Origin: Calditrichota bacterium
Lineage (GTDB): Bacteria > Electryoneota > Electryoneia > Electryoneales > Electryoneaceae
Assembly (NCBI GenBank): GCA_018263585.1
Contig: JAANWZ010000073.1
Coordinates: 1-50,357 of the forward strand
Length of the DNA: 50,357 bases
Reading direction: 5' to 3'
In this document: piece by piece, positions 1 to 50,357 of the stretch
Numbering within the stretch: position 1 is the first letter of the stretch
Layout of the letters: the number at the start of each line of letters is the position of its first letter
Program-made: the position numbers and the translations under genes
Notes under the pieces: generated by a model
Seen by the model: the letters and a program-made list of their open reading frames with translations, nothing else
Database searches by the model: none
Told to the model about the DNA's origin: nothing

Positions 1-452
1 CACGACCGCGGCGACCGGGCGGGAAACCTGTGAATCAAGCGCCATCAGGGCTCGCCTGTGGCCCCCATCACTCGTGCTCGCGCTTGAGGCCCCCATCACT
101 CGTGCCCGCGCTTGCTTGTCAAGCGCGGAGTCATCGAATATCCCCGGCGAATGGGAACCCCGGTGATGCCCGCGGGGAGCGAAGCTCACCGCGGTTGATG
201 AACCGGTATCTGATCCCTGCGACATCCCGGCTGCGCCGTGCTGTCACAGGGGCACGGCAAATTCACTTGAGGACGGTCCATTACCCTTGTTCCATCCCGG
301 CCTGCAAGCAGGCGCGGGGCATAGGTCGGGCCGGTGGCCCCATCACTCGTGCCCGCGCTTGAGGCCCCCATCACTCGTGCCCGCGCTTGCTTGTCAAGCG
401 CGGAGCGTGCGAACACCGGGCGCACCTATCCCGCCGAAGGCAACGGCGCGGG
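1..452. repeat. Repeat-rich intergenic region at left edge
   Basis: I see no credible gene here. Two nearly identical blocks (about 55-130 and 331-405) each hold two copies of a ~28-bp unit beginning GGCCCCCATCACTCGTG, and each ends in a perfect hairpin (9-bp arms CCGCGCTTG/CAAGCGCGG at 106-128 and again at 381-403). Between them, 212-255 is a copy of another family with ends TGTGACAG/CTGTCACA and ATGTCGCAGGG that recurs at 9345-9385 and 22469-22520. A GC-rich palindromic unit at about 164-198 recurs near 9305-9332 and 50143-50174. Open frames here are translations of repeats. Confidence 0.75.
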
Positions 453-1433
453 CTACGAGCGCACCCCGGCCGCCTGGCCGTACCGGAGATTGAACAAGCG
501 GCTGCGGCGGACGATGACAGAGAGCGCGAGCGAGTTGAGGATGTTCTCGGCGGATTCGCTGCTCGACGGCAACGCGATCGGCGCGCGCCCGCCGATCACG
601 ACCGGCGCAGACTCCATCCCGCACAACGTGACCATCGCCTTGTACGTCGAGTTGCCGACGTGGATGTTGTTCGCGATCAGCACATCCGCCGGGCCCTGTT
701 CGATCCGCTCGATCGGCAGGCACGGAATCGCCTTCGCGCGCAGCGCCCGGTCGAGCCGGATCGGGCCCTCGACGCACACGCTCGGGTCGCCCTTTTCGAG
801 AAAGTACTTCGAGATCAGCGACTCGGCGATCGTCGTCGGCGACTGCACGGTCGGGTCATCCTCGAACGCGAGCAGCCCGACACGGACCGTCTCGCGCCCG
901 AGAATCCGCGCGAGCAGCACCGCGTTTTCGATTATCGCGATCCCCTGCTCGACGGTCGGGTCGGGGACGAGGCCGACATCCGAGACGAGGAACAGGCCCG
1001 GTGGATCGGTGCGCTGCATGACACCGATCAGCGACAGGAACTCCTCCCGCCGGCGGAACCCGGATACGCGGGCGAACAACGCGCGGAAAAAGTCCGGCAC
1101 GCTGATCGCGCCGGGGAGGATGAGGACATCGTCCGTCTCCTCTGCGAACCGGGCAGCGCGCAACACCGCGTCACGGTCCGATTCGACACCGGCGGCGCGG
1201 TACTGCGTCGCCGCGAACCCGGCCGCCTCCATCCCGCGTTCGATCGCGTCACTGCGACCGATCACGGTCACGTTCACGAGCCCGGCCTCCGCCGCGAGGT
1301 GGACGCCGCGCGCGGTGTGCACGTCCGGCGCGGGCGCGACGACGAGATGCTGCCTGCCCGCCGCGCGCGCGGTTTCGGACGCCCGCCGGCGGATCTCGCG
1401 CAGGCTGCGCAGCGGTTGGCGCGCAAGTTCCAT
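453..1433 (-). CDS. Phosphate acyltransferase (Pta/Ptb family), paralogue 1
   Basis: A 326-aa protein of the phosphate acetyl/butyryl-transferase fold, whose members interconvert acyl-CoA and acyl-phosphate in the cytoplasm. The C-terminal core (residues ~249-308) keeps the family pattern: ADVLIANN, then GNSTYKAM, then GGRAPIALPS and a Ser-rich nucleotide-contacting stretch. Length matches the usual ~300-340 aa. The ATG at 1433 follows a G-rich tract. It lies 26 bp downstream of a second paralogue of identical length, so the two are probably co-transcribed and may form a heteromer. The acyl substrate cannot be read from sequence; butyryl-, glutaryl- or another short acyl-CoA from aromatic degradation is an inference. 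No acyl kinase is present in the window. Confidence 0.8.
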   Translation of the reverse strand: MELARQPLRSLREIRRRASETARAAGRQHLVVAPAPDVHTARGVHLAAEAGLVNVTVIGRSDAIERGMEAAGFAATQYRAAGVESDRDAVLRAARFAEETDDVLILPGAISVPDFFRALFARVSGFRRREEFLSLIGVMQRTDPPGLFLVSDVGLVPDPTVEQGIAIIENAVLLARILGRETVRVGLLAFEDDPTVQSPTTIAESLISKYFLEKGDPSVCVEGPIRLDRALRAKAIPCLPIERIEQGPADVLIANNIHVGNSTYKAMVTLCGMESAPVVIGGRAPIALPSSSESAENILNSLALSVIVRRSRLFNLRYGQAAGVRS

Positions 1434-1459
1434 GGGTCAAACCCCCGTCGCCGCCCGAT

Positions 1460-2440
1460 TCACCACGCGTAGTCGATCGGGTCCGTGTCCGTCAGCCAGT
1501 TCAGCGGGCGCGCATCTCTCAGATACGGCGCGAGCGTGAGCGCGACCGCGAGCGCGTTCTCGCCGTCAACCGCGCTCGCCTCCGGCGGCACGATCGCGAG
1601 CGGGATCCGCCCGCCGAGCACGACACGGGCCGCCTGCGCATGGCCGAACTCGGTGAGCGTGAGCGTGAGGATCGAGCGCGTCTGATGGCTGTCAACGATG
1701 ATAATGTCCGCCTGCCCCGCGACCGGCCCGCTCCAGTCGATGTGTTCGACCGTGCGCGGATCGACCGCCGTGTCGAAACTCATCGGCCCCTCGAGGTCGA
1801 GGTCGGGGATCTGTTCGAGGTGTACCATGCTCACGAGGCACTTGCAGTTGTACGTGTGCAGGTCATCTATCCCGACCCGGTCCATCGCGGAGAGCAGCGC
1901 GATCTTCGGCCGTTCGATCCCGAGCCCGCGCGCAAGATGGTACCCGTTCTTCATGTGGATCACCATCTGGTCGAACAGCGGCTTCTCCGGACCGATCGCG
2001 CCGATGATCGTGAGCGGCTTCGGATAGCCGGGAACGGAGAGCAGGCACGCCCGGCTGATCCCGTCCTCGATCGACTGCCGGTGGTACGGGTTCGCGAGCA
2101 GGTGGAAGATCCGGCTGTGCGTGAGGTCGCCGCGCAGAAGCACGTCCACCTCCCCCGACGCGCACCACTTCTGGAGCAGCGACAGTTGTTCGTCCGGGTC
2201 GGCCGCGTGATGGATCGAGACGTCCCGGTCGGGGATCATCCCGTGCTCGATGTGCGGGCGGAGTGCGGCCTCGTCACAGATGATCCGCAGCCGCGCCCAG
2301 CGCCGTTTCACCGCCGTGAGCCCGACCTGCGCGTAGTGGCTCCAGCCGCGCACGACCACGCAGATCGTCGGCTTCGCGGTGCGCTCGCCGCGGTCGAGCC
2401 GCTGCACGAGCTCGCGGATGCTGCTCGCGGTCTCAGGCAT
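1460..2440 (-). CDS. Phosphate acyltransferase-like protein, paralogue 2
   Basis: A 326-aa Pta/Ptb-family protein. I chose the ATG at 2440 (protein begins MPETASSIRE) over an upstream in-frame start at 2500, because the extra 20 residues translate a dispersed repeat. The C-terminal half aligns with paralogue 1: ADIIIVDSHQ at ~244, then VVLGGRIPLAIVPP. The GN-x-x-YKAL segment normally seen between these blocks is replaced by a Thr/Leu-rich stretch, so CoA or phosphate binding may be altered. This copy may be a non-catalytic partner, or may use a different acyl group. It heads a two-gene run with the gene at 453-1433. Confidence 0.7.
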   Translation of the reverse strand: MPETASSIRELVQRLDRGERTAKPTICVVVRGWSHYAQVGLTAVKRRWARLRIICDEAALRPHIEHGMIPDRDVSIHHAADPDEQLSLLQKWCASGEVDVLLRGDLTHSRIFHLLANPYHRQSIEDGISRACLLSVPGYPKPLTIIGAIGPEKPLFDQMVIHMKNGYHLARGLGIERPKIALLSAMDRVGIDDLHTYNCKCLVSMVHLEQIPDLDLEGPMSFDTAVDPRTVEHIDWSGPVAGQADIIIVDSHQTRSILTLTLTEFGHAQAARVVLGGRIPLAIVPPEASAVDGENALAVALTLAPYLRDARPLNWLTDTDPIDYAW

Positions 2441-2907
2441 CTGTGACTCTGGAAATTGGGGACAGACCCCTATTTTCGATCCCGGCCGGTGTCGGGGCAT
2501 CCCCTCTCCACCGGATTCTACGACACCCGGTACGTTCGAGAAATCACGGAATCCGGTTATGCCGTTCGCTCAGCCAAGTGCATGGACCGGACTCTGAAGC
2601 ACATCCGGGTGGCAGAGGCGTCATTCTGAACCCGGCTTCACGCGTCTGTTTGCGTGAAGGCGGGTGAAGAAGGTCCAAGTTATCCAAGGGTCATTTCTTG
2701 ACTTCGGGGACGCTTGCTCGCAAGCGTCCCCTCTCCTCTACCACCCCCATCAAACTCCGACCTTCCCTTCACTGCGTTCAGGATAAACTTCCCTTCGCCC
2801 GACAAACGGCCGTCGGGCTTCGGTCAGAATGACACGCTTGCCACCACCGATATTGCTCCCGGCTGAGCCAAAGGTATAACCGGAACACGGAAAATAGGGG
2901 TCTGTCC
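2441..2907. repeat. Intergenic repeat cluster (two inverted GTCTGTCCC elements around a palindromic element)
   Basis: No gene seen. Elements at 2451-2477 and 2889-2916 are inverted copies of a ~27-bp sequence containing GGACAGACCCCTATTTTC, differing at about one position. Between them lies a composite element (2620-2833) starting GTCATTCTGAAC and ending CAGAATGAC, with a hairpin at 2706-2731 (arms GGGGACGCTTG/CAAGCGTCCCC) inside. The 2889-2916 copy runs into the gamma-subunit gene and supplies its stop codon. The stretch 2554-2697 is nearly identical to 50200-50345. Confidence 0.8.
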
Positions 2908-3510
2908 CTAATTTCCGCTCACCGCCCGGCACGCTTCCTCCAGCGCGTTCAGGTTCGCCGCGACCACCTGCTCAGAATGCTCCCGCGCGAGCGCGGCTTC
3001 GACGTGACGGCGCACATCCGCGAGCTCGAACAGCCCGGTGACGCCGACGAGCGCGCCGAGCATCGCGGTGTTCGTCATCGGCCGGCCGAGCTGCGCGAGC
3101 GCGATCCGTGTCGCGGGCACGGTCGCAACCCGGCACGCGTCCGGCAGCGACGCGCGCGCCTGTTCGAACTCGTCCGGCTCCGCGTTCACGAGCAGCAGGC
3201 CGCCGTCGCGCAACCCGGCGAGCGTGGGCGGGAGCGCGAGCAGGGACGCGTCGAGCACGATCACCACCCCCGGCTCGCGGATCGAGCTGTAGAGCGTGAT
3301 CGGGCGCGCGTCGATGCGGGTGAACGCCTGGATCGGCGCGCCGCGCCGCTCCGAACCGAACTGGGGGAACGACTGCACGTGCCGGCCGGCGGCGACGCCG
3401 ATTTCGGCGAGCAGTTTCGCCGCAGTGACCGCGCCCTGCCCGCCGCGCCCGTGCCAGCGGATCTCCACCGGCAGCGTCAGCTCGACCCGTTCGCCGGCAC
3501 GTTCACTCAT
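2908..3510 (-). CDS. 2-oxoacid:acceptor oxidoreductase, gamma subunit
   Basis: A 200-aa protein of the PorG/gamma family, which together with alpha and beta subunits decarboxylates a 2-oxoacid with CoA to an acyl-CoA. The family signature HGRGGQGAVTAAKLL is at residues 20-34 and GSERRGAP at 52-59, where substrate and TPP pockets meet the alpha subunit. Its start overlaps the end of the beta gene (3503-3510), indicating translational coupling. The last codons and the TAG stop lie inside a dispersed repeat. Candidate substrates are pyruvate, branched-chain 2-oxoacids, 2-oxoglutarate or phenylglyoxylate; sequence alone does not decide. Confidence 0.88.
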   Translation of the reverse strand: MSERAGERVELTLPVEIRWHGRGGQGAVTAAKLLAEIGVAAGRHVQSFPQFGSERRGAPIQAFTRIDARPITLYSSIREPGVVIVLDASLLALPPTLAGLRDGGLLLVNAEPDEFEQARASLPDACRVATVPATRIALAQLGRPMTNTAMLGALVGVTGLFELADVRRHVEAALAREHSEQVVAANLNALEEACRAVSGN

Positions 3511-4414
3511 CGGATTCCCTCTCCGCCCAGTCGATCAGCCACCTCCAGCGGGCGTCAACTTCCGCCGCGAACCGTTCGACCTCGCCGTCGTCGAGGTGGC
3601 TGAACCGTCCCTGCAGGCGGACGTATTCACGCACAGGCGTCGGCTCGCCGGCGTCGAACACGGTGAGCGCCTTTCCCCCGGCGACCTCGACGAGCGGGAA
3701 CACGCGGCTGGTCACCGCCTTGCGCGCAACGCGGACCGTATTCTGCTCCTCGAACCGCTGTCCCGGCGGGCACGGGGTAAACACGTGCAGGAACCGGAAC
3801 CCGCGCGTGTCCCGCGCGCGCTCGAGCTTCGCGAGGTAGTCGTCCGGGAACGCCGGCGTCGCGCTCGCGAAATACGGAATCCGGTGCGCGGTCATGATCG
3901 CGAGCATGTCCTTCTTCGGTGTCGGCTTCGGGTTCGCGCGCGGCGTGGTTGTCGTCCACGCCCCCGCCGGCGTCGCACCGCTCTGCTGGATCCCCGTGTT
4001 CATGTACGCTTCGTTGTCGTAGCAGACGTAGAGCACGTTGTCGTTGCGGTCGGCGGCGGCTGAGACGGCGCCGAACCCGATGTCGAACGTGGCGCCGTCG
4101 CCGGCCCACGCGACGACGGTCGTGTCGTGCTTTCCGCGCGCGTCGAGCCCGGCGCGCACGCCCGCCGCCGCGGAAGCCGCCGCCTCGAACGCGATGTGAA
4201 GCAGCGGCGCCTGCAGCGACGAGAGCGGGAACGGCCCGTCGATCACAGCCATGCAGCCGGCGGGGATCACGAACACGCAGTTCGGGCCGAGCACGCGCGC
4301 CGCCATCTGCATCGCGAGCACGCCGCCGCAGCCGCGGCACGCGAGATGCCCGCCCGTCGGCCCCGAGCCGTCGCAGGCGAGCCGCGTCACGGTCTCCTGT
4401 CTCGGTTCTCTCAT
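3503..4414 (-). CDS. 2-oxoacid:acceptor oxidoreductase, beta (TPP-binding) subunit
   Basis: A 303-aa PorB-type subunit carrying thiamine diphosphate and one [4Fe-4S] cluster. Visible features are Cys26 and Cys29 in LACRGCGG, Cys54 in IPAGC and Cys215 in FTPCPPG, which together give the four cluster ligands of the PorB group. The TPP motif is GDGATFDIG (from residue 105) with YDNEAYMNTG at 132-141. The ATG at 4414 is preferred; an in-frame upstream extension of 34 residues has no family similarity. It pairs with gamma (overlap) and, across a 460-bp repeat region, with alpha. The overall pattern is closest to pyruvate/2-oxoisovalerate-type enzymes, but phenylglyoxylate dehydrogenases belong to the same family and would fit the context. 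Confidence 0.88.
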   Translation of the reverse strand: MREPRQETVTRLACDGSGPTGGHLACRGCGGVLAMQMAARVLGPNCVFVIPAGCMAVIDGPFPLSSLQAPLLHIAFEAAASAAAGVRAGLDARGKHDTTVVAWAGDGATFDIGFGAVSAAADRNDNVLYVCYDNEAYMNTGIQQSGATPAGAWTTTTPRANPKPTPKKDMLAIMTAHRIPYFASATPAFPDDYLAKLERARDTRGFRFLHVFTPCPPGQRFEEQNTVRVARKAVTSRVFPLVEVAGGKALTVFDAGEPTPVREYVRLQGRFSHLDDGEVERFAAEVDARWRWLIDWAERESDE

Positions 4415-4875
4415 ACGATCAGACGCCTGCTGAAACGCACCACATCCATCAGAAAAACGCTGCGTGACCCTTGACCCAGCCCGATTCGCTGCCGCGCATC
4501 GGCCGAACGACGTCATTCTGAACGCGGCTTCGCGCGTCTGTCTGCGTGAAGGCGCGTGAAGAAGGTCCAGCTTATCCGAGGATTATTTCTTGACTTCAGG
4601 GACGCTTGCTCGCAAGCGTCCCCCTCCTCTGTCACCTTTGTCGAACTCGGACCTTCTTCCCTTCGCCCGACAAACGGCCGTCGGGCTTCGGTCAGAATGA
4701 CACGCTTGCCACCCGCGATATTGCCACCCCCAATATTGCTCCCGGCTGGGCCGGAGGGATGGCCGGATGCCGACAAGCGTCCCCCGCTTGAGCATCCGCG
4801 CGGGCAAGCCCGCACGGCCGGCACAGCAGCACTCCGGGGACGCTTGCTCGCAAGCGTCCCCCTGATCGGCCCTCT
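4415..4875. repeat. Repeat-filled gap between alpha and beta subunit genes
   Basis: No gene seen. A composite palindromic element spans 4512-4701 (GTCATTCTGAAC left end, TCAGAATGAC right end) with an internal hairpin at 4599-4622. A second hairpin with arms GGGGACGCTTG/CAAGCGTCCCC is at 4836-4861. A GCGGGCAAGCCCGC palindrome lies near 4800. These repeats separate subunits of what is normally one operon and may have inserted into it. Confidence 0.8.
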
Positions 4876-6036
4876 CTATTCCCGCACCTCCACCCAGTTG
4901 ATCCGGTCGGGCTCGGCGGTGTTTTCGAGCAGCGCGTGGAAGATGCCGGCCGCGGTCTCCGGCAGTATTTCGCGCCCGCCGAGTCCGGCGACGAACCCGC
5001 ACACCGGCGCGTGCCCGTCCAGCGCCGCCTTCGCCTCGCCTGCGACGGGGCCGCCATGACCGAACGAGACCGCTCGATCGACGACCGCGAGCGGCGCGCC
5101 CGCCGGGATGATCTCCCGCAGCGGCCGTGCCGGGAACGGCCGGTACTGCCACATTCTCACCGCTCCGGCGCGCACGCCGCGCCCACGCAGCTCATCCACC
5201 GCCGCGCAGAACGAACCGTACGCCGTGCCGAGGCAGAGCGCGACAATCTCCGCGTCTTCGACACGATACTCGTGCAGCGGTTTCAGCTCGCGGCCGGTGA
5301 GTTCATGCCACGCCGCCGCGTGTTCAACAATCATCCCGCCCGCTGTTTCCATCGCGCGCTGGATCTTGTACCGCTGCTCCATGAACGAATCGGGGAACAT
5401 CATCCCGCCGAACGCATGCGGGTCGTCCGGGTCGAGCGAGATCTCCGCCTCCCGCCGCGGGAGGAACTCGTCGATCAACGGTTGCGGCGGCAGTTCGACG
5501 CCCTCGACGCAATGCGAGAGCACGAACGCGTCGAGCACGACCATCGCGGGCAGCAACGCCTGCTCGGCGACTTTGAACGCGAGCAGCGTGCTGTCGAACA
5601 CCTCCTGGTTCGAGCCGGCGTAGAACTGCATCCACCCGGTGTCGCGCTGCGCCATCGAGTCGGACTGGTCGGTGAGGATCGTCCACGGCGCGGCGAGCGA
5701 CCGGTTCACTTCTCCGAGCACGACCGGCGTGCGCGCCCCGGTCGCCCAGTGCAGCATCTCGTGCATCAGCGCGAGCCCCTGGCTCGAGGTCGCGGTGAAC
5801 GCGCGAGCGCCGGTCATCGACGCCCCGATGCACGCCGACATCGACGAATGCTCCGACTCCGTCTGGATGAAGCGCGCGTTCATCAGCCCGTCCGCGCAGA
5901 ACCCGGCGATCTCCTCGACGACCGACGTCTGCGGCGTGATCGGATACGCCGCGATCACCTCCGTGCGCGCGAGCCGGACAGCGTGCGCGAGCGCCTGGTT
6001 GCCGGTGATCGCGACCCGTTCACTCGCGGCGTTCAT
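4876..6036 (-). CDS. 2-oxoacid:acceptor oxidoreductase, alpha subunit
   Basis: A 386-aa PorA-type alpha subunit. The pyrimidine-binding domain starts with YPITPQTSVVEEI (residues 31-43), followed by the family hallmarks ESEHSSMSA, TATSSQGLALMHE and RDTGWMQFY. The C-terminal half is the transketolase-C-like domain with SFGHGGPVAGE. Length agrees with archaeal and clostridial PorA/VorA (~390 aa). It overlaps the end of the upstream flavoprotein gene by 17 bp (6020-6036), so the flavoprotein is very likely part of the same complex. The complex would convert a 2-oxoacid and CoA into acyl-CoA and CO2. In an aromatic cluster phenylglyoxylate (giving benzoyl-CoA) is attractive, but that is inference. 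Confidence 0.9.
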   Translation of the reverse strand: MNAASERVAITGNQALAHAVRLARTEVIAAYPITPQTSVVEEIAGFCADGLMNARFIQTESEHSSMSACIGASMTGARAFTATSSQGLALMHEMLHWATGARTPVVLGEVNRSLAAPWTILTDQSDSMAQRDTGWMQFYAGSNQEVFDSTLLAFKVAEQALLPAMVVLDAFVLSHCVEGVELPPQPLIDEFLPRREAEISLDPDDPHAFGGMMFPDSFMEQRYKIQRAMETAGGMIVEHAAAWHELTGRELKPLHEYRVEDAEIVALCLGTAYGSFCAAVDELRGRGVRAGAVRMWQYRPFPARPLREIIPAGAPLAVVDRAVSFGHGGPVAGEAKAALDGHAPVCGFVAGLGGREILPETAAGIFHALLENTAEPDRINWVEVRE

Positions 6037-7843
6037 GCACGAACTCCATTATGATCGCGCAGCGCGGGCATTCCTCGACACAGATCCCGCAGCCCTTGCA
6101 GATCGAATCCATCACAAGGTAACCGCCCGTTTCCGGGTCGCGCCGGATCGCGCCCTCCGGACAGAAGATCTGGCACAGCCCGCAGCGCGTGCACTTGCCG
6201 CACGAGAAGCAGCGGCCTGCTTCGTGGCTCGCGCGGGCGCGCGACCAGCCGAGCTCGATTTCATCGAACCCGGACGGCTTTCCCCCGCGCGCGAGCCGGT
6301 CGAGTTCATCGCGTTCGACGTGCGGGAAATAGTCCGGGTTGAGCTCGTCGTATTCGATCACGCGGACGGCGTCCGTGAGCAGGTCAAGCTCTCCGCCGCT
6401 CAGGTAGCCGGTCAGCGACGCCGGCCCTCCGCCGACGCGGAACCGGTCGAGCGCGCGGCTGTCCGCGCCGCGCAGCGTGCTGTCGATCGCCATCGCCGCG
6501 CGTTTTCCGCTCCCGATCGCGTGCGCGACGGTCCGTTCGGCGCCGGCGAAATCGCCGCCCGCGAACAGGCGTGCGCGCGCCGACTCCCCCCAAGCGCCGG
6601 CGTCCGCGAGCACATCACGCAGCTCGCGGTCCGCGGTGAGCGCGCCCGGGTCGGTCTGTTCCCCGATCGCATTGATCACCGTCGCCGCCGGGAGCGTGAA
6701 ATCGCTGCCGGGGATCGGCGCCGGGCGGGCCCGGCCGGAGGCGTCCCGCTCGCCCGGTTTCGTGCGCAGGCAGGTGAGCGCGCTCACCCGGCCGTTTTCC
6801 ACGGTGAGCGCGTGCGGCACCGCCTGTTCGACGATCTGGACGCCTTCGGCGATCGCCTCCTCGATCTCGTCCGCGTACGCGGGCATGTCGGCGCGCGTGC
6901 GGCGGTAGAGGATCATCACATCCGCCCCGAGCCGCCGCGCGCTGCGGGCGGCGTCGATCGCGCTGTTGCCGCCGCCGATCACGAGACAGCGCTCGCCGAC
7001 TTCGACCTGATCGCCGGCCGCGAGCGCGCGCAGGAATTCGAGCGCGTTCACCTGGCCCGCGCCGGATCCGCCGTCGAGATTCAGCGACCGGCTCGTGCTC
7101 GCACCCGAGGCGACGAACACGGCGTCGTAGATCCGGAGCAGCTCACCGATCTCATCGATCGTTCCCTTGCGTTCGCCGGTGAAGAAGCGGACGCCGAGCG
7201 CGCGCAGGCGGCCGATCTCACGGTCGAGCACGTCGTTCGGCAGGCGATACGACGGAATCCCGTATCGCAACAGACCGCCGGGCCTCCGGTTGCGCTCGAA
7301 CAGCTCGACCGTGTGGCCGAGCAGCGCGAGCGCCCACGCGCAGCTCATCCCCGCCGGCCCGCCGCCGACCACCGCGACACGTTTCCCGCTCTTCTCGCGC
7401 GCCGGCCGCCACACGTCCGCATTGTCGAGCAGCGGCAAGTCGCCGAGATACCGCTCGATCGCGCGGATGCTCACCGATTTATCAAACTGCACGCGGTTGC
7501 AGCCGGCTTCGCACGGGTGGTAGCAGACCCGGCCGCACGTCGCCGGAAACGGGTTCTCGGCGGCGAGCAGGCGCGCGGCGGACTCCTCGTCACCGTCCCG
7601 CAGCAGGCGGATGTAGCCCTCGACGTCATTGCCGACCGGGCAGTGTGTGAGGCACGGCGAGAGCCCGCGCTGGTACACCGGCCGCTTCTCCTTCCACACG
7701 CCCGTCGGCAGGTGCGCCGTGCTCGCCCAGCTCACCGCCATCGGCGGCAACTCGCGCGCGGAGAGCTGCTCCGGCGGCTTCTCGCTGCCCCCGCGCACAT
7801 GCCGCAACGCGGCGTCGCTGAATATGTCAGGGTGGATGGGCAT
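6020..7843 (-). CDS. GltD-like FAD/NAD(P) oxidoreductase fused to a PorD-like 2[4Fe-4S] ferredoxin
   Basis: A 607-aa fusion protein. Residues ~60-130 hold the N-terminal cysteine motifs of glutamate-synthase small-subunit proteins (CLTHCP; CGRVCYHPCEAGC). GGGPAG at 160-165 binds FAD, and a second Rossmann motif VIGGGNSAID near 285 binds NAD(P)H. Residues ~545-600 form a two-cluster ferredoxin (CGKCTRCGLCQIFCP and CKGCGICVEECP) like the delta subunit of 2-oxoacid:ferredoxin oxidoreductases. Overlap with alpha suggests it links the decarboxylase to NAD(P). This resembles the FAD subunit plus ferredoxin subunit of phenylglyoxylate:NAD oxidoreductase, here as one chain. It could alternatively move electrons from NAD(P)H to ferredoxin. 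Confidence 0.85.
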   Translation of the reverse strand: MPIHPDIFSDAALRHVRGGSEKPPEQLSARELPPMAVSWASTAHLPTGVWKEKRPVYQRGLSPCLTHCPVGNDVEGYIRLLRDGDEESAARLLAAENPFPATCGRVCYHPCEAGCNRVQFDKSVSIRAIERYLGDLPLLDNADVWRPAREKSGKRVAVVGGGPAGMSCAWALALLGHTVELFERNRRPGGLLRYGIPSYRLPNDVLDREIGRLRALGVRFFTGERKGTIDEIGELLRIYDAVFVASGASTSRSLNLDGGSGAGQVNALEFLRALAAGDQVEVGERCLVIGGGNSAIDAARSARRLGADVMILYRRTRADMPAYADEIEEAIAEGVQIVEQAVPHALTVENGRVSALTCLRTKPGERDASGRARPAPIPGSDFTLPAATVINAIGEQTDPGALTADRELRDVLADAGAWGESARARLFAGGDFAGAERTVAHAIGSGKRAAMAIDSTLRGADSRALDRFRVGGGPASLTGYLSGGELDLLTDAVRVIEYDELNPDYFPHVERDELDRLARGGKPSGFDEIELGWSRARASHEAGRCFSCGKCTRCGLCQIFCPEGAIRRDPETGGYLVMDSICKGCGICVEECPRCAIIMEFVHERRE

Positions 7844-7853
7844 CAGTCGCCGC

Positions 7854-9005
7854 TCAATACATCTTCTTCTTCAACAAATCCCGCGCGATCACGATGCGCT
7901 GGATCTCGTTCGTGCCCTCGAAGATGCGCGTGATCCGGGCGTCCCGGTAGAACCGTTCGATCGGGTACTCCGCCATGTAGCCCATCCCGCCGTGGATCTG
8001 CACCGCGCGATCGACGACGCGGTTGAGCGCCTCGGAACAGAACAGCTTGACAATCGCGGCCTCCCGTCCGAACGGGTCGCCGTTATCGCACATCTGCGCG
8101 GTGCGATAGACGATGTTCTCCATCGCATAGACATCGGCGGCCATCTCGGCGAGCATGAACTGGACCGCCTGCAGGCGTGCGATCGCGCCGCCGAACTGTT
8201 CGCGCTGGGTGGCGTGCCGGATCGAGAGGTCGAGCGCCTGCTTCGCCGCGCCGAGGCACTGCGCGCCGAGCGAGAGCCGGCCGACGTCGAGCGTGCGCAT
8301 CGCGACCTTGAACCCCTGGCCGCGCGTGCCGAGCAGGTTTTCCTTCGGCACGCGCACATCTTCGAGGAACAGGTCGGTCGTGTGCGAGCCGCGGATGCCC
8401 ATTTTCTTTTCCGGCGGGCCGGCGCGGAACCCGGGCGTGTCCTGCTCGACGATGAACGTGGAGATCCCGCGCACGCCTCTGCCCTCGTCGGTGCGCGCGA
8501 AGATCGAATAGACATCCGCGATCCCGCCGTTCGTGATGAACGTCTTCTGCCCGTTGAGCACGAATTCGTCGCCGTCCTCCCGCGCAGTGGTTCGCATCGC
8601 GGCGGCGTCCGAGCCCGCGCCCGGCTCGGTGAGCGCGAACGCCGCGAGCCGATCGCCGGATGTGAGCGCGGGGAGAAACCGCTCGCGCTGCTCATCCGTG
8701 CCCGCGAGGTAGATCGCCATCGCGCCGATCGAGACATGCCCGCCGAGCACGACCGCGGTCGAAGCGCACGCGCGCGACAGCTCCTCCTGCACGAGGCAGT
8801 AGCCGACCTCGCCGAGCTCGAACCCGCCGTACCGCTCCGGAAACACGATCCCCATGAACCCGAGCTCGGCCATCTTGCGGATCACGGACGCGGGCACGTC
8901 GCTGTCGAGATCGACATTCGCCGCGATCGGCGCGAGCTCGTTTTCCGCGAACCGGCGCGCGGTGTCGCGCAGCATCTTCTGTTCGTCGGTGAGCGTGAAG
9001 TCCAT
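7854..9005 (-). CDS. Acyl-CoA dehydrogenase (short-chain type)
   Basis: A 383-aa flavoprotein of the acyl-CoA dehydrogenase family. The ATG at 9005 (MDFTLTDEQ) has a GCGAGG ribosome site five bases upstream; a TTG five codons earlier is less likely. Family motifs are AFALTEPGAGSDAA in the FAD-binding middle domain and, near the C-terminus, RIFEGTNEIQR, which carries the catalytic Glu of short-chain/butyryl-CoA dehydrogenases. The His-Asp pattern typical of decarboxylating glutaryl-CoA dehydrogenase (EGTHD) is absent, so a butyryl-CoA, cyclic acyl-CoA or non-decarboxylating glutaryl-CoA substrate is likelier. It lies 10 bp upstream of the GltD-PorD fusion gene. The electron acceptor would usually be ETF, which is not encoded here. 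Confidence 0.88.
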   Translation of the reverse strand: MDFTLTDEQKMLRDTARRFAENELAPIAANVDLDSDVPASVIRKMAELGFMGIVFPERYGGFELGEVGYCLVQEELSRACASTAVVLGGHVSIGAMAIYLAGTDEQRERFLPALTSGDRLAAFALTEPGAGSDAAAMRTTAREDGDEFVLNGQKTFITNGGIADVYSIFARTDEGRGVRGISTFIVEQDTPGFRAGPPEKKMGIRGSHTTDLFLEDVRVPKENLLGTRGQGFKVAMRTLDVGRLSLGAQCLGAAKQALDLSIRHATQREQFGGAIARLQAVQFMLAEMAADVYAMENIVYRTAQMCDNGDPFGREAAIVKLFCSEALNRVVDRAVQIHGGMGYMAEYPIERFYRDARITRIFEGTNEIQRIVIARDLLKKKMY

Positions 9006-9456
9006 CGTGGCCTCGCTCAAGCTTCGCAGTCAGTTGTCAGTCGCCAGTCGTCAAAGTGCCATCCTGAACCCGAAACGCCGCCACGCGCGAAGGGTGAAGA
9101 GCCTGTCCTGAGCGAAGCGAAGGAATCTCGACCACCGAAGGTCTGGTGCTTCCGTCACGGGTTGCTCTCGAGATCCTTCACACGCGCCCGCAAACCGACG
9201 CGGGCGCGGTTCAGGATGACACAGAGGGGTGCGCAGCTGACGCCGCGCTTGTTCAGGATGACACCATTTGGCCCGCAGTCCGCAGCCCGCAGCCGCTCAA
9301 TCAACCGCGGTGACCTGCGGTCCCCGCGGGCATAACCAACGCATGTGCCCCTGTGACAGCGCGGCGAAGCCGCGATGTCGCAGGGTTGATCGGCGCGGCT
9401 GAACAACCGGTGCACGAGACCCGGGGCAAGCTCCGGGCCATCCTCACAACCACGGT
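9006..9456. repeat. Repeat-rich gap upstream of acyl-CoA dehydrogenase
   Basis: No gene seen. 9058-9221 is a composite palindromic element running from CATCCTGAACCCG to GGTTCAGGATGACAC. A further right-end copy finishes at about 9270. 9305-9332 carries a CCGCGG...CCCGCGGG palindrome, and 9345-9385 is a copy of the TGTGACAG/ATGTCGCAGGG family with an internal GCGGC/GCCGC stem. 9413-9441 has an ACCCGGGGCAAGCTCCGGG hairpin that recurs near 34040. Confidence 0.75.
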
Positions 9457-10485
9457 TCACGGCACCGCGATCGAGCGCAGCGAACCCGGATCCGACTCGC
9501 GCATCAGGTCGAACCCGCGGTTGATCTCGTCGAGACCGAAGCGCGCGGTGACCAGCTCGCTGACCGAGATCTTGCCGATCCGCGCGAGCTCGATGATGCG
9601 CGGGTAATCGACCGGCCGGCAGCCGAGCGATCCGATCACCTCCTGCTCGAAGAACATGATCTTCGCCGCGGGCAACTCGACCGGCTTGTTCGTGTAGCCG
9701 ATCACGACCGTGCGCCCGCCTTTGCGGATGCAGGAGAACGCCTGCTGGATCGTCGCCGGATTGCCGATCGCCTCGAAGCTGACATCGGCGCCGCCGCCGG
9801 TCAGCTTCTTCACCGCCTTGTCGATCCGTTCGACTTCCTTCGCGTTGATCGTCTCGGTCGCGCCCAGCTTTTTCGCCGCTTCCAGCTTCTCGGGGATGAC
9901 ATCGACGGCGATCACGGACGCGCCGACCGCGGCGGCGACCTGGACGGCGTTGATCCCGACCCCGCCGCAGCCGAACACGACGACGTTCATCCCCGCCTTC
10001 ACTTCACCACGGTTGACGACCGCGTGGAACGGCGTGCTGATCGCGTCCGCGATGATGCTGCTCTCTGCGAGCGGGAGTTCATCGGGGAGCGCGAGCGCGT
10101 CCTTCGCCGGCGCGAGCACGTACTCGGCGTACGCGCCGTCCACGTGGTTGCCGAACATCACCATGTTGTCGCAGATGTTCTCGCGGCCGCGGCGGCAGTT
10201 GTCGCACTCGCCGCACGTGAGCACCGCGGGCAGGAGCACGCGGTCGCCCTCCTTCCATGCCTTCACACCCTGGCCGAGCGCGGCGACGGTTCCGGACGGT
10301 TCATGGCCGAGGATCATCGGCGGCTCCTTGAACGTGGGCACGCCGTGGTCGATGTAATGCATGTCGGTGTGGCAGATCCCGCACGCGGCGACCTTGACCA
10401 GGATCTCGCCGGCCCCGGGCTCCGGCGTCGGCAGATCACGCAGCTCGAGCGGCTTGTTCGCCCCGAGAAAGACAGCGGCTCTCAT
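9457..10485 (-). CDS. had: 6-hydroxycyclohex-1-ene-1-carbonyl-CoA dehydrogenase (Had / BzdX-like)
   Basis: A 342-aa zinc-dependent medium-chain dehydrogenase that oxidises the hydroxyl made by the dienoyl-CoA hydratase, the second step after ring reduction. Catalytic zinc ligands Cys35 and His61-Glu62 are present, and the structural zinc is held by Cys91, 94, 97 and 105 (CGECDNC...C). The NAD-binding motif is FGCGGVGINAV. The late segment MFFEQEVIGSLGCRPVDY looks like the benzoyl-CoA-pathway branch. The ATG at 10485 is chosen over a TTG one codon earlier. It sits 3 bp downstream of a 78-aa gene and in one run with the GNAT, redox and ferredoxin genes. General alcohol dehydrogenase activity is the alternative, but Dch and Oah in the same island make Had most likely. 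Confidence 0.88.
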   Translation of the reverse strand: MRAAVFLGANKPLELRDLPTPEPGAGEILVKVAACGICHTDMHYIDHGVPTFKEPPMILGHEPSGTVAALGQGVKAWKEGDRVLLPAVLTCGECDNCRRGRENICDNMVMFGNHVDGAYAEYVLAPAKDALALPDELPLAESSIIADAISTPFHAVVNRGEVKAGMNVVVFGCGGVGINAVQVAAAVGASVIAVDVIPEKLEAAKKLGATETINAKEVERIDKAVKKLTGGGADVSFEAIGNPATIQQAFSCIRKGGRTVVIGYTNKPVELPAAKIMFFEQEVIGSLGCRPVDYPRIIELARIGKISVSELVTARFGLDEINRGFDLMRESDPGSLRSIAVP

Positions 10486-10488
10486 CAA

Positions 10489-10725
10489 TCACCCCCCGTT
10501 GTTGCTCGTTCCGGCGTCCAGCGGCCGGACGTAGATCGTACGTTCGAACTGACTGATGCAACTCCGGCAGCTCTCGTCCGGCGCGTCCTCCGGCGGCTCG
10601 GCGGGTTCGAGCCGGACCTCGTAGCCGAGCTCCGCGTACAGTTGCACCGCCTCCTTGAGCCGCGCGCCGAACGCGTTGAACTTTTTCTCCCAGCCCTCGC
10701 GGGTGAGGTCGTCGCGCGCGCTCAC
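10489..10725 (-). CDS. Small CxxC protein of unknown function
   Basis: A 78-aa acidic protein starting at GTG (10725), with a Gly-rich upstream sequence. I do not recognise the family. It has an amphipathic N-terminal half (EKKFNAFGARLKEAVQLYAE) that could form a helix pair, then a Pro/Glu-rich linker and a CRSC motif near residue 54 that could bind a metal or Fe-S atom or form a disulfide. It is squeezed between the GNAT gene (3-bp gap) and had, so co-expression is very likely. The Azoarcus bzd operon also has small uncharacterised genes at a comparable place; orthology is untested. Confidence 0.65.
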   Translation of the reverse strand: MSARDDLTREGWEKKFNAFGARLKEAVQLYAELGYEVRLEPAEPPEDAPDESCRSCISQFERTIYVRPLDAGTSNNGG

Positions 10726-10728
10726 GGT

Positions 10729-11196
10729 TCAGCCCCCGCCCAGTTCGCTCTCGAGGAACAGCATCGAGCCGGGCGTGAATCCGCGCGCGGCGAAGAAGCG
10801 GAGCAGGTCCTGCTCGCGCCAGCCGACGAGCGTCTGCAGGCGCGTGATCCCAAGCTTGCGCAACTGGTCGCGCGTGTGGTCGAACAGCTCCGTCGCGAGA
10901 CCCATCCGGCCGAACGCGGGCAACACGCCGATCGTGTCCACGCTCGCGACGTTCTCCGGCAGGCCGAATTCGCCGCTGACCACGTTCACCATGATGAACC
11001 CGACGACGTCGCCCTCCACCTCGATCACGTTCGAGGCGGCGACACCCCAGCGCGCATCGAGCGCGGCGTCCAACCGGCGGGCGAGGTACTGCTCGCGGTT
11101 CTCGCCGGAGTTTTCTTCGTCGATCCGCACGAGCGCGGGCAGGTCGTCGCGGCGCACGGGCCGGATCACGATGTCCTCGTTGTGAATGCCGGGCAT
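10729..11196 (-). CDS. GNAT-family N-acetyltransferase
   Basis: A 155-aa GNAT protein. The acetyl-CoA pyrophosphate loop is represented by VDTIGVLPAFGRMGLATELF (around residues 88-107), followed by the terminal strand-helix FFAARGFTPG. The ATG at 11196 has a clear GGAGGA site four bases upstream. It lies 8 bp after the large redox gene and 3 bp before the 78-aa gene, so it belongs to the benzoyl-CoA operon. A role in acetylating pathway enzymes (for example acyl-CoA ligases, as known in benzoate degraders such as Rhodopseudomonas) is a reasonable guess but no more than that. Confidence 0.85.
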   Translation of the reverse strand: MPGIHNEDIVIRPVRRDDLPALVRIDEENSGENREQYLARRLDAALDARWGVAASNVIEVEGDVVGFIMVNVVSGEFGLPENVASVDTIGVLPAFGRMGLATELFDHTRDQLRKLGITRLQTLVGWREQDLLRFFAARGFTPGSMLFLESELGGG

Positions 11197-11204
11197 TGGT
11201 CCTC

Positions 11205-13727
11205 CTAGAACAAATCATCCAGCTCATCATCCCCGCCGCCGGGCAGCTCGCCGTGGCGCTGGATGTGCTGCTGGATTATCTCGCTCTCGCGCTTCGTGTA
11301 CATCGGGTCGAGCACCCACTTCAGCTTGTGCCCGGTTTCCGCGCCATGGTCCTCGAGCCATTCATCGATCAGCCAGCGGATCGACGCGGTCCCGCTGATC
11401 TTCTCCGGCTTGCCGGTGACGTCTGCGAGCACGCACACGCCTGGTTCATCGGGGGCGGATTCGAGGATGCCGGGCTCAAGCGGCACCCACTCCTCCGGCG
11501 GCAGCACCGGCGAGCCGATCCGGTGGCGGATATTGCAGCGCAGGCAGCGGTTCGCCTCCGCGGTCGCCTGCACCGGGTCCATCGTAAGCCGCACGAGCTC
11601 GAAATCCTCCATCCGCTGCTTCGGATCCCGTTTCGGTGTCGGTTGCCGCGGCTCGAGCGTGATCGAGGCACCGTCGAACCCGTTCCCGTCGGCGGCGGCG
11701 AACTCGAAGCGCCCGTCCCCGCCGAGGAAGCGGTCGATCCCGGCGGCGGCGCGCTTGCCGGAGGCGATCGCCTCGACGACCGAGGACGGCCCGTGCACGA
11801 GATCGCCCGCACCGAAAAACCCCGGCAGCCACGTTTCCACCGACTCCGCGTCCGGCGAGAGCAGCCCGCGGTTCTTCAACACATCGCCCGCCTCCGGGCC
11901 GAACACGGTCGTATCGGTCTCGAGCCCGACCGCGAGGATCACCCAATCGGCTTCGCGGGTGATGCGCGCGTCCACCGCGATCTGCGGGTCGAACCGGCCC
12001 TGCTCGTCGAACACGCGGTTGCAGCGCGCGAACACCACTTCGCCGACACGGCCGTCCTCGCCGCGAAACTCGTGCGGGCCCCAGCCGTGGGTGAACGAAA
12101 CTCCCTCCGCGAGCGCCTCCGCGACCTCCTCCGGGTGCGCGGGCAGTTCGTGCTCCTGCTCGAGCGATACGACCTCGACCGACTCAACGCCGGAGCGGAG
12201 CGCGGTCATCGCGGTGTCCATCGCGACCCCTCCGCCGCCGATCACGACCACGCGTCCGTTCGTTTTCACCGGACGGTCGGATCGCGCCGCGCGCAGGTAG
12301 TCCACGCCCCAGAGTACGCCGTCGAGCTCCGCGCCGGGCACGTCGATCTGCTTGCTCAACGGCGTGCCCATCGCGAGCAGGACGGCGTCGTAGCCGAACT
12401 CGCGGAGCGTGCGCGGGTCGAGGTCGCGTCCGAGCCGGCGGCCGCCGTGAAACTCGATCCCGAGCCGGTCGAGGAACTCGAGATCACGCGCGAGCTCCAT
12501 CTCCGGGAGCCGGAACCGCGGCAACACCTGGCGGAGGAACCCGCCGGGCTTGTCGGCGGCGTCGAACAACGTCACCTTGTGCCCTTTCAGCGCGAGCAGC
12601 CAGGCGGCGGACAACCCGGCCGGCCCGGCGCCGACGATCGCGACACGGCGGCCGCTGTCGAGCATGCCCTCGATCGCCGGGTACGGTTCCTCCGTGTCGA
12701 ACGCGAACCGCTTCAGGTCGCAGATCGCGACCGGGTCGTCGAGCCGACCCCGCCGGCAATGGTCCTCGCACGGGTGGAAGCAGACGTAGCCGAGCGTCGC
12801 GGGCAGCGGCACGCTCTCCGCGATCGCGCGGCGCGCGCCGGGCAGGTCGCCCTCCGCGATCCTGCGCACGTAGAGCGGGATGTCGATCCCCGCGGGGCAG
12901 GCGTGGATGCACGGCAACGGCTGGCCGCCGGCCGGGGTCTCCACGCCCTCCCGGTCACGGAGCGCGCCGGTCGGGCAGATCTCGACACACGCGCCGCAGA
13001 ACCGGCACTCCGCTTCCGGCAGATCGCCCGGCTTCTTCGTACCGACGATGAACTGGTCGCCGTGCATCACCGCGCCGAGCACGTCCGCCTTGACCACGTC
13101 CCGGCACACGCGCACGCACTTGAGGCAGCCGATGCAGAGCTCGTAGTCGCGCACGAACAGCGGGTCGGTGAGGATCGTTTTCTGATCCGGGCCGGAATAG
13201 GTCGGGAGGTCATCCGCGTAACCGACGAAATCCGACACCTTCCCGATCTCGCAGTGGCCGAGCAGCACGCAGCAGCGGTCCTTCACCGGCACGTTCATCG
13301 AACACTCGGTTCGGCTGCAGCCCTCGCGCTGTTCGCAGAGCAGGCACGCGTGCGGGTGGTCGGCGAGGATGCCGTTGAGCGCGACCTGGCGGGCGCGGAC
13401 GAGATCCTCGCCGGTGGTTGTGATCCGCATCCCCTCGCCGACCGGGATCCGGCACGCCGGCCGCGGCAGATCATCCCCCTCGACCAGCACCTTGCACAGG
13501 CCGCATCCCTTCTTCTCCGCTTCCCGGACCGTGAGCCCGGCGCGCTCGCCGCGGAACTCGCTGTCGCCCTGATAGACGACCTCGTCGAGCACGACGTCGG
13601 TCAGTGAACCGACAGCGTGATGCGCGCACAGGTGCGGAACGTAGATGTCCGCCGCAAGCGCGGCCTCGAGGATCGTCACGCCCGGTTTCGTTTCAACCGG
13701 CTTGCCGTCGATCTCGATCGTGATCAT
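11205..13727 (-). CDS. NuoG-like 2Fe-2S/4Fe-4S module fused to GltD-like flavoprotein (BzdV-like electron donor)
   Basis: An 840-aa redox fusion starting at ATG 13727 behind a GAGGAA site. Order: an N-terminal [2Fe-2S] domain (~1-105) with a ~35-residue insert between its first Cys and the GCGLC motif; a NuoG-type His/Cys3 segment (HACLLCEQ...GC...C); two [4Fe-4S] motifs (CIGCLKCVRVC and CRFCGACVEICP); then a GltD-like half with FAD motif GAGPAG and NAD(P) motif GGGGVAMD. The last ~85 residues (DPMYTKRESEIIQQ) resemble a degenerate GIY-YIG-like module. Encoded directly after the ferredoxin gene, it probably passes electrons between NAD(P)H and ferredoxin for benzoyl-CoA reduction. Direction, and any electron bifurcation, are unproven. 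Confidence 0.85.
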   Translation of the reverse strand: MITIEIDGKPVETKPGVTILEAALAADIYVPHLCAHHAVGSLTDVVLDEVVYQGDSEFRGERAGLTVREAEKKGCGLCKVLVEGDDLPRPACRIPVGEGMRITTTGEDLVRARQVALNGILADHPHACLLCEQREGCSRTECSMNVPVKDRCCVLLGHCEIGKVSDFVGYADDLPTYSGPDQKTILTDPLFVRDYELCIGCLKCVRVCRDVVKADVLGAVMHGDQFIVGTKKPGDLPEAECRFCGACVEICPTGALRDREGVETPAGGQPLPCIHACPAGIDIPLYVRRIAEGDLPGARRAIAESVPLPATLGYVCFHPCEDHCRRGRLDDPVAICDLKRFAFDTEEPYPAIEGMLDSGRRVAIVGAGPAGLSAAWLLALKGHKVTLFDAADKPGGFLRQVLPRFRLPEMELARDLEFLDRLGIEFHGGRRLGRDLDPRTLREFGYDAVLLAMGTPLSKQIDVPGAELDGVLWGVDYLRAARSDRPVKTNGRVVVIGGGGVAMDTAMTALRSGVESVEVVSLEQEHELPAHPEEVAEALAEGVSFTHGWGPHEFRGEDGRVGEVVFARCNRVFDEQGRFDPQIAVDARITREADWVILAVGLETDTTVFGPEAGDVLKNRGLLSPDAESVETWLPGFFGAGDLVHGPSSVVEAIASGKRAAAGIDRFLGGDGRFEFAAADGNGFDGASITLEPRQPTPKRDPKQRMEDFELVRLTMDPVQATAEANRCLRCNIRHRIGSPVLPPEEWVPLEPGILESAPDEPGVCVLADVTGKPEKISGTASIRWLIDEWLEDHGAETGHKLKWVLDPMYTKRESEIIQQHIQRHGELPGGGDDELDDLF

Positions 13728-13737
13728 CGCCCGTTCC

Positions 13738-14019
13738 TCACCAGGAGTGTTCGATCGCGCCCGGGGTGCAGGCGGCGACGCACGGCAGCGGCGGCCGCTC
13801 ATCCACCGGCTTGCACGGCGCGCAGTCGTACTTGATCGACTTCCGGTGCTCTTCCCTTATTTCCGCGACAAGATCGTCCCAGTCATCCTCGATGATACGG
13901 AACATCCCATGCGGGCAGGCTTCCACGCACGGATGCTCGGCGCATTCGACACACTTGTCAGTGTCGATCGTGATGAAATACTCGCCGGAGCCGTCCATGT
14001 AGCCGTAGTTTGCTTTCAT
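13738..14019 (-). CDS. Di-cluster ferredoxin (BzdM-like)
   Basis: A 93-aa ferredoxin, likely the electron carrier to the benzoyl-CoA reductase. The ATG at 14019 has a TGAGGA ribosome site. The first cluster motif is CVECAEHPCVEACP (from about residue 23). The second is split as CAPC, then eleven residues including a Pro-rich loop, then CVAACTP near the C-terminus, an unusual spacing. It is followed after 10 bp by the large redox fusion. Azoarcus has a ferredoxin gene right after bzdNOPQ; here it also follows bzdQ, but across a 765-bp repeat region, so it probably has its own promoter. A TATGAT-like hexamer is at 14060-14065, without a good -35 partner. Confidence 0.85.
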   Translation of the reverse strand: MKANYGYMDGSGEYFITIDTDKCVECAEHPCVEACPHGMFRIIEDDWDDLVAEIREEHRKSIKYDCAPCKPVDERPPLPCVAACTPGAIEHSW

Positions 14020-14784
14020 CGTGTCCTCAGGTTTTATCCCATTCCGCAATAACCCACAGATCATAGCGAGGTATTATGTACGATTCCCTCCGGTGCGAGA
14101 CGGCTGTGTCATTCTGAACGAAGCCCGATGTCAGTTGATCGGGCGAAGTGAAGAAGGTCCAGGTAAAATACGCACCACTCTACGCCATTTCCGTTCATAG
14201 AGACTGTTGATAAAGGCGCGATCGACCGTCATGCTGAATGAAGTGAAGCAGGTCCAAGTTTGCTGACGGTGGTTCTCATGAGTCAACCTATTGATAACTC
14301 GGACCTTCTTCCGCCGCCCGTGGCGGCGTCAGAATGACATATCACCGGCGGTCGGCGGTTCATCGAGCCCCGACCACTTTTTCAACAGTCTCGAAACTAC
14401 GACCTTCTTCACCCGCAGGCGGCAAACAGATACCGCCTGCGGGTTCAGAATGACACTCTGCCGTGCCTCGCCGGGAGTGTCATCCTGAAGCCGAAAGTCC
14501 CCGGTTCTGAACGCCCCGACGTGTCATCCTGAACACCCGTGCGACGGTTTGCGCCCCCACCGTGTCATCCTGAACCCGAAGCGCCGGTCAGTTTCGGCGC
14601 GAAGGGTGAAGGATCTACGCGGTGGTCCGCCCAAGGGTTATGTTGAACAATAAACCATGGTGGTTCTTGCTGGTAGACCCTTCACTCGCGCCGCCTCAAC
14701 AGATACAAACGGCGGCGCGGTTCAGGATGACACATCTGGCCGTTATCTTCAATGCGCAACAGGCCCTGAAGTGAACGGCAAGCT
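14020..14784. repeat. Long repeat array between bzdQ-like and ferredoxin genes
   Basis: No gene seen in 765 bp. A half element begins at 14108 (GTCATTCTGAACGAAGCCCG). A complete element spans 14228-14337, and a right half ends at about 14454. From ~14477 to 14734 there are three close GTGTCATCCTGAA starts and one GGTTCAGGATGACAC end. Reading toward the ferredoxin, 14041-14090 is AT-richer and could hold its promoter. Confidence 0.75.
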
Positions 14785-15678
14785 TCAGGTTGAGACGCTT
14801 GTCTTCTTCTTCCGCGCCTTGCCTTTTTCCACGAGCGCCTTCGCGAACAGGGCTGCGCCGAGCGCGCCGGCGATCTGCGTGTCGTGTTTCGGCTTGAGCG
14901 CGGTCAGTCCGAGCTCCTCCTCGAGCCGGTTGACGACGCCGACGTTCTTCGCGATCCCGCCGGTGATCGCGAAGTCCGGCTGCACGCCGACCCGTTCGAG
15001 CAGGGTGAACACGCGGTGCGCCATTGCGGAGCAATAGGCGGCGAGTACCTTCGACTGCGGCCAGCCGTCACGGAGCAGCCCGGCCGCCTCCGATTTCGCG
15101 AACACGACACACGTCGAGGACACCGGCGGCGGCTCCTTTTCCACCTGCAGCGAGCGATCGCCGACCTCCTCGATCGGGATCCCGAGCAGGTCGGCGAACA
15201 CCTCCATCCCACGGCCGGTGCCGGCGGCGCACTTGTCGTTCATCAGGAAGTTGGTCACCTTACCGCGCTCGTCACACAGGATCGCCTTGCAGTCCTGGCC
15301 GCCCATGTCGAGTATCGTGCGCACGGTCGGGCCGTACATGTAGTTGCCGCCGCGCGCGTGGCACGCGATCTCGGTGATCGCCTTGTCCGCGAACGGCACG
15401 TTCACCCGGCCGTACCCGGTGCCGACGATGAAATCGAAGTCATCGATCGTCATCCCCGTGTTCTCGAGCGCCCAGTTCATCGCGTTGAGCGCGCTGTTCG
15501 GGCTGTCCGAGCCGGTGCGCATGTTGGAGAACGCGAACAGCTCGCCGTCGGCCATCACCACCGCCTGCGAACTGACCGAGCCGACATCGACTCCGCCGGT
15601 GATCATCGACGCGCTCCGCCAGTCACGTTCCTCATCCTGCCAGTTGTATTCCTTCCAGCGCCAGTACTCCTTGGCCAT
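14785..15678 (-). CDS. bzdQ: Benzoyl-CoA reductase ATPase subunit (BzdQ/BcrD-like)
   Basis: A 297-aa ASKHA-fold ATPase and Fe-S subunit of class I benzoyl-CoA reductase. The ATG at 15678 (MAKEYWRWKEYN) excludes 15 upstream residues. Near the N-terminus is the phosphate-1 motif GGVDVGSVSSQAVV; then GYGRVNVPFADKAITEIACH, DMGGQDCKAI, the cluster ligand NDKCAAGTGRG and a second cysteine in STCVVFAKSE. It probably dimerises with the neighbouring BzdP-like protein around a shared [4Fe-4S] cluster and couples ATP hydrolysis to electron transfer. Two short ATPase subunits (297 and 269 aa) match the Azoarcus bzd type rather than the Thauera bcr type, where one is ~440 aa. Confidence 0.9.
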   Translation of the reverse strand: MAKEYWRWKEYNWQDEERDWRSASMITGGVDVGSVSSQAVVMADGELFAFSNMRTGSDSPNSALNAMNWALENTGMTIDDFDFIVGTGYGRVNVPFADKAITEIACHARGGNYMYGPTVRTILDMGGQDCKAILCDERGKVTNFLMNDKCAAGTGRGMEVFADLLGIPIEEVGDRSLQVEKEPPPVSSTCVVFAKSEAAGLLRDGWPQSKVLAAYCSAMAHRVFTLLERVGVQPDFAITGGIAKNVGVVNRLEEELGLTALKPKHDTQIAGALGAALFAKALVEKGKARKKKTSVST

Positions 15679-15727
15679 TGTGTGCTCCTCGTTGCTGGTG
15701 TGAATGACTGCCTGTCCGCCCACCGTG

Positions 15728-16537
15728 TCATCCTGGACCGGAAGCGCCGGTCTCTGTCGCCGCGACCACCGCGCGCTCGGCGGCGACCAGCGCGGCGCCG
15801 TAGGCGGCGATCATCTCCGGCGCGTCCGGGATCCGCACCTCGTCCTGCATCGCCGTGTTCAGCGAATGGATGAAGCCGACATTGCGCGCCATCCCGCCGA
15901 CGAGCACGACCGGCTTGTTCAGCCCGACACGCCGTGTCATCGACACGATCCGGCTCGCGATCGCGTCGTGGATCGCCTTCGCGATGTCCTGCTTCGGGGT
16001 GCGCGCGTGCAGCAGGCTGATCACCTCGCTCTCGGCGAACACGGCGCACTGCGCGTTCATCGGCACGGACGCGTCCGATTTCAGCGAGATCCTGCCGAGT
16101 TCATCGACGGAGACCTCGAGCGCGCGGGCCATCGCCTCGGTGAACGCGCCGGAGCCGGCCGCGCACTTCTCGTTGATCGCGAAGTCCTCGACTTTTCCCC
16201 GTTCGCCGGAACGTATCGCGCGGCCTTCCTCCGCGCCGACGTCGATCACCGTCTTCGTGTCGGGATACAACTCGAAACAGGCGCGCGCGGCGGCGGTCAC
16301 CTCCGTGATCTTGTCGCCGGCGTACTGCACCGCCTTACGGCCCGCGCCCGTAGAACAGATTCCGGTCACCTCGTCACGGTCGATCCCGAACTCGGCGAGC
16401 GTCGCGGCGAGCAGCTCGTTTGTCACCGTTTCCTGGTCGAACCCGCTCTCCCGGCTTTTCTTTCCCACGATCTCCCCGTCCCGGAGAACGAGCAGTTTCG
16501 CGTTCTTCGCGCCAACGTCCACGCCAATCGTGATCAT
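15728..16537 (-). CDS. bzdP: Benzoyl-CoA reductase ATPase subunit (BzdP/BcrA-like)
   Basis: A 269-aa ASKHA ATPase subunit. I take the second ATG of a tandem pair (16537), four bases after GAGGTG; the pair at 16540/16549 is possible. Motifs: GVDVGAKNAKLLVL at the N-terminus, GAGRKAV, DVGAEEGRAI, the cluster ligand NEKCAAGSG and a second Cys in NAQCAVFAESE, then the adenosine-side GGMARNVG. It sits between the beta-like subunit (8 bp upstream) and bzdQ, giving the order N-O-P-Q seen in Azoarcus. 2-hydroxyacyl-CoA dehydratase activators are relatives, but two ATPase genes together with both large subunits point to benzoyl-CoA reductase. Confidence 0.9.
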   Translation of the reverse strand: MITIGVDVGAKNAKLLVLRDGEIVGKKSRESGFDQETVTNELLAATLAEFGIDRDEVTGICSTGAGRKAVQYAGDKITEVTAAARACFELYPDTKTVIDVGAEEGRAIRSGERGKVEDFAINEKCAAGSGAFTEAMARALEVSVDELGRISLKSDASVPMNAQCAVFAESEVISLLHARTPKQDIAKAIHDAIASRIVSMTRRVGLNKPVVLVGGMARNVGFIHSLNTAMQDEVRIPDAPEMIAAYGAALVAAERAVVAATETGASGPG

Positions 16538-16545
16538 CATCCACC

Positions 16546-17856
16546 TCAAGCCGTTTCAAGCGGTTGCAGGCCGAGCGTCTCCATGAACGATTCGATCCGG
16601 GTCGTCGTCCGGCCCATGTCGAATTCGCGCTCGTCACCCATGTTGCCTTCGAACGTCATCACCGGCAGGCCCGTATCCACGAGCCCGTTCCGGTTCTGCA
16701 TGATTCCGCACGAGAGCCCCTCGCAGCCACGGTTCAGGTGCAGCATCACGCCGTCCACATGCCATTCCTTCGCGATCTGCGCCATCATCTTCGTCTTCAG
16801 TGTCGGGTCGTAGAAGTGCTGCCACTCGGGCCGCGACAGCGTCCACTCGCTGAGTACCTCGAGCGCTTTGTCGCGGGAATCGATTTCGACGCCGAGCTCC
16901 ATCGGGGTCGTGCGCGCGCCCCACGAGCCGTCCGGTTTCGTCTCCCAGTTACCGATCAGCCCGAACGTGTACAGCGAGCCGATCGAGAGCGCGCCGTACG
17001 TCTCGAGGTAACGGAACAGCTTGAGGAAGCCCCACGGCGGCTGCGTGTCGCTCATCAGCCGGCAGCGCTCGTCCGGGATCGCGGCGATGCCCTGCTCGAT
17101 ACGCTCGCGCACCTCGTCGTAGAGCTCGTCGTAGAAGTCGGCGAACTCCTTCTTCGCCTTCGACAGCGTGCCGAACACGTACAGCGAGTACATCGTTTTC
17201 TCTTCCAGCGGCGCGGGCACATGCTTGTTCAGCTCGCAGATCTTCGCCCACGTCGAGGTCGAGCGGCAGTCGTTCTTCACCGCTTCGATCAGCTTCTCGT
17301 CGTCGTACTCTCGGCCGGTCACCTGCTCCATGAATTCGATCGCTTCGTGCATCTGATCGACGATGTAACGGATCTTGTGCGGATCGTCTCTCACCTCCTC
17401 GTAGGGACCGACGCTGACATCGATGCTGAAGTAGGGGAAATCCTCGTGCTCGGACACGACCTGGTACCATTTCGCGTGGCTGCAGCAGATGTGGTCCTGA
17501 AAGCCGAAATTCGGTTTCGGATAGGGGCCGCCGAACAGGAACCTGTTCAGGTACATCGATCCCCAGTAGTTGCGCATGTAGCTGCACAGGTCGCGCGCCC
17601 AGCCCTTCGCTTCCGTCGCCTCGAGGCATTCGAGCGAGAATTCGCGGTTGAACGCGATCGAGGCGGCGTACGGTTCGCCGGTGAGCGGATAGACGTCGTC
17701 GCCGAGCCCGTACGGGATCGCGTCGAACGACCACGCGCCGCCGGTCCAGCGGATCCCGCCGCGCTCGTGCGCGGACGCGTAGTCGCGGTAGTACTGCTCG
17801 CGCAGCTCCTTCGCCTTCTTCCAGCATTTCAACGGTGCGGTTTTATGAACAGCCAT
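16546..17856 (-). CDS. bzdO: Benzoyl-CoA reductase large subunit (BzdO/BcrB-like)
   Basis: A 436-aa HgdB-fold subunit that, with BzdN, forms the substrate-binding half of the reductase and holds Fe-S clusters. The ATG at 17856 has AGGAG seven bases upstream. The N-terminal segment [20 protein letters not shown] is typical of the BcrB/BzdO branch; cluster-type cysteines occur in [20 protein letters not shown] and CRST. Azoarcus BzdO is of similar length (~450 aa). Downstream the bzdP-like gene follows after 8 bp. Upstream a 115-bp spacer to bzdN contains a tandem hairpin repeat. Confidence 0.92.
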
Positions 17857-17870
17857 CGGTGATCTCCTGC

Positions 17871-17968
17871 GTTGTCGGTGTGTACACGCCGCCCCGGGTT
17901 CGGCGAACCCGGGCTACGTGTTGTCGGTGTGTACGCGCCGCCCCGGGTTCCACGGACCCGGGACTCCG
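17871..17968. repeat. 49-bp tandem duplication with hairpins inside the bzdN-bzdO spacer
   Basis: Two adjacent 49-bp copies (17871-17919, 17920-17968), each beginning GTTGTCGGTGTGTAC and containing a CCCGGG...CCCGGG stem. The first stem (17893-17913) is a full palindrome through CGGCG; the second (17942-17962) has a slightly different loop. Lying between co-transcribed subunit genes, the stems could affect mRNA stability or relative expression. Confidence 0.85.
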
Positions 17969-17971
17969 CCA

Positions 17972-19096
17972 TCAAAACAGATCCTCCTCCATCAGCATCT
18001 CGAGGAACGCCTCCGTGCGGATCCGGAACTGGCCCATCGGCACGGTCACGTCGAACTCGAGGAACAGGGTCGGGAACCCGTTCTCCTCCAGGTAGCTGCG
18101 CAGCGGGACCATGTCGGCCTCGTGCGGGTCGCAGAACTTCTGCTGGATGAGGATCACGCCGGCGACGTCGAAGTCCCGCGCGAGCTTGAGGATGTGCGGG
18201 AAACGCGTGCGCGCGACATGGTCCTTCGCCGGGCAGGCGGGGCGCTCCACGTACCGCTTCGCGATCGCCTCGATCCGGTCGTCCAGCTCAGGCGTTTCGT
18301 TCCAGAAGTAGCGGGTGCCGGTGCAGTGGTCGTCGGTGACCACCGTCGCGCCGACCGCCTCGACCATGCGGATGAAGTCGGTGTCATCGTTCTCCGACCC
18401 GACGAGCATCAGCCGGGTGCCGTCGCCGAACTGCTCCTCGCGCTCGTCGAGCTGCGCGAGCACCTTTCGCAACTCCGCCGTGTGCTCCTCCTTGTCCACC
18501 CACATCGAGCTGACGGTGACCCACATCGCCTCGAGGCCGGACAGCTTCGGGACCGGTCCTTTCCGGTGCGCGTAGAGCTCGTGCAGCGCGGCGCGGTTCT
18601 CGTTCACGAGCCGGATTCCGCGGTCGAGGTCGTCGTCGCTGAGCGGCTTGCCGGTGAACTGCTCCACCGCGGCGCGGAACTTTTTCAGCTCCTCGTAGAG
18701 GTAGGGGACGGCGTGCGGGGAGGCGACGTGCATCGGGTGCGGGAGGTAGTAGGTGAAGTCGTGCGGGACATTCTCCTCCCAACTCCGGTACGTCTGGCGC
18801 AGGTGGATGCACGACTGCGCGATCGTGATCCCGTCGAGGTACTCGTACCGTCCCTTCAGCCCCTGCGCGAGCACGTCCCGGCAGAACGGGCAGAACATCC
18901 CGAACAGGTGCTGCTCGGTTACGTCCTGCGGCTCGTGGTTGCCGAGCACGCGCACCGGGAGGATGTCCGCCGCGACCAGGATCTCCTCCGGCACGTAACT
19001 GCAGAAGCAGCCGAACACCTTGCCGCCCGTTCGTTCCTTCCACCGGCGCGCGTAGTCGTGACGGTCACGGTACCAGGTTTCGAACTGTGAGAACAT
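17972..19096 (-). CDS. bzdN: Benzoyl-CoA reductase large subunit (BzdN/BcrC-like)
   Basis: A 374-aa HgdB-fold subunit, close to the ~380 aa of Azoarcus BzdN. The ATG at 19096 (MFSQFETWYRD) is chosen; 70 upstream in-frame residues are repeat translation. Cluster-type cysteines are in VFGCFCSYVPEEIL, FGMFCPFCRDVL, QSCIHLRQ and IQQKFCDPHE. This is the first gene of the N-O-P-Q run. About 50-100 bp upstream is an AT-rich stretch (19140-19195) with two direct GTCTAT copies 13 bp apart that could belong to its promoter. Related 2-hydroxyacyl-CoA dehydratase subunits exist, but the full four-gene set and the pathway context make benzoyl-CoA reductase the best call. Confidence 0.92.
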   Translation of the reverse strand: MFSQFETWYRDRHDYARRWKERTGGKVFGCFCSYVPEEILVAADILPVRVLGNHEPQDVTEQHLFGMFCPFCRDVLAQGLKGRYEYLDGITIAQSCIHLRQTYRSWEENVPHDFTYYLPHPMHVASPHAVPYLYEELKKFRAAVEQFTGKPLSDDDLDRGIRLVNENRAALHELYAHRKGPVPKLSGLEAMWVTVSSMWVDKEEHTAELRKVLAQLDEREEQFGDGTRLMLVGSENDDTDFIRMVEAVGATVVTDDHCTGTRYFWNETPELDDRIEAIAKRYVERPACPAKDHVARTRFPHILKLARDFDVAGVILIQQKFCDPHEADMVPLRSYLEENGFPTLFLEFDVTVPMGQFRIRTEAFLEMLMEEDLF

Positions 19097-19585
19097 GGTT
19101 CCCTCGCGTCTCGCGGCCGTCTCCCCCCGGCGACGGGCCTGTCTATAGTGTTTGTCTATTATGAATATGTACGCACGAAAAATCTGTATTGTGTCGCGCT
19201 CTCCGCGCCCGGCAAGCACGTCATTCTGAACGAAGCCCGTTGTCAGTTTGTCGGGCGCAGTGAAGTTTATCCTGAAAGTAGTGAAGGGAAGGTCCAGGTA
19301 GAACAAGGGTCACGTTTGCAAGCCGCTCCGTTTTCGAACCCGGACCTTCTTCACCCGCGGGCGGCACACAGACGCCGGCCGCGGCTTCAGAATGACGCGC
19401 TCCCGTCCCCCTTTCAGAACTCGGCACGGGTCGTTCCCTGCAAGCGGCTTCAGAATGACGCGCTCCCGTCCCCCTTTCAGAACTCGGAACGGGTCGTTCC
19501 CTGCAAGTTGTTCACTACTCAGCGAACGCGCCTGCACTGTGAGCGCGTACGCGCTTGTTCAGGATGACACATTTGCGCCGCCCGC
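19097..19585. repeat. Region upstream of bzdN: AT-rich promoter-like stretch, palindromic element, 63-bp tandem repeat
   Basis: No gene seen. 19140-19195 is AT-rich for this genome and carries two GTCTAT direct repeats, a candidate regulatory region for bzdN. 19220-19396 is a composite element (GTCATTCTGAAC to TCAGAATGAC). A 63-bp unit starting GCGGCTTCAGAATGAC is then present twice in tandem (19381-19443, 19444-19506) with very few differences. A GTTCAGGATGACAC end lies at ~19557-19570. Confidence 0.75.
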
Positions 19586-20356
19586 CTACCTGTGCCTCCA
19601 CTCCGGCTTCCGCTTTTCGAGGAACGCGTTCAGGCCCTCGTTCGCGTCCGCGGTCGCCATCAACTCCTCCATGTACAGCTTGTCCGCGATCGCCATCCCT
19701 TCGCGCGCGTCCTTCGCGTACGCGGCGTCGATCGCCTTCTTGCCGACCGCGATCACGGCTGCGCTCTGTTTCGCGAACTGCGCGCAGTACTCGTCCACAT
19801 CCTCAGCGAACGAGTCCGGCGCGAACACGCGGTTGACGAGTCCGGCGGCGTGCGCGTCCGCGGCGGAATAGATTTTCCCGGTGAGCAGCCACTCGATCGT
19901 GCGGTTGCGCCCGATCAGTTGCGGGAACACGGCGACCGCCATCGGGGGAAACACACCGACCGAGATCTCCGGCTGGCCGAGCTTCGCGGATTCGGATGCG
20001 AGCACGATGTCGCAGCCGACGGCGAGTTCGCAGCCGCCGCCGAGCGCGAGCCCGTGCACCGCCGCGACCGTCACCGACGGGATGTCCCAGAGCGCCTGGA
20101 ACAGCCGGTCGAACGTGTTGATCATCTCCACCGCCTTCTCGCCGGTGTGTTCGCCGACATCGACTCCGGATGAAAACGCCTTGCCCGCCGCCGCGATCAC
20201 GACCACGCGCAGCTGACTGTCGAGCGCGAGATCGCGGAAACAGTCCACGAGCTCGTTCATCATCTCGATGTTGAGGATGTTGAACGGTTCGCGTTCGAGC
20301 GTGACCGTCGCGCGCCCCTCGCCGCTCGCGACATGGATGTGCCGGTACTCCTTCAT
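19586..20356 (-). CDS. dch: Cyclohexa-1,5-diene-1-carbonyl-CoA hydratase (Dch / BzdW-like)
   Basis: A 256-aa enoyl-CoA hydratase-fold protein, proposed to add water to the cyclic dienoyl-CoA made by benzoyl-CoA reductase. The ATG at 20356 overlaps the upstream gene by 4 bp. Oxyanion-hole segments are AAGKAFSSGVDVGEH (57-71) and ALGGGCELAVGCD (104-116) with Glu110. The segment GQPEISVGVFPPMAVAVFPQ, with no second canonical acid after GVFPP, is typical of the Dch branch as I recall it. The C-terminal trimer helix is complete. Generic crotonase activity is the alternative; the company of bzdNOPQ, had and oah supports Dch. Confidence 0.85.
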   Translation of the reverse strand: MKEYRHIHVASGEGRATVTLEREPFNILNIEMMNELVDCFRDLALDSQLRVVVIAAAGKAFSSGVDVGEHTGEKAVEMINTFDRLFQALWDIPSVTVAAVHGLALGGGCELAVGCDIVLASESAKLGQPEISVGVFPPMAVAVFPQLIGRNRTIEWLLTGKIYSAADAHAAGLVNRVFAPDSFAEDVDEYCAQFAKQSAAVIAVGKKAIDAAYAKDAREGMAIADKLYMEELMATADANEGLNAFLEKRKPEWRHR

Positions 20357-20916
20357 CGGTCCCCCCTTTCCTCCCGCTCGCCGGAGTTTTCGACCTCTTG
20401 CTGATCGACGCTGAACGGCAGGCACGAGTCCTTGAGGAACTCGCGCGCGCGTTCGATGAACTCGGCGTCGGTCATCCGCCGCTCGCGCCACTCCTTCTCG
20501 TCGCCGGTTGCGAAGCCCATCAGTACGTTGGACGACATCCGCACCGCTTCGACGGTCAGTTCGTAGAGGTGCGTGCACCCCTTCGCGCCGGCGAGCAACG
20601 GGCGCATCCTCTTCGTGATCCCGCGCTCGATGCGCAGCCCGATCACGCGCTTGATGTGCTGCGCGGTGAGCGCGCAGATCCCGAACGGGACCTTCACCAT
20701 CTGGCAGCGCGCGTCCACGATCTCCCGGTCGGGGACACTGATCACGAGATCGACGCGCATGTTGTGGTTCAGGTCGAGCAGCGACGATTTCGTCTTGATC
20801 GTGTCGGACGCGAGCTGTGTGACCGCGACGTTGATGTTGCGTTCGTAGATCGCGTCGTAGTCGAGCTTCGCGGACTCGGAACGTTGCTCGAGTTTCTCAA
20901 GCCCCTTGATCGGCAC
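20353..20916 (-). CDS. DUF2889-like protein
   Basis: A 187-aa protein that I place, from memory of the family pattern, in the DUF2889 group. Its landmarks are VDLVISVPDREIVDARCQMVK in the middle, then GLRIERGITKR and GAKGCTHLYELTVEAVR (~108-124). No signal peptide or membrane segment is seen. It overlaps dch by 4 bp (ATGA), so the two are translationally coupled. Members of this family occur beside CoA-linked aromatic and steroid degradation genes, but no biochemical role is known to me. The conserved His-Cys pair (GCTHL) could be a ligand or catalytic site. Confidence 0.72.
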   Translation of the reverse strand: MPIKGLEKLEQRSESAKLDYDAIYERNINVAVTQLASDTIKTKSSLLDLNHNMRVDLVISVPDREIVDARCQMVKVPFGICALTAQHIKRVIGLRIERGITKRMRPLLAGAKGCTHLYELTVEAVRMSSNVLMGFATGDEKEWRERRMTDAEFIERAREFLKDSCLPFSVDQQEVENSGEREERGDR

Positions 20917-21246
20917 TGGGTTGTCCTCTAATCTTGGTTCCTACACTTTAGGCGGAGCATCAAATGCTAAAAAGGCTCTTCACTATTCCAGAGCAGCGAT
21001 GACAGCATCGTCATTCTGAACGAAGCCCGATGTCAGTTTATCGGGCGTAGTGAAGAAGGTCCAGCTAAACAGAAGGTTCTGTTCGCAACCCTTACCTTGT
21101 TCGCACTCGGACCTTCTTCAGCCACGGGCGGCACACTGACGCCGGCCGCGGCTTCAGAATGACGTGTTCGCCTCCCGCGCAGAATCATATCACAGAGCAG
21201 GGACACAATGAGCGCGCATCATTTCAGACGCGGGTGAAGCAACGCC
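20917..21246. repeat. Repeat element and promoter region upstream of the DUF2889-dch pair
   Basis: No gene seen. 20940-21000 is AT-richer and contains a small palindrome AGCAT-CAA-ATGCT (20956-20968) near a TTTAGGC sequence similar to one arm of the palindrome at 35205. 21010-21163 is a composite repeat, GTCATTCTGAACGAAGCCCG to CAGAATGAC, with GAAGAAGGTCC and GGACCTTCTTC as internal complementary arms. Confidence 0.7.
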
Positions 21247-22440
21247 TCACCCCTCGCGCCGGATCACGAGCGCCATCGTCACCCCGCCGCCGCCACAGAT
21301 CGCGGCGATGCCGTGCTGCTTGTCGTGTGTTTTCAGCGCGTGCGCGAGCGTGACCGCGATCCGCGCGCCGGAAATCCCGGTCGGGTGCCCGAGCGCGATC
21401 GCACCGCCGTGCACGTTCACCCGTTCCCGGTCCCAGCCGAGCGCGCGTTCGTTCGCGAGCACCTGGATCGCGAACGCTTCGTTCACCTCGATCAGGTCCA
21501 TCTCGGCGAGCGACATCCCGGCGCGTGCGAGTGCGATCGGGATCACGACTCCCGGCCCTTCGCCCATCGTCTCGGGCGAAACGGCGGCCTTCGCGTGCGC
21601 CACGAGCGAAAAGATCGGTTTCGCGCCGAGCTCACGGGCTTTCTCGCGGGTCGTGAGCACGAGCGCGGTCGCGCCGTCTGACATCCCGCACGCGTTGCCC
21701 GCGGTCACCGTGCCGCCCTTGCGGAACACCGGCGGCAGCTTCCCCATCTTCTCGCGGTTGATCGGGTGGCGGATCGTCTCGTCACGGGCGAACGTGACTT
21801 CCGTGTCGCGTTTGCTCGCCGGGGGAACGGTGACCGGCACGACCTCCTCGTCGAACCAGCCGTTCTCCCACGCTGTGTGCGCCTTCTCATGCGATCCGGC
21901 GGCGAACTCGTCCTGCTCCTCACGGCTGATCCCGTACTTGTCGAACAGGTTCTCCGCCGACTGGCCCATCCCTTCGCCGGTGAGCGGGTCGATCGAGTCG
22001 GACCAGCCGTCCTCGAGCACCTTGTTGCCCATCTTCATCCCCGACCAGCGCGTGTTCTTGAGCAGGTAGGGGATCGTGGACATCGAATCGAAGCCGCCGG
22101 CGAGCGCGATTTCCGATTCGCCGAGCAGTATCTGCTGGGCGGCGAACGCGATCGCGCGCATCCCGGACGGGCACGCCATGTTCAGCGTGATCACCGGCGC
22201 CGACTCGGGCACTCCTCCACGGACGGATGCTGTGCGCGCCGGGTTCGGCCCGTTGCCCGCCTGCCGGCACGAACCGAGGATCACGTCGTCGATCTGGTCG
22301 GGCTCGACGCGCGCACGTTCCCACGCCGCCCGCACAGCGACCGCGCCGACGTCGTACGCGGCCATGTTCTTCAACGTGCCGCCGAACGAACCCATCGGCG
22401 TGCGGCACGCCGAAATCGCAACGATGTCGTTCAAGTCCAT
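21247..22440 (-). CDS. Acetyl-CoA acyltransferase (thiolase)
   Basis: A 397-aa type II thiolase. The nucleophilic cysteine is Cys90 in NMACPSGMRA; His appears in GGAIALGHPTGISGARI, and the second catalytic Cys in AAICGGGGVTMA. The start is ATG 22440 (MDLNDIVAIS), excluding a repeat-derived extension. In this pathway the expected role is cleavage of 3-oxopimeloyl-CoA to glutaryl-CoA and acetyl-CoA, or of acetoacetyl-CoA; sequence does not separate these. It stands alone between two repeat regions, close to the SDR and Oah genes on the same strand. Confidence 0.9.
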   Translation of the reverse strand: MDLNDIVAISACRTPMGSFGGTLKNMAAYDVGAVAVRAAWERARVEPDQIDDVILGSCRQAGNGPNPARTASVRGGVPESAPVITLNMACPSGMRAIAFAAQQILLGESEIALAGGFDSMSTIPYLLKNTRWSGMKMGNKVLEDGWSDSIDPLTGEGMGQSAENLFDKYGISREEQDEFAAGSHEKAHTAWENGWFDEEVVPVTVPPASKRDTEVTFARDETIRHPINREKMGKLPPVFRKGGTVTAGNACGMSDGATALVLTTREKARELGAKPIFSLVAHAKAAVSPETMGEGPGVVIPIALARAGMSLAEMDLIEVNEAFAIQVLANERALGWDRERVNVHGGAIALGHPTGISGARIAVTLAHALKTHDKQHGIAAICGGGGVTMALVIRREG

Positions 22441-22786
22441 AGCGTGTTCCGTTCTCCGTATTCTCGCTGTGCCCCTGTGACAGCCACGCCGGAGCGCAGC
22501 GAAGGCGGGATGTCGCAGGGATTTCTGCTCTCGAATCTCGTTCGCGTTGTCAGCGGCAACCGGCACGCGGACGCCGGCTCGTGTGTCATCCTGAACGAAG
22601 TGAAAGATCTCGACATCCAAAACGGACAGCGCGACCTGACCTTCAGTGCTCGAGATTCCTTCGCTTCGCTCAGGACAGGCTCTTCACCCTTCGCGCCGAA
22701 ACAGACCGGCGCTTCGGGTTCAGGATGACACATTGTCGGCCTTCCACAGGCTCGCAACTCGCAACTCGCTACTCGCTACTCGCAAC
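22441..22786. repeat. Repeat-filled gap upstream of thiolase
   Basis: No gene seen. 22469-22520 is a copy of the TGTGACAG/ATGTCGCAGGG family. 22580-22730 is a composite element from GTGTCATCCTGAACG to GGTTCAGGATGACAC with GATCTCGA and TCGAGATTCC as internal complementary parts. A short CGCAACTCGCTACT-like direct repeat run lies at about 22752-22790. Confidence 0.75.
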
Positions 22787-23539
22787 TCAGATATACTGCC
22801 CGCCGTCCACCTTGATGATCTCGCCGGTGATGTGACGGGCGCGGTCGGAGGCGAGGAACGCGCAGATCCAGGCGATATCCTCCGGCTCACCGAGCTTGCG
22901 CAGCGCGGTCTCGTCGAGGCTCGCCTGTTTCGCCTGCTCCGGCATCTGCTGCATCATGTCGGTCATGATCAGGCCGGGGGCGACGGAATTGACCGTGATC
23001 CCGCGCCCGCCGAGTTCCTTCGCGACGGTTTTCGTGAGCCCGATCACCCCCGCCTTCGCGGCGCTGTAATTCGCCTGGCCGAACTTGCCGCGCAGGCCGT
23101 TGATCGAGGTGACGTTGACAATCCGTCCGGCGCGCTGCTCGCGGAAATGGGGCGCGGCGGCACGGATCGTGTTGAAGCAGCCTTTCAGATCGACGCTGAT
23201 CACCGCGTCCCACTGCTCCTCGCTCATCTTCCAGATCACGCCGTCCCGGTTCATCCCTGCGTTGTTCACGAGGATGTCGAGCGCGCCGAACGTGTCGATC
23301 ACCTCCGCAACGAGCTTCTGCGCGCGGTCGAAGTCGGCGGTGTCGGCCTGGTACGCCTTCGCGCGCACGCCGAGCTTCTCCGCCTCGGCCGCGAGCGCGT
23401 CGGCCGCCTCCTTCTGCTTGCGGTACGTGAACGCGACACCCGCGCCTTCTTCCGCGAAGTGGCGGACGATCGCGGCGCCGATCCCGCGGCTGCCGCCGGT
23501 AACCAGCGCGACCTTCCCTGACAACAGTTGTTCCGCCAT
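22787..23539 (-). CDS. Short-chain dehydrogenase/reductase (3-hydroxyacyl-CoA type)
   Basis: A 250-aa classical SDR, FabG/PhaB-like. The cofactor motif TGGSRGIG is at 14-21, NNAG at 92-95, and the catalytic residues are Ser145, Tyr158 and Lys162 (YSAAK). The C-terminus, ITGEIIKVDGGQYI, is complete. It starts 3 bp after the Oah gene. Because Oah forms 3-hydroxypimeloyl-CoA, oxidation of that hydroxyl to 3-oxopimeloyl-CoA is a natural role. The helix-type dehydrogenase at 26626 is a competing candidate. Acetoacetyl-CoA reductase is another possibility. Confidence 0.87.
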   Translation of the reverse strand: MAEQLLSGKVALVTGGSRGIGAAIVRHFAEEGAGVAFTYRKQKEAADALAAEAEKLGVRAKAYQADTADFDRAQKLVAEVIDTFGALDILVNNAGMNRDGVIWKMSEEQWDAVISVDLKGCFNTIRAAAPHFREQRAGRIVNVTSINGLRGKFGQANYSAAKAGVIGLTKTVAKELGGRGITVNSVAPGLIMTDMMQQMPEQAKQASLDETALRKLGEPEDIAWICAFLASDRARHITGEIIKVDGGQYI

Positions 23540-23542
23540 CGC

Positions 23543-24676
23543 TCACTCCTCCCGCGGCGTGCCGAGCACGGCTTCGAACAGGTCCTCGCCTGACTCCGCG
23601 CCTTCCGCGAGCCGGCGCCGGTATTCGACGAAATCGATCACGCTCGTCCCGGTCTGCTTGCGTGTGTTGAACGCGTGGAACCCGAGCAGCGCCTCGCCCT
23701 GCATGTTCGCCGCGAGCCAGTGACGGTGCTCGTGTTTCGTCATGTCCCAGAAGAACCGCTTCTTCTGACGGATCCCGTCGATCGACTTCATCAGGCAGCC
23801 GGGGAACAGGTTGGTGAACGTCCACGCGATCTTATTGATTTCCGCGTCGAGCAGGCTGAAGTCGTAGTCGGCTTCCTTGAGCACGGACTTCGCTTGCTTC
23901 GCGGCGTCGCCGGTGACGAATTCGCCATACACGACCTCGCCGTCCTCGATCCAGCGGTCGGTGATCACGAGCGGGTTGCGAGTGAATTCGCCGTCCTGTT
24001 TGAGCACGGGCACGACCTTCGTCACCAGCCCCTTCTGCTTCATCTTGTACGCGGACCATAGTTCGCAGGAGACGCAGTTCCAGATCGCATCATCGAAACT
24101 GAGGATGCCGGGGAGGAAGTCGGTCGAGCCGCCGTCCGGGGCGGAACCGTGCCGCGGGCCGGCCTGGCCGAAGATCGCGGTGTCGACGGCCAGCGTGAGG
24201 TCGCACGCCATCCCGATCTCCTGGCCGCCGGCGACGCGCATCCCGTTCACCCGGCAGATCACCGGCTTCTTGCACGTGAGGATCGCATCGACCATCCCGT
24301 TGAACAGGTCCATGTAGAGGCCGTATTCCTGCGGGCGGCCGGCGTAGTATTCGGCGTACTCCTTCGTGTTTCCGCCCGTGCAGAACGAGCGGCTGCCGGC
24401 GGCGGTGAACACGACCGCGACCACGCGCCGGTCCATCGACGCGCGGTGAAACCCCGCGATCACACCCTTCACCATCTCCGTCGTGTACGAGTTGAACTGT
24501 CCCGGGTTGTTCAACGTGATCCAGGCGGTGTACAGGCCGTCGACCGGGTTTCCCTTCGGGTCGGTGATCGGCCTGCGCTCGTAGATGATCCCCGGCGGTT
24601 CGGTGGAGAAGTAGCTGTCGTCGAACAGATCGTGGTCCTTGATCTCCTCGTCGCGGGGCAGCCAGTCGAGACTCAT
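23543..24676 (-). CDS. oah: 6-oxocyclohex-1-ene-1-carbonyl-CoA hydrolase (Oah / BzdY-like)
   Basis: A 377-aa crotonase-superfamily ring-opening hydrolase, close to the known ~375-aa length. It adds water and hydrolytically opens the ring to give 3-hydroxypimeloyl-CoA. The ATG at 24676 (MSLDWLPRDEEIKDHDLF) follows a GGGGG tract; 11 upstream residues are dropped. Diagnostic stretches are SRSFCTGGNTKEYAEYYAGR (~96-115), RVNGMRVAGGQEIGMACD, GQAGPRHGSAPDGGSTDFLP and a C-terminal part with TKHEHRHWLA. The gene is followed directly by the SDR. This is one of the firmest markers that the island degrades benzoyl-CoA anaerobically. Confidence 0.94.
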   Translation of the reverse strand: MSLDWLPRDEEIKDHDLFDDSYFSTEPPGIIYERRPITDPKGNPVDGLYTAWITLNNPGQFNSYTTEMVKGVIAGFHRASMDRRVVAVVFTAAGSRSFCTGGNTKEYAEYYAGRPQEYGLYMDLFNGMVDAILTCKKPVICRVNGMRVAGGQEIGMACDLTLAVDTAIFGQAGPRHGSAPDGGSTDFLPGILSFDDAIWNCVSCELWSAYKMKQKGLVTKVVPVLKQDGEFTRNPLVITDRWIEDGEVVYGEFVTGDAAKQAKSVLKEADYDFSLLDAEINKIAWTFTNLFPGCLMKSIDGIRQKKRFFWDMTKHEHRHWLAANMQGEALLGFHAFNTRKQTGTSVIDFVEYRRRLAEGAESGEDLFEAVLGTPREE

Positions 24677-25162
24677 GAATCCCCCCTCGTTTCTAGTGGA
24701 ACAAACCACATGGGACCAGGTTTGATACTATGTCATTCTGAACGCAGCCCGATGTCAGTTTATCGGGCGTAGTGAAGAAGGTCCAGGTAGATAAACGGTT
24801 ATATATGCATACATTACCGTCGTCGAACTCGGACCTCTCCTTCACTGCGTTCAGGACATGCTTCAGCCGCGTGCGGCACACTGACGCCGGCCGCGGCTTC
24901 AGGATGACGGTGAGTCACCCGTCGTTTCGTGTGATCCGGTCCACTGGTCCCTGTGTGTATCGCATGCACTCGTTTCCTGTTGTCGGAATGAACGTGGAGC
25001 GCCGTCTGCTCTCGAGATCCTTCACCCTTCGCGGCAAACAGACGCCGCTTCGGGTTCAGGATGACACGGATGGCGCGCCGAAACCGACCGCCGCTTCGGG
25101 ATCAGGATGACACGGATGGCGCGCCGAAACCGACCGCCGCTTCGGGTTCAGGATGACACCAT
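24677..25162. repeat. Repeat-filled gap with 46-bp tandem copies
   Basis: No gene seen. 24732-24908 is a composite element (GTCATTCTGAACG to TCAGGATGAC). From about 25012 a GAGATCCTTCACCCTTCGCG half element ends in GGTTCAGGATGACAC, followed by two tandem 46-bp copies (about 25069-25114 and 25115-25160) starting GGATGGCGCGCCGAAACC. The last copy ends only a few bases from the stop codon of the next gene. Confidence 0.75.
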
Positions 25163-26623
25163 CTATCCCCGCTGTGTCTCCTTGACCGTGTTCGCGGCCG
25201 CTTCCACCGGCTTCGGCTTGAACAGGCCCTCCTGGAGCAGGCGGCCGATCGTCGACGCGAGCTCGACGAGCCGCAGCTCGGAGATGCCGAGCCGGTGGTA
25301 TTCGTTGTAGTACGCCTCGGTCACGTTCACGAAACTGTCGGAGCGGGTCCGCTTCTGGCGCGCGTCCTTGACGAAGTGCATCACCGCTCCCACGAGGTCC
25401 TCGTTCACCTCGACGCCGTCGCGTTCGAGCCCGGAGCGGTACTCCGGGCGGTAGAGCACGTCCCGCACCGCCGCGATCCCGGTGTGTTTGCCGAACACGT
25501 AGTGGATTTTGCGGTCGAGCAGCTCCGGCGGGATCACCTGGTAGATCGCGGGGTGGATCAGTATCCCGGCGGTGTGGATGCCGGACTCGTGCGTGAACAC
25601 GCCCTCGCCGATGATCGGCTCGTGCGCGCCGACCGGGATGCCCGAGAACTGTTCGAGCATCCGGCGCAGCTTGATCAGGTGGTCGTACCTGAACCCGGGG
25701 ATGTCCACGCCGTACAGGACCTTGAGCAGCATCACCACCTGGTGGAGCGGGGCGTTGCCGGCGCGTTCGCCGAGACCGTTCACCGTGCACGTCGGGATGT
25801 TGATCCCGTGGCTCATCGCGCGCACCGTGTTCACGCCCGCGAGCCCGAAGTCGTTGTGGAAGTGGACGACGAGATCCCGGCCGGGGAACTCTTCGACGAT
25901 GCGCGGGATGTAGTGGTCCACGCCCTCCGGGGTGAAGCAGCCGACGGTGTCGGGGAAGCTGTAACGGGTGCCGCCGGCCTCGTAGCCGGCCTTCGCGAGT
26001 GCGATCGTGTAGTCGAGGTCCGCGCGCGAACCGTCCTCGCCGCCGAACTCGACCTCCCTGACCCCGCGCTCGCGCGCGTAGCTGATCGTGTCGCACATCA
26101 TCCGCAGGTTCGCGTCGCGGTAGAACTGCACCGGAAGGTCGAGCCATTCGGAGAGGTCGCGCCCTTCCCGTTTCAACAGCGCGCGGCCGATCTTGTACTT
26201 CAGGTGGAGGTCGGAGCCGGAGGTGAAGATGAAGAAGGTGACCTCCGAGATATCGACCCCGATCGCTTCGAGCGTCTCGATCGTGATGTCCACGTCGCTC
26301 TGCGTCGAGCGGCACATCACGAGGAACTCGACATCTTCGCGGATATCGCCCCTGCGCCGCCCCTGCACGATCAACTGGAGCGCGTGACGGTCGGAGAGCG
26401 CGGCGAACGGGAATCCGAGGTCGAAGATGTGCACGCCCATCTCCGAGAGCGCCTTCGCGATCTCGTACTTCTGGCCGGGCGAGAACGCGACGCCGGGCAT
26501 CTGCTCACCGTCACGCAGCGTCGAGTCGTACACACGGATCCGTGACGGGTCCGGGAAGTTGAGGCGCCCGGTGAACTCGGTCGGCTCGTGGATCAGCTCG
26601 TTGAGCGGCTCACGCAGTTCCAT
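25163..26623 (-). CDS. 2-isopropylmalate/homocitrate/Re-citrate synthase-family acyltransferase
   Basis: A 486-aa HMGL-like TIM-barrel enzyme that condenses acetyl-CoA with a 2-oxoacid. The start is ATG 26623, seven bases after GGAGGA. DSTLRDGEQMPGV is at 33-45, the metal motif HFHNDFGLAGVN is in the second half of the barrel, and NGLGERAGNAPL follows. After the barrel come ~150 residues including THESGIHTAGIL and GKHTGIAAVRDVL, but no full LeuA-type allosteric domain. The GNAPLHQVVMLLK pattern leans toward homocitrate-type enzymes. It lies 2 bp after a 3-hydroxyacyl-CoA dehydrogenase gene, an odd neighbour for leucine synthesis. The 2-oxoacid substrate (2-oxoisovalerate, 2-oxoglutarate, oxaloacetate or pyruvate) is undetermined. 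Confidence 0.82.
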   Translation of the reverse strand: MELREPLNELIHEPTEFTGRLNFPDPSRIRVYDSTLRDGEQMPGVAFSPGQKYEIAKALSEMGVHIFDLGFPFAALSDRHALQLIVQGRRRGDIREDVEFLVMCRSTQSDVDITIETLEAIGVDISEVTFFIFTSGSDLHLKYKIGRALLKREGRDLSEWLDLPVQFYRDANLRMMCDTISYARERGVREVEFGGEDGSRADLDYTIALAKAGYEAGGTRYSFPDTVGCFTPEGVDHYIPRIVEEFPGRDLVVHFHNDFGLAGVNTVRAMSHGINIPTCTVNGLGERAGNAPLHQVVMLLKVLYGVDIPGFRYDHLIKLRRMLEQFSGIPVGAHEPIIGEGVFTHESGIHTAGILIHPAIYQVIPPELLDRKIHYVFGKHTGIAAVRDVLYRPEYRSGLERDGVEVNEDLVGAVMHFVKDARQKRTRSDSFVNVTEAYYNEYHRLGISELRLVELASTIGRLLQEGLFKPKPVEAAANTVKETQRG

Positions 26624-26625
26624 GA

Positions 26626-27549
26626 TCACTTCCTCCAGGTCGCGACCAGCGCCCGCAGCCGGTCGTCGTTCGGGACCGGCTCGTCGCCGGAATAGTCGTA
26701 AAACCCGCCGCCGGACTTCTTTCCGAGCATCCCGGCCGCCACCATCGCGCGCAGCAGCCGCGGCGCGCGGTACATCTCCCTGCCGAACTCGGCGGTCATC
26801 ACGTCCGCGACGTGCTCGGTCGTGTCGTGGCCGATGAAGTCGAGCAGCGCGAGCGGCCCCATCGGGTAGCCGCAGCCGTACATCATCCCGTTGTCGATGT
26901 CGCGCACGCCCGCGACTCCCGCTTCGAACGCGCGGATCGCGTCGAGCAGGTACGGCACGAGCAGGCGGTTGACGACGAACCCGGTCGTGTCGCGGCAGGC
27001 GACCGCGACTTTGCCGAGCCGCTCCACGAACGCGAGCGCGGCGGCGTACACCTGTTCGCTGACCTCGTCCGCCCGCACCACCTCGACCAGCTTCATCACC
27101 GGAGCCGGGTTGAAGAAGTGGAGTCCGAGAAAGCGGTCGCGCCGGTTCGTCGCCGCGGCGATCTCCCGGATCTTCAGGCTCGACGTGTTCGATGCGAAGA
27201 TCGCCTCCGGCTTCGCGATCGCGTCCAGATCGCGGAACAGCTCCGCCTTCAGCTCCAGTCGCTCCGGAACCGCTTCGATGATCAAGTCGCGGCCGGCGAG
27301 TTCGCGCAGGTCGGTGGCGCCGGCGAGGTTCTCGTTCACGCGCTTTCGATCGTCCTCGCTCGCGCGCTCCTTCTCGATCATCCTGCCGAGATAGCGGTGG
27401 AGCCGCGCGAGGCCGGCGTCGAGCGTCCGCTCATCAACTTCGCGGACGGTGGTGGGAAACCCGGCGAGCGCGCTTGCCAGCGCGATCCCGGACCCCATAA
27501 GCCCGCAGCCGGCGACGCCGACTGTCCTGATGTCGCTGTTGCTGTTCAT
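26626..27549 (-). CDS. 3-hydroxyacyl-CoA dehydrogenase
   Basis: A 307-aa HAD-type dehydrogenase. NAD motif GCGLMGSG is at 14-21; EAVPERLELK, FASNTSSLKI and LGLHFFNPAPVMKLVEVV give the catalytic His-Glu pair of the family, and the C-terminal helical domain has KSGGGFYDYS. Two ATGs (27564 and 27549) are possible and neither has a clear ribosome site. The length matches stand-alone L-3-hydroxybutyryl-CoA dehydrogenases. It is coupled to the HMGL-type synthase downstream. Likely substrates are 3-hydroxybutyryl-CoA or 3-hydroxypimeloyl-CoA. Confidence 0.9.
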   Translation of the reverse strand: MNSNSDIRTVGVAGCGLMGSGIALASALAGFPTTVREVDERTLDAGLARLHRYLGRMIEKERASEDDRKRVNENLAGATDLRELAGRDLIIEAVPERLELKAELFRDLDAIAKPEAIFASNTSSLKIREIAAATNRRDRFLGLHFFNPAPVMKLVEVVRADEVSEQVYAAALAFVERLGKVAVACRDTTGFVVNRLLVPYLLDAIRAFEAGVAGVRDIDNGMMYGCGYPMGPLALLDFIGHDTTEHVADVMTAEFGREMYRAPRLLRAMVAAGMLGKKSGGGFYDYSGDEPVPNDDRLRALVATWRK

Positions 27550-27967
27550 TTGAACCGCAGTCATCGATTGAGATTCGTAACATGCGAAACGGGCGGAACG
27601 CTGCGTCATTCTGAACGAAGCCCGGCGTCAGTGTGTCGGGCGAAGTGAAGTTTATCCTGAACGAAGTGAAGGGAAGGTCCGGGTAAGCAAACTGTTGCAT
27701 CTGCCAGTCATACCGTGGTCGAACTCGGACCTCCTTCACTGCGCGCGGCAAACTAACGCCGCGCTTGTTCAGGATGACACCAGAATCCCGCGGCATACCG
27801 ACGCCGCGCTTGTTCAGGATGACACCAGAATCCCGCGGCATACCGACGCCGCGCTTGTTCAGGATGACACCAGAATCCCGCGGCAAACTAACACCGCGCT
27901 TGTTCAGGATGACACATTGTGCCCTCCGGCCGAAACTCCCGCACTGCCGCTGAAAACCCCATTCCTG
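27550..27967. repeat. Palindromic element followed by ~45-bp tandem array
   Basis: No gene seen. 27605-27778 is a composite element with GTCATTCTGAACGAAGCCC at one end. Three further 45-bp units (27781-27825, 27826-27870, 27871-27915), each starting CAGAATCCCGCGGCA and ending GTTCAGGATGACAC, repeat its right end, giving four consecutive right ends. There are no unique spacers, so this is not a CRISPR array. An open frame on the minus strand is only the translation of this array. Confidence 0.88.
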
Positions 27968-30037
27968 CTACACATCCATCGTCTTGCTGTAACTGGCCCC
28001 GATCGCGCCGCGCAGGCAGGTCTGCGAGACCATGAACTCGGCGGAATGCCGCGCCTGCACGACGAGCGCCTCCGAGAGCGGTGCTGCGCATGAGGCGCGG
28101 ATGCAGTCCATCACCGCCTTGCGCGCGGCCTCCGCGGCCGGGCTCTCCGCCGGCGGCAGTTCACGCGCCTCCGCCGGCACCTCGAACGACTTCTCCGCGA
28201 GCGGACGCCTGCGCAGCCCGTGATCGCCGCCGGAGAGCAGCTTCCCGACAACCGCGACCGCGTCCGCGAACGGGCCGGCGTAGTCGGTGAGCCAGCCGGC
28301 GGTGTCCTTCGCGCGCACGAACCGCCCGCCGAGCAGGATCGCCAGCAGCCGCGGCCACTGTTCGCGGCTCGCCCTGCGCAGCGGCCAGTGGCAGCCCTCC
28401 ATCCCCGGCAGCACCGGCAGCGTCACTTCGGGCATCCCGAGTTGCGCCGACTGATCCGCGACGAGATAATGGCAGTGCATGAGCAGCTCGAGCATCCCGC
28501 CGAGGCAGCGCTTGCCGTTGATGAACCCGACCGAGAGCGCGAACTCGTCGTTGAACCGGCGCGCGGTCTCCGACCACGCCTTCGACATCTTGTAGCTCTG
28601 TTCCCGGTCGTGGAGCGCGGGGTAGAACTCGCTCGTGTCCGCGCCGACGAGCTGCGTGGTCAGGTGGAAGTCGCCGGTGAGCACGACGCGGTCGATCCGC
28701 TCCTCCTTCAGCCAGTCGATCGCACGGTCGAGCTCGTGAATCACGTCCCAGTTGAGCGATTCACGGCCGAGCGTGATCGCGCCGGCCTCGCCATCGTGTT
28801 CCGCGTTCACGTAGAGCTGCTTCCACTCCGGCGTGTCCATCCGGTCGAACTCCTCCGGATGCCAGGTCCCGTTTTTCGCGTCCGGGTGGAGCCTGTGGTA
28901 CGTTTCCACGCGCCGGATCACCTCGTCCGCGCCGGTGTTGCGCGCGGTCGCGACGATTCCCTTCGTGAACTGCGCGCACAGCTCGCCGATCGCGTTCATG
29001 TGCGACAGGTGCGCGCGCTGCTCGTGCAGCATCAGGCTCGTCATCTGGAACAGCGGGCCGAGCATCCACGCGTTGAACTCGTCCTCGTCGGCGAGCTCCC
29101 AGTCCACCGTCGGCCGGTTGCTCGAATACCACGACTCGCCGCTCTCCTTCCTCCGCACGAGCTGATTTTCCGGCGCAAACAGGTCGCCGTACTGTTCGGC
29201 GAGGTGGTGCAGGCACGACCATGTGAGGAAACTGGCCCCCGGGCCGATCGCGTCGTGCGCGCGGAACGGATTCGGGCCGACGAGCCGGCGCACGTATTTG
29301 TCCACCTTCCAGAACGGCATGTTCGACGCGCGCTGGTAGCGGAGCGCGGCGAGCGTGACCCCGCAGAAAAGCACGTCGAGGATGAACGACCAGTAGTCGG
29401 CGACCGGCACAGGCACGAGCCCGAGCGACCAGAACAGGCGCGTGATCGCGGACGGCTCGTCTTCGACGACTTCCCACACCTTGTTGATCGGGTGCGGGAA
29501 CGACGGGTGGAGGATGCCGACGCCCAGCTCGGAGCCGGGGAAGCCGGAGGTGACCGAGCGGATCTCGGCGTCCGGGAACGCGCCCCGCATCAGCTCGTAA
29601 TGCGCGCGCTTGATCGGGAGGATCTCCGGCACCGCCTCGAGCACGAAGCGCGGGTTGAACTTCGCGAGCGCGGGCGGGAGCTCCTTTCCGCCGTAGTTGA
29701 GCCGGACGATGTTCGCCATGATCTCGTTCGCCGTCTCGCGCCCGAACGACGCTTTCAGCCCGCCGTACTGGCCGCCGATCCCGTCGGGCGCGTCCGGCAG
29801 GTCGAGCGTGACGACCGGGACGCCGTACTCGAGCAGGCGCGAGCCGAGCTGCATCGCCTTGCCCGACCCGACGATCCCGTTGCCTCCGGAGATCACGAGC
29901 GCGCCGCGGTCGCCCTCCGGGCCGAACACCGCATCGACCAGCGATTCCGTTGACTCGGGCGGGCCGCCGTTGCGGAAGAAACCGAGCACGGGGCCGATCC
30001 CGAGCGTGGTCAGCGTCGATTGCCTCATCGTCTTCAT
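27968..30037 (-). CDS. 3-hydroxyacyl-CoA dehydrogenase-enoyl-CoA hydratase fusion (divergent)
   Basis: A 689-aa two-domain protein. The N-terminal part has a Rossmann motif GGNGIVGSG (51-59), VLEAVPEILPIKRAHYELM and a helical second half, matching the 3-hydroxyacyl-CoA dehydrogenase plan but divergent, for example SVTSGFPGSELG where SNTSS is usual. From ~415 a crotonase fold follows, with CLGGMLELLMHCHYLVAD and GMPEVTLPVLPGMEG keeping both acidic positions of hydratases. Domain order is opposite to FadB. The ATG overlaps the stop of the thiolase gene (30034-30037) and has a GGGGGAA site. It probably performs hydration and oxidation on a pathway-specific acyl-CoA, delivered to or from the coupled thiolase. 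Confidence 0.8.
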   Translation of the reverse strand: MKTMRQSTLTTLGIGPVLGFFRNGGPPESTESLVDAVFGPEGDRGALVISGGNGIVGSGKAMQLGSRLLEYGVPVVTLDLPDAPDGIGGQYGGLKASFGRETANEIMANIVRLNYGGKELPPALAKFNPRFVLEAVPEILPIKRAHYELMRGAFPDAEIRSVTSGFPGSELGVGILHPSFPHPINKVWEVVEDEPSAITRLFWSLGLVPVPVADYWSFILDVLFCGVTLAALRYQRASNMPFWKVDKYVRRLVGPNPFRAHDAIGPGASFLTWSCLHHLAEQYGDLFAPENQLVRRKESGESWYSSNRPTVDWELADEDEFNAWMLGPLFQMTSLMLHEQRAHLSHMNAIGELCAQFTKGIVATARNTGADEVIRRVETYHRLHPDAKNGTWHPEEFDRMDTPEWKQLYVNAEHDGEAGAITLGRESLNWDVIHELDRAIDWLKEERIDRVVLTGDFHLTTQLVGADTSEFYPALHDREQSYKMSKAWSETARRFNDEFALSVGFINGKRCLGGMLELLMHCHYLVADQSAQLGMPEVTLPVLPGMEGCHWPLRRASREQWPRLLAILLGGRFVRAKDTAGWLTDYAGPFADAVAVVGKLLSGGDHGLRRRPLAEKSFEVPAEARELPPAESPAAEAARKAVMDCIRASCAAPLSEALVVQARHSAEFMVSQTCLRGAIGASYSKTMDV

Positions 30038-31287
30038 GCCGGGTTCCCCCCGTTGCTGTCATTGACCCGGAACAGGGCCGCGATCCCGACATCGCCGGCG
30101 GCGCAGCCGAACACGAGCGCGTAGCCGCCGCCCTTCTTCACCGTCCGCTCGAGCGCTTCCACGATCACCCGGACGAGCGTCGGACCCTGCGGGTGGCCAT
30201 AGACGAGCGGGCAGCCGGTGTCGTTCATCTTCCGCCAGTCGTAGTCGAGCAGCTTCGCGAACACGGCGTCGTTGACCGCGAACGGGTTGTGGTCATAGAC
30301 CGCGGTCATCTCGTCCATCGTGAGCCCCGTGCGCGCGAGCAGCTTCTTCACCGCGTGCGCGGGCGCCTCCGGCATGAACCCGGGGTCGGCTCGGTGTTCG
30401 GCGGAGGCGACGAGCTGCACGCTTATCTCCGGGCGGGGGCTCAATTCCCGGGCCTTCGCTTCGCTGGTCACGAGCAGCGTGAACATGCCGTCGGAGGCAT
30501 GCGTCTGCCCGCCGGCGGTGACGCCCGTGTCGAGCTGGCGTTCCGCCTTGAATTGCGCGAGCGAATCGTACCTGCGCACGCCGTAGTCGCCATCGACGAG
30601 GCCCAGTTTCTTCCCGCGCACGTCGAGCACGGTGAGCGGAAACAGGATCCCGTCGAGCGCACCCGTATCGACCGCGTCGTAGTACTGCCGGTAGCGGGTG
30701 TACGAGACCTCGGCGAGCTCGTTCATCTCGAGCTTGTGCTTGCGCGCGGTGCGGCCGGCGCACGCGATCATCGACGTCTCGCCCCTGCCTTTGCTGAACC
30801 CGCTCTGGCCGGTGGAAGGGTCGTAGCCGAAGTTGTCCCAGATGTCGCTGATCACCTCCGTGCGCCGGTACGTCCCCTGGTTCGGAAACACGCCCGCGGG
30901 CGAGTTGCTCGTCTTGTCGAACGCGAGCACGCCGACGGTCTCGTGCGATCCGCCCTGCACGTGCGCGGACGCCTTGAGCACGAGCTGGAGCCCGGTCGCG
31001 CACGCCTGCTCGAGGTGAAATCCCGGCAGCCGGTGGCTGAAGCAGTGGGACAAGTACGGCGCACCCCAGAACTTGTACAGCCACGGCACCGTCGATCCGC
31101 TCACCAGGTAGTCGAGCGCGCTGATCTCGACGCCCTTTTTCGCGAGGATCAGCGGCATCGATTCGGCGGCGAACCGGGCGATGTCCACCTCGGCGAGCGC
31201 GCTCGTGTGCCAGGCGGGAAACCAGCTCCCTCCCCAGGCGCCGTACGGGATGTACGCGCCCGGGAACACGGGTGACACGTCTTTCAT
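30034..31287 (-). CDS. Thiolase-family acyltransferase, coupled to the dehydrogenase-hydratase fusion
   Basis: A 417-aa thiolase-superfamily protein. Cys96 in LEQACATGLQLV is the nucleophile; YGHPQGPT carries His and VFGCAAGDVG the second Cys near the C-terminus. The start is ATG 31287 with a GGGAG site ~5 bases upstream. It differs clearly from the thiolase at 21247, with AYIPYGAWGGSWFPAWHTS at the N-terminus, suggesting another substrate. A 4-bp overlap with the 689-aa fusion gene makes a beta-oxidation pair, possibly for the C7 dicarboxylic or C4 stage. Its exact substrate cannot be inferred. Confidence 0.85.
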   Translation of the reverse strand: MKDVSPVFPGAYIPYGAWGGSWFPAWHTSALAEVDIARFAAESMPLILAKKGVEISALDYLVSGSTVPWLYKFWGAPYLSHCFSHRLPGFHLEQACATGLQLVLKASAHVQGGSHETVGVLAFDKTSNSPAGVFPNQGTYRRTEVISDIWDNFGYDPSTGQSGFSKGRGETSMIACAGRTARKHKLEMNELAEVSYTRYRQYYDAVDTGALDGILFPLTVLDVRGKKLGLVDGDYGVRRYDSLAQFKAERQLDTGVTAGGQTHASDGMFTLLVTSEAKARELSPRPEISVQLVASAEHRADPGFMPEAPAHAVKKLLARTGLTMDEMTAVYDHNPFAVNDAVFAKLLDYDWRKMNDTGCPLVYGHPQGPTLVRVIVEALERTVKKGGGYALVFGCAAGDVGIAALFRVNDSNGGNPA

Positions 31288-31656
31288 CTCCGCTCCCTGT
31301 CGTTTCGCGGCATCGGGGGCTCGGTTCGATTCTCGCAAGGGTTGCAGGTCATCTGTCGAGATCCTTCACCGCGCGGCTTGCGCCGCGCACGTTCAGGATG
31401 ACACGACCGGCCGGCGGCACACTGACGCCACGCTTGTTCAGGATGACACTAATGCCGGTTCATATCCAGTATGCGCGTTCCACTGCGTCATTCTGACGCC
31501 CGAAGGGCGGAAGAAGGTCCGAGTACGAACCGGGTGGTTACTGTCTGGATCACCCTTGCTGGAACTGGACCTTCCCTTCACTGCGTTCAGGATGAACTTC
31601 ACGCCGCTGACGCGGCGTTCAGAATGACGAACACTCCAACCGGATCGGAACTGACA
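31288..31656. repeat. Repeat-filled gap upstream of the thiolase pair
   Basis: No gene seen. GAGATCCTTCACCGCGCGG starts a right half element at ~31356. GTTCAGGATGACAC ends occur near 31391-31404 and 31436-31449. 31487-31628 is a composite element (GTCATTCTGACGCCCGAAG to CAGAATGAC). The stop codon of the small aconitase-like subunit gene lies about 30 bp beyond it. Confidence 0.75.
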
Positions 31657-32148
31657 CTAACCCGCCGCCACCCTGCGGCGCACGTATTCCGCGAGCCCGC
31701 CGGCGTCGATGATCTCCCGGATTCCCTCCGGAAACGGCGCCGCGCGCCACGACCCCCCGCGCGTCACATTCTCGATCGCACCTTCCGCGAGCTCGACTCG
31801 GATCGTGTCGCCGTCCTCGATCCCCGCGACCGCATCCGCGCACTCGAGAATCGGCAGCCCGATGTTGATCGCGTTGCGGTAGAAGATCCGCGCGAACGAG
31901 ACGGCGATCACGCAGGCGACACCCGCGCCCTTGATCGCGATCGGCGCGTTCTCGCGCGACGAGCCGCAGCCGAAGTTGCGGCCGGCGACGATGAAATCCC
32001 CGGGACGCACGCGCTGGACGAACGTCGCATCCAGATCCTCGAGCGCATGCGGCGCGAGCTCTTCGACCGTGAACCCGGTGCAGTAGCGCGCCGGTATGAT
32101 CACGTCCGTGTCAACGTGGTCGTCGTATTTGAACGCGCGTCCACCCAT
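31657..32148 (-). CDS. Aconitase-family small subunit (LeuD/HacB-like)
   Basis: A 163-aa swivel-domain subunit of 3-isopropylmalate dehydratase/homoaconitase-type enzymes. DHVDTDVIIPARY (~10-22) and GRNFGCGSSRENAPIAIKG (~57-75) are diagnostic. The substrate-selecting loop directly after ARY reads CTGF rather than the common LNT/LRT, so substrate preference is uncertain. It lies 7 bp downstream of the MarR gene and works with the large subunit at 32668-33960. Possible substrates: isopropylmalate, homocitrate, citrate or a methyl-malate. Confidence 0.88.
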   Translation of the reverse strand: MGGRAFKYDDHVDTDVIIPARYCTGFTVEELAPHALEDLDATFVQRVRPGDFIVAGRNFGCGSSRENAPIAIKGAGVACVIAVSFARIFYRNAINIGLPILECADAVAGIEDGDTIRVELAEGAIENVTRGGSWRAAPFPEGIREIIDAGGLAEYVRRRVAAG

Positions 32149-32155
32149 CAGTCGC

Positions 32156-32662
32156 TCAGTGTGAGGAGTTGTCGCGCAGGTTGTCGTGAATCAGCCGCAG
32201 GTCCGCGAGCAGTCGGTTCATCCGCGACGTGCGGATGCGGCGGCGCGCGATCCGGTTCACCTCGTTCGCCTGCTCGTTCAGCTTCGGCAGCAGCCCGCGC
32301 CCTTTCGCGGTCAGCGAGATGAGCTGGGTGCGCCGGTCCTCGTCCGTCTGGTTGCGCCGGATCAGCCCGGCCTGCTCGAGGCGATCGACCTGCCGGGTGA
32401 TCGTTGCGTTGTCGAGTTCGACGCGCCGGCCGAGCTCGGTCTGCTTCATCATGTCACTCTCGGCGATCCCCTGGAGCACGACCCATTGCGTCGAGGTGAT
32501 CTCATATTCCTTCAGCCGCTCCTCGAGCGCCGCGCGCATGTAGCGGGCGATCACGTTGACGAGAAACCCGAGGCTGTCGTCGAGCGCGTGCCCGTCGGCG
32601 TCTGCGGCGACTGTCCGGTCAGTTTGCTTCGCATCGGCGACGGCGCCGTCGTTTTCACTCAC
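32156..32662 (-). CDS. MarR-family transcriptional regulator
   Basis: A 168-aa MarR protein beginning at GTG 32662 (VSENDGAVAD), eight bases after AGGA. The winged helix spans about 55-125: TSTQWVVLQGIAE, KQTELGRRVELDNATITRQVDRLEQAGLIRR (recognition helix) and the wing with DRRTQLISLTAKG. It lies between the two aconitase-like subunit genes (5 and 7 bp gaps), so it is made with them. In Rhodopseudomonas the MarR protein BadR controls anaerobic benzoate genes through a benzoate-pathway effector; a similar role here is inference. The nested palindrome at 35205-35235, upstream of this run, is a candidate operator. Confidence 0.9.
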   Translation of the reverse strand: MSENDGAVADAKQTDRTVAADADGHALDDSLGFLVNVIARYMRAALEERLKEYEITSTQWVVLQGIAESDMMKQTELGRRVELDNATITRQVDRLEQAGLIRRNQTDEDRRTQLISLTAKGRGLLPKLNEQANEVNRIARRRIRTSRMNRLLADLRLIHDNLRDNSSH

Positions 32663-32667
32663 CGTTT

Positions 32668-33960
32668 CTATCCTTTCGCTGCCTGCAGCTTCGTGTTCAC
32701 GCGGACGTCGTACGGTGGCGTGATCTCGCCGGCGACCGCGGATGCGGCGGCGACCGCGGGACCGCTCAGATAGACCCTGCTCGACGGGTGCCCGTTGCGG
32801 CCGACGAAATTGCGGTTCGTCGTGTACAGTCCGACCTCGTTCTCCGCGAGCACGCCCATGTGTCCGCCGATGCACGGGCCACACGTGGGAGGCGTCACCG
32901 CCGCGCCCGCAGCGACGAACACCCCCGCGAGCCCCCGCTTCAGCAGTTCGAGGTAGATCGCCTGGCTCGACGGGATCACGAGCAGGCGCGTATCGCGGTG
33001 CACCTTCCGCCCGCGCAAGATCTCCGCCGCGATCTCGAAATCCTCGAGCCGGCCGTTCGTGCACGATCCGATCACGACCTGGTCCACGTGTTCGCCGGCG
33101 ACTTCTTCCACGTCGGTCGCGTTCGACGGCAGGTACGGCTTCGCGACCTGCGGGCGCAGCGAGCCGACATCGACCGGGATCGTGCTCGCGTAACGCGCGT
33201 CCGGGTCGGCATCGATCGGCTCCGCGCCGGCGATGCCCACGGTGCGCAGGTAATCGAGCGTGGTCGCGTCCGCCGGAATGATCCCGGACTTCGCGCCCGC
33301 CTCGATCGCCATGTTCGTGACCGTGAACCGCCCGTCCATCGACATCGCCTCGATCACCGGCCCGTGGAACTCGAGTACCTTGTAGAGGGCGCCCTCGACG
33401 CCGAGCAGGCTGATCACGTGGAGAACGACGTCCTTTGCGCCGATCCACGGGTCCGGTTCGCCGCTGATTTCGAGGCGGATCGTCTCCGGCACGCGGAACC
33501 AGAGCTCGCCGAGCGCCCACGCGGCGGCCATGTCCGTGCTCCCGATCCCGGTCGCGAGCGCGCCGACCGCGCCGTGCGTGCACGTGTGGCTGTCCGCACC
33601 GACGACGAGATCGCCCGGGCGCACGAAACCCTTGTCCGGCAGGATCGAATGGCAGATCCCGGACCGGCCTACCTCGAAATAGTTCTCAACCCCCTGCTCG
33701 CGCGCGAACTCGCGCATGTTCTTCGAAAGTTGCGCGGCCTTGATGTCCTTCGCGGGCACGAAATGGTCGTTCACGAGCACGAGCGTATCCGGGTTCTTCA
33801 CCCGCTCGACCCCCATCCCGCGGAACACCTCGATCGAGAGCGAACAGGTGACATCCGTGCCGAGCACGCGGTCCACCTTCGCGAACAGCAGCTCTCCGGG
33901 CTCGACCCGGTCACGGCCGCCGTGGGTGGCGAGGATCTTTTCCGCGATCGTCATGCTCAT
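32668..33960 (-). CDS. Aconitase-family large subunit (LeuC/HacA-like)
   Basis: A 430-aa large subunit holding the [4Fe-4S] cluster of hydro-lyases of the LeuC/homoaconitase group. Cluster cysteines appear in GSCTNGRLEDF and PTCGPCIGGHMG; the substrate Arg-containing end is VYLSGPAVAAASAVAGEI. The length (~420-430 aa) is that of the archaeal and anaerobe type rather than the longer E. coli LeuC. It overlaps no neighbour; MarR follows after 5 bp. With the small subunit it would isomerise a hydroxy-tricarboxylate or an alkylmalate. Confidence 0.9.
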   Translation of the reverse strand: MSMTIAEKILATHGGRDRVEPGELLFAKVDRVLGTDVTCSLSIEVFRGMGVERVKNPDTLVLVNDHFVPAKDIKAAQLSKNMREFAREQGVENYFEVGRSGICHSILPDKGFVRPGDLVVGADSHTCTHGAVGALATGIGSTDMAAAWALGELWFRVPETIRLEISGEPDPWIGAKDVVLHVISLLGVEGALYKVLEFHGPVIEAMSMDGRFTVTNMAIEAGAKSGIIPADATTLDYLRTVGIAGAEPIDADPDARYASTIPVDVGSLRPQVAKPYLPSNATDVEEVAGEHVDQVVIGSCTNGRLEDFEIAAEILRGRKVHRDTRLLVIPSSQAIYLELLKRGLAGVFVAAGAAVTPPTCGPCIGGHMGVLAENEVGLYTTNRNFVGRNGHPSSRVYLSGPAVAAASAVAGEITPPYDVRVNTKLQAAKG

Positions 33961-34074
33961 CGAACGGATTTCTCTTTGGTCAATGATGCGGGCAACAGGC
34001 CCGCGGTTGCTTGCAACCGCGGATCAACAAACTGTGCATGAGACCCGGGGCAAGCCCCGGGCCACCCGCCGCGC
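33961..34074. repeat. Short spacer with two hairpins
   Basis: 114 bp between the large aconitase-like and the dehydrogenase genes. It contains CCGCGGTTG-cttg-CAACCGCGG (about 34000-34022), also present near 39306-39328, and ACCCGGGGCAAGCCCCGGG near 34045. These may attenuate or process the transcript. Confidence 0.7.
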
Positions 34075-35142
34075 TCACGTCTCAATCGACTGTTTCAACT
34101 GCAGGTTCTCGCAGACAGCGTCCCCGGTCGCGGCGGTGCCGAGCGAACCGCCGAGGTCGCGGGTCACATTTCCCTCCCGGTACGCTTTCGCGACCGCGCG
34201 CTCGATCCGGCGTTCCCACTCCGGGTGGCCGAGGTGCGTGAGCATCAGCCCGGCGGTGAGCATCGCGGCGAGCGGGTTCGCGATGTCCTGTCCGGCGTAT
34301 TTCGGAGCCGAACCGTGCACCGGTTCGAACAGCGACGTGCGCCCCGGGTGCAGGTTGCCGGACGCCGCGAGCCCCATCCCGCCCTGGATCTGCGCGCCGA
34401 GATCGGTCGCGATGTCGCCGAACATGTTGCAGGTGACGATCACCTCGAACTGTTCCGGCCGCTTCACCATCTGCATCACGAGCGCGTCGATGTACAGGTG
34501 CTGCGTCTCGATCTCCGGGTAGTCGGCGGCAACTTCGGCGAACACGCGATCCCAGAGGTCGCCCTCGAACCGCATCGCGTTCGACTTGTTCGACATCGTC
34601 ACGCGCGTCCGGTTGTTCGCGCGCGCGTAGTCGAACGCGTAGCGGATGATCCGTTCGACCCCCTTGTACGTGTTCACCGAGCTCTGGATCGCGACCTCGT
34701 CGCGCGTGCCCTTCTTCAGATGGCCGCCGACGCCCGCATACATCTCCTCCGTGTTCTCGCGGAACACGACGAAGTTCACATCGTCGCGGGTCTTGTCCTT
34801 CAACGGGCAGAGACGGTCGTCGAGCAGGCGGATCGGGCGGTAGTTGACGAACAGGTCGAGCTTGAACCGGAGCCCGAGCAGGATGTCGGCGGCGTGCTTC
34901 ATGTCCGGCACACGCGGATCGCCGACCGCACCGAGAAACACGGCGTCGTAGTGGTCGCGGAAGTTCTCGATCTCCTCGTCGGGGAGGGTGACTCCGCTCG
35001 CGAGGTACTTGTCCGCGCCGTAGTCGAACTCTTCCCAGCGGAGATCGACGCCGGAATCGCGCACCAGCTCGAGCAGCTTGAGCACCTCCCGCGTGACATC
35101 GACCCCGATCCCGTCGCCGGGAATCACCGCGATTCGCGCCAT
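34075..35142 (-). CDS. Isopropylmalate/isocitrate/homoisocitrate dehydrogenase family protein
   Basis: A 355-aa decarboxylating beta-hydroxyacid dehydrogenase. IPGDGIGVDVT opens the protein; the substrate helix reads ADILLGLRFKLDLFVNYRPI, VVFRENTEEMYAGVGG holds the catalytic region, and FGDIATDLGAQIQGGMGLAASGN and EPVHGSAPKYAGQ complete metal and cofactor sites. The LLGLR stretch before the Arg resembles isopropylmalate dehydrogenases, while NTEEMYAGVGG recalls malate/tartrate- and isocitrate-type members. It is the first gene of the dehydrogenase-LeuC-MarR-LeuD run. The product would be a 2-oxoacid such as 2-oxoisocaproate, 2-oxoglutarate or 2-oxoadipate. Confidence 0.88.
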   Translation of the reverse strand: MARIAVIPGDGIGVDVTREVLKLLELVRDSGVDLRWEEFDYGADKYLASGVTLPDEEIENFRDHYDAVFLGAVGDPRVPDMKHAADILLGLRFKLDLFVNYRPIRLLDDRLCPLKDKTRDDVNFVVFRENTEEMYAGVGGHLKKGTRDEVAIQSSVNTYKGVERIIRYAFDYARANNRTRVTMSNKSNAMRFEGDLWDRVFAEVAADYPEIETQHLYIDALVMQMVKRPEQFEVIVTCNMFGDIATDLGAQIQGGMGLAASGNLHPGRTSLFEPVHGSAPKYAGQDIANPLAAMLTAGLMLTHLGHPEWERRIERAVAKAYREGNVTRDLGGSLGTAATGDAVCENLQLKQSIET

Positions 35143-35204
35143 CCTCGCAACCCCGATTCGTGCACGTTTGCGACCATCCCGGCCGCCGTTCCACCAGTGA
35201 CCTG

Positions 35205-35235
35205 TTAGGCAATCCTTACTGTAAGCCCAGCCTAA
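35205..35235. promoter_or_regulatory. Nested 31-bp palindrome, candidate operator
   Basis: Outer arms TTAGGC (35205-35210) and GCCTAA (35230-35235) enclose inner arms CTTAC (35215-35219) and GTAAG (35221-35225) around a central T; the two 4-bp spacers do not pair. It lies 63 bp upstream of the dehydrogenase gene start in the divergent promoter region. Dyads of this size suit a dimeric winged-helix regulator such as the MarR protein encoded in the same operon. Binding is inferred. Confidence 0.55.
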
Positions 35236-35353
35236 CTTCCTTGCTTTAGTTACGTTAGCTCGGAGAGTACCTTCGAGTCAAGGGAAAATTGTTGCGAGTG
35301 AAATTTTTTCTTGGGCAACGATATTTTAGAGGCGATATTGTCTCCGGGCAGGG
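35236..35353. promoter_or_regulatory. AT-rich divergent promoter region
   Basis: This is one of the most AT-rich stretches of the window, between the dehydrogenase gene (minus) and the molybdenum hydroxylase operon (plus). It holds a GTTGC/GCAAC pair (35291-35295, 35315-35319), two CGATATT direct repeats (about 35319-35340) and TTTAGTTACGTTAGC. I could not fix convincing -35/-10 boxes for either direction. Confidence 0.45.
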
Positions 35354-35443
35354 AAAACCAGGGACAGACCCCAGTTTCCACATGCAGCATGCAACTTGCA
35401 GAACATCTATCTCACTCGGAAACTGGGGTCTGTCCCTGGTTTT
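35354..35443. repeat. Perfect 26-bp inverted repeat with 38-bp loop (GTCTGTCCC family)
   Basis: The arms 35354-35379 and 35418-35443 are exact reverse complements, each containing the GGGACAGACCCCAG core of the elements at 2451-2477 and 2889-2916. The loop includes GCAGCATGC. It lies 24 bp before the first codon of the FAD-subunit gene, so its stem could form in the 5' leader of the operon. No transposase is nearby. Confidence 0.9.
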
Positions 35444-35467
35444 CGCGGAGTAACGGAAGGACGCATC

Positions 35468-36451
35468 ATGACACTGCCACGGTTTGACGTACTTGTGCCG
35501 GAGACAGTGGAGCAGGCGTGCTCGCTGCTCGCGGAGCACGGCGGCGGCGCGCGTGTGCTCGCCGGCGGCACCGATCTGCTCGTCGATCTGAAGCGGCCGA
35601 TCGTTCAGGAGCGGCTGATCGAGGCGGGCGGCGGAGATCCGGGTCGATTCACGACTCTCGGCGACGGGGAGCCGGGCGCGATCGACCCGTGGGGCTCCGG
35701 CGACCCGCCGCCGGACGTGCTCATCTCCCTGCACAAGCTCGCCGGGTTGAAGCGGATCGAGGTACTCGATGACGGGCGCCTGCGTGTCGGCGCGCTCGCG
35801 ACGGCGCGCGAGATTCAGCGCGTGCCGGAGATCCGTGACCGGTGGACCGCGCTCGCGGAGGGCGCGGATTCGCTCGGGAGCCCGCTCGTGCGCGCGCGCG
35901 GCACGATCGGCGGGAACATCTGCAACGCGCGCCCGGCGGCGGACATCACCGTGCCCGCGATCTGTCTCGGGGCGCAGCTCGAATTGCAATCGCCGGACGG
36001 GTCGCGCACGCTGCCGGGCGAGCAGTTCATCCTCGCGCCCGGGGTGACCGTGATCGAGCCTGCGGAGATCCTGACTGCGGTCACGTTTCCCGCCCTGTCC
36101 GCGCGCACCGGCAGCGCCTACTACAAGCTCGGCCAGCGCAAGGCGCTCGAGATCTCGGTCGTCGGCGTCGCCGTGTATGTCGAACTCGCCGGCGATGACA
36201 CGGTGCAGGCGGCGTGTGTGACACTTGGCGCGGTCGGGCCGACGCCGCTCGCCGCGCGCTCCGCCGCGGAGGTGCTGGCGGGCGGGAAACCGACCGGCGA
36301 GCTGCTCGCACGGGCTGCGCGGGCGGCGGCCGCCGACGCGACCCCGATCGACGATCACCGCGGCACCGCCGAATACCGCCGGCTGATGGTGGAAATGCTC
36401 ACAAGGCGCACGCTCGAGCTCGCCGTCGAGCGGGCGGGAGGTCGATCATGA
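35468..36451 (+). CDS. Molybdenum hydroxylase FAD subunit (XDH family, 4-hydroxybenzoyl-CoA reductase beta-like)
   Basis: A 327-aa FAD-binding subunit. FAD motifs are AGGTDL (32-37) and TIGGNICNARPAAD (146-159); the C-terminal CO-dehydrogenase-flavoprotein domain follows. The ATG at 35468 has GGAAGG about 9 bases upstream. In Thauera HcrB a Cys-rich insert after GGNLC binds an extra [4Fe-4S]; that insert is absent here and only four scattered cysteines exist. Instead a Gly/Pro/Asp-rich insert (~50-82) follows the first FAD motif. It overlaps the 2Fe-2S gene by 4 bp. The substrate could be 4-hydroxybenzoyl-CoA or another aromatic or N-heterocyclic compound. Confidence 0.82.
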   Translation: MTLPRFDVLVPETVEQACSLLAEHGGGARVLAGGTDLLVDLKRPIVQERLIEAGGGDPGRFTTLGDGEPGAIDPWGSGDPPPDVLISLHKLAGLKRIEVLDDGRLRVGALATAREIQRVPEIRDRWTALAEGADSLGSPLVRARGTIGGNICNARPAADITVPAICLGAQLELQSPDGSRTLPGEQFILAPGVTVIEPAEILTAVTFPALSARTGSAYYKLGQRKALEISVVGVAVYVELAGDDTVQAACVTLGAVGPTPLAARSAAEVLAGGKPTGELLARAARAAAADATPIDDHRGTAEYRRLMVEMLTRRTLELAVERAGGRS

Positions 36452-36918
36452 AACGGATCATCTCGCTGGCGGTGAACGGCGTGGAACATGAACTCGCCGT
36501 CGAGCCGCGCCGAACATTGCTCGAGCTGCTGCGCGAGGATCTCTCGCTCACCGGCACGAAGAAGGGTTGCGGGATCGGCGACTGCGGCGGGTGCACGGTG
36601 CTGCTCGATGGCGTTCCCGCGTTCAGTTGCCTCACGCTCGCGGTGCAGGCGGAGGGCTGTTCGGTGGAGACAGTCGAGGGGCTCGCGGGAAACGGTCGCC
36701 TGAGCAGTCTGCAGCGGGCGTTCGTCGAGGACGGCGCGATCCAGTGCGGGTTCTGCACGCCCGGGATGCTGATGACCGCGACCGAATTGCTGCGCGCGAA
36801 CCCGCACCCGGACGAGCGCGAGATCCGGCTCGCGATCTCCGGAAACCTCTGCCGCTGCACCGGTTATCAGAAAATCGTCGAAGCGATCAGGCACGCCGCG
36901 GAGGCCGATCATGAGTAA
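36448..36918 (+). CDS. Molybdenum hydroxylase 2[2Fe-2S] subunit (HcrC-like)
   Basis: A 156-aa iron-sulfur subunit. The plant-type cluster is held by Cys41, Cys46, Cys49 and Cys61 (CGIGDCGGC...C), and the second cluster by Cys100, Cys103, Cys135 and Cys137 (CGFC...CRC, within NLCRCTGY). Length is normal for the family (~155-165 aa). Its start overlaps the FAD-subunit stop and its end overlaps the large subunit by 8 bp, so the three genes are tightly coupled. It relays electrons between the molybdenum site and FAD. Confidence 0.93.
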   Translation: MKRIISLAVNGVEHELAVEPRRTLLELLREDLSLTGTKKGCGIGDCGGCTVLLDGVPAFSCLTLAVQAEGCSVETVEGLAGNGRLSSLQRAFVEDGAIQCGFCTPGMLMTATELLRANPHPDEREIRLAISGNLCRCTGYQKIVEAIRHAAEADHE

Positions 36919-39283
36919 CGACTATCGCATTCTCAACACGCGCGCGCCGCGGGTCGATGCCGTGGACAAGGCGACCGGCCGCGCGCAGTACACCGACGAT
37001 CTCAGCCGCCCGAACATGCTCTACGGCGCGATCCTGCACAGCCCGCTCGCGCACGCACGCATCCTCGACATCGACACTTCGCGCGCGGAGCGGCTGCCCG
37101 GCGTCGTCGCCGTCGTCACGTGGAGAGACGCCGGCACCGAACCGTACGGCGTCAGCCCCGCGCGCTACGACGAGACGATCTTCTGCCACGACAGGGTGCG
37201 TTACGTCGGCGACGAGATCGCCGCGGTCGCCGCCACCGACCCGGACACCGCGCACGAAGCGGTGCGCCGGATCAAGGTGGACTTCGAGCCGCTCCCGCTC
37301 GTGCTCGACGGGCGCCACGCGATGGACGACGGCCAACCGCAGCTCCACGAGCAATACGAAAACAACATCTGCGCACAGGTGCACTGGCGGTTCGGCGACG
37401 TCGAACAGGGCCGGCGCGAGGCGAGTGTGATCCGCACCGACACGATCTCGAGCAAGATGCAGGACGCCGCGTTCATGGAACCGCAGGCGGTGCTCGCGGA
37501 AGTGGACGCGCAGCGCAACCTGACGATGTTCAGTTCGACACAGGCGCCGCACTATGTCCAGCGCACGCTCGCGATGGCGCTCAACCACCCGCTGCACAAG
37601 GTGCGCGTGGTCAAACCCGCGATGGGCGGCGGGTTCGGGCCGAAGGCGTCGTGCTCCACCGCCGAGCTCGCGACCTGCCTGCTCGCGCTGAAAACCGGCC
37701 GGCCGGTCAAGTTCACGTTCGACCGCGAACAGGTGTTTCTCCACTCGCGCGCGCGCCATCAGTTCCTCCACACGATGACGACCGGTGTCCGTGACGACGG
37801 CACGCTCGCGTTCCTCGAACACGAGTGCATCCTCGACGGCGGCGCGTACGCCAGCTTCGGGATCGCGACCGTCTATTACGCCGGGTCGTTGCTCGGCGGG
37901 CCGTACCGGCTGAAGAACATGAACTACGACGGCTACCGGGTGGTCACGAACAAGCCTGCCTGCGGCGCGCAGCGCGGGCACGGCGCCGTGATCGCGCGCG
38001 CGCTGTTCGAAATCCAGCTCGACCGGATCGCGGAAGAGCTGGAAATGGACCCGATCGAGCTGCGGCTGAAGAACGTGATGGATGCCGGCGAGACGACGTG
38101 CAACGAGCTGTTCGTGAGCAGCTTCGGGATGCGCGAGGCGCTCGAGGCGGTGCGTGACTCCGCCGCGTGGAAGAAGAAGCGTGCACTCGCCGGCCAGACC
38201 CGCGCGGAGGGGAAAGGGATCGGCGCCGCGTGCGGGTTCTTCGTCTCCGGCGCCGCGTACCCGATCTACCGGTCGAAGACGTACCACTGCACGGTCGTGA
38301 CGAAGGTGGACGAGGTCGGCGGCGGAGTCGTCGTCCAGTCCGGCGCGGCGGACATCGGCCAGGGCTCGGACACGATGCTCGCGATGATCACCGCCGAGGA
38401 GCTGGGCGTTTCGCTCGACGATGTGCGCGTGCAGGCCGGCGATTCCAGCCTCAGCGTGGACCTCGGCTCGTACTCGAGCCGGACGACGTTGATGACCGGC
38501 GCGGCCGCCCGTGACGCGGCGCGGGACGTGAAACGCCGGATCCTGAGCGCCGTCGCCGGCCGAATCGATGTTCCGCCGGAGACGCTCGACCTGAAGGACG
38601 GCTGCGTCATCAGCCTCGCCGACCCGATCGACTTCTCCGCGCTGCGCGACGAGTACCTCAAGGAGCACGTCGGGTTCAGCGACCTGCCCGATTCACCGAA
38701 GCTGAGTTTTCGCGAGGCGAGCAGGATCGCGTTCCTCGAGATCGGTGCGGTCGTCGGAACCGGGGAGTATCGCCCGCCGAAGCTGGGCGGGTCGTTCAAG
38801 GGCGCCGCGGTCGGCACCTCGCCCGCGTTCGGTTGCTCCGCCCAGGTCGCGGAGGTGTCGGTCGATCTCGAAACCGGCGAGGTCACCGTGGACCGGATCA
38901 CCGGCGCGCACGACTGCGGGTTCGCGATCAACCGCACCCAGGTCGAAGGCCAGATGCACGGCTCGATGATGATGGGGATGGGCGAGGCGCTGATGGAGCA
39001 GGTCATCTACGACGAACACGGCCGCATTCTCAACCGCAACCTCGCCGAGTACAAGATCCCGACGTCGCTGGACATGCCGCAACTCGACGCGCTCATCGTC
39101 GAATCCAACGAACCGCACGGCCCCTACGGCGCGAAGGAGGTCGGCGAAGGCGCGATCATGCCCGTGATCCCGTCGATACTGAACGCGATCCACGACGCGA
39201 CCGGCGTGCGCATCAACGAACTGCCCGTCACCCCGGAACGGATCGTGCGCGCGCTGCGGAGGAAATCGGTCTGCGCCAAGTAG
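36911..39283 (+). CDS. Molybdenum hydroxylase large subunit (4-hydroxybenzoyl-CoA reductase alpha-like)
   Basis: A 790-aa molybdopterin-cytosine-dinucleotide subunit of the xanthine oxidase family. The a/b hammerhead domain starts at ~15 (DAVDKATGRAQYTDD). Cofactor and active-site blocks are KPAMGGGFGPKAS, GAQRGHGA, GQGSDTMLAMI, and PHGPYGAKEVGEGA with the catalytic Glu near the C-terminus. It is about as long as HcrA (~770 aa) and its closest pattern to my knowledge is that group, which dehydroxylates 4-hydroxybenzoyl-CoA to benzoyl-CoA with reduced ferredoxin. Because the FAD subunit lacks the Hcr-specific cluster, a hydroxylase direction or another substrate must stay open. Confidence 0.85.
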   Translation: MSNDYRILNTRAPRVDAVDKATGRAQYTDDLSRPNMLYGAILHSPLAHARILDIDTSRAERLPGVVAVVTWRDAGTEPYGVSPARYDETIFCHDRVRYVGDEIAAVAATDPDTAHEAVRRIKVDFEPLPLVLDGRHAMDDGQPQLHEQYENNICAQVHWRFGDVEQGRREASVIRTDTISSKMQDAAFMEPQAVLAEVDAQRNLTMFSSTQAPHYVQRTLAMALNHPLHKVRVVKPAMGGGFGPKASCSTAELATCLLALKTGRPVKFTFDREQVFLHSRARHQFLHTMTTGVRDDGTLAFLEHECILDGGAYASFGIATVYYAGSLLGGPYRLKNMNYDGYRVVTNKPACGAQRGHGAVIARALFEIQLDRIAEELEMDPIELRLKNVMDAGETTCNELFVSSFGMREALEAVRDSAAWKKKRALAGQTRAEGKGIGAACGFFVSGAAYPIYRSKTYHCTVVTKVDEVGGGVVVQSGAADIGQGSDTMLAMITAEELGVSLDDVRVQAGDSSLSVDLGSYSSRTTLMTGAAARDAARDVKRRILSAVAGRIDVPPETLDLKDGCVISLADPIDFSALRDEYLKEHVGFSDLPDSPKLSFREASRIAFLEIGAVVGTGEYRPPKLGGSFKGAAVGTSPAFGCSAQVAEVSVDLETGEVTVDRITGAHDCGFAINRTQVEGQMHGSMMMGMGEALMEQVIYDEHGRILNRNLAEYKIPTSLDMPQLDALIVESNEPHGPYGAKEVGEGAIMPVIPSILNAIHDATGVRINELPVTPERIVRALRRKSVCAK

Positions 39284-39394
39284 TTATCTCCTGCGGCCGA
39301 CAGGCCCGCGGTTGCTCGCAACCGCGGCTGATCCGACGGGCGTTCAGCGATTTCCGTGTTTTCAGTGGTTGTGATGTTATCCGTTCTATCCGTG
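39284..39394. repeat. Convergent spacer with CCGCGGTTG/CAACCGCGG hairpin
   Basis: This gap separates the large subunit gene (plus) from tsaE (minus). The hairpin at about 39306-39328 duplicates one near 34000-34022 and could act as a bidirectional terminator, although no T-tract follows. The rest contains two GTGTTATCCGTGGT-like direct repeats. Confidence 0.55.
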
Positions 39395-39874
39395 TTATCC
39401 GTGGTAAAAGCCCCTCCGTGCCATCCGTAGTCGGCCGGGGGCGGGCATTCGCGCGATGCGGATCGTGCGGCGGGAGCCGGCGTTGGCGGGCGTTTCGATG
39501 TGCACGCGCCACGTGGCCGCGCGCTCGATCTCCGGGATCCGGTCGGCCCATTCGACGAGCAGCACGTCGCCGCGCTCGCGCAGTTCGTCGAGTCCGAGCG
39601 CGACCAGTTCCTCGGGGTCTGCGAGCCGGTAGAAGTCGGCATGATGAACCGGCGGGTCGGTGGGGTAGCCGTGCAGCAGGGTGAACGTCGGGCTGCGCAC
39701 GCGTCCCTCGTACCCGAGCGCGCGCAGCAGTCCGCGCACGAATGTCGTCTTCCCCGCGCCGAGCGGCCCGGTGATCGCAACGAGGTCGCCGGCGCGCAGT
39801 TGTCGCGCAAACCGCGCCGCGAGTTCGCGAGTGGCGGATTCGCGGTCAACCCGGTGTGTTCCTTCGGTCGTCAT
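39395..39874 (-). CDS. tsaE: tRNA threonylcarbamoyladenosine biosynthesis ATPase TsaE
   Basis: A 159-aa P-loop protein needed for t6A modification of ANN-decoding tRNAs, acting with TsaB and TsaD. Walker A GPLGAGKTT is at 36-44, followed by VRSPTFTLLHGY and HHADFYRL, and the conserved LLVEWADRIPE. The ATG at 39874 (MTTEGTHRVD) is preferred to upstream in-frame starts that read through repeats. The C-terminal tail of ~20 basic residues seems extra. It stands alone, marking the edge between the aromatic island and housekeeping genes. Confidence 0.92.
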   Translation of the reverse strand: MTTEGTHRVDRESATRELAARFARQLRAGDLVAITGPLGAGKTTFVRGLLRALGYEGRVRSPTFTLLHGYPTDPPVHHADFYRLADPEELVALGLDELRERGDVLLVEWADRIPEIERAATWRVHIETPANAGSRRTIRIARMPAPGRLRMARRGFYHG

Positions 39875-40111
39875 CGGTAGGAAGATAGGACATGAAACCC
39901 GAGGCTGAAGCCCCGGGCCACCCACGTACCCCGGGCCAGCCACGTATCCCCGTGCAACCCGACGCGGACACGATGCCGGGCCGGCCGGCAAGTTCATGAG
40001 GAATCGAATGTTATCGGAGCCACAGTGAGCCACGCCTAACTCTCTCGCCGTTGGATTGGCCGCGCCGGTTTCATACTTTCCCTATTCTTCGTTCAACGAC
40101 TGGTGCGAGAC

Positions 40112-41443
40112 ATGGCGAACGAGACGACCCGCAAGGACTCCGCTCGCGGCAGAAACAAATCCTCGGCCCGGGACAACGACCTGTTCAGCCGGCTGTGGAA
40201 TACACTGAAGTCGATGAAGTTCGCGATCATCCTGCTGCTGGTGATCACTGCGCTCACGGTGGTGAATCTTTTCGCGAACGAGTTCATCGTGCAGGTGCGC
40301 GGCGAGATGCCGGGGCTCGCCTACTCGACTTACCACGAGGCGTACGGCGAGCCGCGCGCGAGCGTGCTCACGATGCTGCAGATGTATGCGCCGTACCGCT
40401 CGTGGTGGTACACGATCCTGCTCGGGCTGCTCACGCTCTCACTGGTCGTGTGCACGATCGACCGCGCGCCGATGGTCTGGAAGCTCCTGTTCGGCCGGCG
40501 TTTCCTCGCCGCGGACAGCCAGTACCCCGGTCACGATCACCACGCCGAAATCAGCGGCGGGCGCGAGCTCGAGCAGCACGTGCAGGACGTGATCAAACGG
40601 GCCGGGTTCACGGTGAACGCGAAGGAGACGAAGCAGGGGACGCTGTTGCACGGGCGGAAGTCCTCGATCGCGCACACCGGCGCGTGGATCGTGCACGTCG
40701 GCTTCATCCTGCTCATCGTCGGCGCGGCGTTGATCGCGCGCAACGAATACCGGGAGAATGTGAGCGGACTGCCCGGCGAATGGCTGGAGCCGGACGAGCG
40801 CGCGTGGGGGTTCAACGTGCGCGTCGAGGATTTCACGATCGAGTACTACCCGCTGCGGGAAGGGCAGTACGTGCAGATCGACGGTGGCCGTCAGGTCGGG
40901 CGCATCGACAACGTCTATCGCGACAGCACGCTCGCGATCCAGATCCTGTCGCCGCGGCAGGGGTTCGAGGATCACGTGAACCCGGACCGGGTAAGCAACC
41001 GTATCGACCGCCGTTTCGGCGGCAACCGGATCGACCAGTCGAACATCGCCGACTATATCGCGGTGCTCAGCGTGTTCGAGGACGGCGAAAAGGTGCTCAC
41101 CGAATCGATCGAGGTCAACCACCCGCTGCGGTACAACGGTTACCGGTTCTACCAGTCGTCGTTCAACGACCAGCGCACGGACGCGCAGGGCCGGTGGACG
41201 ACGGTGATCGAGGTCCGCCGCGACAGCGGCGGGCCGTTCGTCTGGGCCGGGATCGCGCTCGTCACACTCGGCCTGCTGCTCGGGCTTTACCTGACCCCGC
41301 GCGACCTGTTCGCGAAGGTGAAACGTGACGGGGAGCGGGTGACCGTCCTGCTCGCGGGAAAGTCGAAGGGGAGGCGCACGGAGTTCGAGCAGGCGTTCCA
41401 GCGCATCGTGCGACAACTTGAGCCCGCGAAGGAGGCTGCGTAA
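40112..41443 (+). CDS. resB: Cytochrome c biogenesis protein ResB-like
   Basis: A 443-aa membrane protein of the ResB/Ccs1 family, which with CcsA delivers heme to apocytochromes c outside the membrane (System II). Membrane segments: ~30-50 (FAIILLLVITALTVVNLF), ~100-118 (WWYTILLGLLTLSLVVC), ~190-210 (WIVHVGFILLIVGAALI) and ~370-390. A large outside domain lies between the last two and includes RYNGYRFYQSSF, typical of ResB. A GTG three codons earlier is an alternative start. Its stop overlaps the next ATG by one base (TAATG). Confidence 0.88.
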   Translation: MANETTRKDSARGRNKSSARDNDLFSRLWNTLKSMKFAIILLLVITALTVVNLFANEFIVQVRGEMPGLAYSTYHEAYGEPRASVLTMLQMYAPYRSWWYTILLGLLTLSLVVCTIDRAPMVWKLLFGRRFLAADSQYPGHDHHAEISGGRELEQHVQDVIKRAGFTVNAKETKQGTLLHGRKSSIAHTGAWIVHVGFILLIVGAALIARNEYRENVSGLPGEWLEPDERAWGFNVRVEDFTIEYYPLREGQYVQIDGGRQVGRIDNVYRDSTLAIQILSPRQGFEDHVNPDRVSNRIDRRFGGNRIDQSNIADYIAVLSVFEDGEKVLTESIEVNHPLRYNGYRFYQSSFNDQRTDAQGRWTTVIEVRRDSGGPFVWAGIALVTLGLLLGLYLTPRDLFAKVKRDGERVTVLLAGKSKGRRTEFEQAFQRIVRQLEPAKEAA

Positions 41444-41982
41444 TGAGTGGCAAGGCGATCGCGTTCATCGCGGCGCTCGCGGTGATCGTGCTCCTGATCG
41501 TGTTCCTTCCCGGCGGGGAAGAGCCGCCGGAACCGCAGCGCGCGCGCCAGATGCAGCAACCATCCCAGCAGCAACCGGCGCGTGTTGCGCACGCGCCGGC
41601 GCCGGAGATCGACTCGATCCGCATCGCCGTCCGCGACAGCACCGGCGCGGACATCGGCGAGCTCACGCTCGCGCCCGGGGTTGTGAAGAAGCTGGCCGGC
41701 ACGCCGTGGGCGCTGCGGATGGACAAGTTCTACACGCACCTGATATTGGAGGAGAACAACAAGCCGGTGAACGCATCCCCGCTCCCGCACAACCCGGCCG
41801 CACGGATTGAGATTCTGCGCGGCGGGGACGTTGTCGATTACACGTGGTCGTTCGAGAAGGTGCCGTATTTCCGGATGATGGGGATGGGCGGCGGCGACGC
41901 GGTCGAGCAGACCGGGCTCGCGTTCGCGCTGCTCGCCTATCACGGACTCGAGGCGCCGGACACCACGGCAAACTCCCCCTAA
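41443..41982 (+). CDS. Membrane-anchored hypothetical protein between resB and ccsA
   Basis: A 179-aa protein with one N-terminal membrane segment (~5-22, AIAFIAALAVIVLLIVFLP), a Pro/Gln-rich linker and an outside domain. I do not recognise the family. The domain contains SIRIAVRDSTGADIGELTL and a later FEKVPYFRMMGMGGGDA. Translational coupling to resB and a 15-bp gap to ccsA indicate a role in the same heme-delivery or cytochrome maturation process, possibly as a thiol-independent partner, since it has no cysteine. Confidence 0.75.
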   Translation: MSGKAIAFIAALAVIVLLIVFLPGGEEPPEPQRARQMQQPSQQQPARVAHAPAPEIDSIRIAVRDSTGADIGELTLAPGVVKKLAGTPWALRMDKFYTHLILEENNKPVNASPLPHNPAARIEILRGGDVVDYTWSFEKVPYFRMMGMGGGDAVEQTGLAFALLAYHGLEAPDTTANSP

Positions 41983-41997
41983 CCCCGGATCACACCG

Positions 41998-43323
41998 ATG
42001 GAACGTATCGACTCGCTGCTGTATTCGATTTCGTTTTGCGCGTACCTCGCCTCGTTCGTGCTCTACATCGTGCACGTGGCGTTGAAGAAGCAGAAGCCGG
42101 GCGTGATCGCGACGATCATCGCCGGGATCGGGCTCGTTCCGCACAGCGCGGCGATCGTCGCGCGCGGGATCCAGCAGGGTCACATCCCGCTCGCGAACAT
42201 GTACGAGTACATGGGCCTGATGGCATGGATGGTGATCGCCGGGCTGATCGCATTCGTGCTCCGGTTCCGGAACACACGGATCGGCGTGTTCCTCGCCCCG
42301 ATCGCGGTGATGCTGCTCGTGACCGCGAGCCTGCTCCCGTCGGACGTGAACCGGCAACTGATGCCGGCGCTGCAATCGACATGGCTCGCGATTCATGTCT
42401 CGCTCGCGGCGCTCGGGTCGGGCGCGTTCCTGATCGCGTTCGCCGCCGCCGCGCTCGTGCTGCTCACCGCTGAAGGCGACAGCCCGCGCCGGCCGGCGAA
42501 GAAGAACGCGCCCGCGCGGAAGGCGTTCTCGTGGGCGGAGTTCGCGATCTTCTGGATCGGTGCGCCCGTGGTGACCTGGCTGGTGCTCGCTGCGGTCGGG
42601 TTGTTGCCGGAAGAGGTGCACATGGGATCGCGGCAGCCTGCCGAAGCTGCGATCACCGCGTTTACGTTGGGGCGCGGAGCGGACCATAGCCTGCTCGGTC
42701 AACCCGCGATCGGGCTCGGGATCGGGATGGTGCTCGCCGCGATCGTGTGGCCGTTTGTTCGCGTCCAGCTCAGCCCGTCGAACCGCGGGAACGGGATGCA
42801 CCAGTTCATCACGATCGTGCTCGCGCTGCTGATTTCCGCAATCATCACCGGGTTCCTGATCAAGGGCGGCACGATCCAGCTCACTCCGCGCAGCTACCTG
42901 AAGATCTTCGAGTTCTTCGGGCCGGTGCTCGTGATCTCGTGGGCGCTCGCGCCGCTCGTGCACATCTTGATCGGCGCCGGCGCGGTGTCTTGGCTGCCGA
43001 AACTGGGCGTGCAGCGGACCGTGCTGCAGGAGATCTCCTACTCGGCCGTCGCGATCGGCTACCCGCTGTACACGGTCGGCGCGCTGTTCGCGGGCGCGAT
43101 CTGGGCGGAACAGGCGTGGGGGACGTGGTGGAGCTGGGACCCGAAGGAGGTCGGCGCGCTGATCATCTGGCTGTTCTACACCGTGTTCCTGCACGCCCGC
43201 CACCAGCGGAAATGGTCCGGCGACCGCGCGGCGCTGCTGCTCGTGCTCGGGATGATGTTCGTGTTCATCAGCTTCTTCGGCAACTACTTCTTCGGCGGGC
43301 TGCACTCGTTCGAGACGACGTGA
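41998..43323 (+). CDS. ccsA: Cytochrome c biogenesis protein CcsA-like (heme handling)
   Basis: A 441-aa polytopic protein of the CcsA/CcmC/CcmF superfamily. The tryptophan-rich heme signature WGTWWSWDPKEVGALI is near residue 372, with conserved histidines in the flanking segments (AIHVSLAALG, LVHILIG, FLHARHQRK). I count about ten membrane segments. A charged loop with KKNAPARK interrupts the middle. It completes the resB-hypothetical-ccsA operon, so this organism makes c-type cytochromes, consistent with anaerobic respiration. Confidence 0.9.
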   Translation: MERIDSLLYSISFCAYLASFVLYIVHVALKKQKPGVIATIIAGIGLVPHSAAIVARGIQQGHIPLANMYEYMGLMAWMVIAGLIAFVLRFRNTRIGVFLAPIAVMLLVTASLLPSDVNRQLMPALQSTWLAIHVSLAALGSGAFLIAFAAAALVLLTAEGDSPRRPAKKNAPARKAFSWAEFAIFWIGAPVVTWLVLAAVGLLPEEVHMGSRQPAEAAITAFTLGRGADHSLLGQPAIGLGIGMVLAAIVWPFVRVQLSPSNRGNGMHQFITIVLALLISAIITGFLIKGGTIQLTPRSYLKIFEFFGPVLVISWALAPLVHILIGAGAVSWLPKLGVQRTVLQEISYSAVAIGYPLYTVGALFAGAIWAEQAWGTWWSWDPKEVGALIIWLFYTVFLHARHQRKWSGDRAALLLVLGMMFVFISFFGNYFFGGLHSFETT

Positions 43324-43370
43324 GCCGGCGGGGTGACGTGAGCGGCGCGGAGTGAACGCGACGCAGCCGC

Positions 43371-43690
43371 CTACCGCACGAGTTTGACCTTCCGTGTCGC
43401 CGCGTTCTCCGCTGTCGTCACGCGGAGGAAGTATGTCCCGCTCGCGAGAGACGATCCATCCAGCGAGATCTCGTGACGGCCCGCCGCGAAGTGTTCATCG
43501 ATCAGAGTACGGACCTCCTGGCGGAGCAGGTTGTACAGGGTCAGCCTGACATTTCCCGGTCGTTTCAGCCGGACGGTGACCGTCGCGCGCGTGTTGAACG
43601 GGTTCGGGTGCACGCTCAGCAGCTCGAACGCTTCTCTACACACAAACTGGGACTTGACTCCAGCAGTAGGCTCGGTATACACTTCATCAT
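43371..43690 (-). pseudogene. Remnant of a secreted protein with PNPF-type C-terminal sorting/FlgD-like domain
   Basis: An in-frame stretch of ~103 codons (43371-43682) matches the C-terminal domain common in FCB-group secreted proteins: HPNPFNTRATVTVRL, then LYNLLRQEVRTL, GRHEISLDGSSLASGTYFLRV and a terminal KVKLVR. Such domains normally end proteins of many hundred residues. A strong GGAGG-like site and ATGATG (43685-43690) lie just upstream but in a different frame, which soon stops. This looks like an internal deletion joining the start region to the tail. A short expressed protein from GTG 43682 cannot be excluded. Confidence 0.6.
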
Positions 43691-44371
43691 GACCTCCTCT
43701 CCCCTCAGCATGTGAACAAACAGCTCGTACTTTGCTACCCCCCTACGACAATCAAGCGTACAATAGGGTGGCTGGTTCAGTCAAAGGCCTCACGACAAGA
43801 CGTTTTGCATTATACTCTCCTAATTCGTAATCTTCAGTTTATCAGGGGATTGTCGCGCTCCCCAGCGCGTCATGAGCTGCGCTTCATATGGAAGGATGGG
43901 AAAGCTGCTCCTCATACTGCACGCCGGGTCAGATGAGCCGCGCGGGCAGGCCCGCACGGGCGACACAGCAGGGGTGGCCCGACTTGCGCGAAACACCGTG
44001 CTATGCCCATGCCTGCTGCGCAGGCATCAGACTGTTGAAGAAGCCGTGATCGTCCGTCATGCTGAACGAAGTGAAGCAGGTCCAGGTTTGTAAACGGTCG
44101 GTCCATGAGCCAACCTGCTGATAACTCGGACCTTTCCTTCACTGCGTTCAGGACATGCTTCCGCCGCCTGGGGCGGCGTCAGAATGACACTCTTTCCGCC
44201 GTCACGTGTCCGCAGCCAGTACCCGCCGCCGGAGCGGGCCGCACTTGACGAGCGTGCGCGGGCACGAGAGAGGGGGCGCGCCGGCCGCGAACCGCCTGAC
44301 CTGACAGCGCTTGACATCCCTCGCCACACCCGCGTACCATCCTCTGATTTCGCCAATCGGAGAGGGCGGTA
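43691..44371. repeat. Mostly non-coding gap with repeat elements
   Basis: 43700-43900 is AT-richer, and its short open frame shows no family pattern; it may be decayed sequence belonging to the upstream remnant. 43935-43960 has a CGCGCGGGCAGGCCCGC palindrome. 44056-44188 is a composite element (GTCATGCTGAACG to CAGAATGAC) with complementary AGGTCC/GGACCT parts. The GGAGAGGG site for the next gene is at 44358-44365. Confidence 0.6.
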
Positions 44372-45688
44372 GTGAAGAAGATTCTGAGACGGTGGGACCT
44401 GATCCTGTTCGTGCTCGCGGTCGCGGTCATCTACAGCGCCGCGTTTTTCGCCTGGGGTTATCTTGCGTCGCTGAAGGGCGTATTCCCGCAGGCGATCGTG
44501 CATGATGTCGGCGAAGCGGCGAAGGCCTACTGGAAGAAGCTGCAGATCGAGATGAAGCTGGGCGATGAGAACCGGCCGTTGCACGAGCGGAGCAACAGCT
44601 GGTATCCGCGCGGGAATGCGGCGGCCGATTCAGGGGTCGTCGCACACAAACAGGGCGCGTGTTACCCCGGCTACACGGTATATGCCGACGCCGCCTCGGC
44701 CGCGTACTTGATCGACCTCGACGGGACCGTGCTGCACACGTGGCGGAAGCCGTTCAACGACGCCTGGCCCGATCCGCCGCACATGCTGACGAGCAACGAC
44801 GAGCCGTTCGACTACTGGCACCGGGTTCATGTCTATCCGAACGGCGACCTGCTCGCGATCTATCACGTGGAGAATCTGAGCCCGTACGCCGGCGGACTGG
44901 TCCGGCTCGACAGGGATTCGAACGTGCTCTGGACGCTCGACCGCAACGCGCACCACGACCTCGATATCGCCGCCGACGGCACGATCTACGTGCTCACGCA
45001 GCACGACCTCAGCGAGGGCCCTCGCACGGAGGATTACGTGATGATGGTCGCGCCCGGGGACGGTGCGATAATCGATTCGATAAACATCGCGGATGCGATC
45101 CGCCGCTCCGACTACACCGGGATCATCCCGAGAAACCCGACGCAGGATTTTCTGCACACGAACAACCTGGAGATTCTCGACGTGCGGATCGCGGGCGAGT
45201 ACCCGATGTTCGAGGCGGGCGACATCCTGCTCTCGTTCCGCGCGCTGAGCGGAATCGCGATCCTCGACCCGGACACGCGCGCGATCACGTGGTACAAGGG
45301 AAATCTGTCCGTGTGGCAGCACGACCCCGATTTCGTCGGCGACGGGAAGATCGTCCTGTTCGACAACCTCGGCGTTCCGCTGGAAGGGCAGCGCCGGGCG
45401 AGCCGGATCGTCGAGTACGACCTGAACACGCTCGAGCTCCGGGTTCTCTACCAGGACACGACCGGTTTCTTCTCCGACGTGCGCGGCAGCCAGCAGTTGC
45501 TCGCGAACGGGAATCTGCTGATCACATCATCCGCGCAGGGGAGGGTGTTCGAGGTCGATGTGGACGGCGGCGGGATCGTGTGGGAGTTCATCACGCCGCA
45601 GCAGACGAAGCGAAGTATCGGGGTCGTGAACAGCGCGCTCCGGTTCGCTCCCGAGGACCTGCCGTTTCTCACGACCCCGGCCGGTTGA
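44372..45688 (+). CDS. Arylsulfotransferase (ASST)-family membrane-anchored beta-propeller
   Basis: A 438-aa protein starting at GTG 44372, seven bases after GGAGAGGG. An N-terminal membrane anchor (~9-31, LILFVLAVAVIYSAAFFAWGY) is followed by an outside propeller domain. Repeats typical of the ASST family are visible: GYTVYAD...AYLIDLDGTVLHTWRKPF, VHVYPNGDLLAIY, GLVRLDRDSNVLWTLD, HHDLDIAADGTIYVL, and GSQQLLANGNLLITSSAQGRVFEVD. The HHD could be the metal- or sulfuryl-accepting site. It is tail-to-tail with a PAPS-type sulfotransferase gene only 3 bp away. Substrate unknown; a surface sulfated glycan or lipid is an inference. Confidence 0.82.
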   Translation: MKKILRRWDLILFVLAVAVIYSAAFFAWGYLASLKGVFPQAIVHDVGEAAKAYWKKLQIEMKLGDENRPLHERSNSWYPRGNAAADSGVVAHKQGACYPGYTVYADAASAAYLIDLDGTVLHTWRKPFNDAWPDPPHMLTSNDEPFDYWHRVHVYPNGDLLAIYHVENLSPYAGGLVRLDRDSNVLWTLDRNAHHDLDIAADGTIYVLTQHDLSEGPRTEDYVMMVAPGDGAIIDSINIADAIRRSDYTGIIPRNPTQDFLHTNNLEILDVRIAGEYPMFEAGDILLSFRALSGIAILDPDTRAITWYKGNLSVWQHDPDFVGDGKIVLFDNLGVPLEGQRRASRIVEYDLNTLELRVLYQDTTGFFSDVRGSQQLLANGNLLITSSAQGRVFEVDVDGGGIVWEFITPQQTKRSIGVVNSALRFAPEDLPFLTTPAG

Positions 45689-45691
45689 TTC

Positions 45692-46804
45692 TCACCCGCT
45701 GAACGGGTTGATCCGGGCACGGGCGGATGCCGTCTCCTCCTCGATCGCGGCGAGCTCGTCGCCGGTAAAATCGGGCGTGTAGTAGGCGGGCGGGCTGATC
45801 CGTTCCGCGAGCCGGCGACGCTGCTCGTCGGTCACCTCCAGTCCGCAGTGTGACAAGATCCGGCGCAGCTCATCGCCGGGCGACGCGCACAGGTTGTCGT
45901 AGTGGACGACGAGCGCGCGTTCGCGCACGCCGGCGTCGTTTTCGAGCACGGACGCGACGTACTCGTACGTGATCGCCCAGCAGGCGGCGAACCCGCGCGC
46001 CTCCTCGCCGCGCTCCCACAGCTCGCGCACCCGCGCGACCGCCTCCCCGTCGCCGAAGTTGACCGGCCGCCGGTCGAGCCCGAATTCGAAGTGACCCGCG
46101 AGCTGCATGTACGAGAGCACGAGCGGGTTCGCCCGTTCACGCTCCGCGAGCAGCGCCTGCTGCTTGACCAGCGAGGCGACGTGATCCACCGGATCGCGCA
46201 CGGGGATTACAAACCGTGCACCCGGGAACAGCTCGTGGACGTACGCCAGCCGGGAGACGTTGTAGTTGCCCTTGCACAGGTAGCGCCGTCCGCCGCGCAT
46301 GTAGAGCAGCTTGCGGATGTGGTCGCGGTAGAAACGGGCGAATTCGTTGTTGAGCGTGCTGCGATCGAGCACGTTCGGCCGCGCCGGGTCGTGCACCCAG
46401 TCGAAGAAGTGCATCCACAGGATCTCTTCCATCGCCTCCGGGCTGCGCGGGGTGACGCGGATGCGGTCGGCGTGAAACCGCTCCACCGGCTCCGGCTCCG
46501 GCCGCTGCGCGCGGTCGAGGAACCAGTTCCACCAGATCGGGATCTGCAGCAGCGGGAAATCGCGGTACTGATGAGTCGCGAGCCCCGGCAGCTCCGCGAG
46601 CAGCTCGAGCAGGATCGTCGTCCCGGAGCGCGCGAGGCCGGTGATGTACACCGGCCGGTCGATCTCGATTTCCCCGATTCGGTCGCGGTGGTGCCGGGTT
46701 TCCCGGTCGCCGAGCCGGGTGAACAGCGCGCGGTGTCGTTCGGCGAACCGGCCGATCCGGTCGAGGAACTTCGAGGGTTGCAGTCTGTCGGCGGACTCCG
46801 GCAT
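45692..46804 (-). CDS. Sulfotransferase family protein
   Basis: A 370-aa cytosolic sulfotransferase-fold protein. The 5'-phosphosulfate loop YITGLARSGTT is at 53-63. The 3'-phosphate region is RFVIPVRDPVDHVASL near 200. Length and the end motif (RINPFSG) fit the Sulfotransfer_3-like group of prokaryotic enzymes using PAPS. Upstream in the same direction are two membrane-protein genes, and the ASST-type gene converges on it. Together they suggest a cell-surface sulfation set. The acceptor is unknown. Confidence 0.85.
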   Translation of the reverse strand: MPESADRLQPSKFLDRIGRFAERHRALFTRLGDRETRHHRDRIGEIEIDRPVYITGLARSGTTILLELLAELPGLATHQYRDFPLLQIPIWWNWFLDRAQRPEPEPVERFHADRIRVTPRSPEAMEEILWMHFFDWVHDPARPNVLDRSTLNNEFARFYRDHIRKLLYMRGGRRYLCKGNYNVSRLAYVHELFPGARFVIPVRDPVDHVASLVKQQALLAERERANPLVLSYMQLAGHFEFGLDRRPVNFGDGEAVARVRELWERGEEARGFAACWAITYEYVASVLENDAGVRERALVVHYDNLCASPGDELRRILSHCGLEVTDEQRRRLAERISPPAYYTPDFTGDELAAIEEETASARARINPFSG

Positions 46805-46825
46805 CGGAACTCCGGTGGTGGGCGG

Positions 46826-47584
46826 CTACTCGATCCTGAACACGAGCTTCAGCGTGAGCGTGGTGACGAATACGGCGACGACAAACCACAGCTCCCACGC
46901 GCCGAGCCATTCCGGGGAACTGTCGAACAGTCGCGTTCTCGTCAGGTCGAACCGGATCCGCTGCACCGGGGCCGCCTCGTCGATGTACCCGTTCGGGTTC
47001 GGCAGCAGCCAGTTCCAGCCCTGCCGTTTGTGGAGCACGTCGAGCGGCGCGGCGAACGGGTTTCCCGCGTAGATCGTCTCCCCGCCGGCCCGGATCTCGA
47101 GCTCGCGCGCGCGCTCCGGGCGGACGAGGAAGCGGCGATCACCGTCATTGTAGTAATGGTCTGCGGGAATGACTTCGAGCGGCACACCGTCGGGTTCGAC
47201 CATGATCGCGACCCGCTCGCCCGGCGCGGGCGGGATGAACCCGTGGTACACCGAGAGCCACACGATCACGAGCAGGATCGGGAGGCCGCCGACGAGCGTG
47301 GGCAGCAGCGTGAGGTAGAGCTGGCGCAGCGCGAGGCGGAGGTTCTGCTTCGTGAGCCGCATGTACTCCGCCCGCTCGATGTCGGGGTCCATCATCCGCT
47401 TGCGCAGCTCACGCAACCGCCGCTTCAGTTCGCGGATACGGCCCTGTTTCGAGACGAGCCTGTACAGCGCGATCGTCGCCGCGCCGGAGACGACCCCCCA
47501 GAGGATGATCCGCACGGGGAGAGAAAACGCCCCGGCGAGCAGGCCGTCCAGGGCGGAGAGTGCGTTCAGCAGCGGCGCGAGCAT
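46826..47584 (-). CDS. YidC/EMC3 (DUF106)-like membrane protein
   Basis: A 252-aa membrane protein. A first membrane segment (~20-42) is followed by a strongly basic coiled stretch (KQGRIRELKRRLRELRKRM), then residues ~85-110 with LYLTLLPTLVGGLPILLVIVWLS, an outside domain, and a last segment near the C-terminus (WFVVAVFVTTLTLKLV). The helix-basic hairpin-helix plan resembles the Oxa1/EMC3/DUF106 superfamily; this is pattern recognition, not a database match. It sits 3 bp downstream of a small membrane-protein gene and 21 bp before the sulfotransferase gene, so it may help insert or anchor proteins of this set. Confidence 0.65.
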   Translation of the reverse strand: MLAPLLNALSALDGLLAGAFSLPVRIILWGVVSGAATIALYRLVSKQGRIRELKRRLRELRKRMMDPDIERAEYMRLTKQNLRLALRQLYLTLLPTLVGGLPILLVIVWLSVYHGFIPPAPGERVAIMVEPDGVPLEVIPADHYYNDGDRRFLVRPERARELEIRAGGETIYAGNPFAAPLDVLHKRQGWNWLLPNPNGYIDEAAPVQRIRFDLTRTRLFDSSPEWLGAWELWFVVAVFVTTLTLKLVFRIE

Positions 47585-47587
47585 CGA

Positions 47588-47845
47588 TCAGCTTTTCGAG
47601 GCCTGGGTTTTCGCGTCTTCCGCGGAATTCTCCCGCGTGCGGTTCGCGGCCCGGCGCTTGCGCAGCAGGCTGCGCACCGGCCAGAGCACGACCCCGGCGA
47701 TCACCATGAACACGGCGACGATCACCGCCCAGAGCGCGCCGAGCAATGTCACGCCCGCGCCGGGCCCGACATACGCGAAACTGAGCGCGGGGACAGTGAG
47801 CAGCACGCCCGCGAGCAAGATCCCGGTGCGCAGTCGATTCCACAT
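47588..47845 (-). CDS. Small membrane protein with GPGAG motif
   Basis: An 85-aa protein from ATG 47845. It has a signal-like segment (RTGILLAGVLLTVPALSFA), the motif YVGPGAGVTLLG at the start of the second membrane segment, then WPVRSLLRKRR and a charged tail. Small proteins with AYxGPGAG followed by a single helix often occur beside sulfotransferase or phosphodiesterase genes, as far as I recall, with no known function. It is first in the run with the YidC-like and sulfotransferase genes. Confidence 0.72.
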   Translation of the reverse strand: MWNRLRTGILLAGVLLTVPALSFAYVGPGAGVTLLGALWAVIVAVFMVIAGVVLWPVRSLLRKRRAANRTRENSAEDAKTQASKS

Positions 47846-48310
47846 CGTCTCGGTCTCCTCAGCGAGAATAGAGCTACCCGCCAGCCGGAACGCCGCCGGT
47901 TGCACAATTGTAAGCAATCCGACCGGCCCTGACACCCGGCGCGCCGGCCCGATCGAGGAATGGCTCCCGGAGAACGGACGCGGTCAACCGCACGGGCGGT
48001 ACACAGGGGACGCTTGCTTGCAAGCGTCCCCATAGCCATAGACCCTCGGATCAACCGCGCGGGCGGTACACCGACGGTGGTGCACCGCGTAGATTCTTCA
48101 CTCGCGGCCGCAGACTGATGCGGGCGCGGTTCAGGATGACACATTTCCGTCGGCCGCGTTTGACGAGCAAACGCGGGCACGAGCCCCTGGCGGGTGGCCG
48201 GGCTTCAGCCTCGCGTCTCATCCCTCAGTGAACAGGGTTGCCGCTTGACTCCGCCTCCGGCGGGAGGTTCATTTTGCAGTTTCGCATCAACCCCTGTCAA
48301 GGAGTGTGCA
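47846..48310. repeat. Repeat-rich gap upstream of glnS
   Basis: No gene seen. 48006-48031 is a hairpin with arms GGGGACGCTTG/CAAGCGTCCCC (copies at 2706 and 4836). 48096-48150 is a right-end element closing with GGTTCAGGATGACAC. CGTTTGACGAGCAAACG near 48158 and a GGCTTCAGCCTCGCGTCTCAT piece at ~48200-48222 (again at 50087-50106) follow. The glnS ribosome site AAGGAG lies at 48298-48303. Confidence 0.7.
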
Positions 48311-50068
48311 ATGGCCGCGGCCAGTGAGAGAAACGTCCGCGCGGAATCGAAGCAGGCCGCCGGCGTGAATTCACCGGCGGACGCCACCCCGGACACGTCC
48401 GGCAAAGATTTCATCCGTGCCCGGATCGAAAGGGACAGAGCGGCGGGCCGTTACGGCGGGCGCGTCGAGACACGGTTCCCCCCCGAGCCGAACGGGTACC
48501 TGCACGTCGGCCACGTGAAGGCGATCGTGCTCAACTTCGGGCTCGCCGACGAGTACCGCGGCGTCACCCACCTCCGCTTCGACGACACGAACCCGCTCAC
48601 CGAGGAGACCGGCTACGTCGAGTCGATCAAGCAGGACATCCACTGGATCGGCTATGATTGGGGCGACCGCATCCACTTCGCCTCCGACTACTTTGAACGG
48701 CTCTACGACTGGGCCGTATTTCTGATCAGGAAGGGAGTCGCGTACGTCTGCCACCTGACGGAAGAGCAGATCCGCGAGTACCGGGGCACGGTGAAGCAGC
48801 CGGGCAGGCCGAGCCCGTGGCGCGACCGGCCGGTCGAGGAGAGCCTGCGCGAGTTCGAGCGGATGCGTCGCGGCGAATACGCCGACGGCGAGGCGACGCT
48901 GCGCGCGAAGATCGACATCGCCGCGCCGAACATGAAAATGCGCGACCCGTTGATGTACCGCGTCCGTCACGCCTCCCACCACAACACCGGCGATCGCTGG
49001 TGCATCTACCCGATGTACGACTGGGCGCACGGCCAGTCCGACGCGATCGAGGGGATCACGCACAGCCTGTGCACGCTCGAGTTCGAAAACAACCGCGAGC
49101 TGTACGACTGGTTCACCGAGCAGCTCGAACTGGTCGATCCGCCGAAGCAGTACGAGTTCGCCCGGCTCAACCTCAACTACACCGTGATGTCGAAGCGAAA
49201 GCTGCTCGAGATGATCCGGAACGGGATCGTCTCCGGCTGGGACGACCCGCGGCTGCCGACGATCCGCGGGATGCGGCGGCGCGGCTACACCCCGGAGGCG
49301 CTGCGCACGTTCGTCGAACGGGTCGGCGTGAGCAAGGCGAACAGCATCGTCGATGTCGGAATGCTCGAGTGGGCGATCCGCGAGGATCTCAATTACCGCG
49401 CGCCGCGGCGAATGGCCGTGCTCGACCCGCTCAAGGTCACGATCACCAACTACCCGGAAGGCGAGAGCGAGCTGCTGGACGCGGTGAACAACCCGGAGGA
49501 CGAGTCGGCCGGCACGCGCGAAGTGCCGTTCTCGCGCGAGCTGTTCATCGAGCGCGCCGATTTCATGGAGGACCCGCCGCGCAAGTTCTACCGGCTCGCC
49601 CCGGGGCGCGAAGTGCGCCTCCGCTACGCCTATTTCCTCACCTGCGACGAGGTTGTGAAGAACGAGGCCGGGGAGATCGCCGAGCTGCGCTGCACGTACG
49701 ACCCGGCGACCCGCGGCGGGGACGCTCCGGACGGACGCAAACCGAAGGCGACGCTGCACTGGGTGTCAGCCGCGCACGCGATCTCCGGCGAGGTCCGTCT
49801 CTACGACCGCCTGTTCCAGGTGGAAAACCCGCTCGCCGCGCGATACAGGGATGACTTCATGCAGACCCTGAACCCCGACTCCCTGCAGGTGCTGCGGGAC
49901 GCCCGGCTCGAGCCGTCGCTCGCCGAGATGGAGCCGGGCGAGATCTGCCAGTTCGAACGCAAAGGGTATTTCTGCATGGACCCGGACACGGAACCGGACG
50001 CACCCGTGTTCAACCGCACCGTCACGCTGCGCGACACGTGGGCAAGAATTCAGAAAAAGCGGAAGTAG
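48311..50068 (+). CDS. glnS: Glutaminyl-tRNA synthetase
   Basis: A 585-aa class Ic aminoacyl-tRNA synthetase charging tRNA-Gln. The start is ATG 48311 with AAGGAG seven bases upstream. FPPEPNGYLHVGHVKA holds the HIGH-type motif at 65-68, and VMSKRK is the KMSKS counterpart. RFDDTNP, YPMYDWAHGQSDAIEGITHS and the two C-terminal beta-barrels (anticodon binding) follow; the end is complete. A ~30-residue polar N-terminal extension (Ala/Ser/Asp-rich) precedes the catalytic core. Presence of GlnRS rather than only GatCAB is common in proteobacteria and some FCB lineages. Confidence 0.97.
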   Translation: MAAASERNVRAESKQAAGVNSPADATPDTSGKDFIRARIERDRAAGRYGGRVETRFPPEPNGYLHVGHVKAIVLNFGLADEYRGVTHLRFDDTNPLTEETGYVESIKQDIHWIGYDWGDRIHFASDYFERLYDWAVFLIRKGVAYVCHLTEEQIREYRGTVKQPGRPSPWRDRPVEESLREFERMRRGEYADGEATLRAKIDIAAPNMKMRDPLMYRVRHASHHNTGDRWCIYPMYDWAHGQSDAIEGITHSLCTLEFENNRELYDWFTEQLELVDPPKQYEFARLNLNYTVMSKRKLLEMIRNGIVSGWDDPRLPTIRGMRRRGYTPEALRTFVERVGVSKANSIVDVGMLEWAIREDLNYRAPRRMAVLDPLKVTITNYPEGESELLDAVNNPEDESAGTREVPFSRELFIERADFMEDPPRKFYRLAPGREVRLRYAYFLTCDEVVKNEAGEIAELRCTYDPATRGGDAPDGRKPKATLHWVSAAHAISGEVRLYDRLFQVENPLAARYRDDFMQTLNPDSLQVLRDARLEPSLAEMEPGEICQFERKGYFCMDPDTEPDAPVFNRTVTLRDTWARIQKKRK

Positions 50069-50357
50069 CGACGGGTGGCCCGGGGCTTCAGCCTCGGGTC
50101 TCATCCGCGGACCCGACCAGCGCGGTATACCAATTGGTTCATCCGCGGTGACGGCTGCGCCGTCCCCGCGGGCATTCTATGGGGACGCTTGCGAGCACTC
50201 GGTTATGCAGTTCGCTCAGCCACGTGCATGGAGGGAACTCAGATCGCATCCGGGCGGCCGAGCCGTCATTCTGAACCCGGCTTCGCGCGTCTGTCTGCGT
50301 GAAGGCGGGTGAAGAAGGTCCAAGTTATCCAAGGGTTATTTCACGAGTTTCATCGTA
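50069..50357. repeat. Repeat region at right edge, near-copy of 2554-2697
   Basis: No gene seen. Shortly after glnS comes a GGGTGGCCCGGGGCTTCAGC hairpin-type repeat, then a CCGCGG...CCCGCGGGC palindrome (about 50143-50174). From 50200 to 50345 the sequence is nearly the same as 2554-2697, including GTCATTCTGAACCCGGCTTC and GAAGAAGGTCCAAGTTATCC. The element is cut by the window end. Confidence 0.85.

Follow-up and report, generated by a model that had tools for sequence, protein, structure and literature searches.

Does the gene cluster at positions 9457-24676 of the stretch analysed here (50,357 nucleotides, in the following the window) encode an ATP-dependent benzoyl-CoA reductase together with the enzymes that open the ring, and does it belong to the genome in which it was found? 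With such ATP-driven enzymes bacteria open the benzene ring in the absence of oxygen. The initial annotation had read it as a complete bzd-type pathway in a genome of the FCB group which would widen the host range of ATP-dependent dearomatisation. We identified the genes with the curated NCBIfam equivalog profiles and their cut-offs as well as with Pfam (Table 1). Judged by sequence, the cluster most probably encodes a BZD-type, ATP-dependent class I benzoyl-CoA reductase and ring-opening pathway genes; we put the probability of this assignment at about 0.93.

Table 1. Predicted genes in and around the cluster, with position in the window, strand and basis of the assignment
Feature	Position	Strand	Basis
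2-oxoacid:ferredoxin oxidoreductase, gamma	2908-3510	-	Pfam POR, TPP_enzyme_C, POR_N, PFOR_II (all three subunits)
same, beta	3503-4390	-	as above
same, alpha	4876-6036	-	as above
NAD(P)H-binding Fe-S flavoprotein	6020-7798	-	Pfam/NCBIfam; with the 2-oxoacid:ferredoxin oxidoreductase genes
Acyl-CoA dehydrogenase	7854-9005	-	no equivalog over cut-off
Had homologue	9457-10485	-	best model TIGR03201, 262 bits, cut-off 339
Small conserved protein, 78 aa	10489-10725	-	homologues near bzd in 27/80 named loci
GNAT acetyltransferase-like protein	10729-11196	-	weak PRK03624 match; homologues in 19 named loci
BzdV-like Fe-S flavoprotein, 840 aa, putative NAD(P)H:ferredoxin oxidoreductase	11205-13727	-	Pfam domains
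BzdM-like ferredoxin	13738-14019	-	Fer4 domains; homologue after BzdQ in 65/80 named loci
BzdQ, predicted ATPase/activase subunit	14785-15678	-	TIGR03192, 438 bits, cut-off 380
BzdP, predicted ATPase/activase subunit	15728-16540	-	TIGR00241 (activase), 205 bits, cut-off 125
BzdO, predicted catalytic [4Fe-4S]-OH2 subunit	16546-17856	-	TIGR03191, 695 bits, cut-off 449
BzdN, predicted double-cubane [8Fe-9S] subunit	17972-19096	-	TIGR03190, 500 bits, cut-off 454
Dch homologue, crotonase family	19586-20356	-	TIGR03189, 154 bits, cut-off 293
DUF2889 protein	20353-20916	-	PF11136; position shared by families f1 and f2
Thiolase, putative 3-oxopimelyl-CoA thiolase	21247-22440	-	TIGR01930, 430 bits; conserved in cluster
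SDR dehydrogenase, putative 3-hydroxypimelyl-CoA dehydrogenase	22787-23539	-	FabG-like SDR; conserved beside Oah
Oah ring hydrolase homologue	23543-24676	-	TIGR03200, 553 bits, cut-off 464; BadI model 108 bits
LeuA/homocitrate-synthase-like HMGL protein	25163-26629	-	PF00682 and HCS_D2
3-hydroxyacyl-CoA dehydrogenase	26626-27549	-	PRK07819, 334 bits, cut-off 319
C-terminal crotonase protein, 689 aa	27968-30037	-	ECH_1 427-559; weak 3HCDH_N 124-193
Divergent thiolase	30034-31287	-	TIGR01930, 131 bits, below cut-off
LeuD-like	31657-32148	-	
MarR regulator	32156-32662	-	between LeuD-like and LeuC-like genes
LeuC-like	32668-33960	-	
LeuB-like dehydrogenase	34075-35142	-	
Hcr-like molybdenum enzyme, B	35507-36451	+	NCBIfam models (all three subunits)
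same, C	36448-36918	+	as above
same, A	36911-39283	+	as above

The reductase

The bzdNOPQ-like genes had been read correctly, as N, O and Q exceed the cut-offs of the BZD-type equivalogs; we found no BzdP-specific model and assigned BzdP by the general activase model. The two ATPase subunits are different proteins, each with a cysteine pair for a shared [4Fe-4S] cluster. C150 (KCAAGTG) and C190 (TCVVFAKSE) of BzdQ are invariant in 66 sequences, and so are C126 and C165 in the two activase motifs of BzdP in 72 sequences.

The best solved relative is the BzdNO of Aromatoleum (PDB 8s02), far ahead of HadBC (661 versus 114 bits for O, 487 versus 176 bits for N). BzdO is 63% identical to 8s02_A and BzdN 55% to 8s02_B. 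The ligands of the BzdO [4Fe-4S] cluster, Cys95, Cys128 and Cys380 in Aromatoleum, are kept as C91, C124 and C378, the catalytic Glu65 and His131 as E61 and H127; in the alignment to 8s02_A, Y93, Q272 and Y296 are kept as well. BzdN retains the double-cubane cysteines (C32, C69, C72, C96, C258, C288, C322) and the Arg/His shell of the distal cluster (R49, R262, R285, H325).

Could the four genes be a misread 2-hydroxyacyl-CoA dehydratase (HadBC with its activase) or another double-cubane reductase of amino acid fermentation? All these proteins fall into one family (HGD-D, PF06050), and among the models that BzdN matches are those for HadC and double-cubane proteins. However, the Bzd models score about 3-5 times higher, and on the HadB and HadC models (cut-offs 750 and 700) the scores are 141 and 178 bits. 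The cluster has two distinct activases instead of one as well as a dedicated Oah, and BzdO keeps His131, which is reported as Ala in HadB (PMC11971306). The initial annotation had called for trees, and in these BzdN and BzdO form separate supported clades with Aromatoleum, outside the 2-hydroxyacyl-CoA dehydratases and the BCR-type subunits. We regard such a misreading as very unlikely. The outgroup consisted of distant dehydratases from plasmids, the only proteins which a tblastn search of plasmids with BzdO retrieved (20.9-24.6% identity), and 8s02 was the sole proteobacterial BzdNO in the trees. The BCR-type reductase of Thauera belongs to the same superfamily and is likewise ATP-driven with four subunits, but the window subunits score 61-143 bits on the BcrA/B/C/D models, far below the cut-offs. 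BCR-type genes do exist elsewhere in Electryoneota, in the two genomes G029 and G030.

Among the substrate-contact residues of BzdO listed in PMC11971306 a single one differs: Ser44 is replaced by Gly40 in the window. In Aromatoleum Ser44 hydrogen-bonds the catalytic Glu65, and we counted its replacement against a benzoyl-CoA reductase. Gly is found in 80 of 80 relatives aligned; this count is valid for a sample collected with FCB-derived patterns and, given one proteobacterial sequence, we treat Ser44 beside Glu65 as a feature of Aromatoleum and not as defining the family. As Ser44 lies near ring C3, Gly would leave more room, and the class I reductase might act on an aryl-CoA that is larger or carries a substituent (e.g., 3-hydroxy- or 3-methylbenzoyl-CoA) instead of on benzoyl-CoA itself. 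The divergence of Dch and Had and the absence of a benzoate-CoA ligase over cut-off (see below) would fit such a substrate. Yet the other ring-contact residues checked are all identical to Aromatoleum BzdO, and MbdO of the 3-methylbenzoyl-CoA reductase is a far worse match (58 versus 661 bits). In our view a substituted substrate is rather improbable, and we continue with benzoyl-CoA.

Pathway genes and gene order

Downstream of BzdQ a ferredoxin and a large flavoprotein had been noticed, and both are found, BzdM-like and then BzdV-like. The latter combines 2Fe-2S, 4Fe-4S and GltD-type NAD(P)H-binding modules (Fer2_4, Fer4_20, Pyr_redox_2, NuoG-like Fer4), and a homologue follows BzdM in 56 of the 80 named loci. 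Homologues of Had, Dch and Oah, also named before, are all present; Oah is over its cut-off, but Had and Dch are below theirs. Had is 69-87% identical across Electryoneota and sits at the same site beside BzdV. For Dch generic enoyl-CoA hydratase models outscore TIGR03189; in three families of Electryoneota the gene is the one immediately upstream of BzdN, and its assignment is based mainly on this position. Oah is present in 15 of 15 BzdO-positive Electryoneota genomes versus 5 of 24 BzdO-negative ones (Fisher p = 8e-7, not corrected for kinship).

The pathway had been called complete. This applies from benzoyl-CoA to about glutaryl-CoA, but not to its ends nor fully to Dch: TIGR02262 (benzoate-CoA ligase) is over cut-off in none of the 39 Electryoneota genomes, and no glutaryl-CoA dehydrogenase could be clearly assigned. 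The acyl-CoA dehydrogenase of Table 1 adjoins Had in family f1 and in some genomes of f2 and f3. A class II benzoyl-CoA reductase (BamB-I) yields the same product; a BamB-type AOR domain is found in none of the BzdO-positive genomes, and PF02730 has no match in the window genome.

Almost every named relative whose flank is long enough shows the co-linear order N-O-P-Q-M(-V), which is therefore not due to chance. Aromatoleum (Azoarcus) sp. CIB (PMC5658619, PMC11971306) shares with the window BzdNO subunits of 55-63% identity, the cluster ligands, the catalytic Glu and His, the order N-O-P-Q-M-V (bzdNOPQM(STU)V in Azoarcus, PMC5658619) and the Had and Oah homologues. The Azoarcus gene order claimed initially thus holds from N to V; unlike in strain CIB (BzdNOPQ-M-V-W-X-Y), Dch and Oah are upstream of BzdN rather than downstream. 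The window further differs from this strain by Gly for Ser44, by a cluster without benzoate-CoA ligase and by the addition of a LeuA/B/C/D-like module, a second thiolase and Hcr-like genes. The bzd clusters of Zixibacteria and other Electryoneota have the same order N-O-P-Q-M-V and a BzdO identity of about 70-86%, but most Zixibacteria loci are without an Oah, HMGL or thiolase homologue within the 10 kb flank.

Several neighbouring genes are conserved. Homologues of the 689-aa crotonase protein, 54-68% identical to it, accompany bzd clusters in Electryoneota, Ignavibacteria and Acidobacteria; the AlphaFold model of this protein (pLDDT 54, 4 sequences) was too poor for a fold search. The 78-aa protein has no Pfam match. 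The best model for the Hcr-like A subunit is TIGR03194 (850 bits, cut-off 995), and 4-hydroxybenzoyl-CoA reductase (1rm6) is its sole solved relative below 1e-100; B and C come closer in score to models of the xanthine/glyceraldehyde dehydrogenase type. Possibly, this enzyme could feed the pathway from 4-hydroxybenzoyl-CoA.

The HMGL protein adjoins Oah in all 15 BzdO-positive Electryoneota genomes and also in genome G007, and LeuB, LeuC and LeuD are linked to both in families f1, f2 and f3. Ketol-acid reductoisomerase (ilvC) is absent from the whole phylum (39 genomes). This weakens leucine biosynthesis as the role of the LeuA-like protein, yet 2-oxoisovalerate could come from a ferredoxin oxidoreductase. 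Homocitrate synthase has an R-F-S-S-E-D type motif, the Arg and Ser of which bind 2-oxoglutarate. Both are replaced in the LeuA-like protein (VEFGGED), which may speak against a homocitrate synthase. A Re-citrate synthase is perhaps less likely in view of the si-type citrate synthase matched in 37 of 39 genomes (G011 has a partial match, G038 none). The LeuA/B/C/D-like set, accompanied in several genomes by the divergent thiolase and a crotonase protein, might not serve ordinary leucine biosynthesis but form an unrecognised lower-pathway step stably joined to the benzoyl-CoA cluster. For example, acetyl-CoA from ring cleavage could be condensed with a 2-oxoacid and the product handed on to the 2-oxoacid:ferredoxin oxidoreductase next to the cluster; the breakdown of the ring would then supply the reduced ferredoxin that its own reductase needs. 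We consider this proposal doubtful at present.

Host genome and relatives

The window genome, that of an uncultured bacterium, belongs to the same family as Candidatus Electryonea clarkiae (Electryoneota, formerly AABM5-125-24/LCP-89) in the FCB group. The lineage guess was correct: the kinship table places the genome with Ca. Electryonea clarkiae and LCP-89/AABM5-125-24, in Electryoneota and not within Proteobacteria. The T9SS-type C-terminal domain (43371-43643, PF18962) and the dispersed intergenic repeats cited initially are both present. As the genome is a MAG of 165 contigs, the contig might be a binning contaminant and the cluster foreign to the FCB genome. Yet the same cluster occurs in three other genomes of the family from separate assemblies (BzdN/O/P/Q 67-90% identical), the BzdN/O tree recovers the three families of Electryoneota as clades, and the contig also bears the T9SS-type domain. 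Contamination is hence extremely improbable, and we take the cluster as native to the FCB genome. The supported BzdN/O clade of Electryoneota speaks for common descent and not for a recent acquisition by the window genome. Zixibacteria and Electryoneota form sister clades; the rooted BzdN+O tree, with its long outgroup branches, resolves neither the place of Aromatoleum nor the direction of transfer between phyla.

BzdO is present in 15 of 39 Electryoneota genomes. A contig scan yielded 214 relatives in GTDB, and the top 80 of these span over a dozen phyla; the scan used FCB-derived peptide patterns and probably missed proteobacterial members. The expected widening of the host range does not hold. 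For AABM5-125-24 MAGs, benzoyl-CoA reductase (bcr or bam) with oah/dch/had was reported in 2020 (PMC7673041), and for the Electryoneota MAG Ca. Tariuqbacter benzoate degradation in 2023 (PMC10439189). Class I genes are on record for Aminicenantes, TA06, Thermoplasmata and Bathyarchaeota (PMC6472368), and in Lokiarchaeia and Chloroflexi bzdNOQ has been described (PMC12869995). The occurrence of the pathway in Electryoneota and many other phyla is already known.

Discussion

From the observed gene identities, active-site residues, gene order and conservation we infer an activity, an electron route and a lower pathway in the following steps. The BzdV-like flavoprotein, perhaps along with the neighbouring 2-oxoacid:ferredoxin oxidoreductase, would keep the BzdM ferredoxin in its reduced state. 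This ferredoxin could then donate electrons to the BzdPQ ATPase pair which, by homology, would spend about one ATP per electron and drive the electrons first through the double cubane of BzdN and then to the [4Fe-4S] cluster of BzdO, which bears a water. At this second cluster benzoyl-CoA would be reduced to cyclohexa-1,5-diene-1-carbonyl-CoA. Dch would add water, Had oxidise and Oah open the ring to 3-hydroxypimelyl-CoA, which the SDR or 3-hydroxyacyl-CoA dehydrogenase and the thiolase may break down further in the direction of glutaryl-CoA and acetyl-CoA. The ATP could come from respiration, because the window genome carries dsrA, narG and a gene for a haem-copper oxidase. Other BzdO-positive Electryoneota members have dsrA and no narG or COX1 matches.

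In summary, a BZD-type reductase with an active site that is intact by its residues is placed in a little-known phylum. The window genome has dsr genes as well as those for nitrate reductase and a haem-copper oxidase and no class II (AOR-type) enzyme, in agreement with the rule by which class I enzymes accompany respiration of higher energy yield; exceptions to this rule, with which the BzdO-positive members without narG and COX1 may be compared, have already been discussed (PMC6472368). Should the LeuABCD-like module turn out to belong to the pathway, the products of ring cleavage would be handled here in a novel way.

The cluster encodes a BZD-type benzoyl-CoA reductase

NCBIfam and Pfam scans confirmed the bzd genes at the positions of the initial annotation, all on the minus strand, with gene starts taken from a codon-usage gene caller. 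BzdN, BzdO and BzdQ reach the equivalog cut-offs of the BZD-type NCBIfam profiles, and Oah exceeds that of TIGR03200 with 553 bits. BzdP, for which there is no BZD-specific model, is a second activase distinct from BzdQ. A ferredoxin and an 840-aa Fe-S flavoprotein occupy the places after BzdQ that BzdM and BzdV have in Azoarcus (PMC5658619). The proposed Had and Dch homologues were found in place, but both stay below the curated cut-offs: for the former Had is the top-scoring model, and for the latter generic enoyl-CoA hydratase models outscore the Dch model.

The initial annotation had itself raised a grouping of BzdNOPQ inside the 2-hydroxyacyl-CoA dehydratases as a result that would speak against its reading. 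In a rapidly built tree whose outgroup branches are long, and which included these dehydratases and BCR-type subunits, BzdO and BzdN each form their own clade together with Aromatoleum (14 rows each; SH-aLRT 100 and 99, respectively). The subunits therefore do not group with the dehydratases, and this identity is very unlikely.

The best solved relative is BzdNO of Aromatoleum sp. CIB (PDB 8s02; 63% identity for BzdO, 55% for BzdN). We compared the residues named for this enzyme (PMC11971306; Aromatoleum numbering throughout). BzdO keeps all three [4Fe-4S] cysteines, Glu65 and His131 as well as Trp46, Tyr97, Gln124, Gln274, Tyr298, Leu302 and Leu383, and BzdN retains the conserved cysteines and Arg53, Arg267, Arg290 and His330. 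The sole difference is at Ser44 of BzdO, which hydrogen-bonds the catalytic Glu65 in Aromatoleum (PMC11971306) and is glycine here (Gly40 of the window protein). Glycine is also found at this position in all 80 aligned relatives, a sample picked with FCB-derived motifs. In BzdP as in BzdQ, neither of the two activase cysteines varies among the sequences compared (72 and 66, respectively).

It is well supported that the cluster is another occurrence of a known kind of system. The suggestion that it widens the host range of ATP-dependent dearomatisation has been anticipated. For AABM5-125-24 metagenome-assembled genomes, oah, dch and had were described in 2020 together with genes for a class I or class II benzoyl-CoA reductase (PMC7673041), and benzoate degradation was reported in 2023 for the Electryoneota bacterium Ca. 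Tariuqbacter (PMC10439189). Class I genes are also known from Aminicenantes, TA06 and archaea (PMC6472368), and bzdNOPQ from Desulfotomaculum gibsoniae (PMC4148979). In the openly accessible literature we found no description of three features: the glycine pattern at position 44, a stable link of bzd to LeuABCD-like genes, and BZD-type and BCR-type systems in one phylum.

Lineage and distribution

The window is one contig (C137) of a 2.85 Mb metagenome-assembled genome (165 contigs, 92% complete) from the family of Candidatus Electryonea clarkiae. The phylum, Electryoneota (AABM5-125-24/LCP-89), also includes Ca. Hatepunaea meridiana and belongs to the FCB group (PMC10439189, PMC9727166). A T9SS-type domain on the window agrees with this placement. 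The FCB lineage proposed from the sequence holds. Between the genes lie dispersed repeats that look like REP-type elements; TTCAGGATGACAC and GTCATGCTGAACGAAGTGAAG are examples of their cores, and some of the repeats stand in brief tandem runs of 45-46 bases.

BzdO exceeds its cut-off in 15 of 39 Electryoneota genomes, spread over three families, and Oah in all 15 of these and in five others (Fisher p = 8e-7, with no correction for relatedness). In the BzdN+O tree the Electryoneota form one clade (SH-aLRT 98; each family 100) with Zixibacteria as sister (87), a topology consistent with inheritance inside the phylum. Outside the phylum we found 214 GTDB relatives; the best 80 come from Zixibacteria, Ignavibacteria, Gemmatimonadota, Planctomycetota, Aminicenantes, Elusimicrobia, Bacillota, Chloroflexi and several archaeal phyla. 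Nearly all relatives whose flanks are long enough share the co-linear order N-O-P-Q-M(-V). BzdN/O of Zixibacteria RBG-1 (L077) stand apart from all other Zixibacteria, beside a KSB1 sequence, which suggests transfer or paralogy. Two genomes of one family (f2) have insertions separating bzdN from bzdO, and the one in G009 holds a small antitoxin/toxin-like gene pair.

Another Electryoneota family carries a BCR-type, Thauera-like class I cluster in two genomes, G029 and G030. As scored in G029, BcrB and BcrC exceed their cut-offs and BcrA and BcrD are near or below them; the cluster also holds Had, Oah, Dch and Hcr-like genes, together with a CoA ligase, one more HadB-like protein and a third activase. 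Judged by these profile matches, both class I subtypes occur within this one phylum.

Coordinates of features on the window and on related loci (L, locus; G, genome, with G000 that of the window; C, contig)
Feature	Position	Strand	Remarks
bzd cluster	9457-24676	-	
BzdO, with Gly40	16546-17856	-	80 aligned relatives at L028-L107
LeuA/B/C/D-like module	25163-35142	-	directly upstream of Oah; also at L150, L159, L161-L167, L171-L173
689-aa crotonase protein and divergent thiolase	27968-31287	-	C-terminal crotonase, weak N-terminal 3HCDH similarity
Hcr-like molybdenum enzyme	35507-39283	+	profile matches
Intergenic repeats, examples	2602-2856, 4494-4724, 9171-9273, 14108-14467, 19219-19579, 21010-21176, 27604-27960, 31368-31458, 48091-48151		
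dsr locus	L147 3480-16541 (G000:C8)		dsrA, dsrB, 81-aa gene, NAD(P)H Fe-S flavoprotein, DsrC, DsrMKJOP-like Fe-S/membrane genes
bzdN-bzdO insertion	L150 15232-16836 (G009)		
bzdN-bzdO insertion	L031 about 2700-10000 (G003)		
BCR-type cluster	L148 3817-17999 (G029:C3)		
BCR-type cluster	L149 (G030:C96)		

A LeuABCD-like module linked to bzd

The module consists of a LeuA/homocitrate-synthase-like protein, a crotonase protein, a divergent thiolase, LeuD, LeuC and a LeuB-like dehydrogenase. The LeuA-like gene adjoins Oah in 15 of 15 BzdO-positive genomes and in G007, where BzdO is cut by the contig end. Among genomes with a sufficiently long contig, most have LeuB, LeuC and LeuD next to the LeuA-like gene, and these span all three families. 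The BzdO-negative members of these families have no LeuA-like gene with a similar score. Further, ilvC exceeds its cut-off in none of the 39 Electryoneota genomes, with 14 of 14 controls positive. Leucine biosynthesis as usually encoded would not appear to account for these oah/bzd-linked genes. The 689-aa crotonase protein and the thiolase could possibly be a reversed FadBA-like pair. This pair is also seen near bzd in Ignavibacteria and Acidobacteria, and the thiolase in Elusimicrobia too (L072, L092, L088).

Benzoyl-CoA supply and respiration

No benzoate-CoA ligase exceeds its cut-off in the 39 Electryoneota genomes. The Hcr-like enzyme could be a source of benzoyl-CoA from 4-hydroxybenzoyl-CoA. 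In Thauera, the FAD subunit of 4-hydroxybenzoyl-CoA reductase carries an extra Fe-S insert; the window subunit may be devoid of it because its alignment to XdhB-type models is unbroken, while that to the 4-hydroxybenzoyl-CoA reductase beta model is poor.

The genome encodes narG (1454 bits), a haem-copper oxidase subunit and a dsr locus in which the 81-aa gene at the DsrD position matches DsrD weakly. A domain profile search of the genome found no AOR-family domain and thus no class II reductase is indicated. From gene content, narG, oxidase and dsr without an AOR-family domain would fit the use of a class I reductase by a nitrate- or oxygen-respiring organism.

Follow-up and report, generated by a model that had tools for sequence, protein, structure and literature searches.

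A BzdV-type NuoG-GltD fusion beside a class I benzoyl-CoA reductase operon and its candidate role as an NADH-linked electron donor

The source of the low-potential electrons consumed by class I (ATP-dependent) benzoyl-CoA reductases (BCR) is an open question beyond Thauera, where KorAB feeds the reductase, and Rhodopseudomonas, where AadN is involved (PMC9973337). A stretch of 50,357 nucleotides from a Calditrichota bacterium (contig JAANWZ010000073.1; hereafter the window) poses this question for a further lineage. The initial annotation of its sequence had proposed that a ferredoxin and a large NuoG-GltD fusion protein form a dedicated electron source for a BCR. Here we ask what this fusion protein is, which nucleotide it is likely to use, and whether it operates by electron bifurcation.

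The bzdM-bzdV pair and its operon

The relevant genes are arranged as follows:

9457..10488, minus strand: Had-like 6-hydroxycyclohexene-carbonyl-CoA dehydrogenase (TIGR03201, 262 bits, below the cut-off of 339)
11205..13727, minus strand: bzdV-type NuoG-GltD fusion, 840 aa (Pfam; Foldseek; 15 of 39 phylum genomes)
13738..14019, minus strand: bzdM-type 2[4Fe-4S] ferredoxin, 93 aa
14785..15723, minus strand: bzdQ, BCR (TIGR03192, 438 bits, over cut-off)
15728..16549, minus strand: bzdP-like BCR activase subunit (TIGR00241 over cut-off; cluster position; conserved)
16546..17856, minus strand: bzdO, BCR (TIGR03191, 695 bits, over cut-off)
17972..19306, minus strand: bzdN, BCR (TIGR03190, 500 bits, over cut-off); the true start probably lies inside this ORF
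19586..20578, minus strand: Dch-like dienoyl-CoA hydratase of the crotonase type (TIGR03189, 154 bits, below cut-off)
23543..24709, minus strand: TIGR03200 match (553 bits, over cut-off)

BzdN, BzdO and BzdQ each score above their equivalog cut-offs, and the BCR of this operon belongs to class I. Downstream of bzdQ/P/O/N, and likewise on the minus strand, the ferredoxin gene is followed after 10 bp (13,728-13,737) by that of the fusion protein, whose 840 residues are counted from the likely ATG; the annotated coordinates of the two genes are thus right, the strand being minus. No Rfam match is present anywhere in the window. Ferredoxin and fusion protein are the known bzdM-bzdV pair of benzoyl-CoA reductase operons, which has already been published (available portions of PMC5658619, PMC6678401, PMC5736913 and PMC8163825).

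BzdV is encoded in 15 of 39 phylum genomes and BzdO in 15 as well, 14 genomes containing both (Fisher p 1.4e-8), with the proviso that these genomes are related to each other and the counts are therefore not independent. Position behind bzdNOPQ and this co-occurrence (14 of 15 each) uphold the proposal of a dedicated donor. Contig edges seem to account for the two exceptions.

The ferredoxin had been described as odd-spaced, and this is borne out: its cysteines follow the pattern CX2CX4CX3C plus CX2C-x(9-13)-CX3C in the window and in 14/14 phylum homologs tested. Outside the phylum, the first cluster has ordinary CX2CX2CX3C spacing at loci L031-L033 and the wider spacing at L034; because of the ordinary spacing in L031-L033, we regard the odd spacing as mainly a phylum trait. 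BzdM adjoins or lies near BzdV both in the phylum and at L031-L034, loci that include a Hermodarchaeon, a Latescibacterote and a Planctomycetote. The BzdV of the Hermodarchaeota locus (L031), which belongs to a published group, aligns over residues 1-840 with the same set of cysteines and the same tail.

Our comparison set is composed of sequences from sources other than cultured benzoate degraders, and the BzdV of Azoarcus CIB entered it by description alone. A plasmid search for the latter returned no BCR-linked BzdV; of 371 matched records, one reached a query coverage of at least 80%, and its annotation shows an [FeFe] hydrogenase and no BCR cluster. Viral contigs scanned with the BzdV alignment yielded 138 pattern matches and no relative.

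Cofactor sites and the C-terminal domain of BzdV

Pfam detects Fer2_4, a Fer4 dicluster, Fer4_20 and Pyr_redox_2 in BzdV, and Fer4_Nqo3 matched as well. The protein can be divided into the following segments:

13440..13727, minus strand: [2Fe-2S] domain, residues 1-96, in which a loop of some 40 residues separates Cys34 from Cys75 (Fer2_4; alignments)
13248..13358, minus strand: His-Cys3 site plus the additional Cys137/142/152/153/159, residues 124-160 (invariant columns)
12960..13145, minus strand: two-[4Fe-4S] ferredoxin-like domain, residues 195-256 (Fer4 dicluster; invariant cysteines)
11523..12914, minus strand: GltD/NfnB-like FAD and NAD domain, residues 272-735
12159..12167, minus strand: Ser-Leu-Glu at the position of the NADP-binding YRR, residues 521-523 (predicts NADH)
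11208..11510, minus strand: GIY-YIG-fold domain (distant DUF7508) with the acidic tail DDELDDLF, residues 740-840

Conservation of the site residues, read from 15 same-phylum BzdV homologs, is far above chance. Invariant or nearly so are the [2Fe-2S] ligands C34 (at least 90%), C75, C78 and C92, the His-Cys3 residues H124, C128 and C131, the ferredoxin-like clusters C198/201/204/208 and C241/244/247/251, the GltD clusters C273/277/316/320/324 with C728/731, the FAD glycines G366/G368/G371, and the NAD-site residues G497-G499. All sites of the original cofactor list are hence conserved; the list nevertheless undercounts, as it omits the two-cluster set of the GltD part itself and five further cysteines (C137, C142, C152, C153, C159) that are invariant in 15/15 phylum homologs. 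These five may form an extra [4Fe-4S] cluster, and the complete load might reach six [4Fe-4S] clusters and one [2Fe-2S] cluster. The pattern of the region 124-160 is present in 19/20 BzdVs; the loop between Cys34 and Cys75 is missing from five short fusions (L035-L038, L042). In the AlphaFold model of BzdV the Fe-S half is poor, with pLDDT values below 50 over most of residues 125-271. A selenocysteine reading of the in-frame TGA in the L030 sequence found no support from folding (z -0.62).

In the GltD domain, Lys339 occupies the position at which NfnB has its ligand Glu117, and the distal Cys pair C728/C731 comes after the domain. Lys339 corresponds to K170 of StnC, and Arg406 to R239 of StnC and R201 of NfnB; both residues are invariant in the 15 phylum BzdVs.

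The C-terminal segment matches GIY-YIG structures (Foldseek E 3e-4 to 2e-3, VIA Z 8-10, 14-21% identity), and its fold is shared with the N-terminus of UvrC (1yd6, 1ycz) and the N-terminal domain of a plant Grx (2lwf). Where GIY-YIG nucleases have the catalytic Tyr of YIG, however, the BzdV tail has Ile777, a correspondence that we take from the GIY-x10/11-YIG spacing; Ile777 is invariant in 15/15 phylum BzdVs and in 5/5 rows of alignment A3. Nuclease activity of the tail is therefore not expected. Instead, the GIY-YIG-fold domain and the acidic tail probably serve to dock BzdV to BzdM or to the reductase. The literature searched, which excluded most subscription papers, contained neither a connection between GIY-YIG domains and benzoyl-CoA nor DUF7508.

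Nucleotide motifs, energetics and the second electron entry point

In the DsrL enzymes, a YRR triplet accompanies NADP(H) use and S/T-L-E-like triplets accompany NAD(H) use, a rule backed by kinetics; the triplets listed in the available portion of that study are without Cys as first residue (PMC7596348). The YRR position reads [CS]LE in 20/20 BzdVs, and NADH is therefore the predicted substrate. In the tree of GltD cores, BzdV falls into the branch that holds most CLE-type proteins (100/100), apart from the POR-GltD fusions discussed below; L060 of this branch carries YRR, so the motif changes within it. The BzdV GltD cores did not come out as monophyletic; the tree requires two changes, groups L030 with L039 and gives L031 no firm position.

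These motifs bear on the name under which the Azoarcus protein was published, putative NADPH:ferredoxin oxidoreductase (available portions of PMC5658619 and PMC6678401). Under cellular conditions NADPH is more strongly reducing (available portion of PMC7596348), and the homologous StnABC subunit uses it. Yet YRR is missing from all 20 BzdVs, and the printed label is termed putative, no assay being found in the available portions of its sources; the literature searched, with most subscription papers outside the search, likewise contained no assay of a BzdV-type enzyme. Judged by the motif, the label is probably wrong, and we consider an NADPH-specific BzdV quite unlikely.

We favour, with a confidence barely above even, a reading in which BzdV supplies the benzoyl-CoA reductase as an NADH:ferredoxin (BzdM) oxidoreductase that acts alone and does not bifurcate. 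We infer its cofactor content, NADH use, direction and electron route as follows: NADH would reduce the FAD in the GltD half by hydride transfer; electrons would then travel one at a time via the pair of GltD clusters, in one of which Lys replaces the fourth ligand, and along the NuoG-type chain as far as BzdM, and BzdM would hand them to BzdNOPQ.

With potentials of -280 mV for NADH and -622 mV for benzoyl-CoA (PMC9304861), electron transfer between them is uphill. We compute a cost of 66 kJ/mol. Two ATP are spent per benzoyl-CoA reduction, at 45-60 kJ/mol per ATP, which brings the computed balance to -24 to -54 kJ/mol; NADH-driven feeding is energetically allowed overall because the reductase spends ATP. 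The low potential would then be reached in the reductase and not through BzdV. A ferredoxin at -431 to -587 mV in equilibrium with NADH is calculated to be about 0.0006 to 1.3% reduced, so that the reductase would have to bind this small reduced fraction, unless a further donor contributes.

The second GltD-type fusion that had been noted is confirmed (607 aa) and forms part of a 2-oxoacid oxidoreductase (POR) complex:

2908..3510, minus strand: 2-oxoacid oxidoreductase gamma (TIGR02175 over cut-off)
3503..4516, minus strand: 2-oxoacid oxidoreductase beta
4876..6036, minus strand: 2-oxoacid oxidoreductase alpha (PorA-like)
6020..7843, minus strand: second GltD fusion (GltD plus PorD-like ferredoxin), an NADP(H)-type 2-oxoacid oxidoreductase subunit with YRR

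An identity as KorAB (2908-6036) found no support, as there is no KorA-type fused gamma-alpha subunit but a separate PorA-like alpha and PorC gamma, and OAFO_sf remains below cut-off; nor did one as the phenylglyoxylate dehydrogenase PadEFGHI (2908-7843), with scores of 269 vs 700 (PadG), 221 vs 700 (PadI) and 135 vs 300 bits (PadE). YRR is found in 20/20 homologs of the second fusion. The suggestion of two electron entry points is thereby supported and made more specific: the motifs assign NAD(H) to BzdV and NADP(H) to the POR-GltD fusion, whose complex would be a second entry linked to NADP(H) and 2-oxoacids. This suggests that two GltD-type enzymes of one gene island are divided between the NAD and NADP pools.

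The POR complex could itself be the real donor, with BzdV as an accessory, as KorAB feeds BCR in Thauera while KorAB and AadN are mutually exclusive in Rhodopseudomonas (PMC9973337). The POR-GltD genes occur in 4/4 f1 genomes with BzdV and in 0/3 without it. The f3 genomes (G010-G013), on the other hand, retain bzdM-bzdV without a POR complex in the regions examined, the NADP motif of the GltD subunit suggests 2-oxoacid:NADP+ chemistry, and the PorA-like alpha subunit exceeds no equivalog cut-off; we regard this alternative as very improbable.

It is also conceivable that Rnf and the POR complex supply reduced ferredoxin without BzdV, which then could run backwards, chiefly as a ferredoxin:NAD+ oxidoreductase draining surplus reduced BzdM generated by the 2-oxoacid oxidoreductase. 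This direction is downhill by standard potentials, and a POR complex is encoded near BzdV here and in f1 relatives. Such a main role seems unlikely to us, since no POR donor is at hand near the pair in the f3 regions examined and co-location with an electron-consuming reductase is better suited to a feeder.

Relation to bifurcating enzymes and to other donors

By sequence and Foldseek alike, the nearest PDB matches of BzdV are 9bov_A (Caldicellulosiruptor), 8oh5_C (Sporomusa ovata) and 9n5u_A (Thermococcus sibiricus), the NADP-site subunits of NfnABC/StnABC. The remark that the cofactor load resembles that of electron-bifurcating enzymes therefore holds as far as homology is concerned; it probably does not extend to function, since the FAD of the homologous StnABC subunit does not bifurcate (available portion of PMC10482914) and BfuBC is absent from all BCR-linked loci tested. 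BzdV carries the BfuA-type 2Fe-2S/4Fe-4S domains but lacks a co-encoded BfuBC core. BfuB and BfuC adjoin four of the five short NuoG-GltD fusions (L035, L036, L038, L042); beside BCR-linked BzdVs they were found at 0/19 loci (0/15 in the phylum and 0/4 named ones). Bifurcation via a partner encoded in the operon is thus rejected, in agreement with the earlier statement that no such partner is evident.

BzdV might still belong, as input arm, to a complex that does bifurcate, either with a BfuBC-like core encoded at another locus or with a different partner. Its BfuA-type domains and its bifurcating relatives are in line with this, and contig C1 of genome G000 encodes a BfuB-like protein with all domains together with a BfuC-like protein. 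This pair, however, belongs to a VorB/KorB/PorC operon, its BfuB-like family has matches at E<=1e-80 in 38/39 genomes irrespective of BzdV, and copies at 69% identity or more occur in f1 genomes both with and without BzdV; it has no tie to BzdV across the 39 genomes and was discarded as a partner. In addition, NADH binding at the BzdV site would bar NAD+ from serving in the usual way as high-potential acceptor. Taken with the 19 informative loci devoid of BfuBC, this makes a remote core quite improbable. Nor was an NfnA partner found: PF10418 (DHODB_Fe-S_bind) is absent from BzdV, and its only match in the genome lies on contig C45, which has no PF07992 match.

In the stand-alone feeder that we prefer, BzdV would be the input arm of an NfnABC/StnABC-type bifurcating transhydrogenase minus the bifurcating core, altered by an NAD(H) in place of an NADP(H) site and by the addition of a catalytically dead GIY-YIG-fold domain with its acidic tail. 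A bolder version, which we hold to be doubtful, sees in BzdV a self-contained low-potential injector that traded the BfuBC core for direct docking onto the ATP-driven BCR through the GIY-YIG-fold domain and DDELDDLF; if it applied, flavin-based bifurcation would be replaced, for NADH as donor, either by the ATP step in the reductase or by gating within BzdV that involves the additional cysteine cluster. The sequence evidence also points to a bifurcating-enzyme module that, in bacteria and Asgard archaea, operates without the bifurcating core. With it, a loosely defined label can be recast as testable alternatives: NADH or NADPH, a second acceptor or none, a tail or none.

With the A/C subunit of NfnABC/StnABC, BzdV has in common the fusion of NuoG-type [2Fe-2S] and [4Fe-4S] parts to a GltD FAD domain and the Lys at the proximal cluster; it differs in domain order (the ferredoxin part precedes GltD), in the lack of a BfuBC partner, in its NADH-type site and in the additional domain at its C-terminus. 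AadN of Rhodopseudomonas palustris, a pattern B Nfn, is likewise a GltD/Nfn-like proposed BCR feeder and is required for growth on benzoate (PMC9973337). AadN is a fused NfnA-NfnB, whereas BzdV has a NuoG part, no DHODB_Fe-S_bind domain, SLE at 521-523 instead of YRR and Lys339 instead of the NfnB ligand E117. Like BzdV, DsrL-1 is an Fe-S flavoprotein of the GltD type that stands alone, partners a reductase and has an NAD(H) site lacking YRR (available portion of PMC7596348), but it has other Fe-S domains and its partner is DsrAB. The available portions of the existing literature already mention bzdV and electron bifurcation together. As far as those portions go, the bzd clusters of Azoarcus CIB, Chloroflexi and Hermodarchaeota likewise hold BzdM/BzdV with bzdNOPQ, with the same proposed role; the Azoarcus protein, compared by description, was published as a putative NADPH enzyme, in contrast to the NADH-type site read here.

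Gene order and linkage of the BzdM/BzdV pair

The 840-amino-acid NuoG-GltD fusion (BzdV) and its ferredoxin (BzdM) are embedded in the following gene set, given in minus-strand order apart from Oah:

17972-19306, minus: bzdN, over the NCBIfam equivalog cut-off
16546-17856, minus: bzdO, over the NCBIfam equivalog cut-off
15728-16549, minus: bzdP, over the cut-off of an activase domain model
14785-15723, minus: bzdQ, over the NCBIfam equivalog cut-off
13738-14019, minus: bzdM-type ferredoxin, 93 amino acids
11205-13727, minus: bzdV-type fusion, 840 amino acids
10729-11196, minus: GNAT-family protein
10489-10725, minus: 78-amino-acid ORF with a CxxC motif
9457-10488, minus: Had-like dehydrogenase, model match below cut-off
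7854-9020, minus: acyl-CoA dehydrogenase
6020-7843, minus: GltD-PorD fusion
2908-6036, minus: PorA/B/C-like subunits
23543-24709: Oah, over cut-off

Because BzdN, BzdO, BzdQ and Oah exceed their cut-offs, BzdP exceeds that of the activase model, and Had-like and Dch-like proteins are matched (the latter also below cut-off), the island, as judged from these models, encodes a benzoyl-CoA pathway whose reductase is of the ATP-dependent class I. The ferredoxin/fusion pair described in the initial annotation is confirmed, and it occupies the position that the accessible descriptions of published clusters give to bzdM and bzdV (PMC5658619, PMC6678401, PMC5736913, PMC8163825). That the pair is a dedicated electron donor of benzoyl-CoA reductase appears likely, since BzdN-O-P-Q-M-V are consecutive outside the phylum, in Hermodarchaeota (L031), Deltaproteobacteria (L032), Latescibacterota (L033) and Planctomycetota (L034), and 14 genomes of the phylum possess both BzdV and BzdO. 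Full-length BzdV, in the window's own genome among others, and BzdO each occur in 15 of the phylum's 39 genomes (Fisher p 1.4e-8, to be read with caution given the relatedness of the genomes). The two exceptions, G007 (BzdV plus a 32-residue BzdO end at a contig edge) and G001 (BzdO, with a BzdV-type tail on a different contig), look like contig-edge effects.

The first cluster motif of BzdM is an ordinary CX2CX2CX3C in three of the four ferredoxins from outside the phylum (L031-L033); the wide spacing therefore arose within or near the window's phylum. Of the two genes downstream of bzdV, the one for the GNAT protein recurs in relatives of families f1 and f2; the CxxC ORF is shared by f1 relatives and also follows BzdV in L032 and L033. 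Two PTA/PTB-family phosphotransacylase genes (453-2500) follow the 2-oxoacid oxidoreductase (POR) genes, likewise in G018 and G020, hinting at substrate-level phosphorylation. A 689-amino-acid ORF (27968-30037) without Pfam or NCBIfam matches has a G020 counterpart, 66% identical over 462 residues, beside the same pathway.

Cofactor sites and C-terminal tail of BzdV

In a 15-row alignment of the phylum's BzdV proteins, the His-Cys3 set (H124, C128, C131), eight ferredoxin-type cysteines (198-208 and 241-251), the GltD cysteines 273, 277, 316, 320 and 324, and C728 and C731 are invariant, as are the FAD and NAD glycines, so that the nucleotide-binding residues presumed initially are kept. The NfnB cluster ligands listed in PMC7596348 map to C273/C324 (distal) and C277/C316/C320 (proximal), with Lys339 replacing Glu117; the other distal pair is probably C728/C731, from the C-terminal side. 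Lys339 aligns with StnC K170, and Arg406 with StnC R239 and NfnB R201 (PMC10482914). Further invariant cysteines (137, 142, 152, 153), plus C159, lie in the His-Cys3 loop or C-terminal to it, a region modelled with poor quality; from this pattern, complete in 19 of 20 BzdVs, we infer one additional cluster. The exception is L030, a 3.3-kb Desulfobacteraceae contig (4.8x coverage) carrying BzdV only: an in-frame TGA (positions 433-435) replaces Cys137 in an otherwise open frame, a candidate selenocysteine codon or a sequencing error. The hairpin 3' of this TGA folds no better than shuffles.

In NfnB, Tyr-Arg-Arg (YRR) holds the extra phosphate of NADP; a tested DsrL-2 enzyme with YRR uses NADP(H) only, whereas NAD(H) is used or preferred by two tested DsrL-1 enzymes, whose group has triplets such as S/T-L-E at this place, according to the relevant sections of PMC7596348. 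All 15 BzdVs of the phylum and all five from elsewhere have Ser-Leu-Glu or Cys-Leu-Glu here, and the cofactor of BzdV is predicted to be NADH, not NADPH. The available text of the Azoarcus papers calls BzdV a putative NADPH enzyme and cites no assay. The second GltD fusion noted earlier is indeed present as GltD-PorD (6020-7843) and, in contrast to the [CS]LE of BzdV, carries YRR; counted together with its homologs, the motif is present in 20 of 20 proteins, seven of which share a contig with BzdV; the short NuoG-GltD fusions have YRR in 5/5. A GltD-core tree of 59 rows places the BzdVs in a branch of 33 rows (100/100) that contains most of the CLE-type proteins but also L060, which has YRR, and sets the POR-GltD fusions apart with one additional protein (100/99). 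A single BzdV clade was not recovered in this tree; two changes are required.

BzdV residues 740-840 have no counterpart in the short fusions. Modelled alone from five rows (mean pLDDT 79.8, pTM 0.70), this tail matches the GIY-YIG domain of a plant glutaredoxin (2lwf) at E 3e-4 and Z 9.8, and those of UvrC at E about 1.5e-3 and Z 8-9; both rank above unrelated rows. Of eight tails tested, four exceed the cut-off of Pfam DUF7508; the window's own stays below (19.7 of 26 bits). A nuclease is unlikely because invariant Ile777 stands at what we take, from motif spacing, to be the YIG tyrosine position. The acidic end DDELDDLF, or a close variant, closes all 19 rows whose end lies inside the examined range, and the tail may serve in docking. 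Literature searches for GIY-YIG together with benzoyl-CoA, or for DUF7508, retrieved no papers.

Bifurcation, energetics and electron entry

As proposed at the outset, BzdV can be compared with solved structures: its best PDB matches, by sequence and fold, come from NfnABC and StnABC and are the subunits that hold the NADP site. The suggested likeness to bifurcating enzymes holds as far as this homology goes; bifurcation by BzdV is not supported. The accessible portions of the literature assign bifurcation in StnABC to StnAB, the homologous subunit being a non-bifurcating input (PMC10482914), and name the BfuBC core as the defining feature of Bfu enzymes (PMC9304861). When the genome's BfuB/BfuC-like proteins served as probes, such partners were found immediately upstream of four of the five short fusions (L035, L036, L038, L042; none on the 8-kb contig of L037) and directly upstream of several other GltD proteins. 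They adjoin none of 15 phylum BzdVs and none of four named reductase-linked BzdVs (some contigs, e.g., G007, are short), in agreement with the initial impression that no bifurcating partner is evident. The genome's own BfuBC-like pair lies on contig C1 within a VorB/KorB/PorC operon; it is an unlikely partner of BzdV, as its distribution does not track that of BzdV: 38 of 39 genomes have a match to the BfuB-like protein at E<=1e-80, and f1 genomes hold copies of at least 69% identity whether or not they have BzdV. The VorB/KorB/PorC 2-oxoacid oxidoreductase genes of L028 (7605-13166) precede BfuC- and BfuB-like genes, and no BfuA-like gene was identified at this locus, which possibly encodes a bifurcating 2-oxoacid enzyme.

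Published potentials are −280 mV for NADH and −622 mV for benzoyl-CoA (PMC9304861). The calculated cost of electron transfer between them is 66 kJ/mol. Two ATP are spent, each worth about 45-60 kJ/mol. Because the net is then −24 to −54 kJ/mol, a plain NADH:ferredoxin step without bifurcation would be allowed overall, if the reductase draws on a small reduced BzdM fraction. The smallness of this fraction is the main weakness of such a feeder: at equilibrium with NADH it is calculated at about 0.0006 to 1.3% for ferredoxin potentials of −587 to −431 mV. The former potential is a published one (PMC9973337). Rnf, of which the genome encodes RnfC, RnfD and two Rnf-Nqr membrane subunits, could also raise the reduced fraction of BzdM. 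In L027 (5850-19442), a few kb separate these Rnf genes from a complex I-like set, NuoE-NuoF-NuoG-NuoH, with a NuoG of only 343 amino acids.

All four f1-family genomes that have BzdV also have the POR-GltD fusion, and none of the three f1 genomes lacking BzdV does. The f3 genome regions examined around BzdV contain no POR complex, and BzdV is therefore independent of it. The window's 2-oxoacid oxidoreductase reaches none of the PorA-, PadG- or KorA-type equivalog cut-offs, leaving these substrate assignments unsupported.

All functions assigned here are predictions. The new points are the predicted NADH site, the BfuBC core missing beside BzdV and the probably dead GIY-YIG tail. In Rhodopseudomonas palustris, the Nfn-like AadN is required for growth on benzoate and is found in strains without KorAB, as stated in the accessible part of PMC9973337; if our reading is true, BzdV would represent a third solution beside AadN and KorAB.
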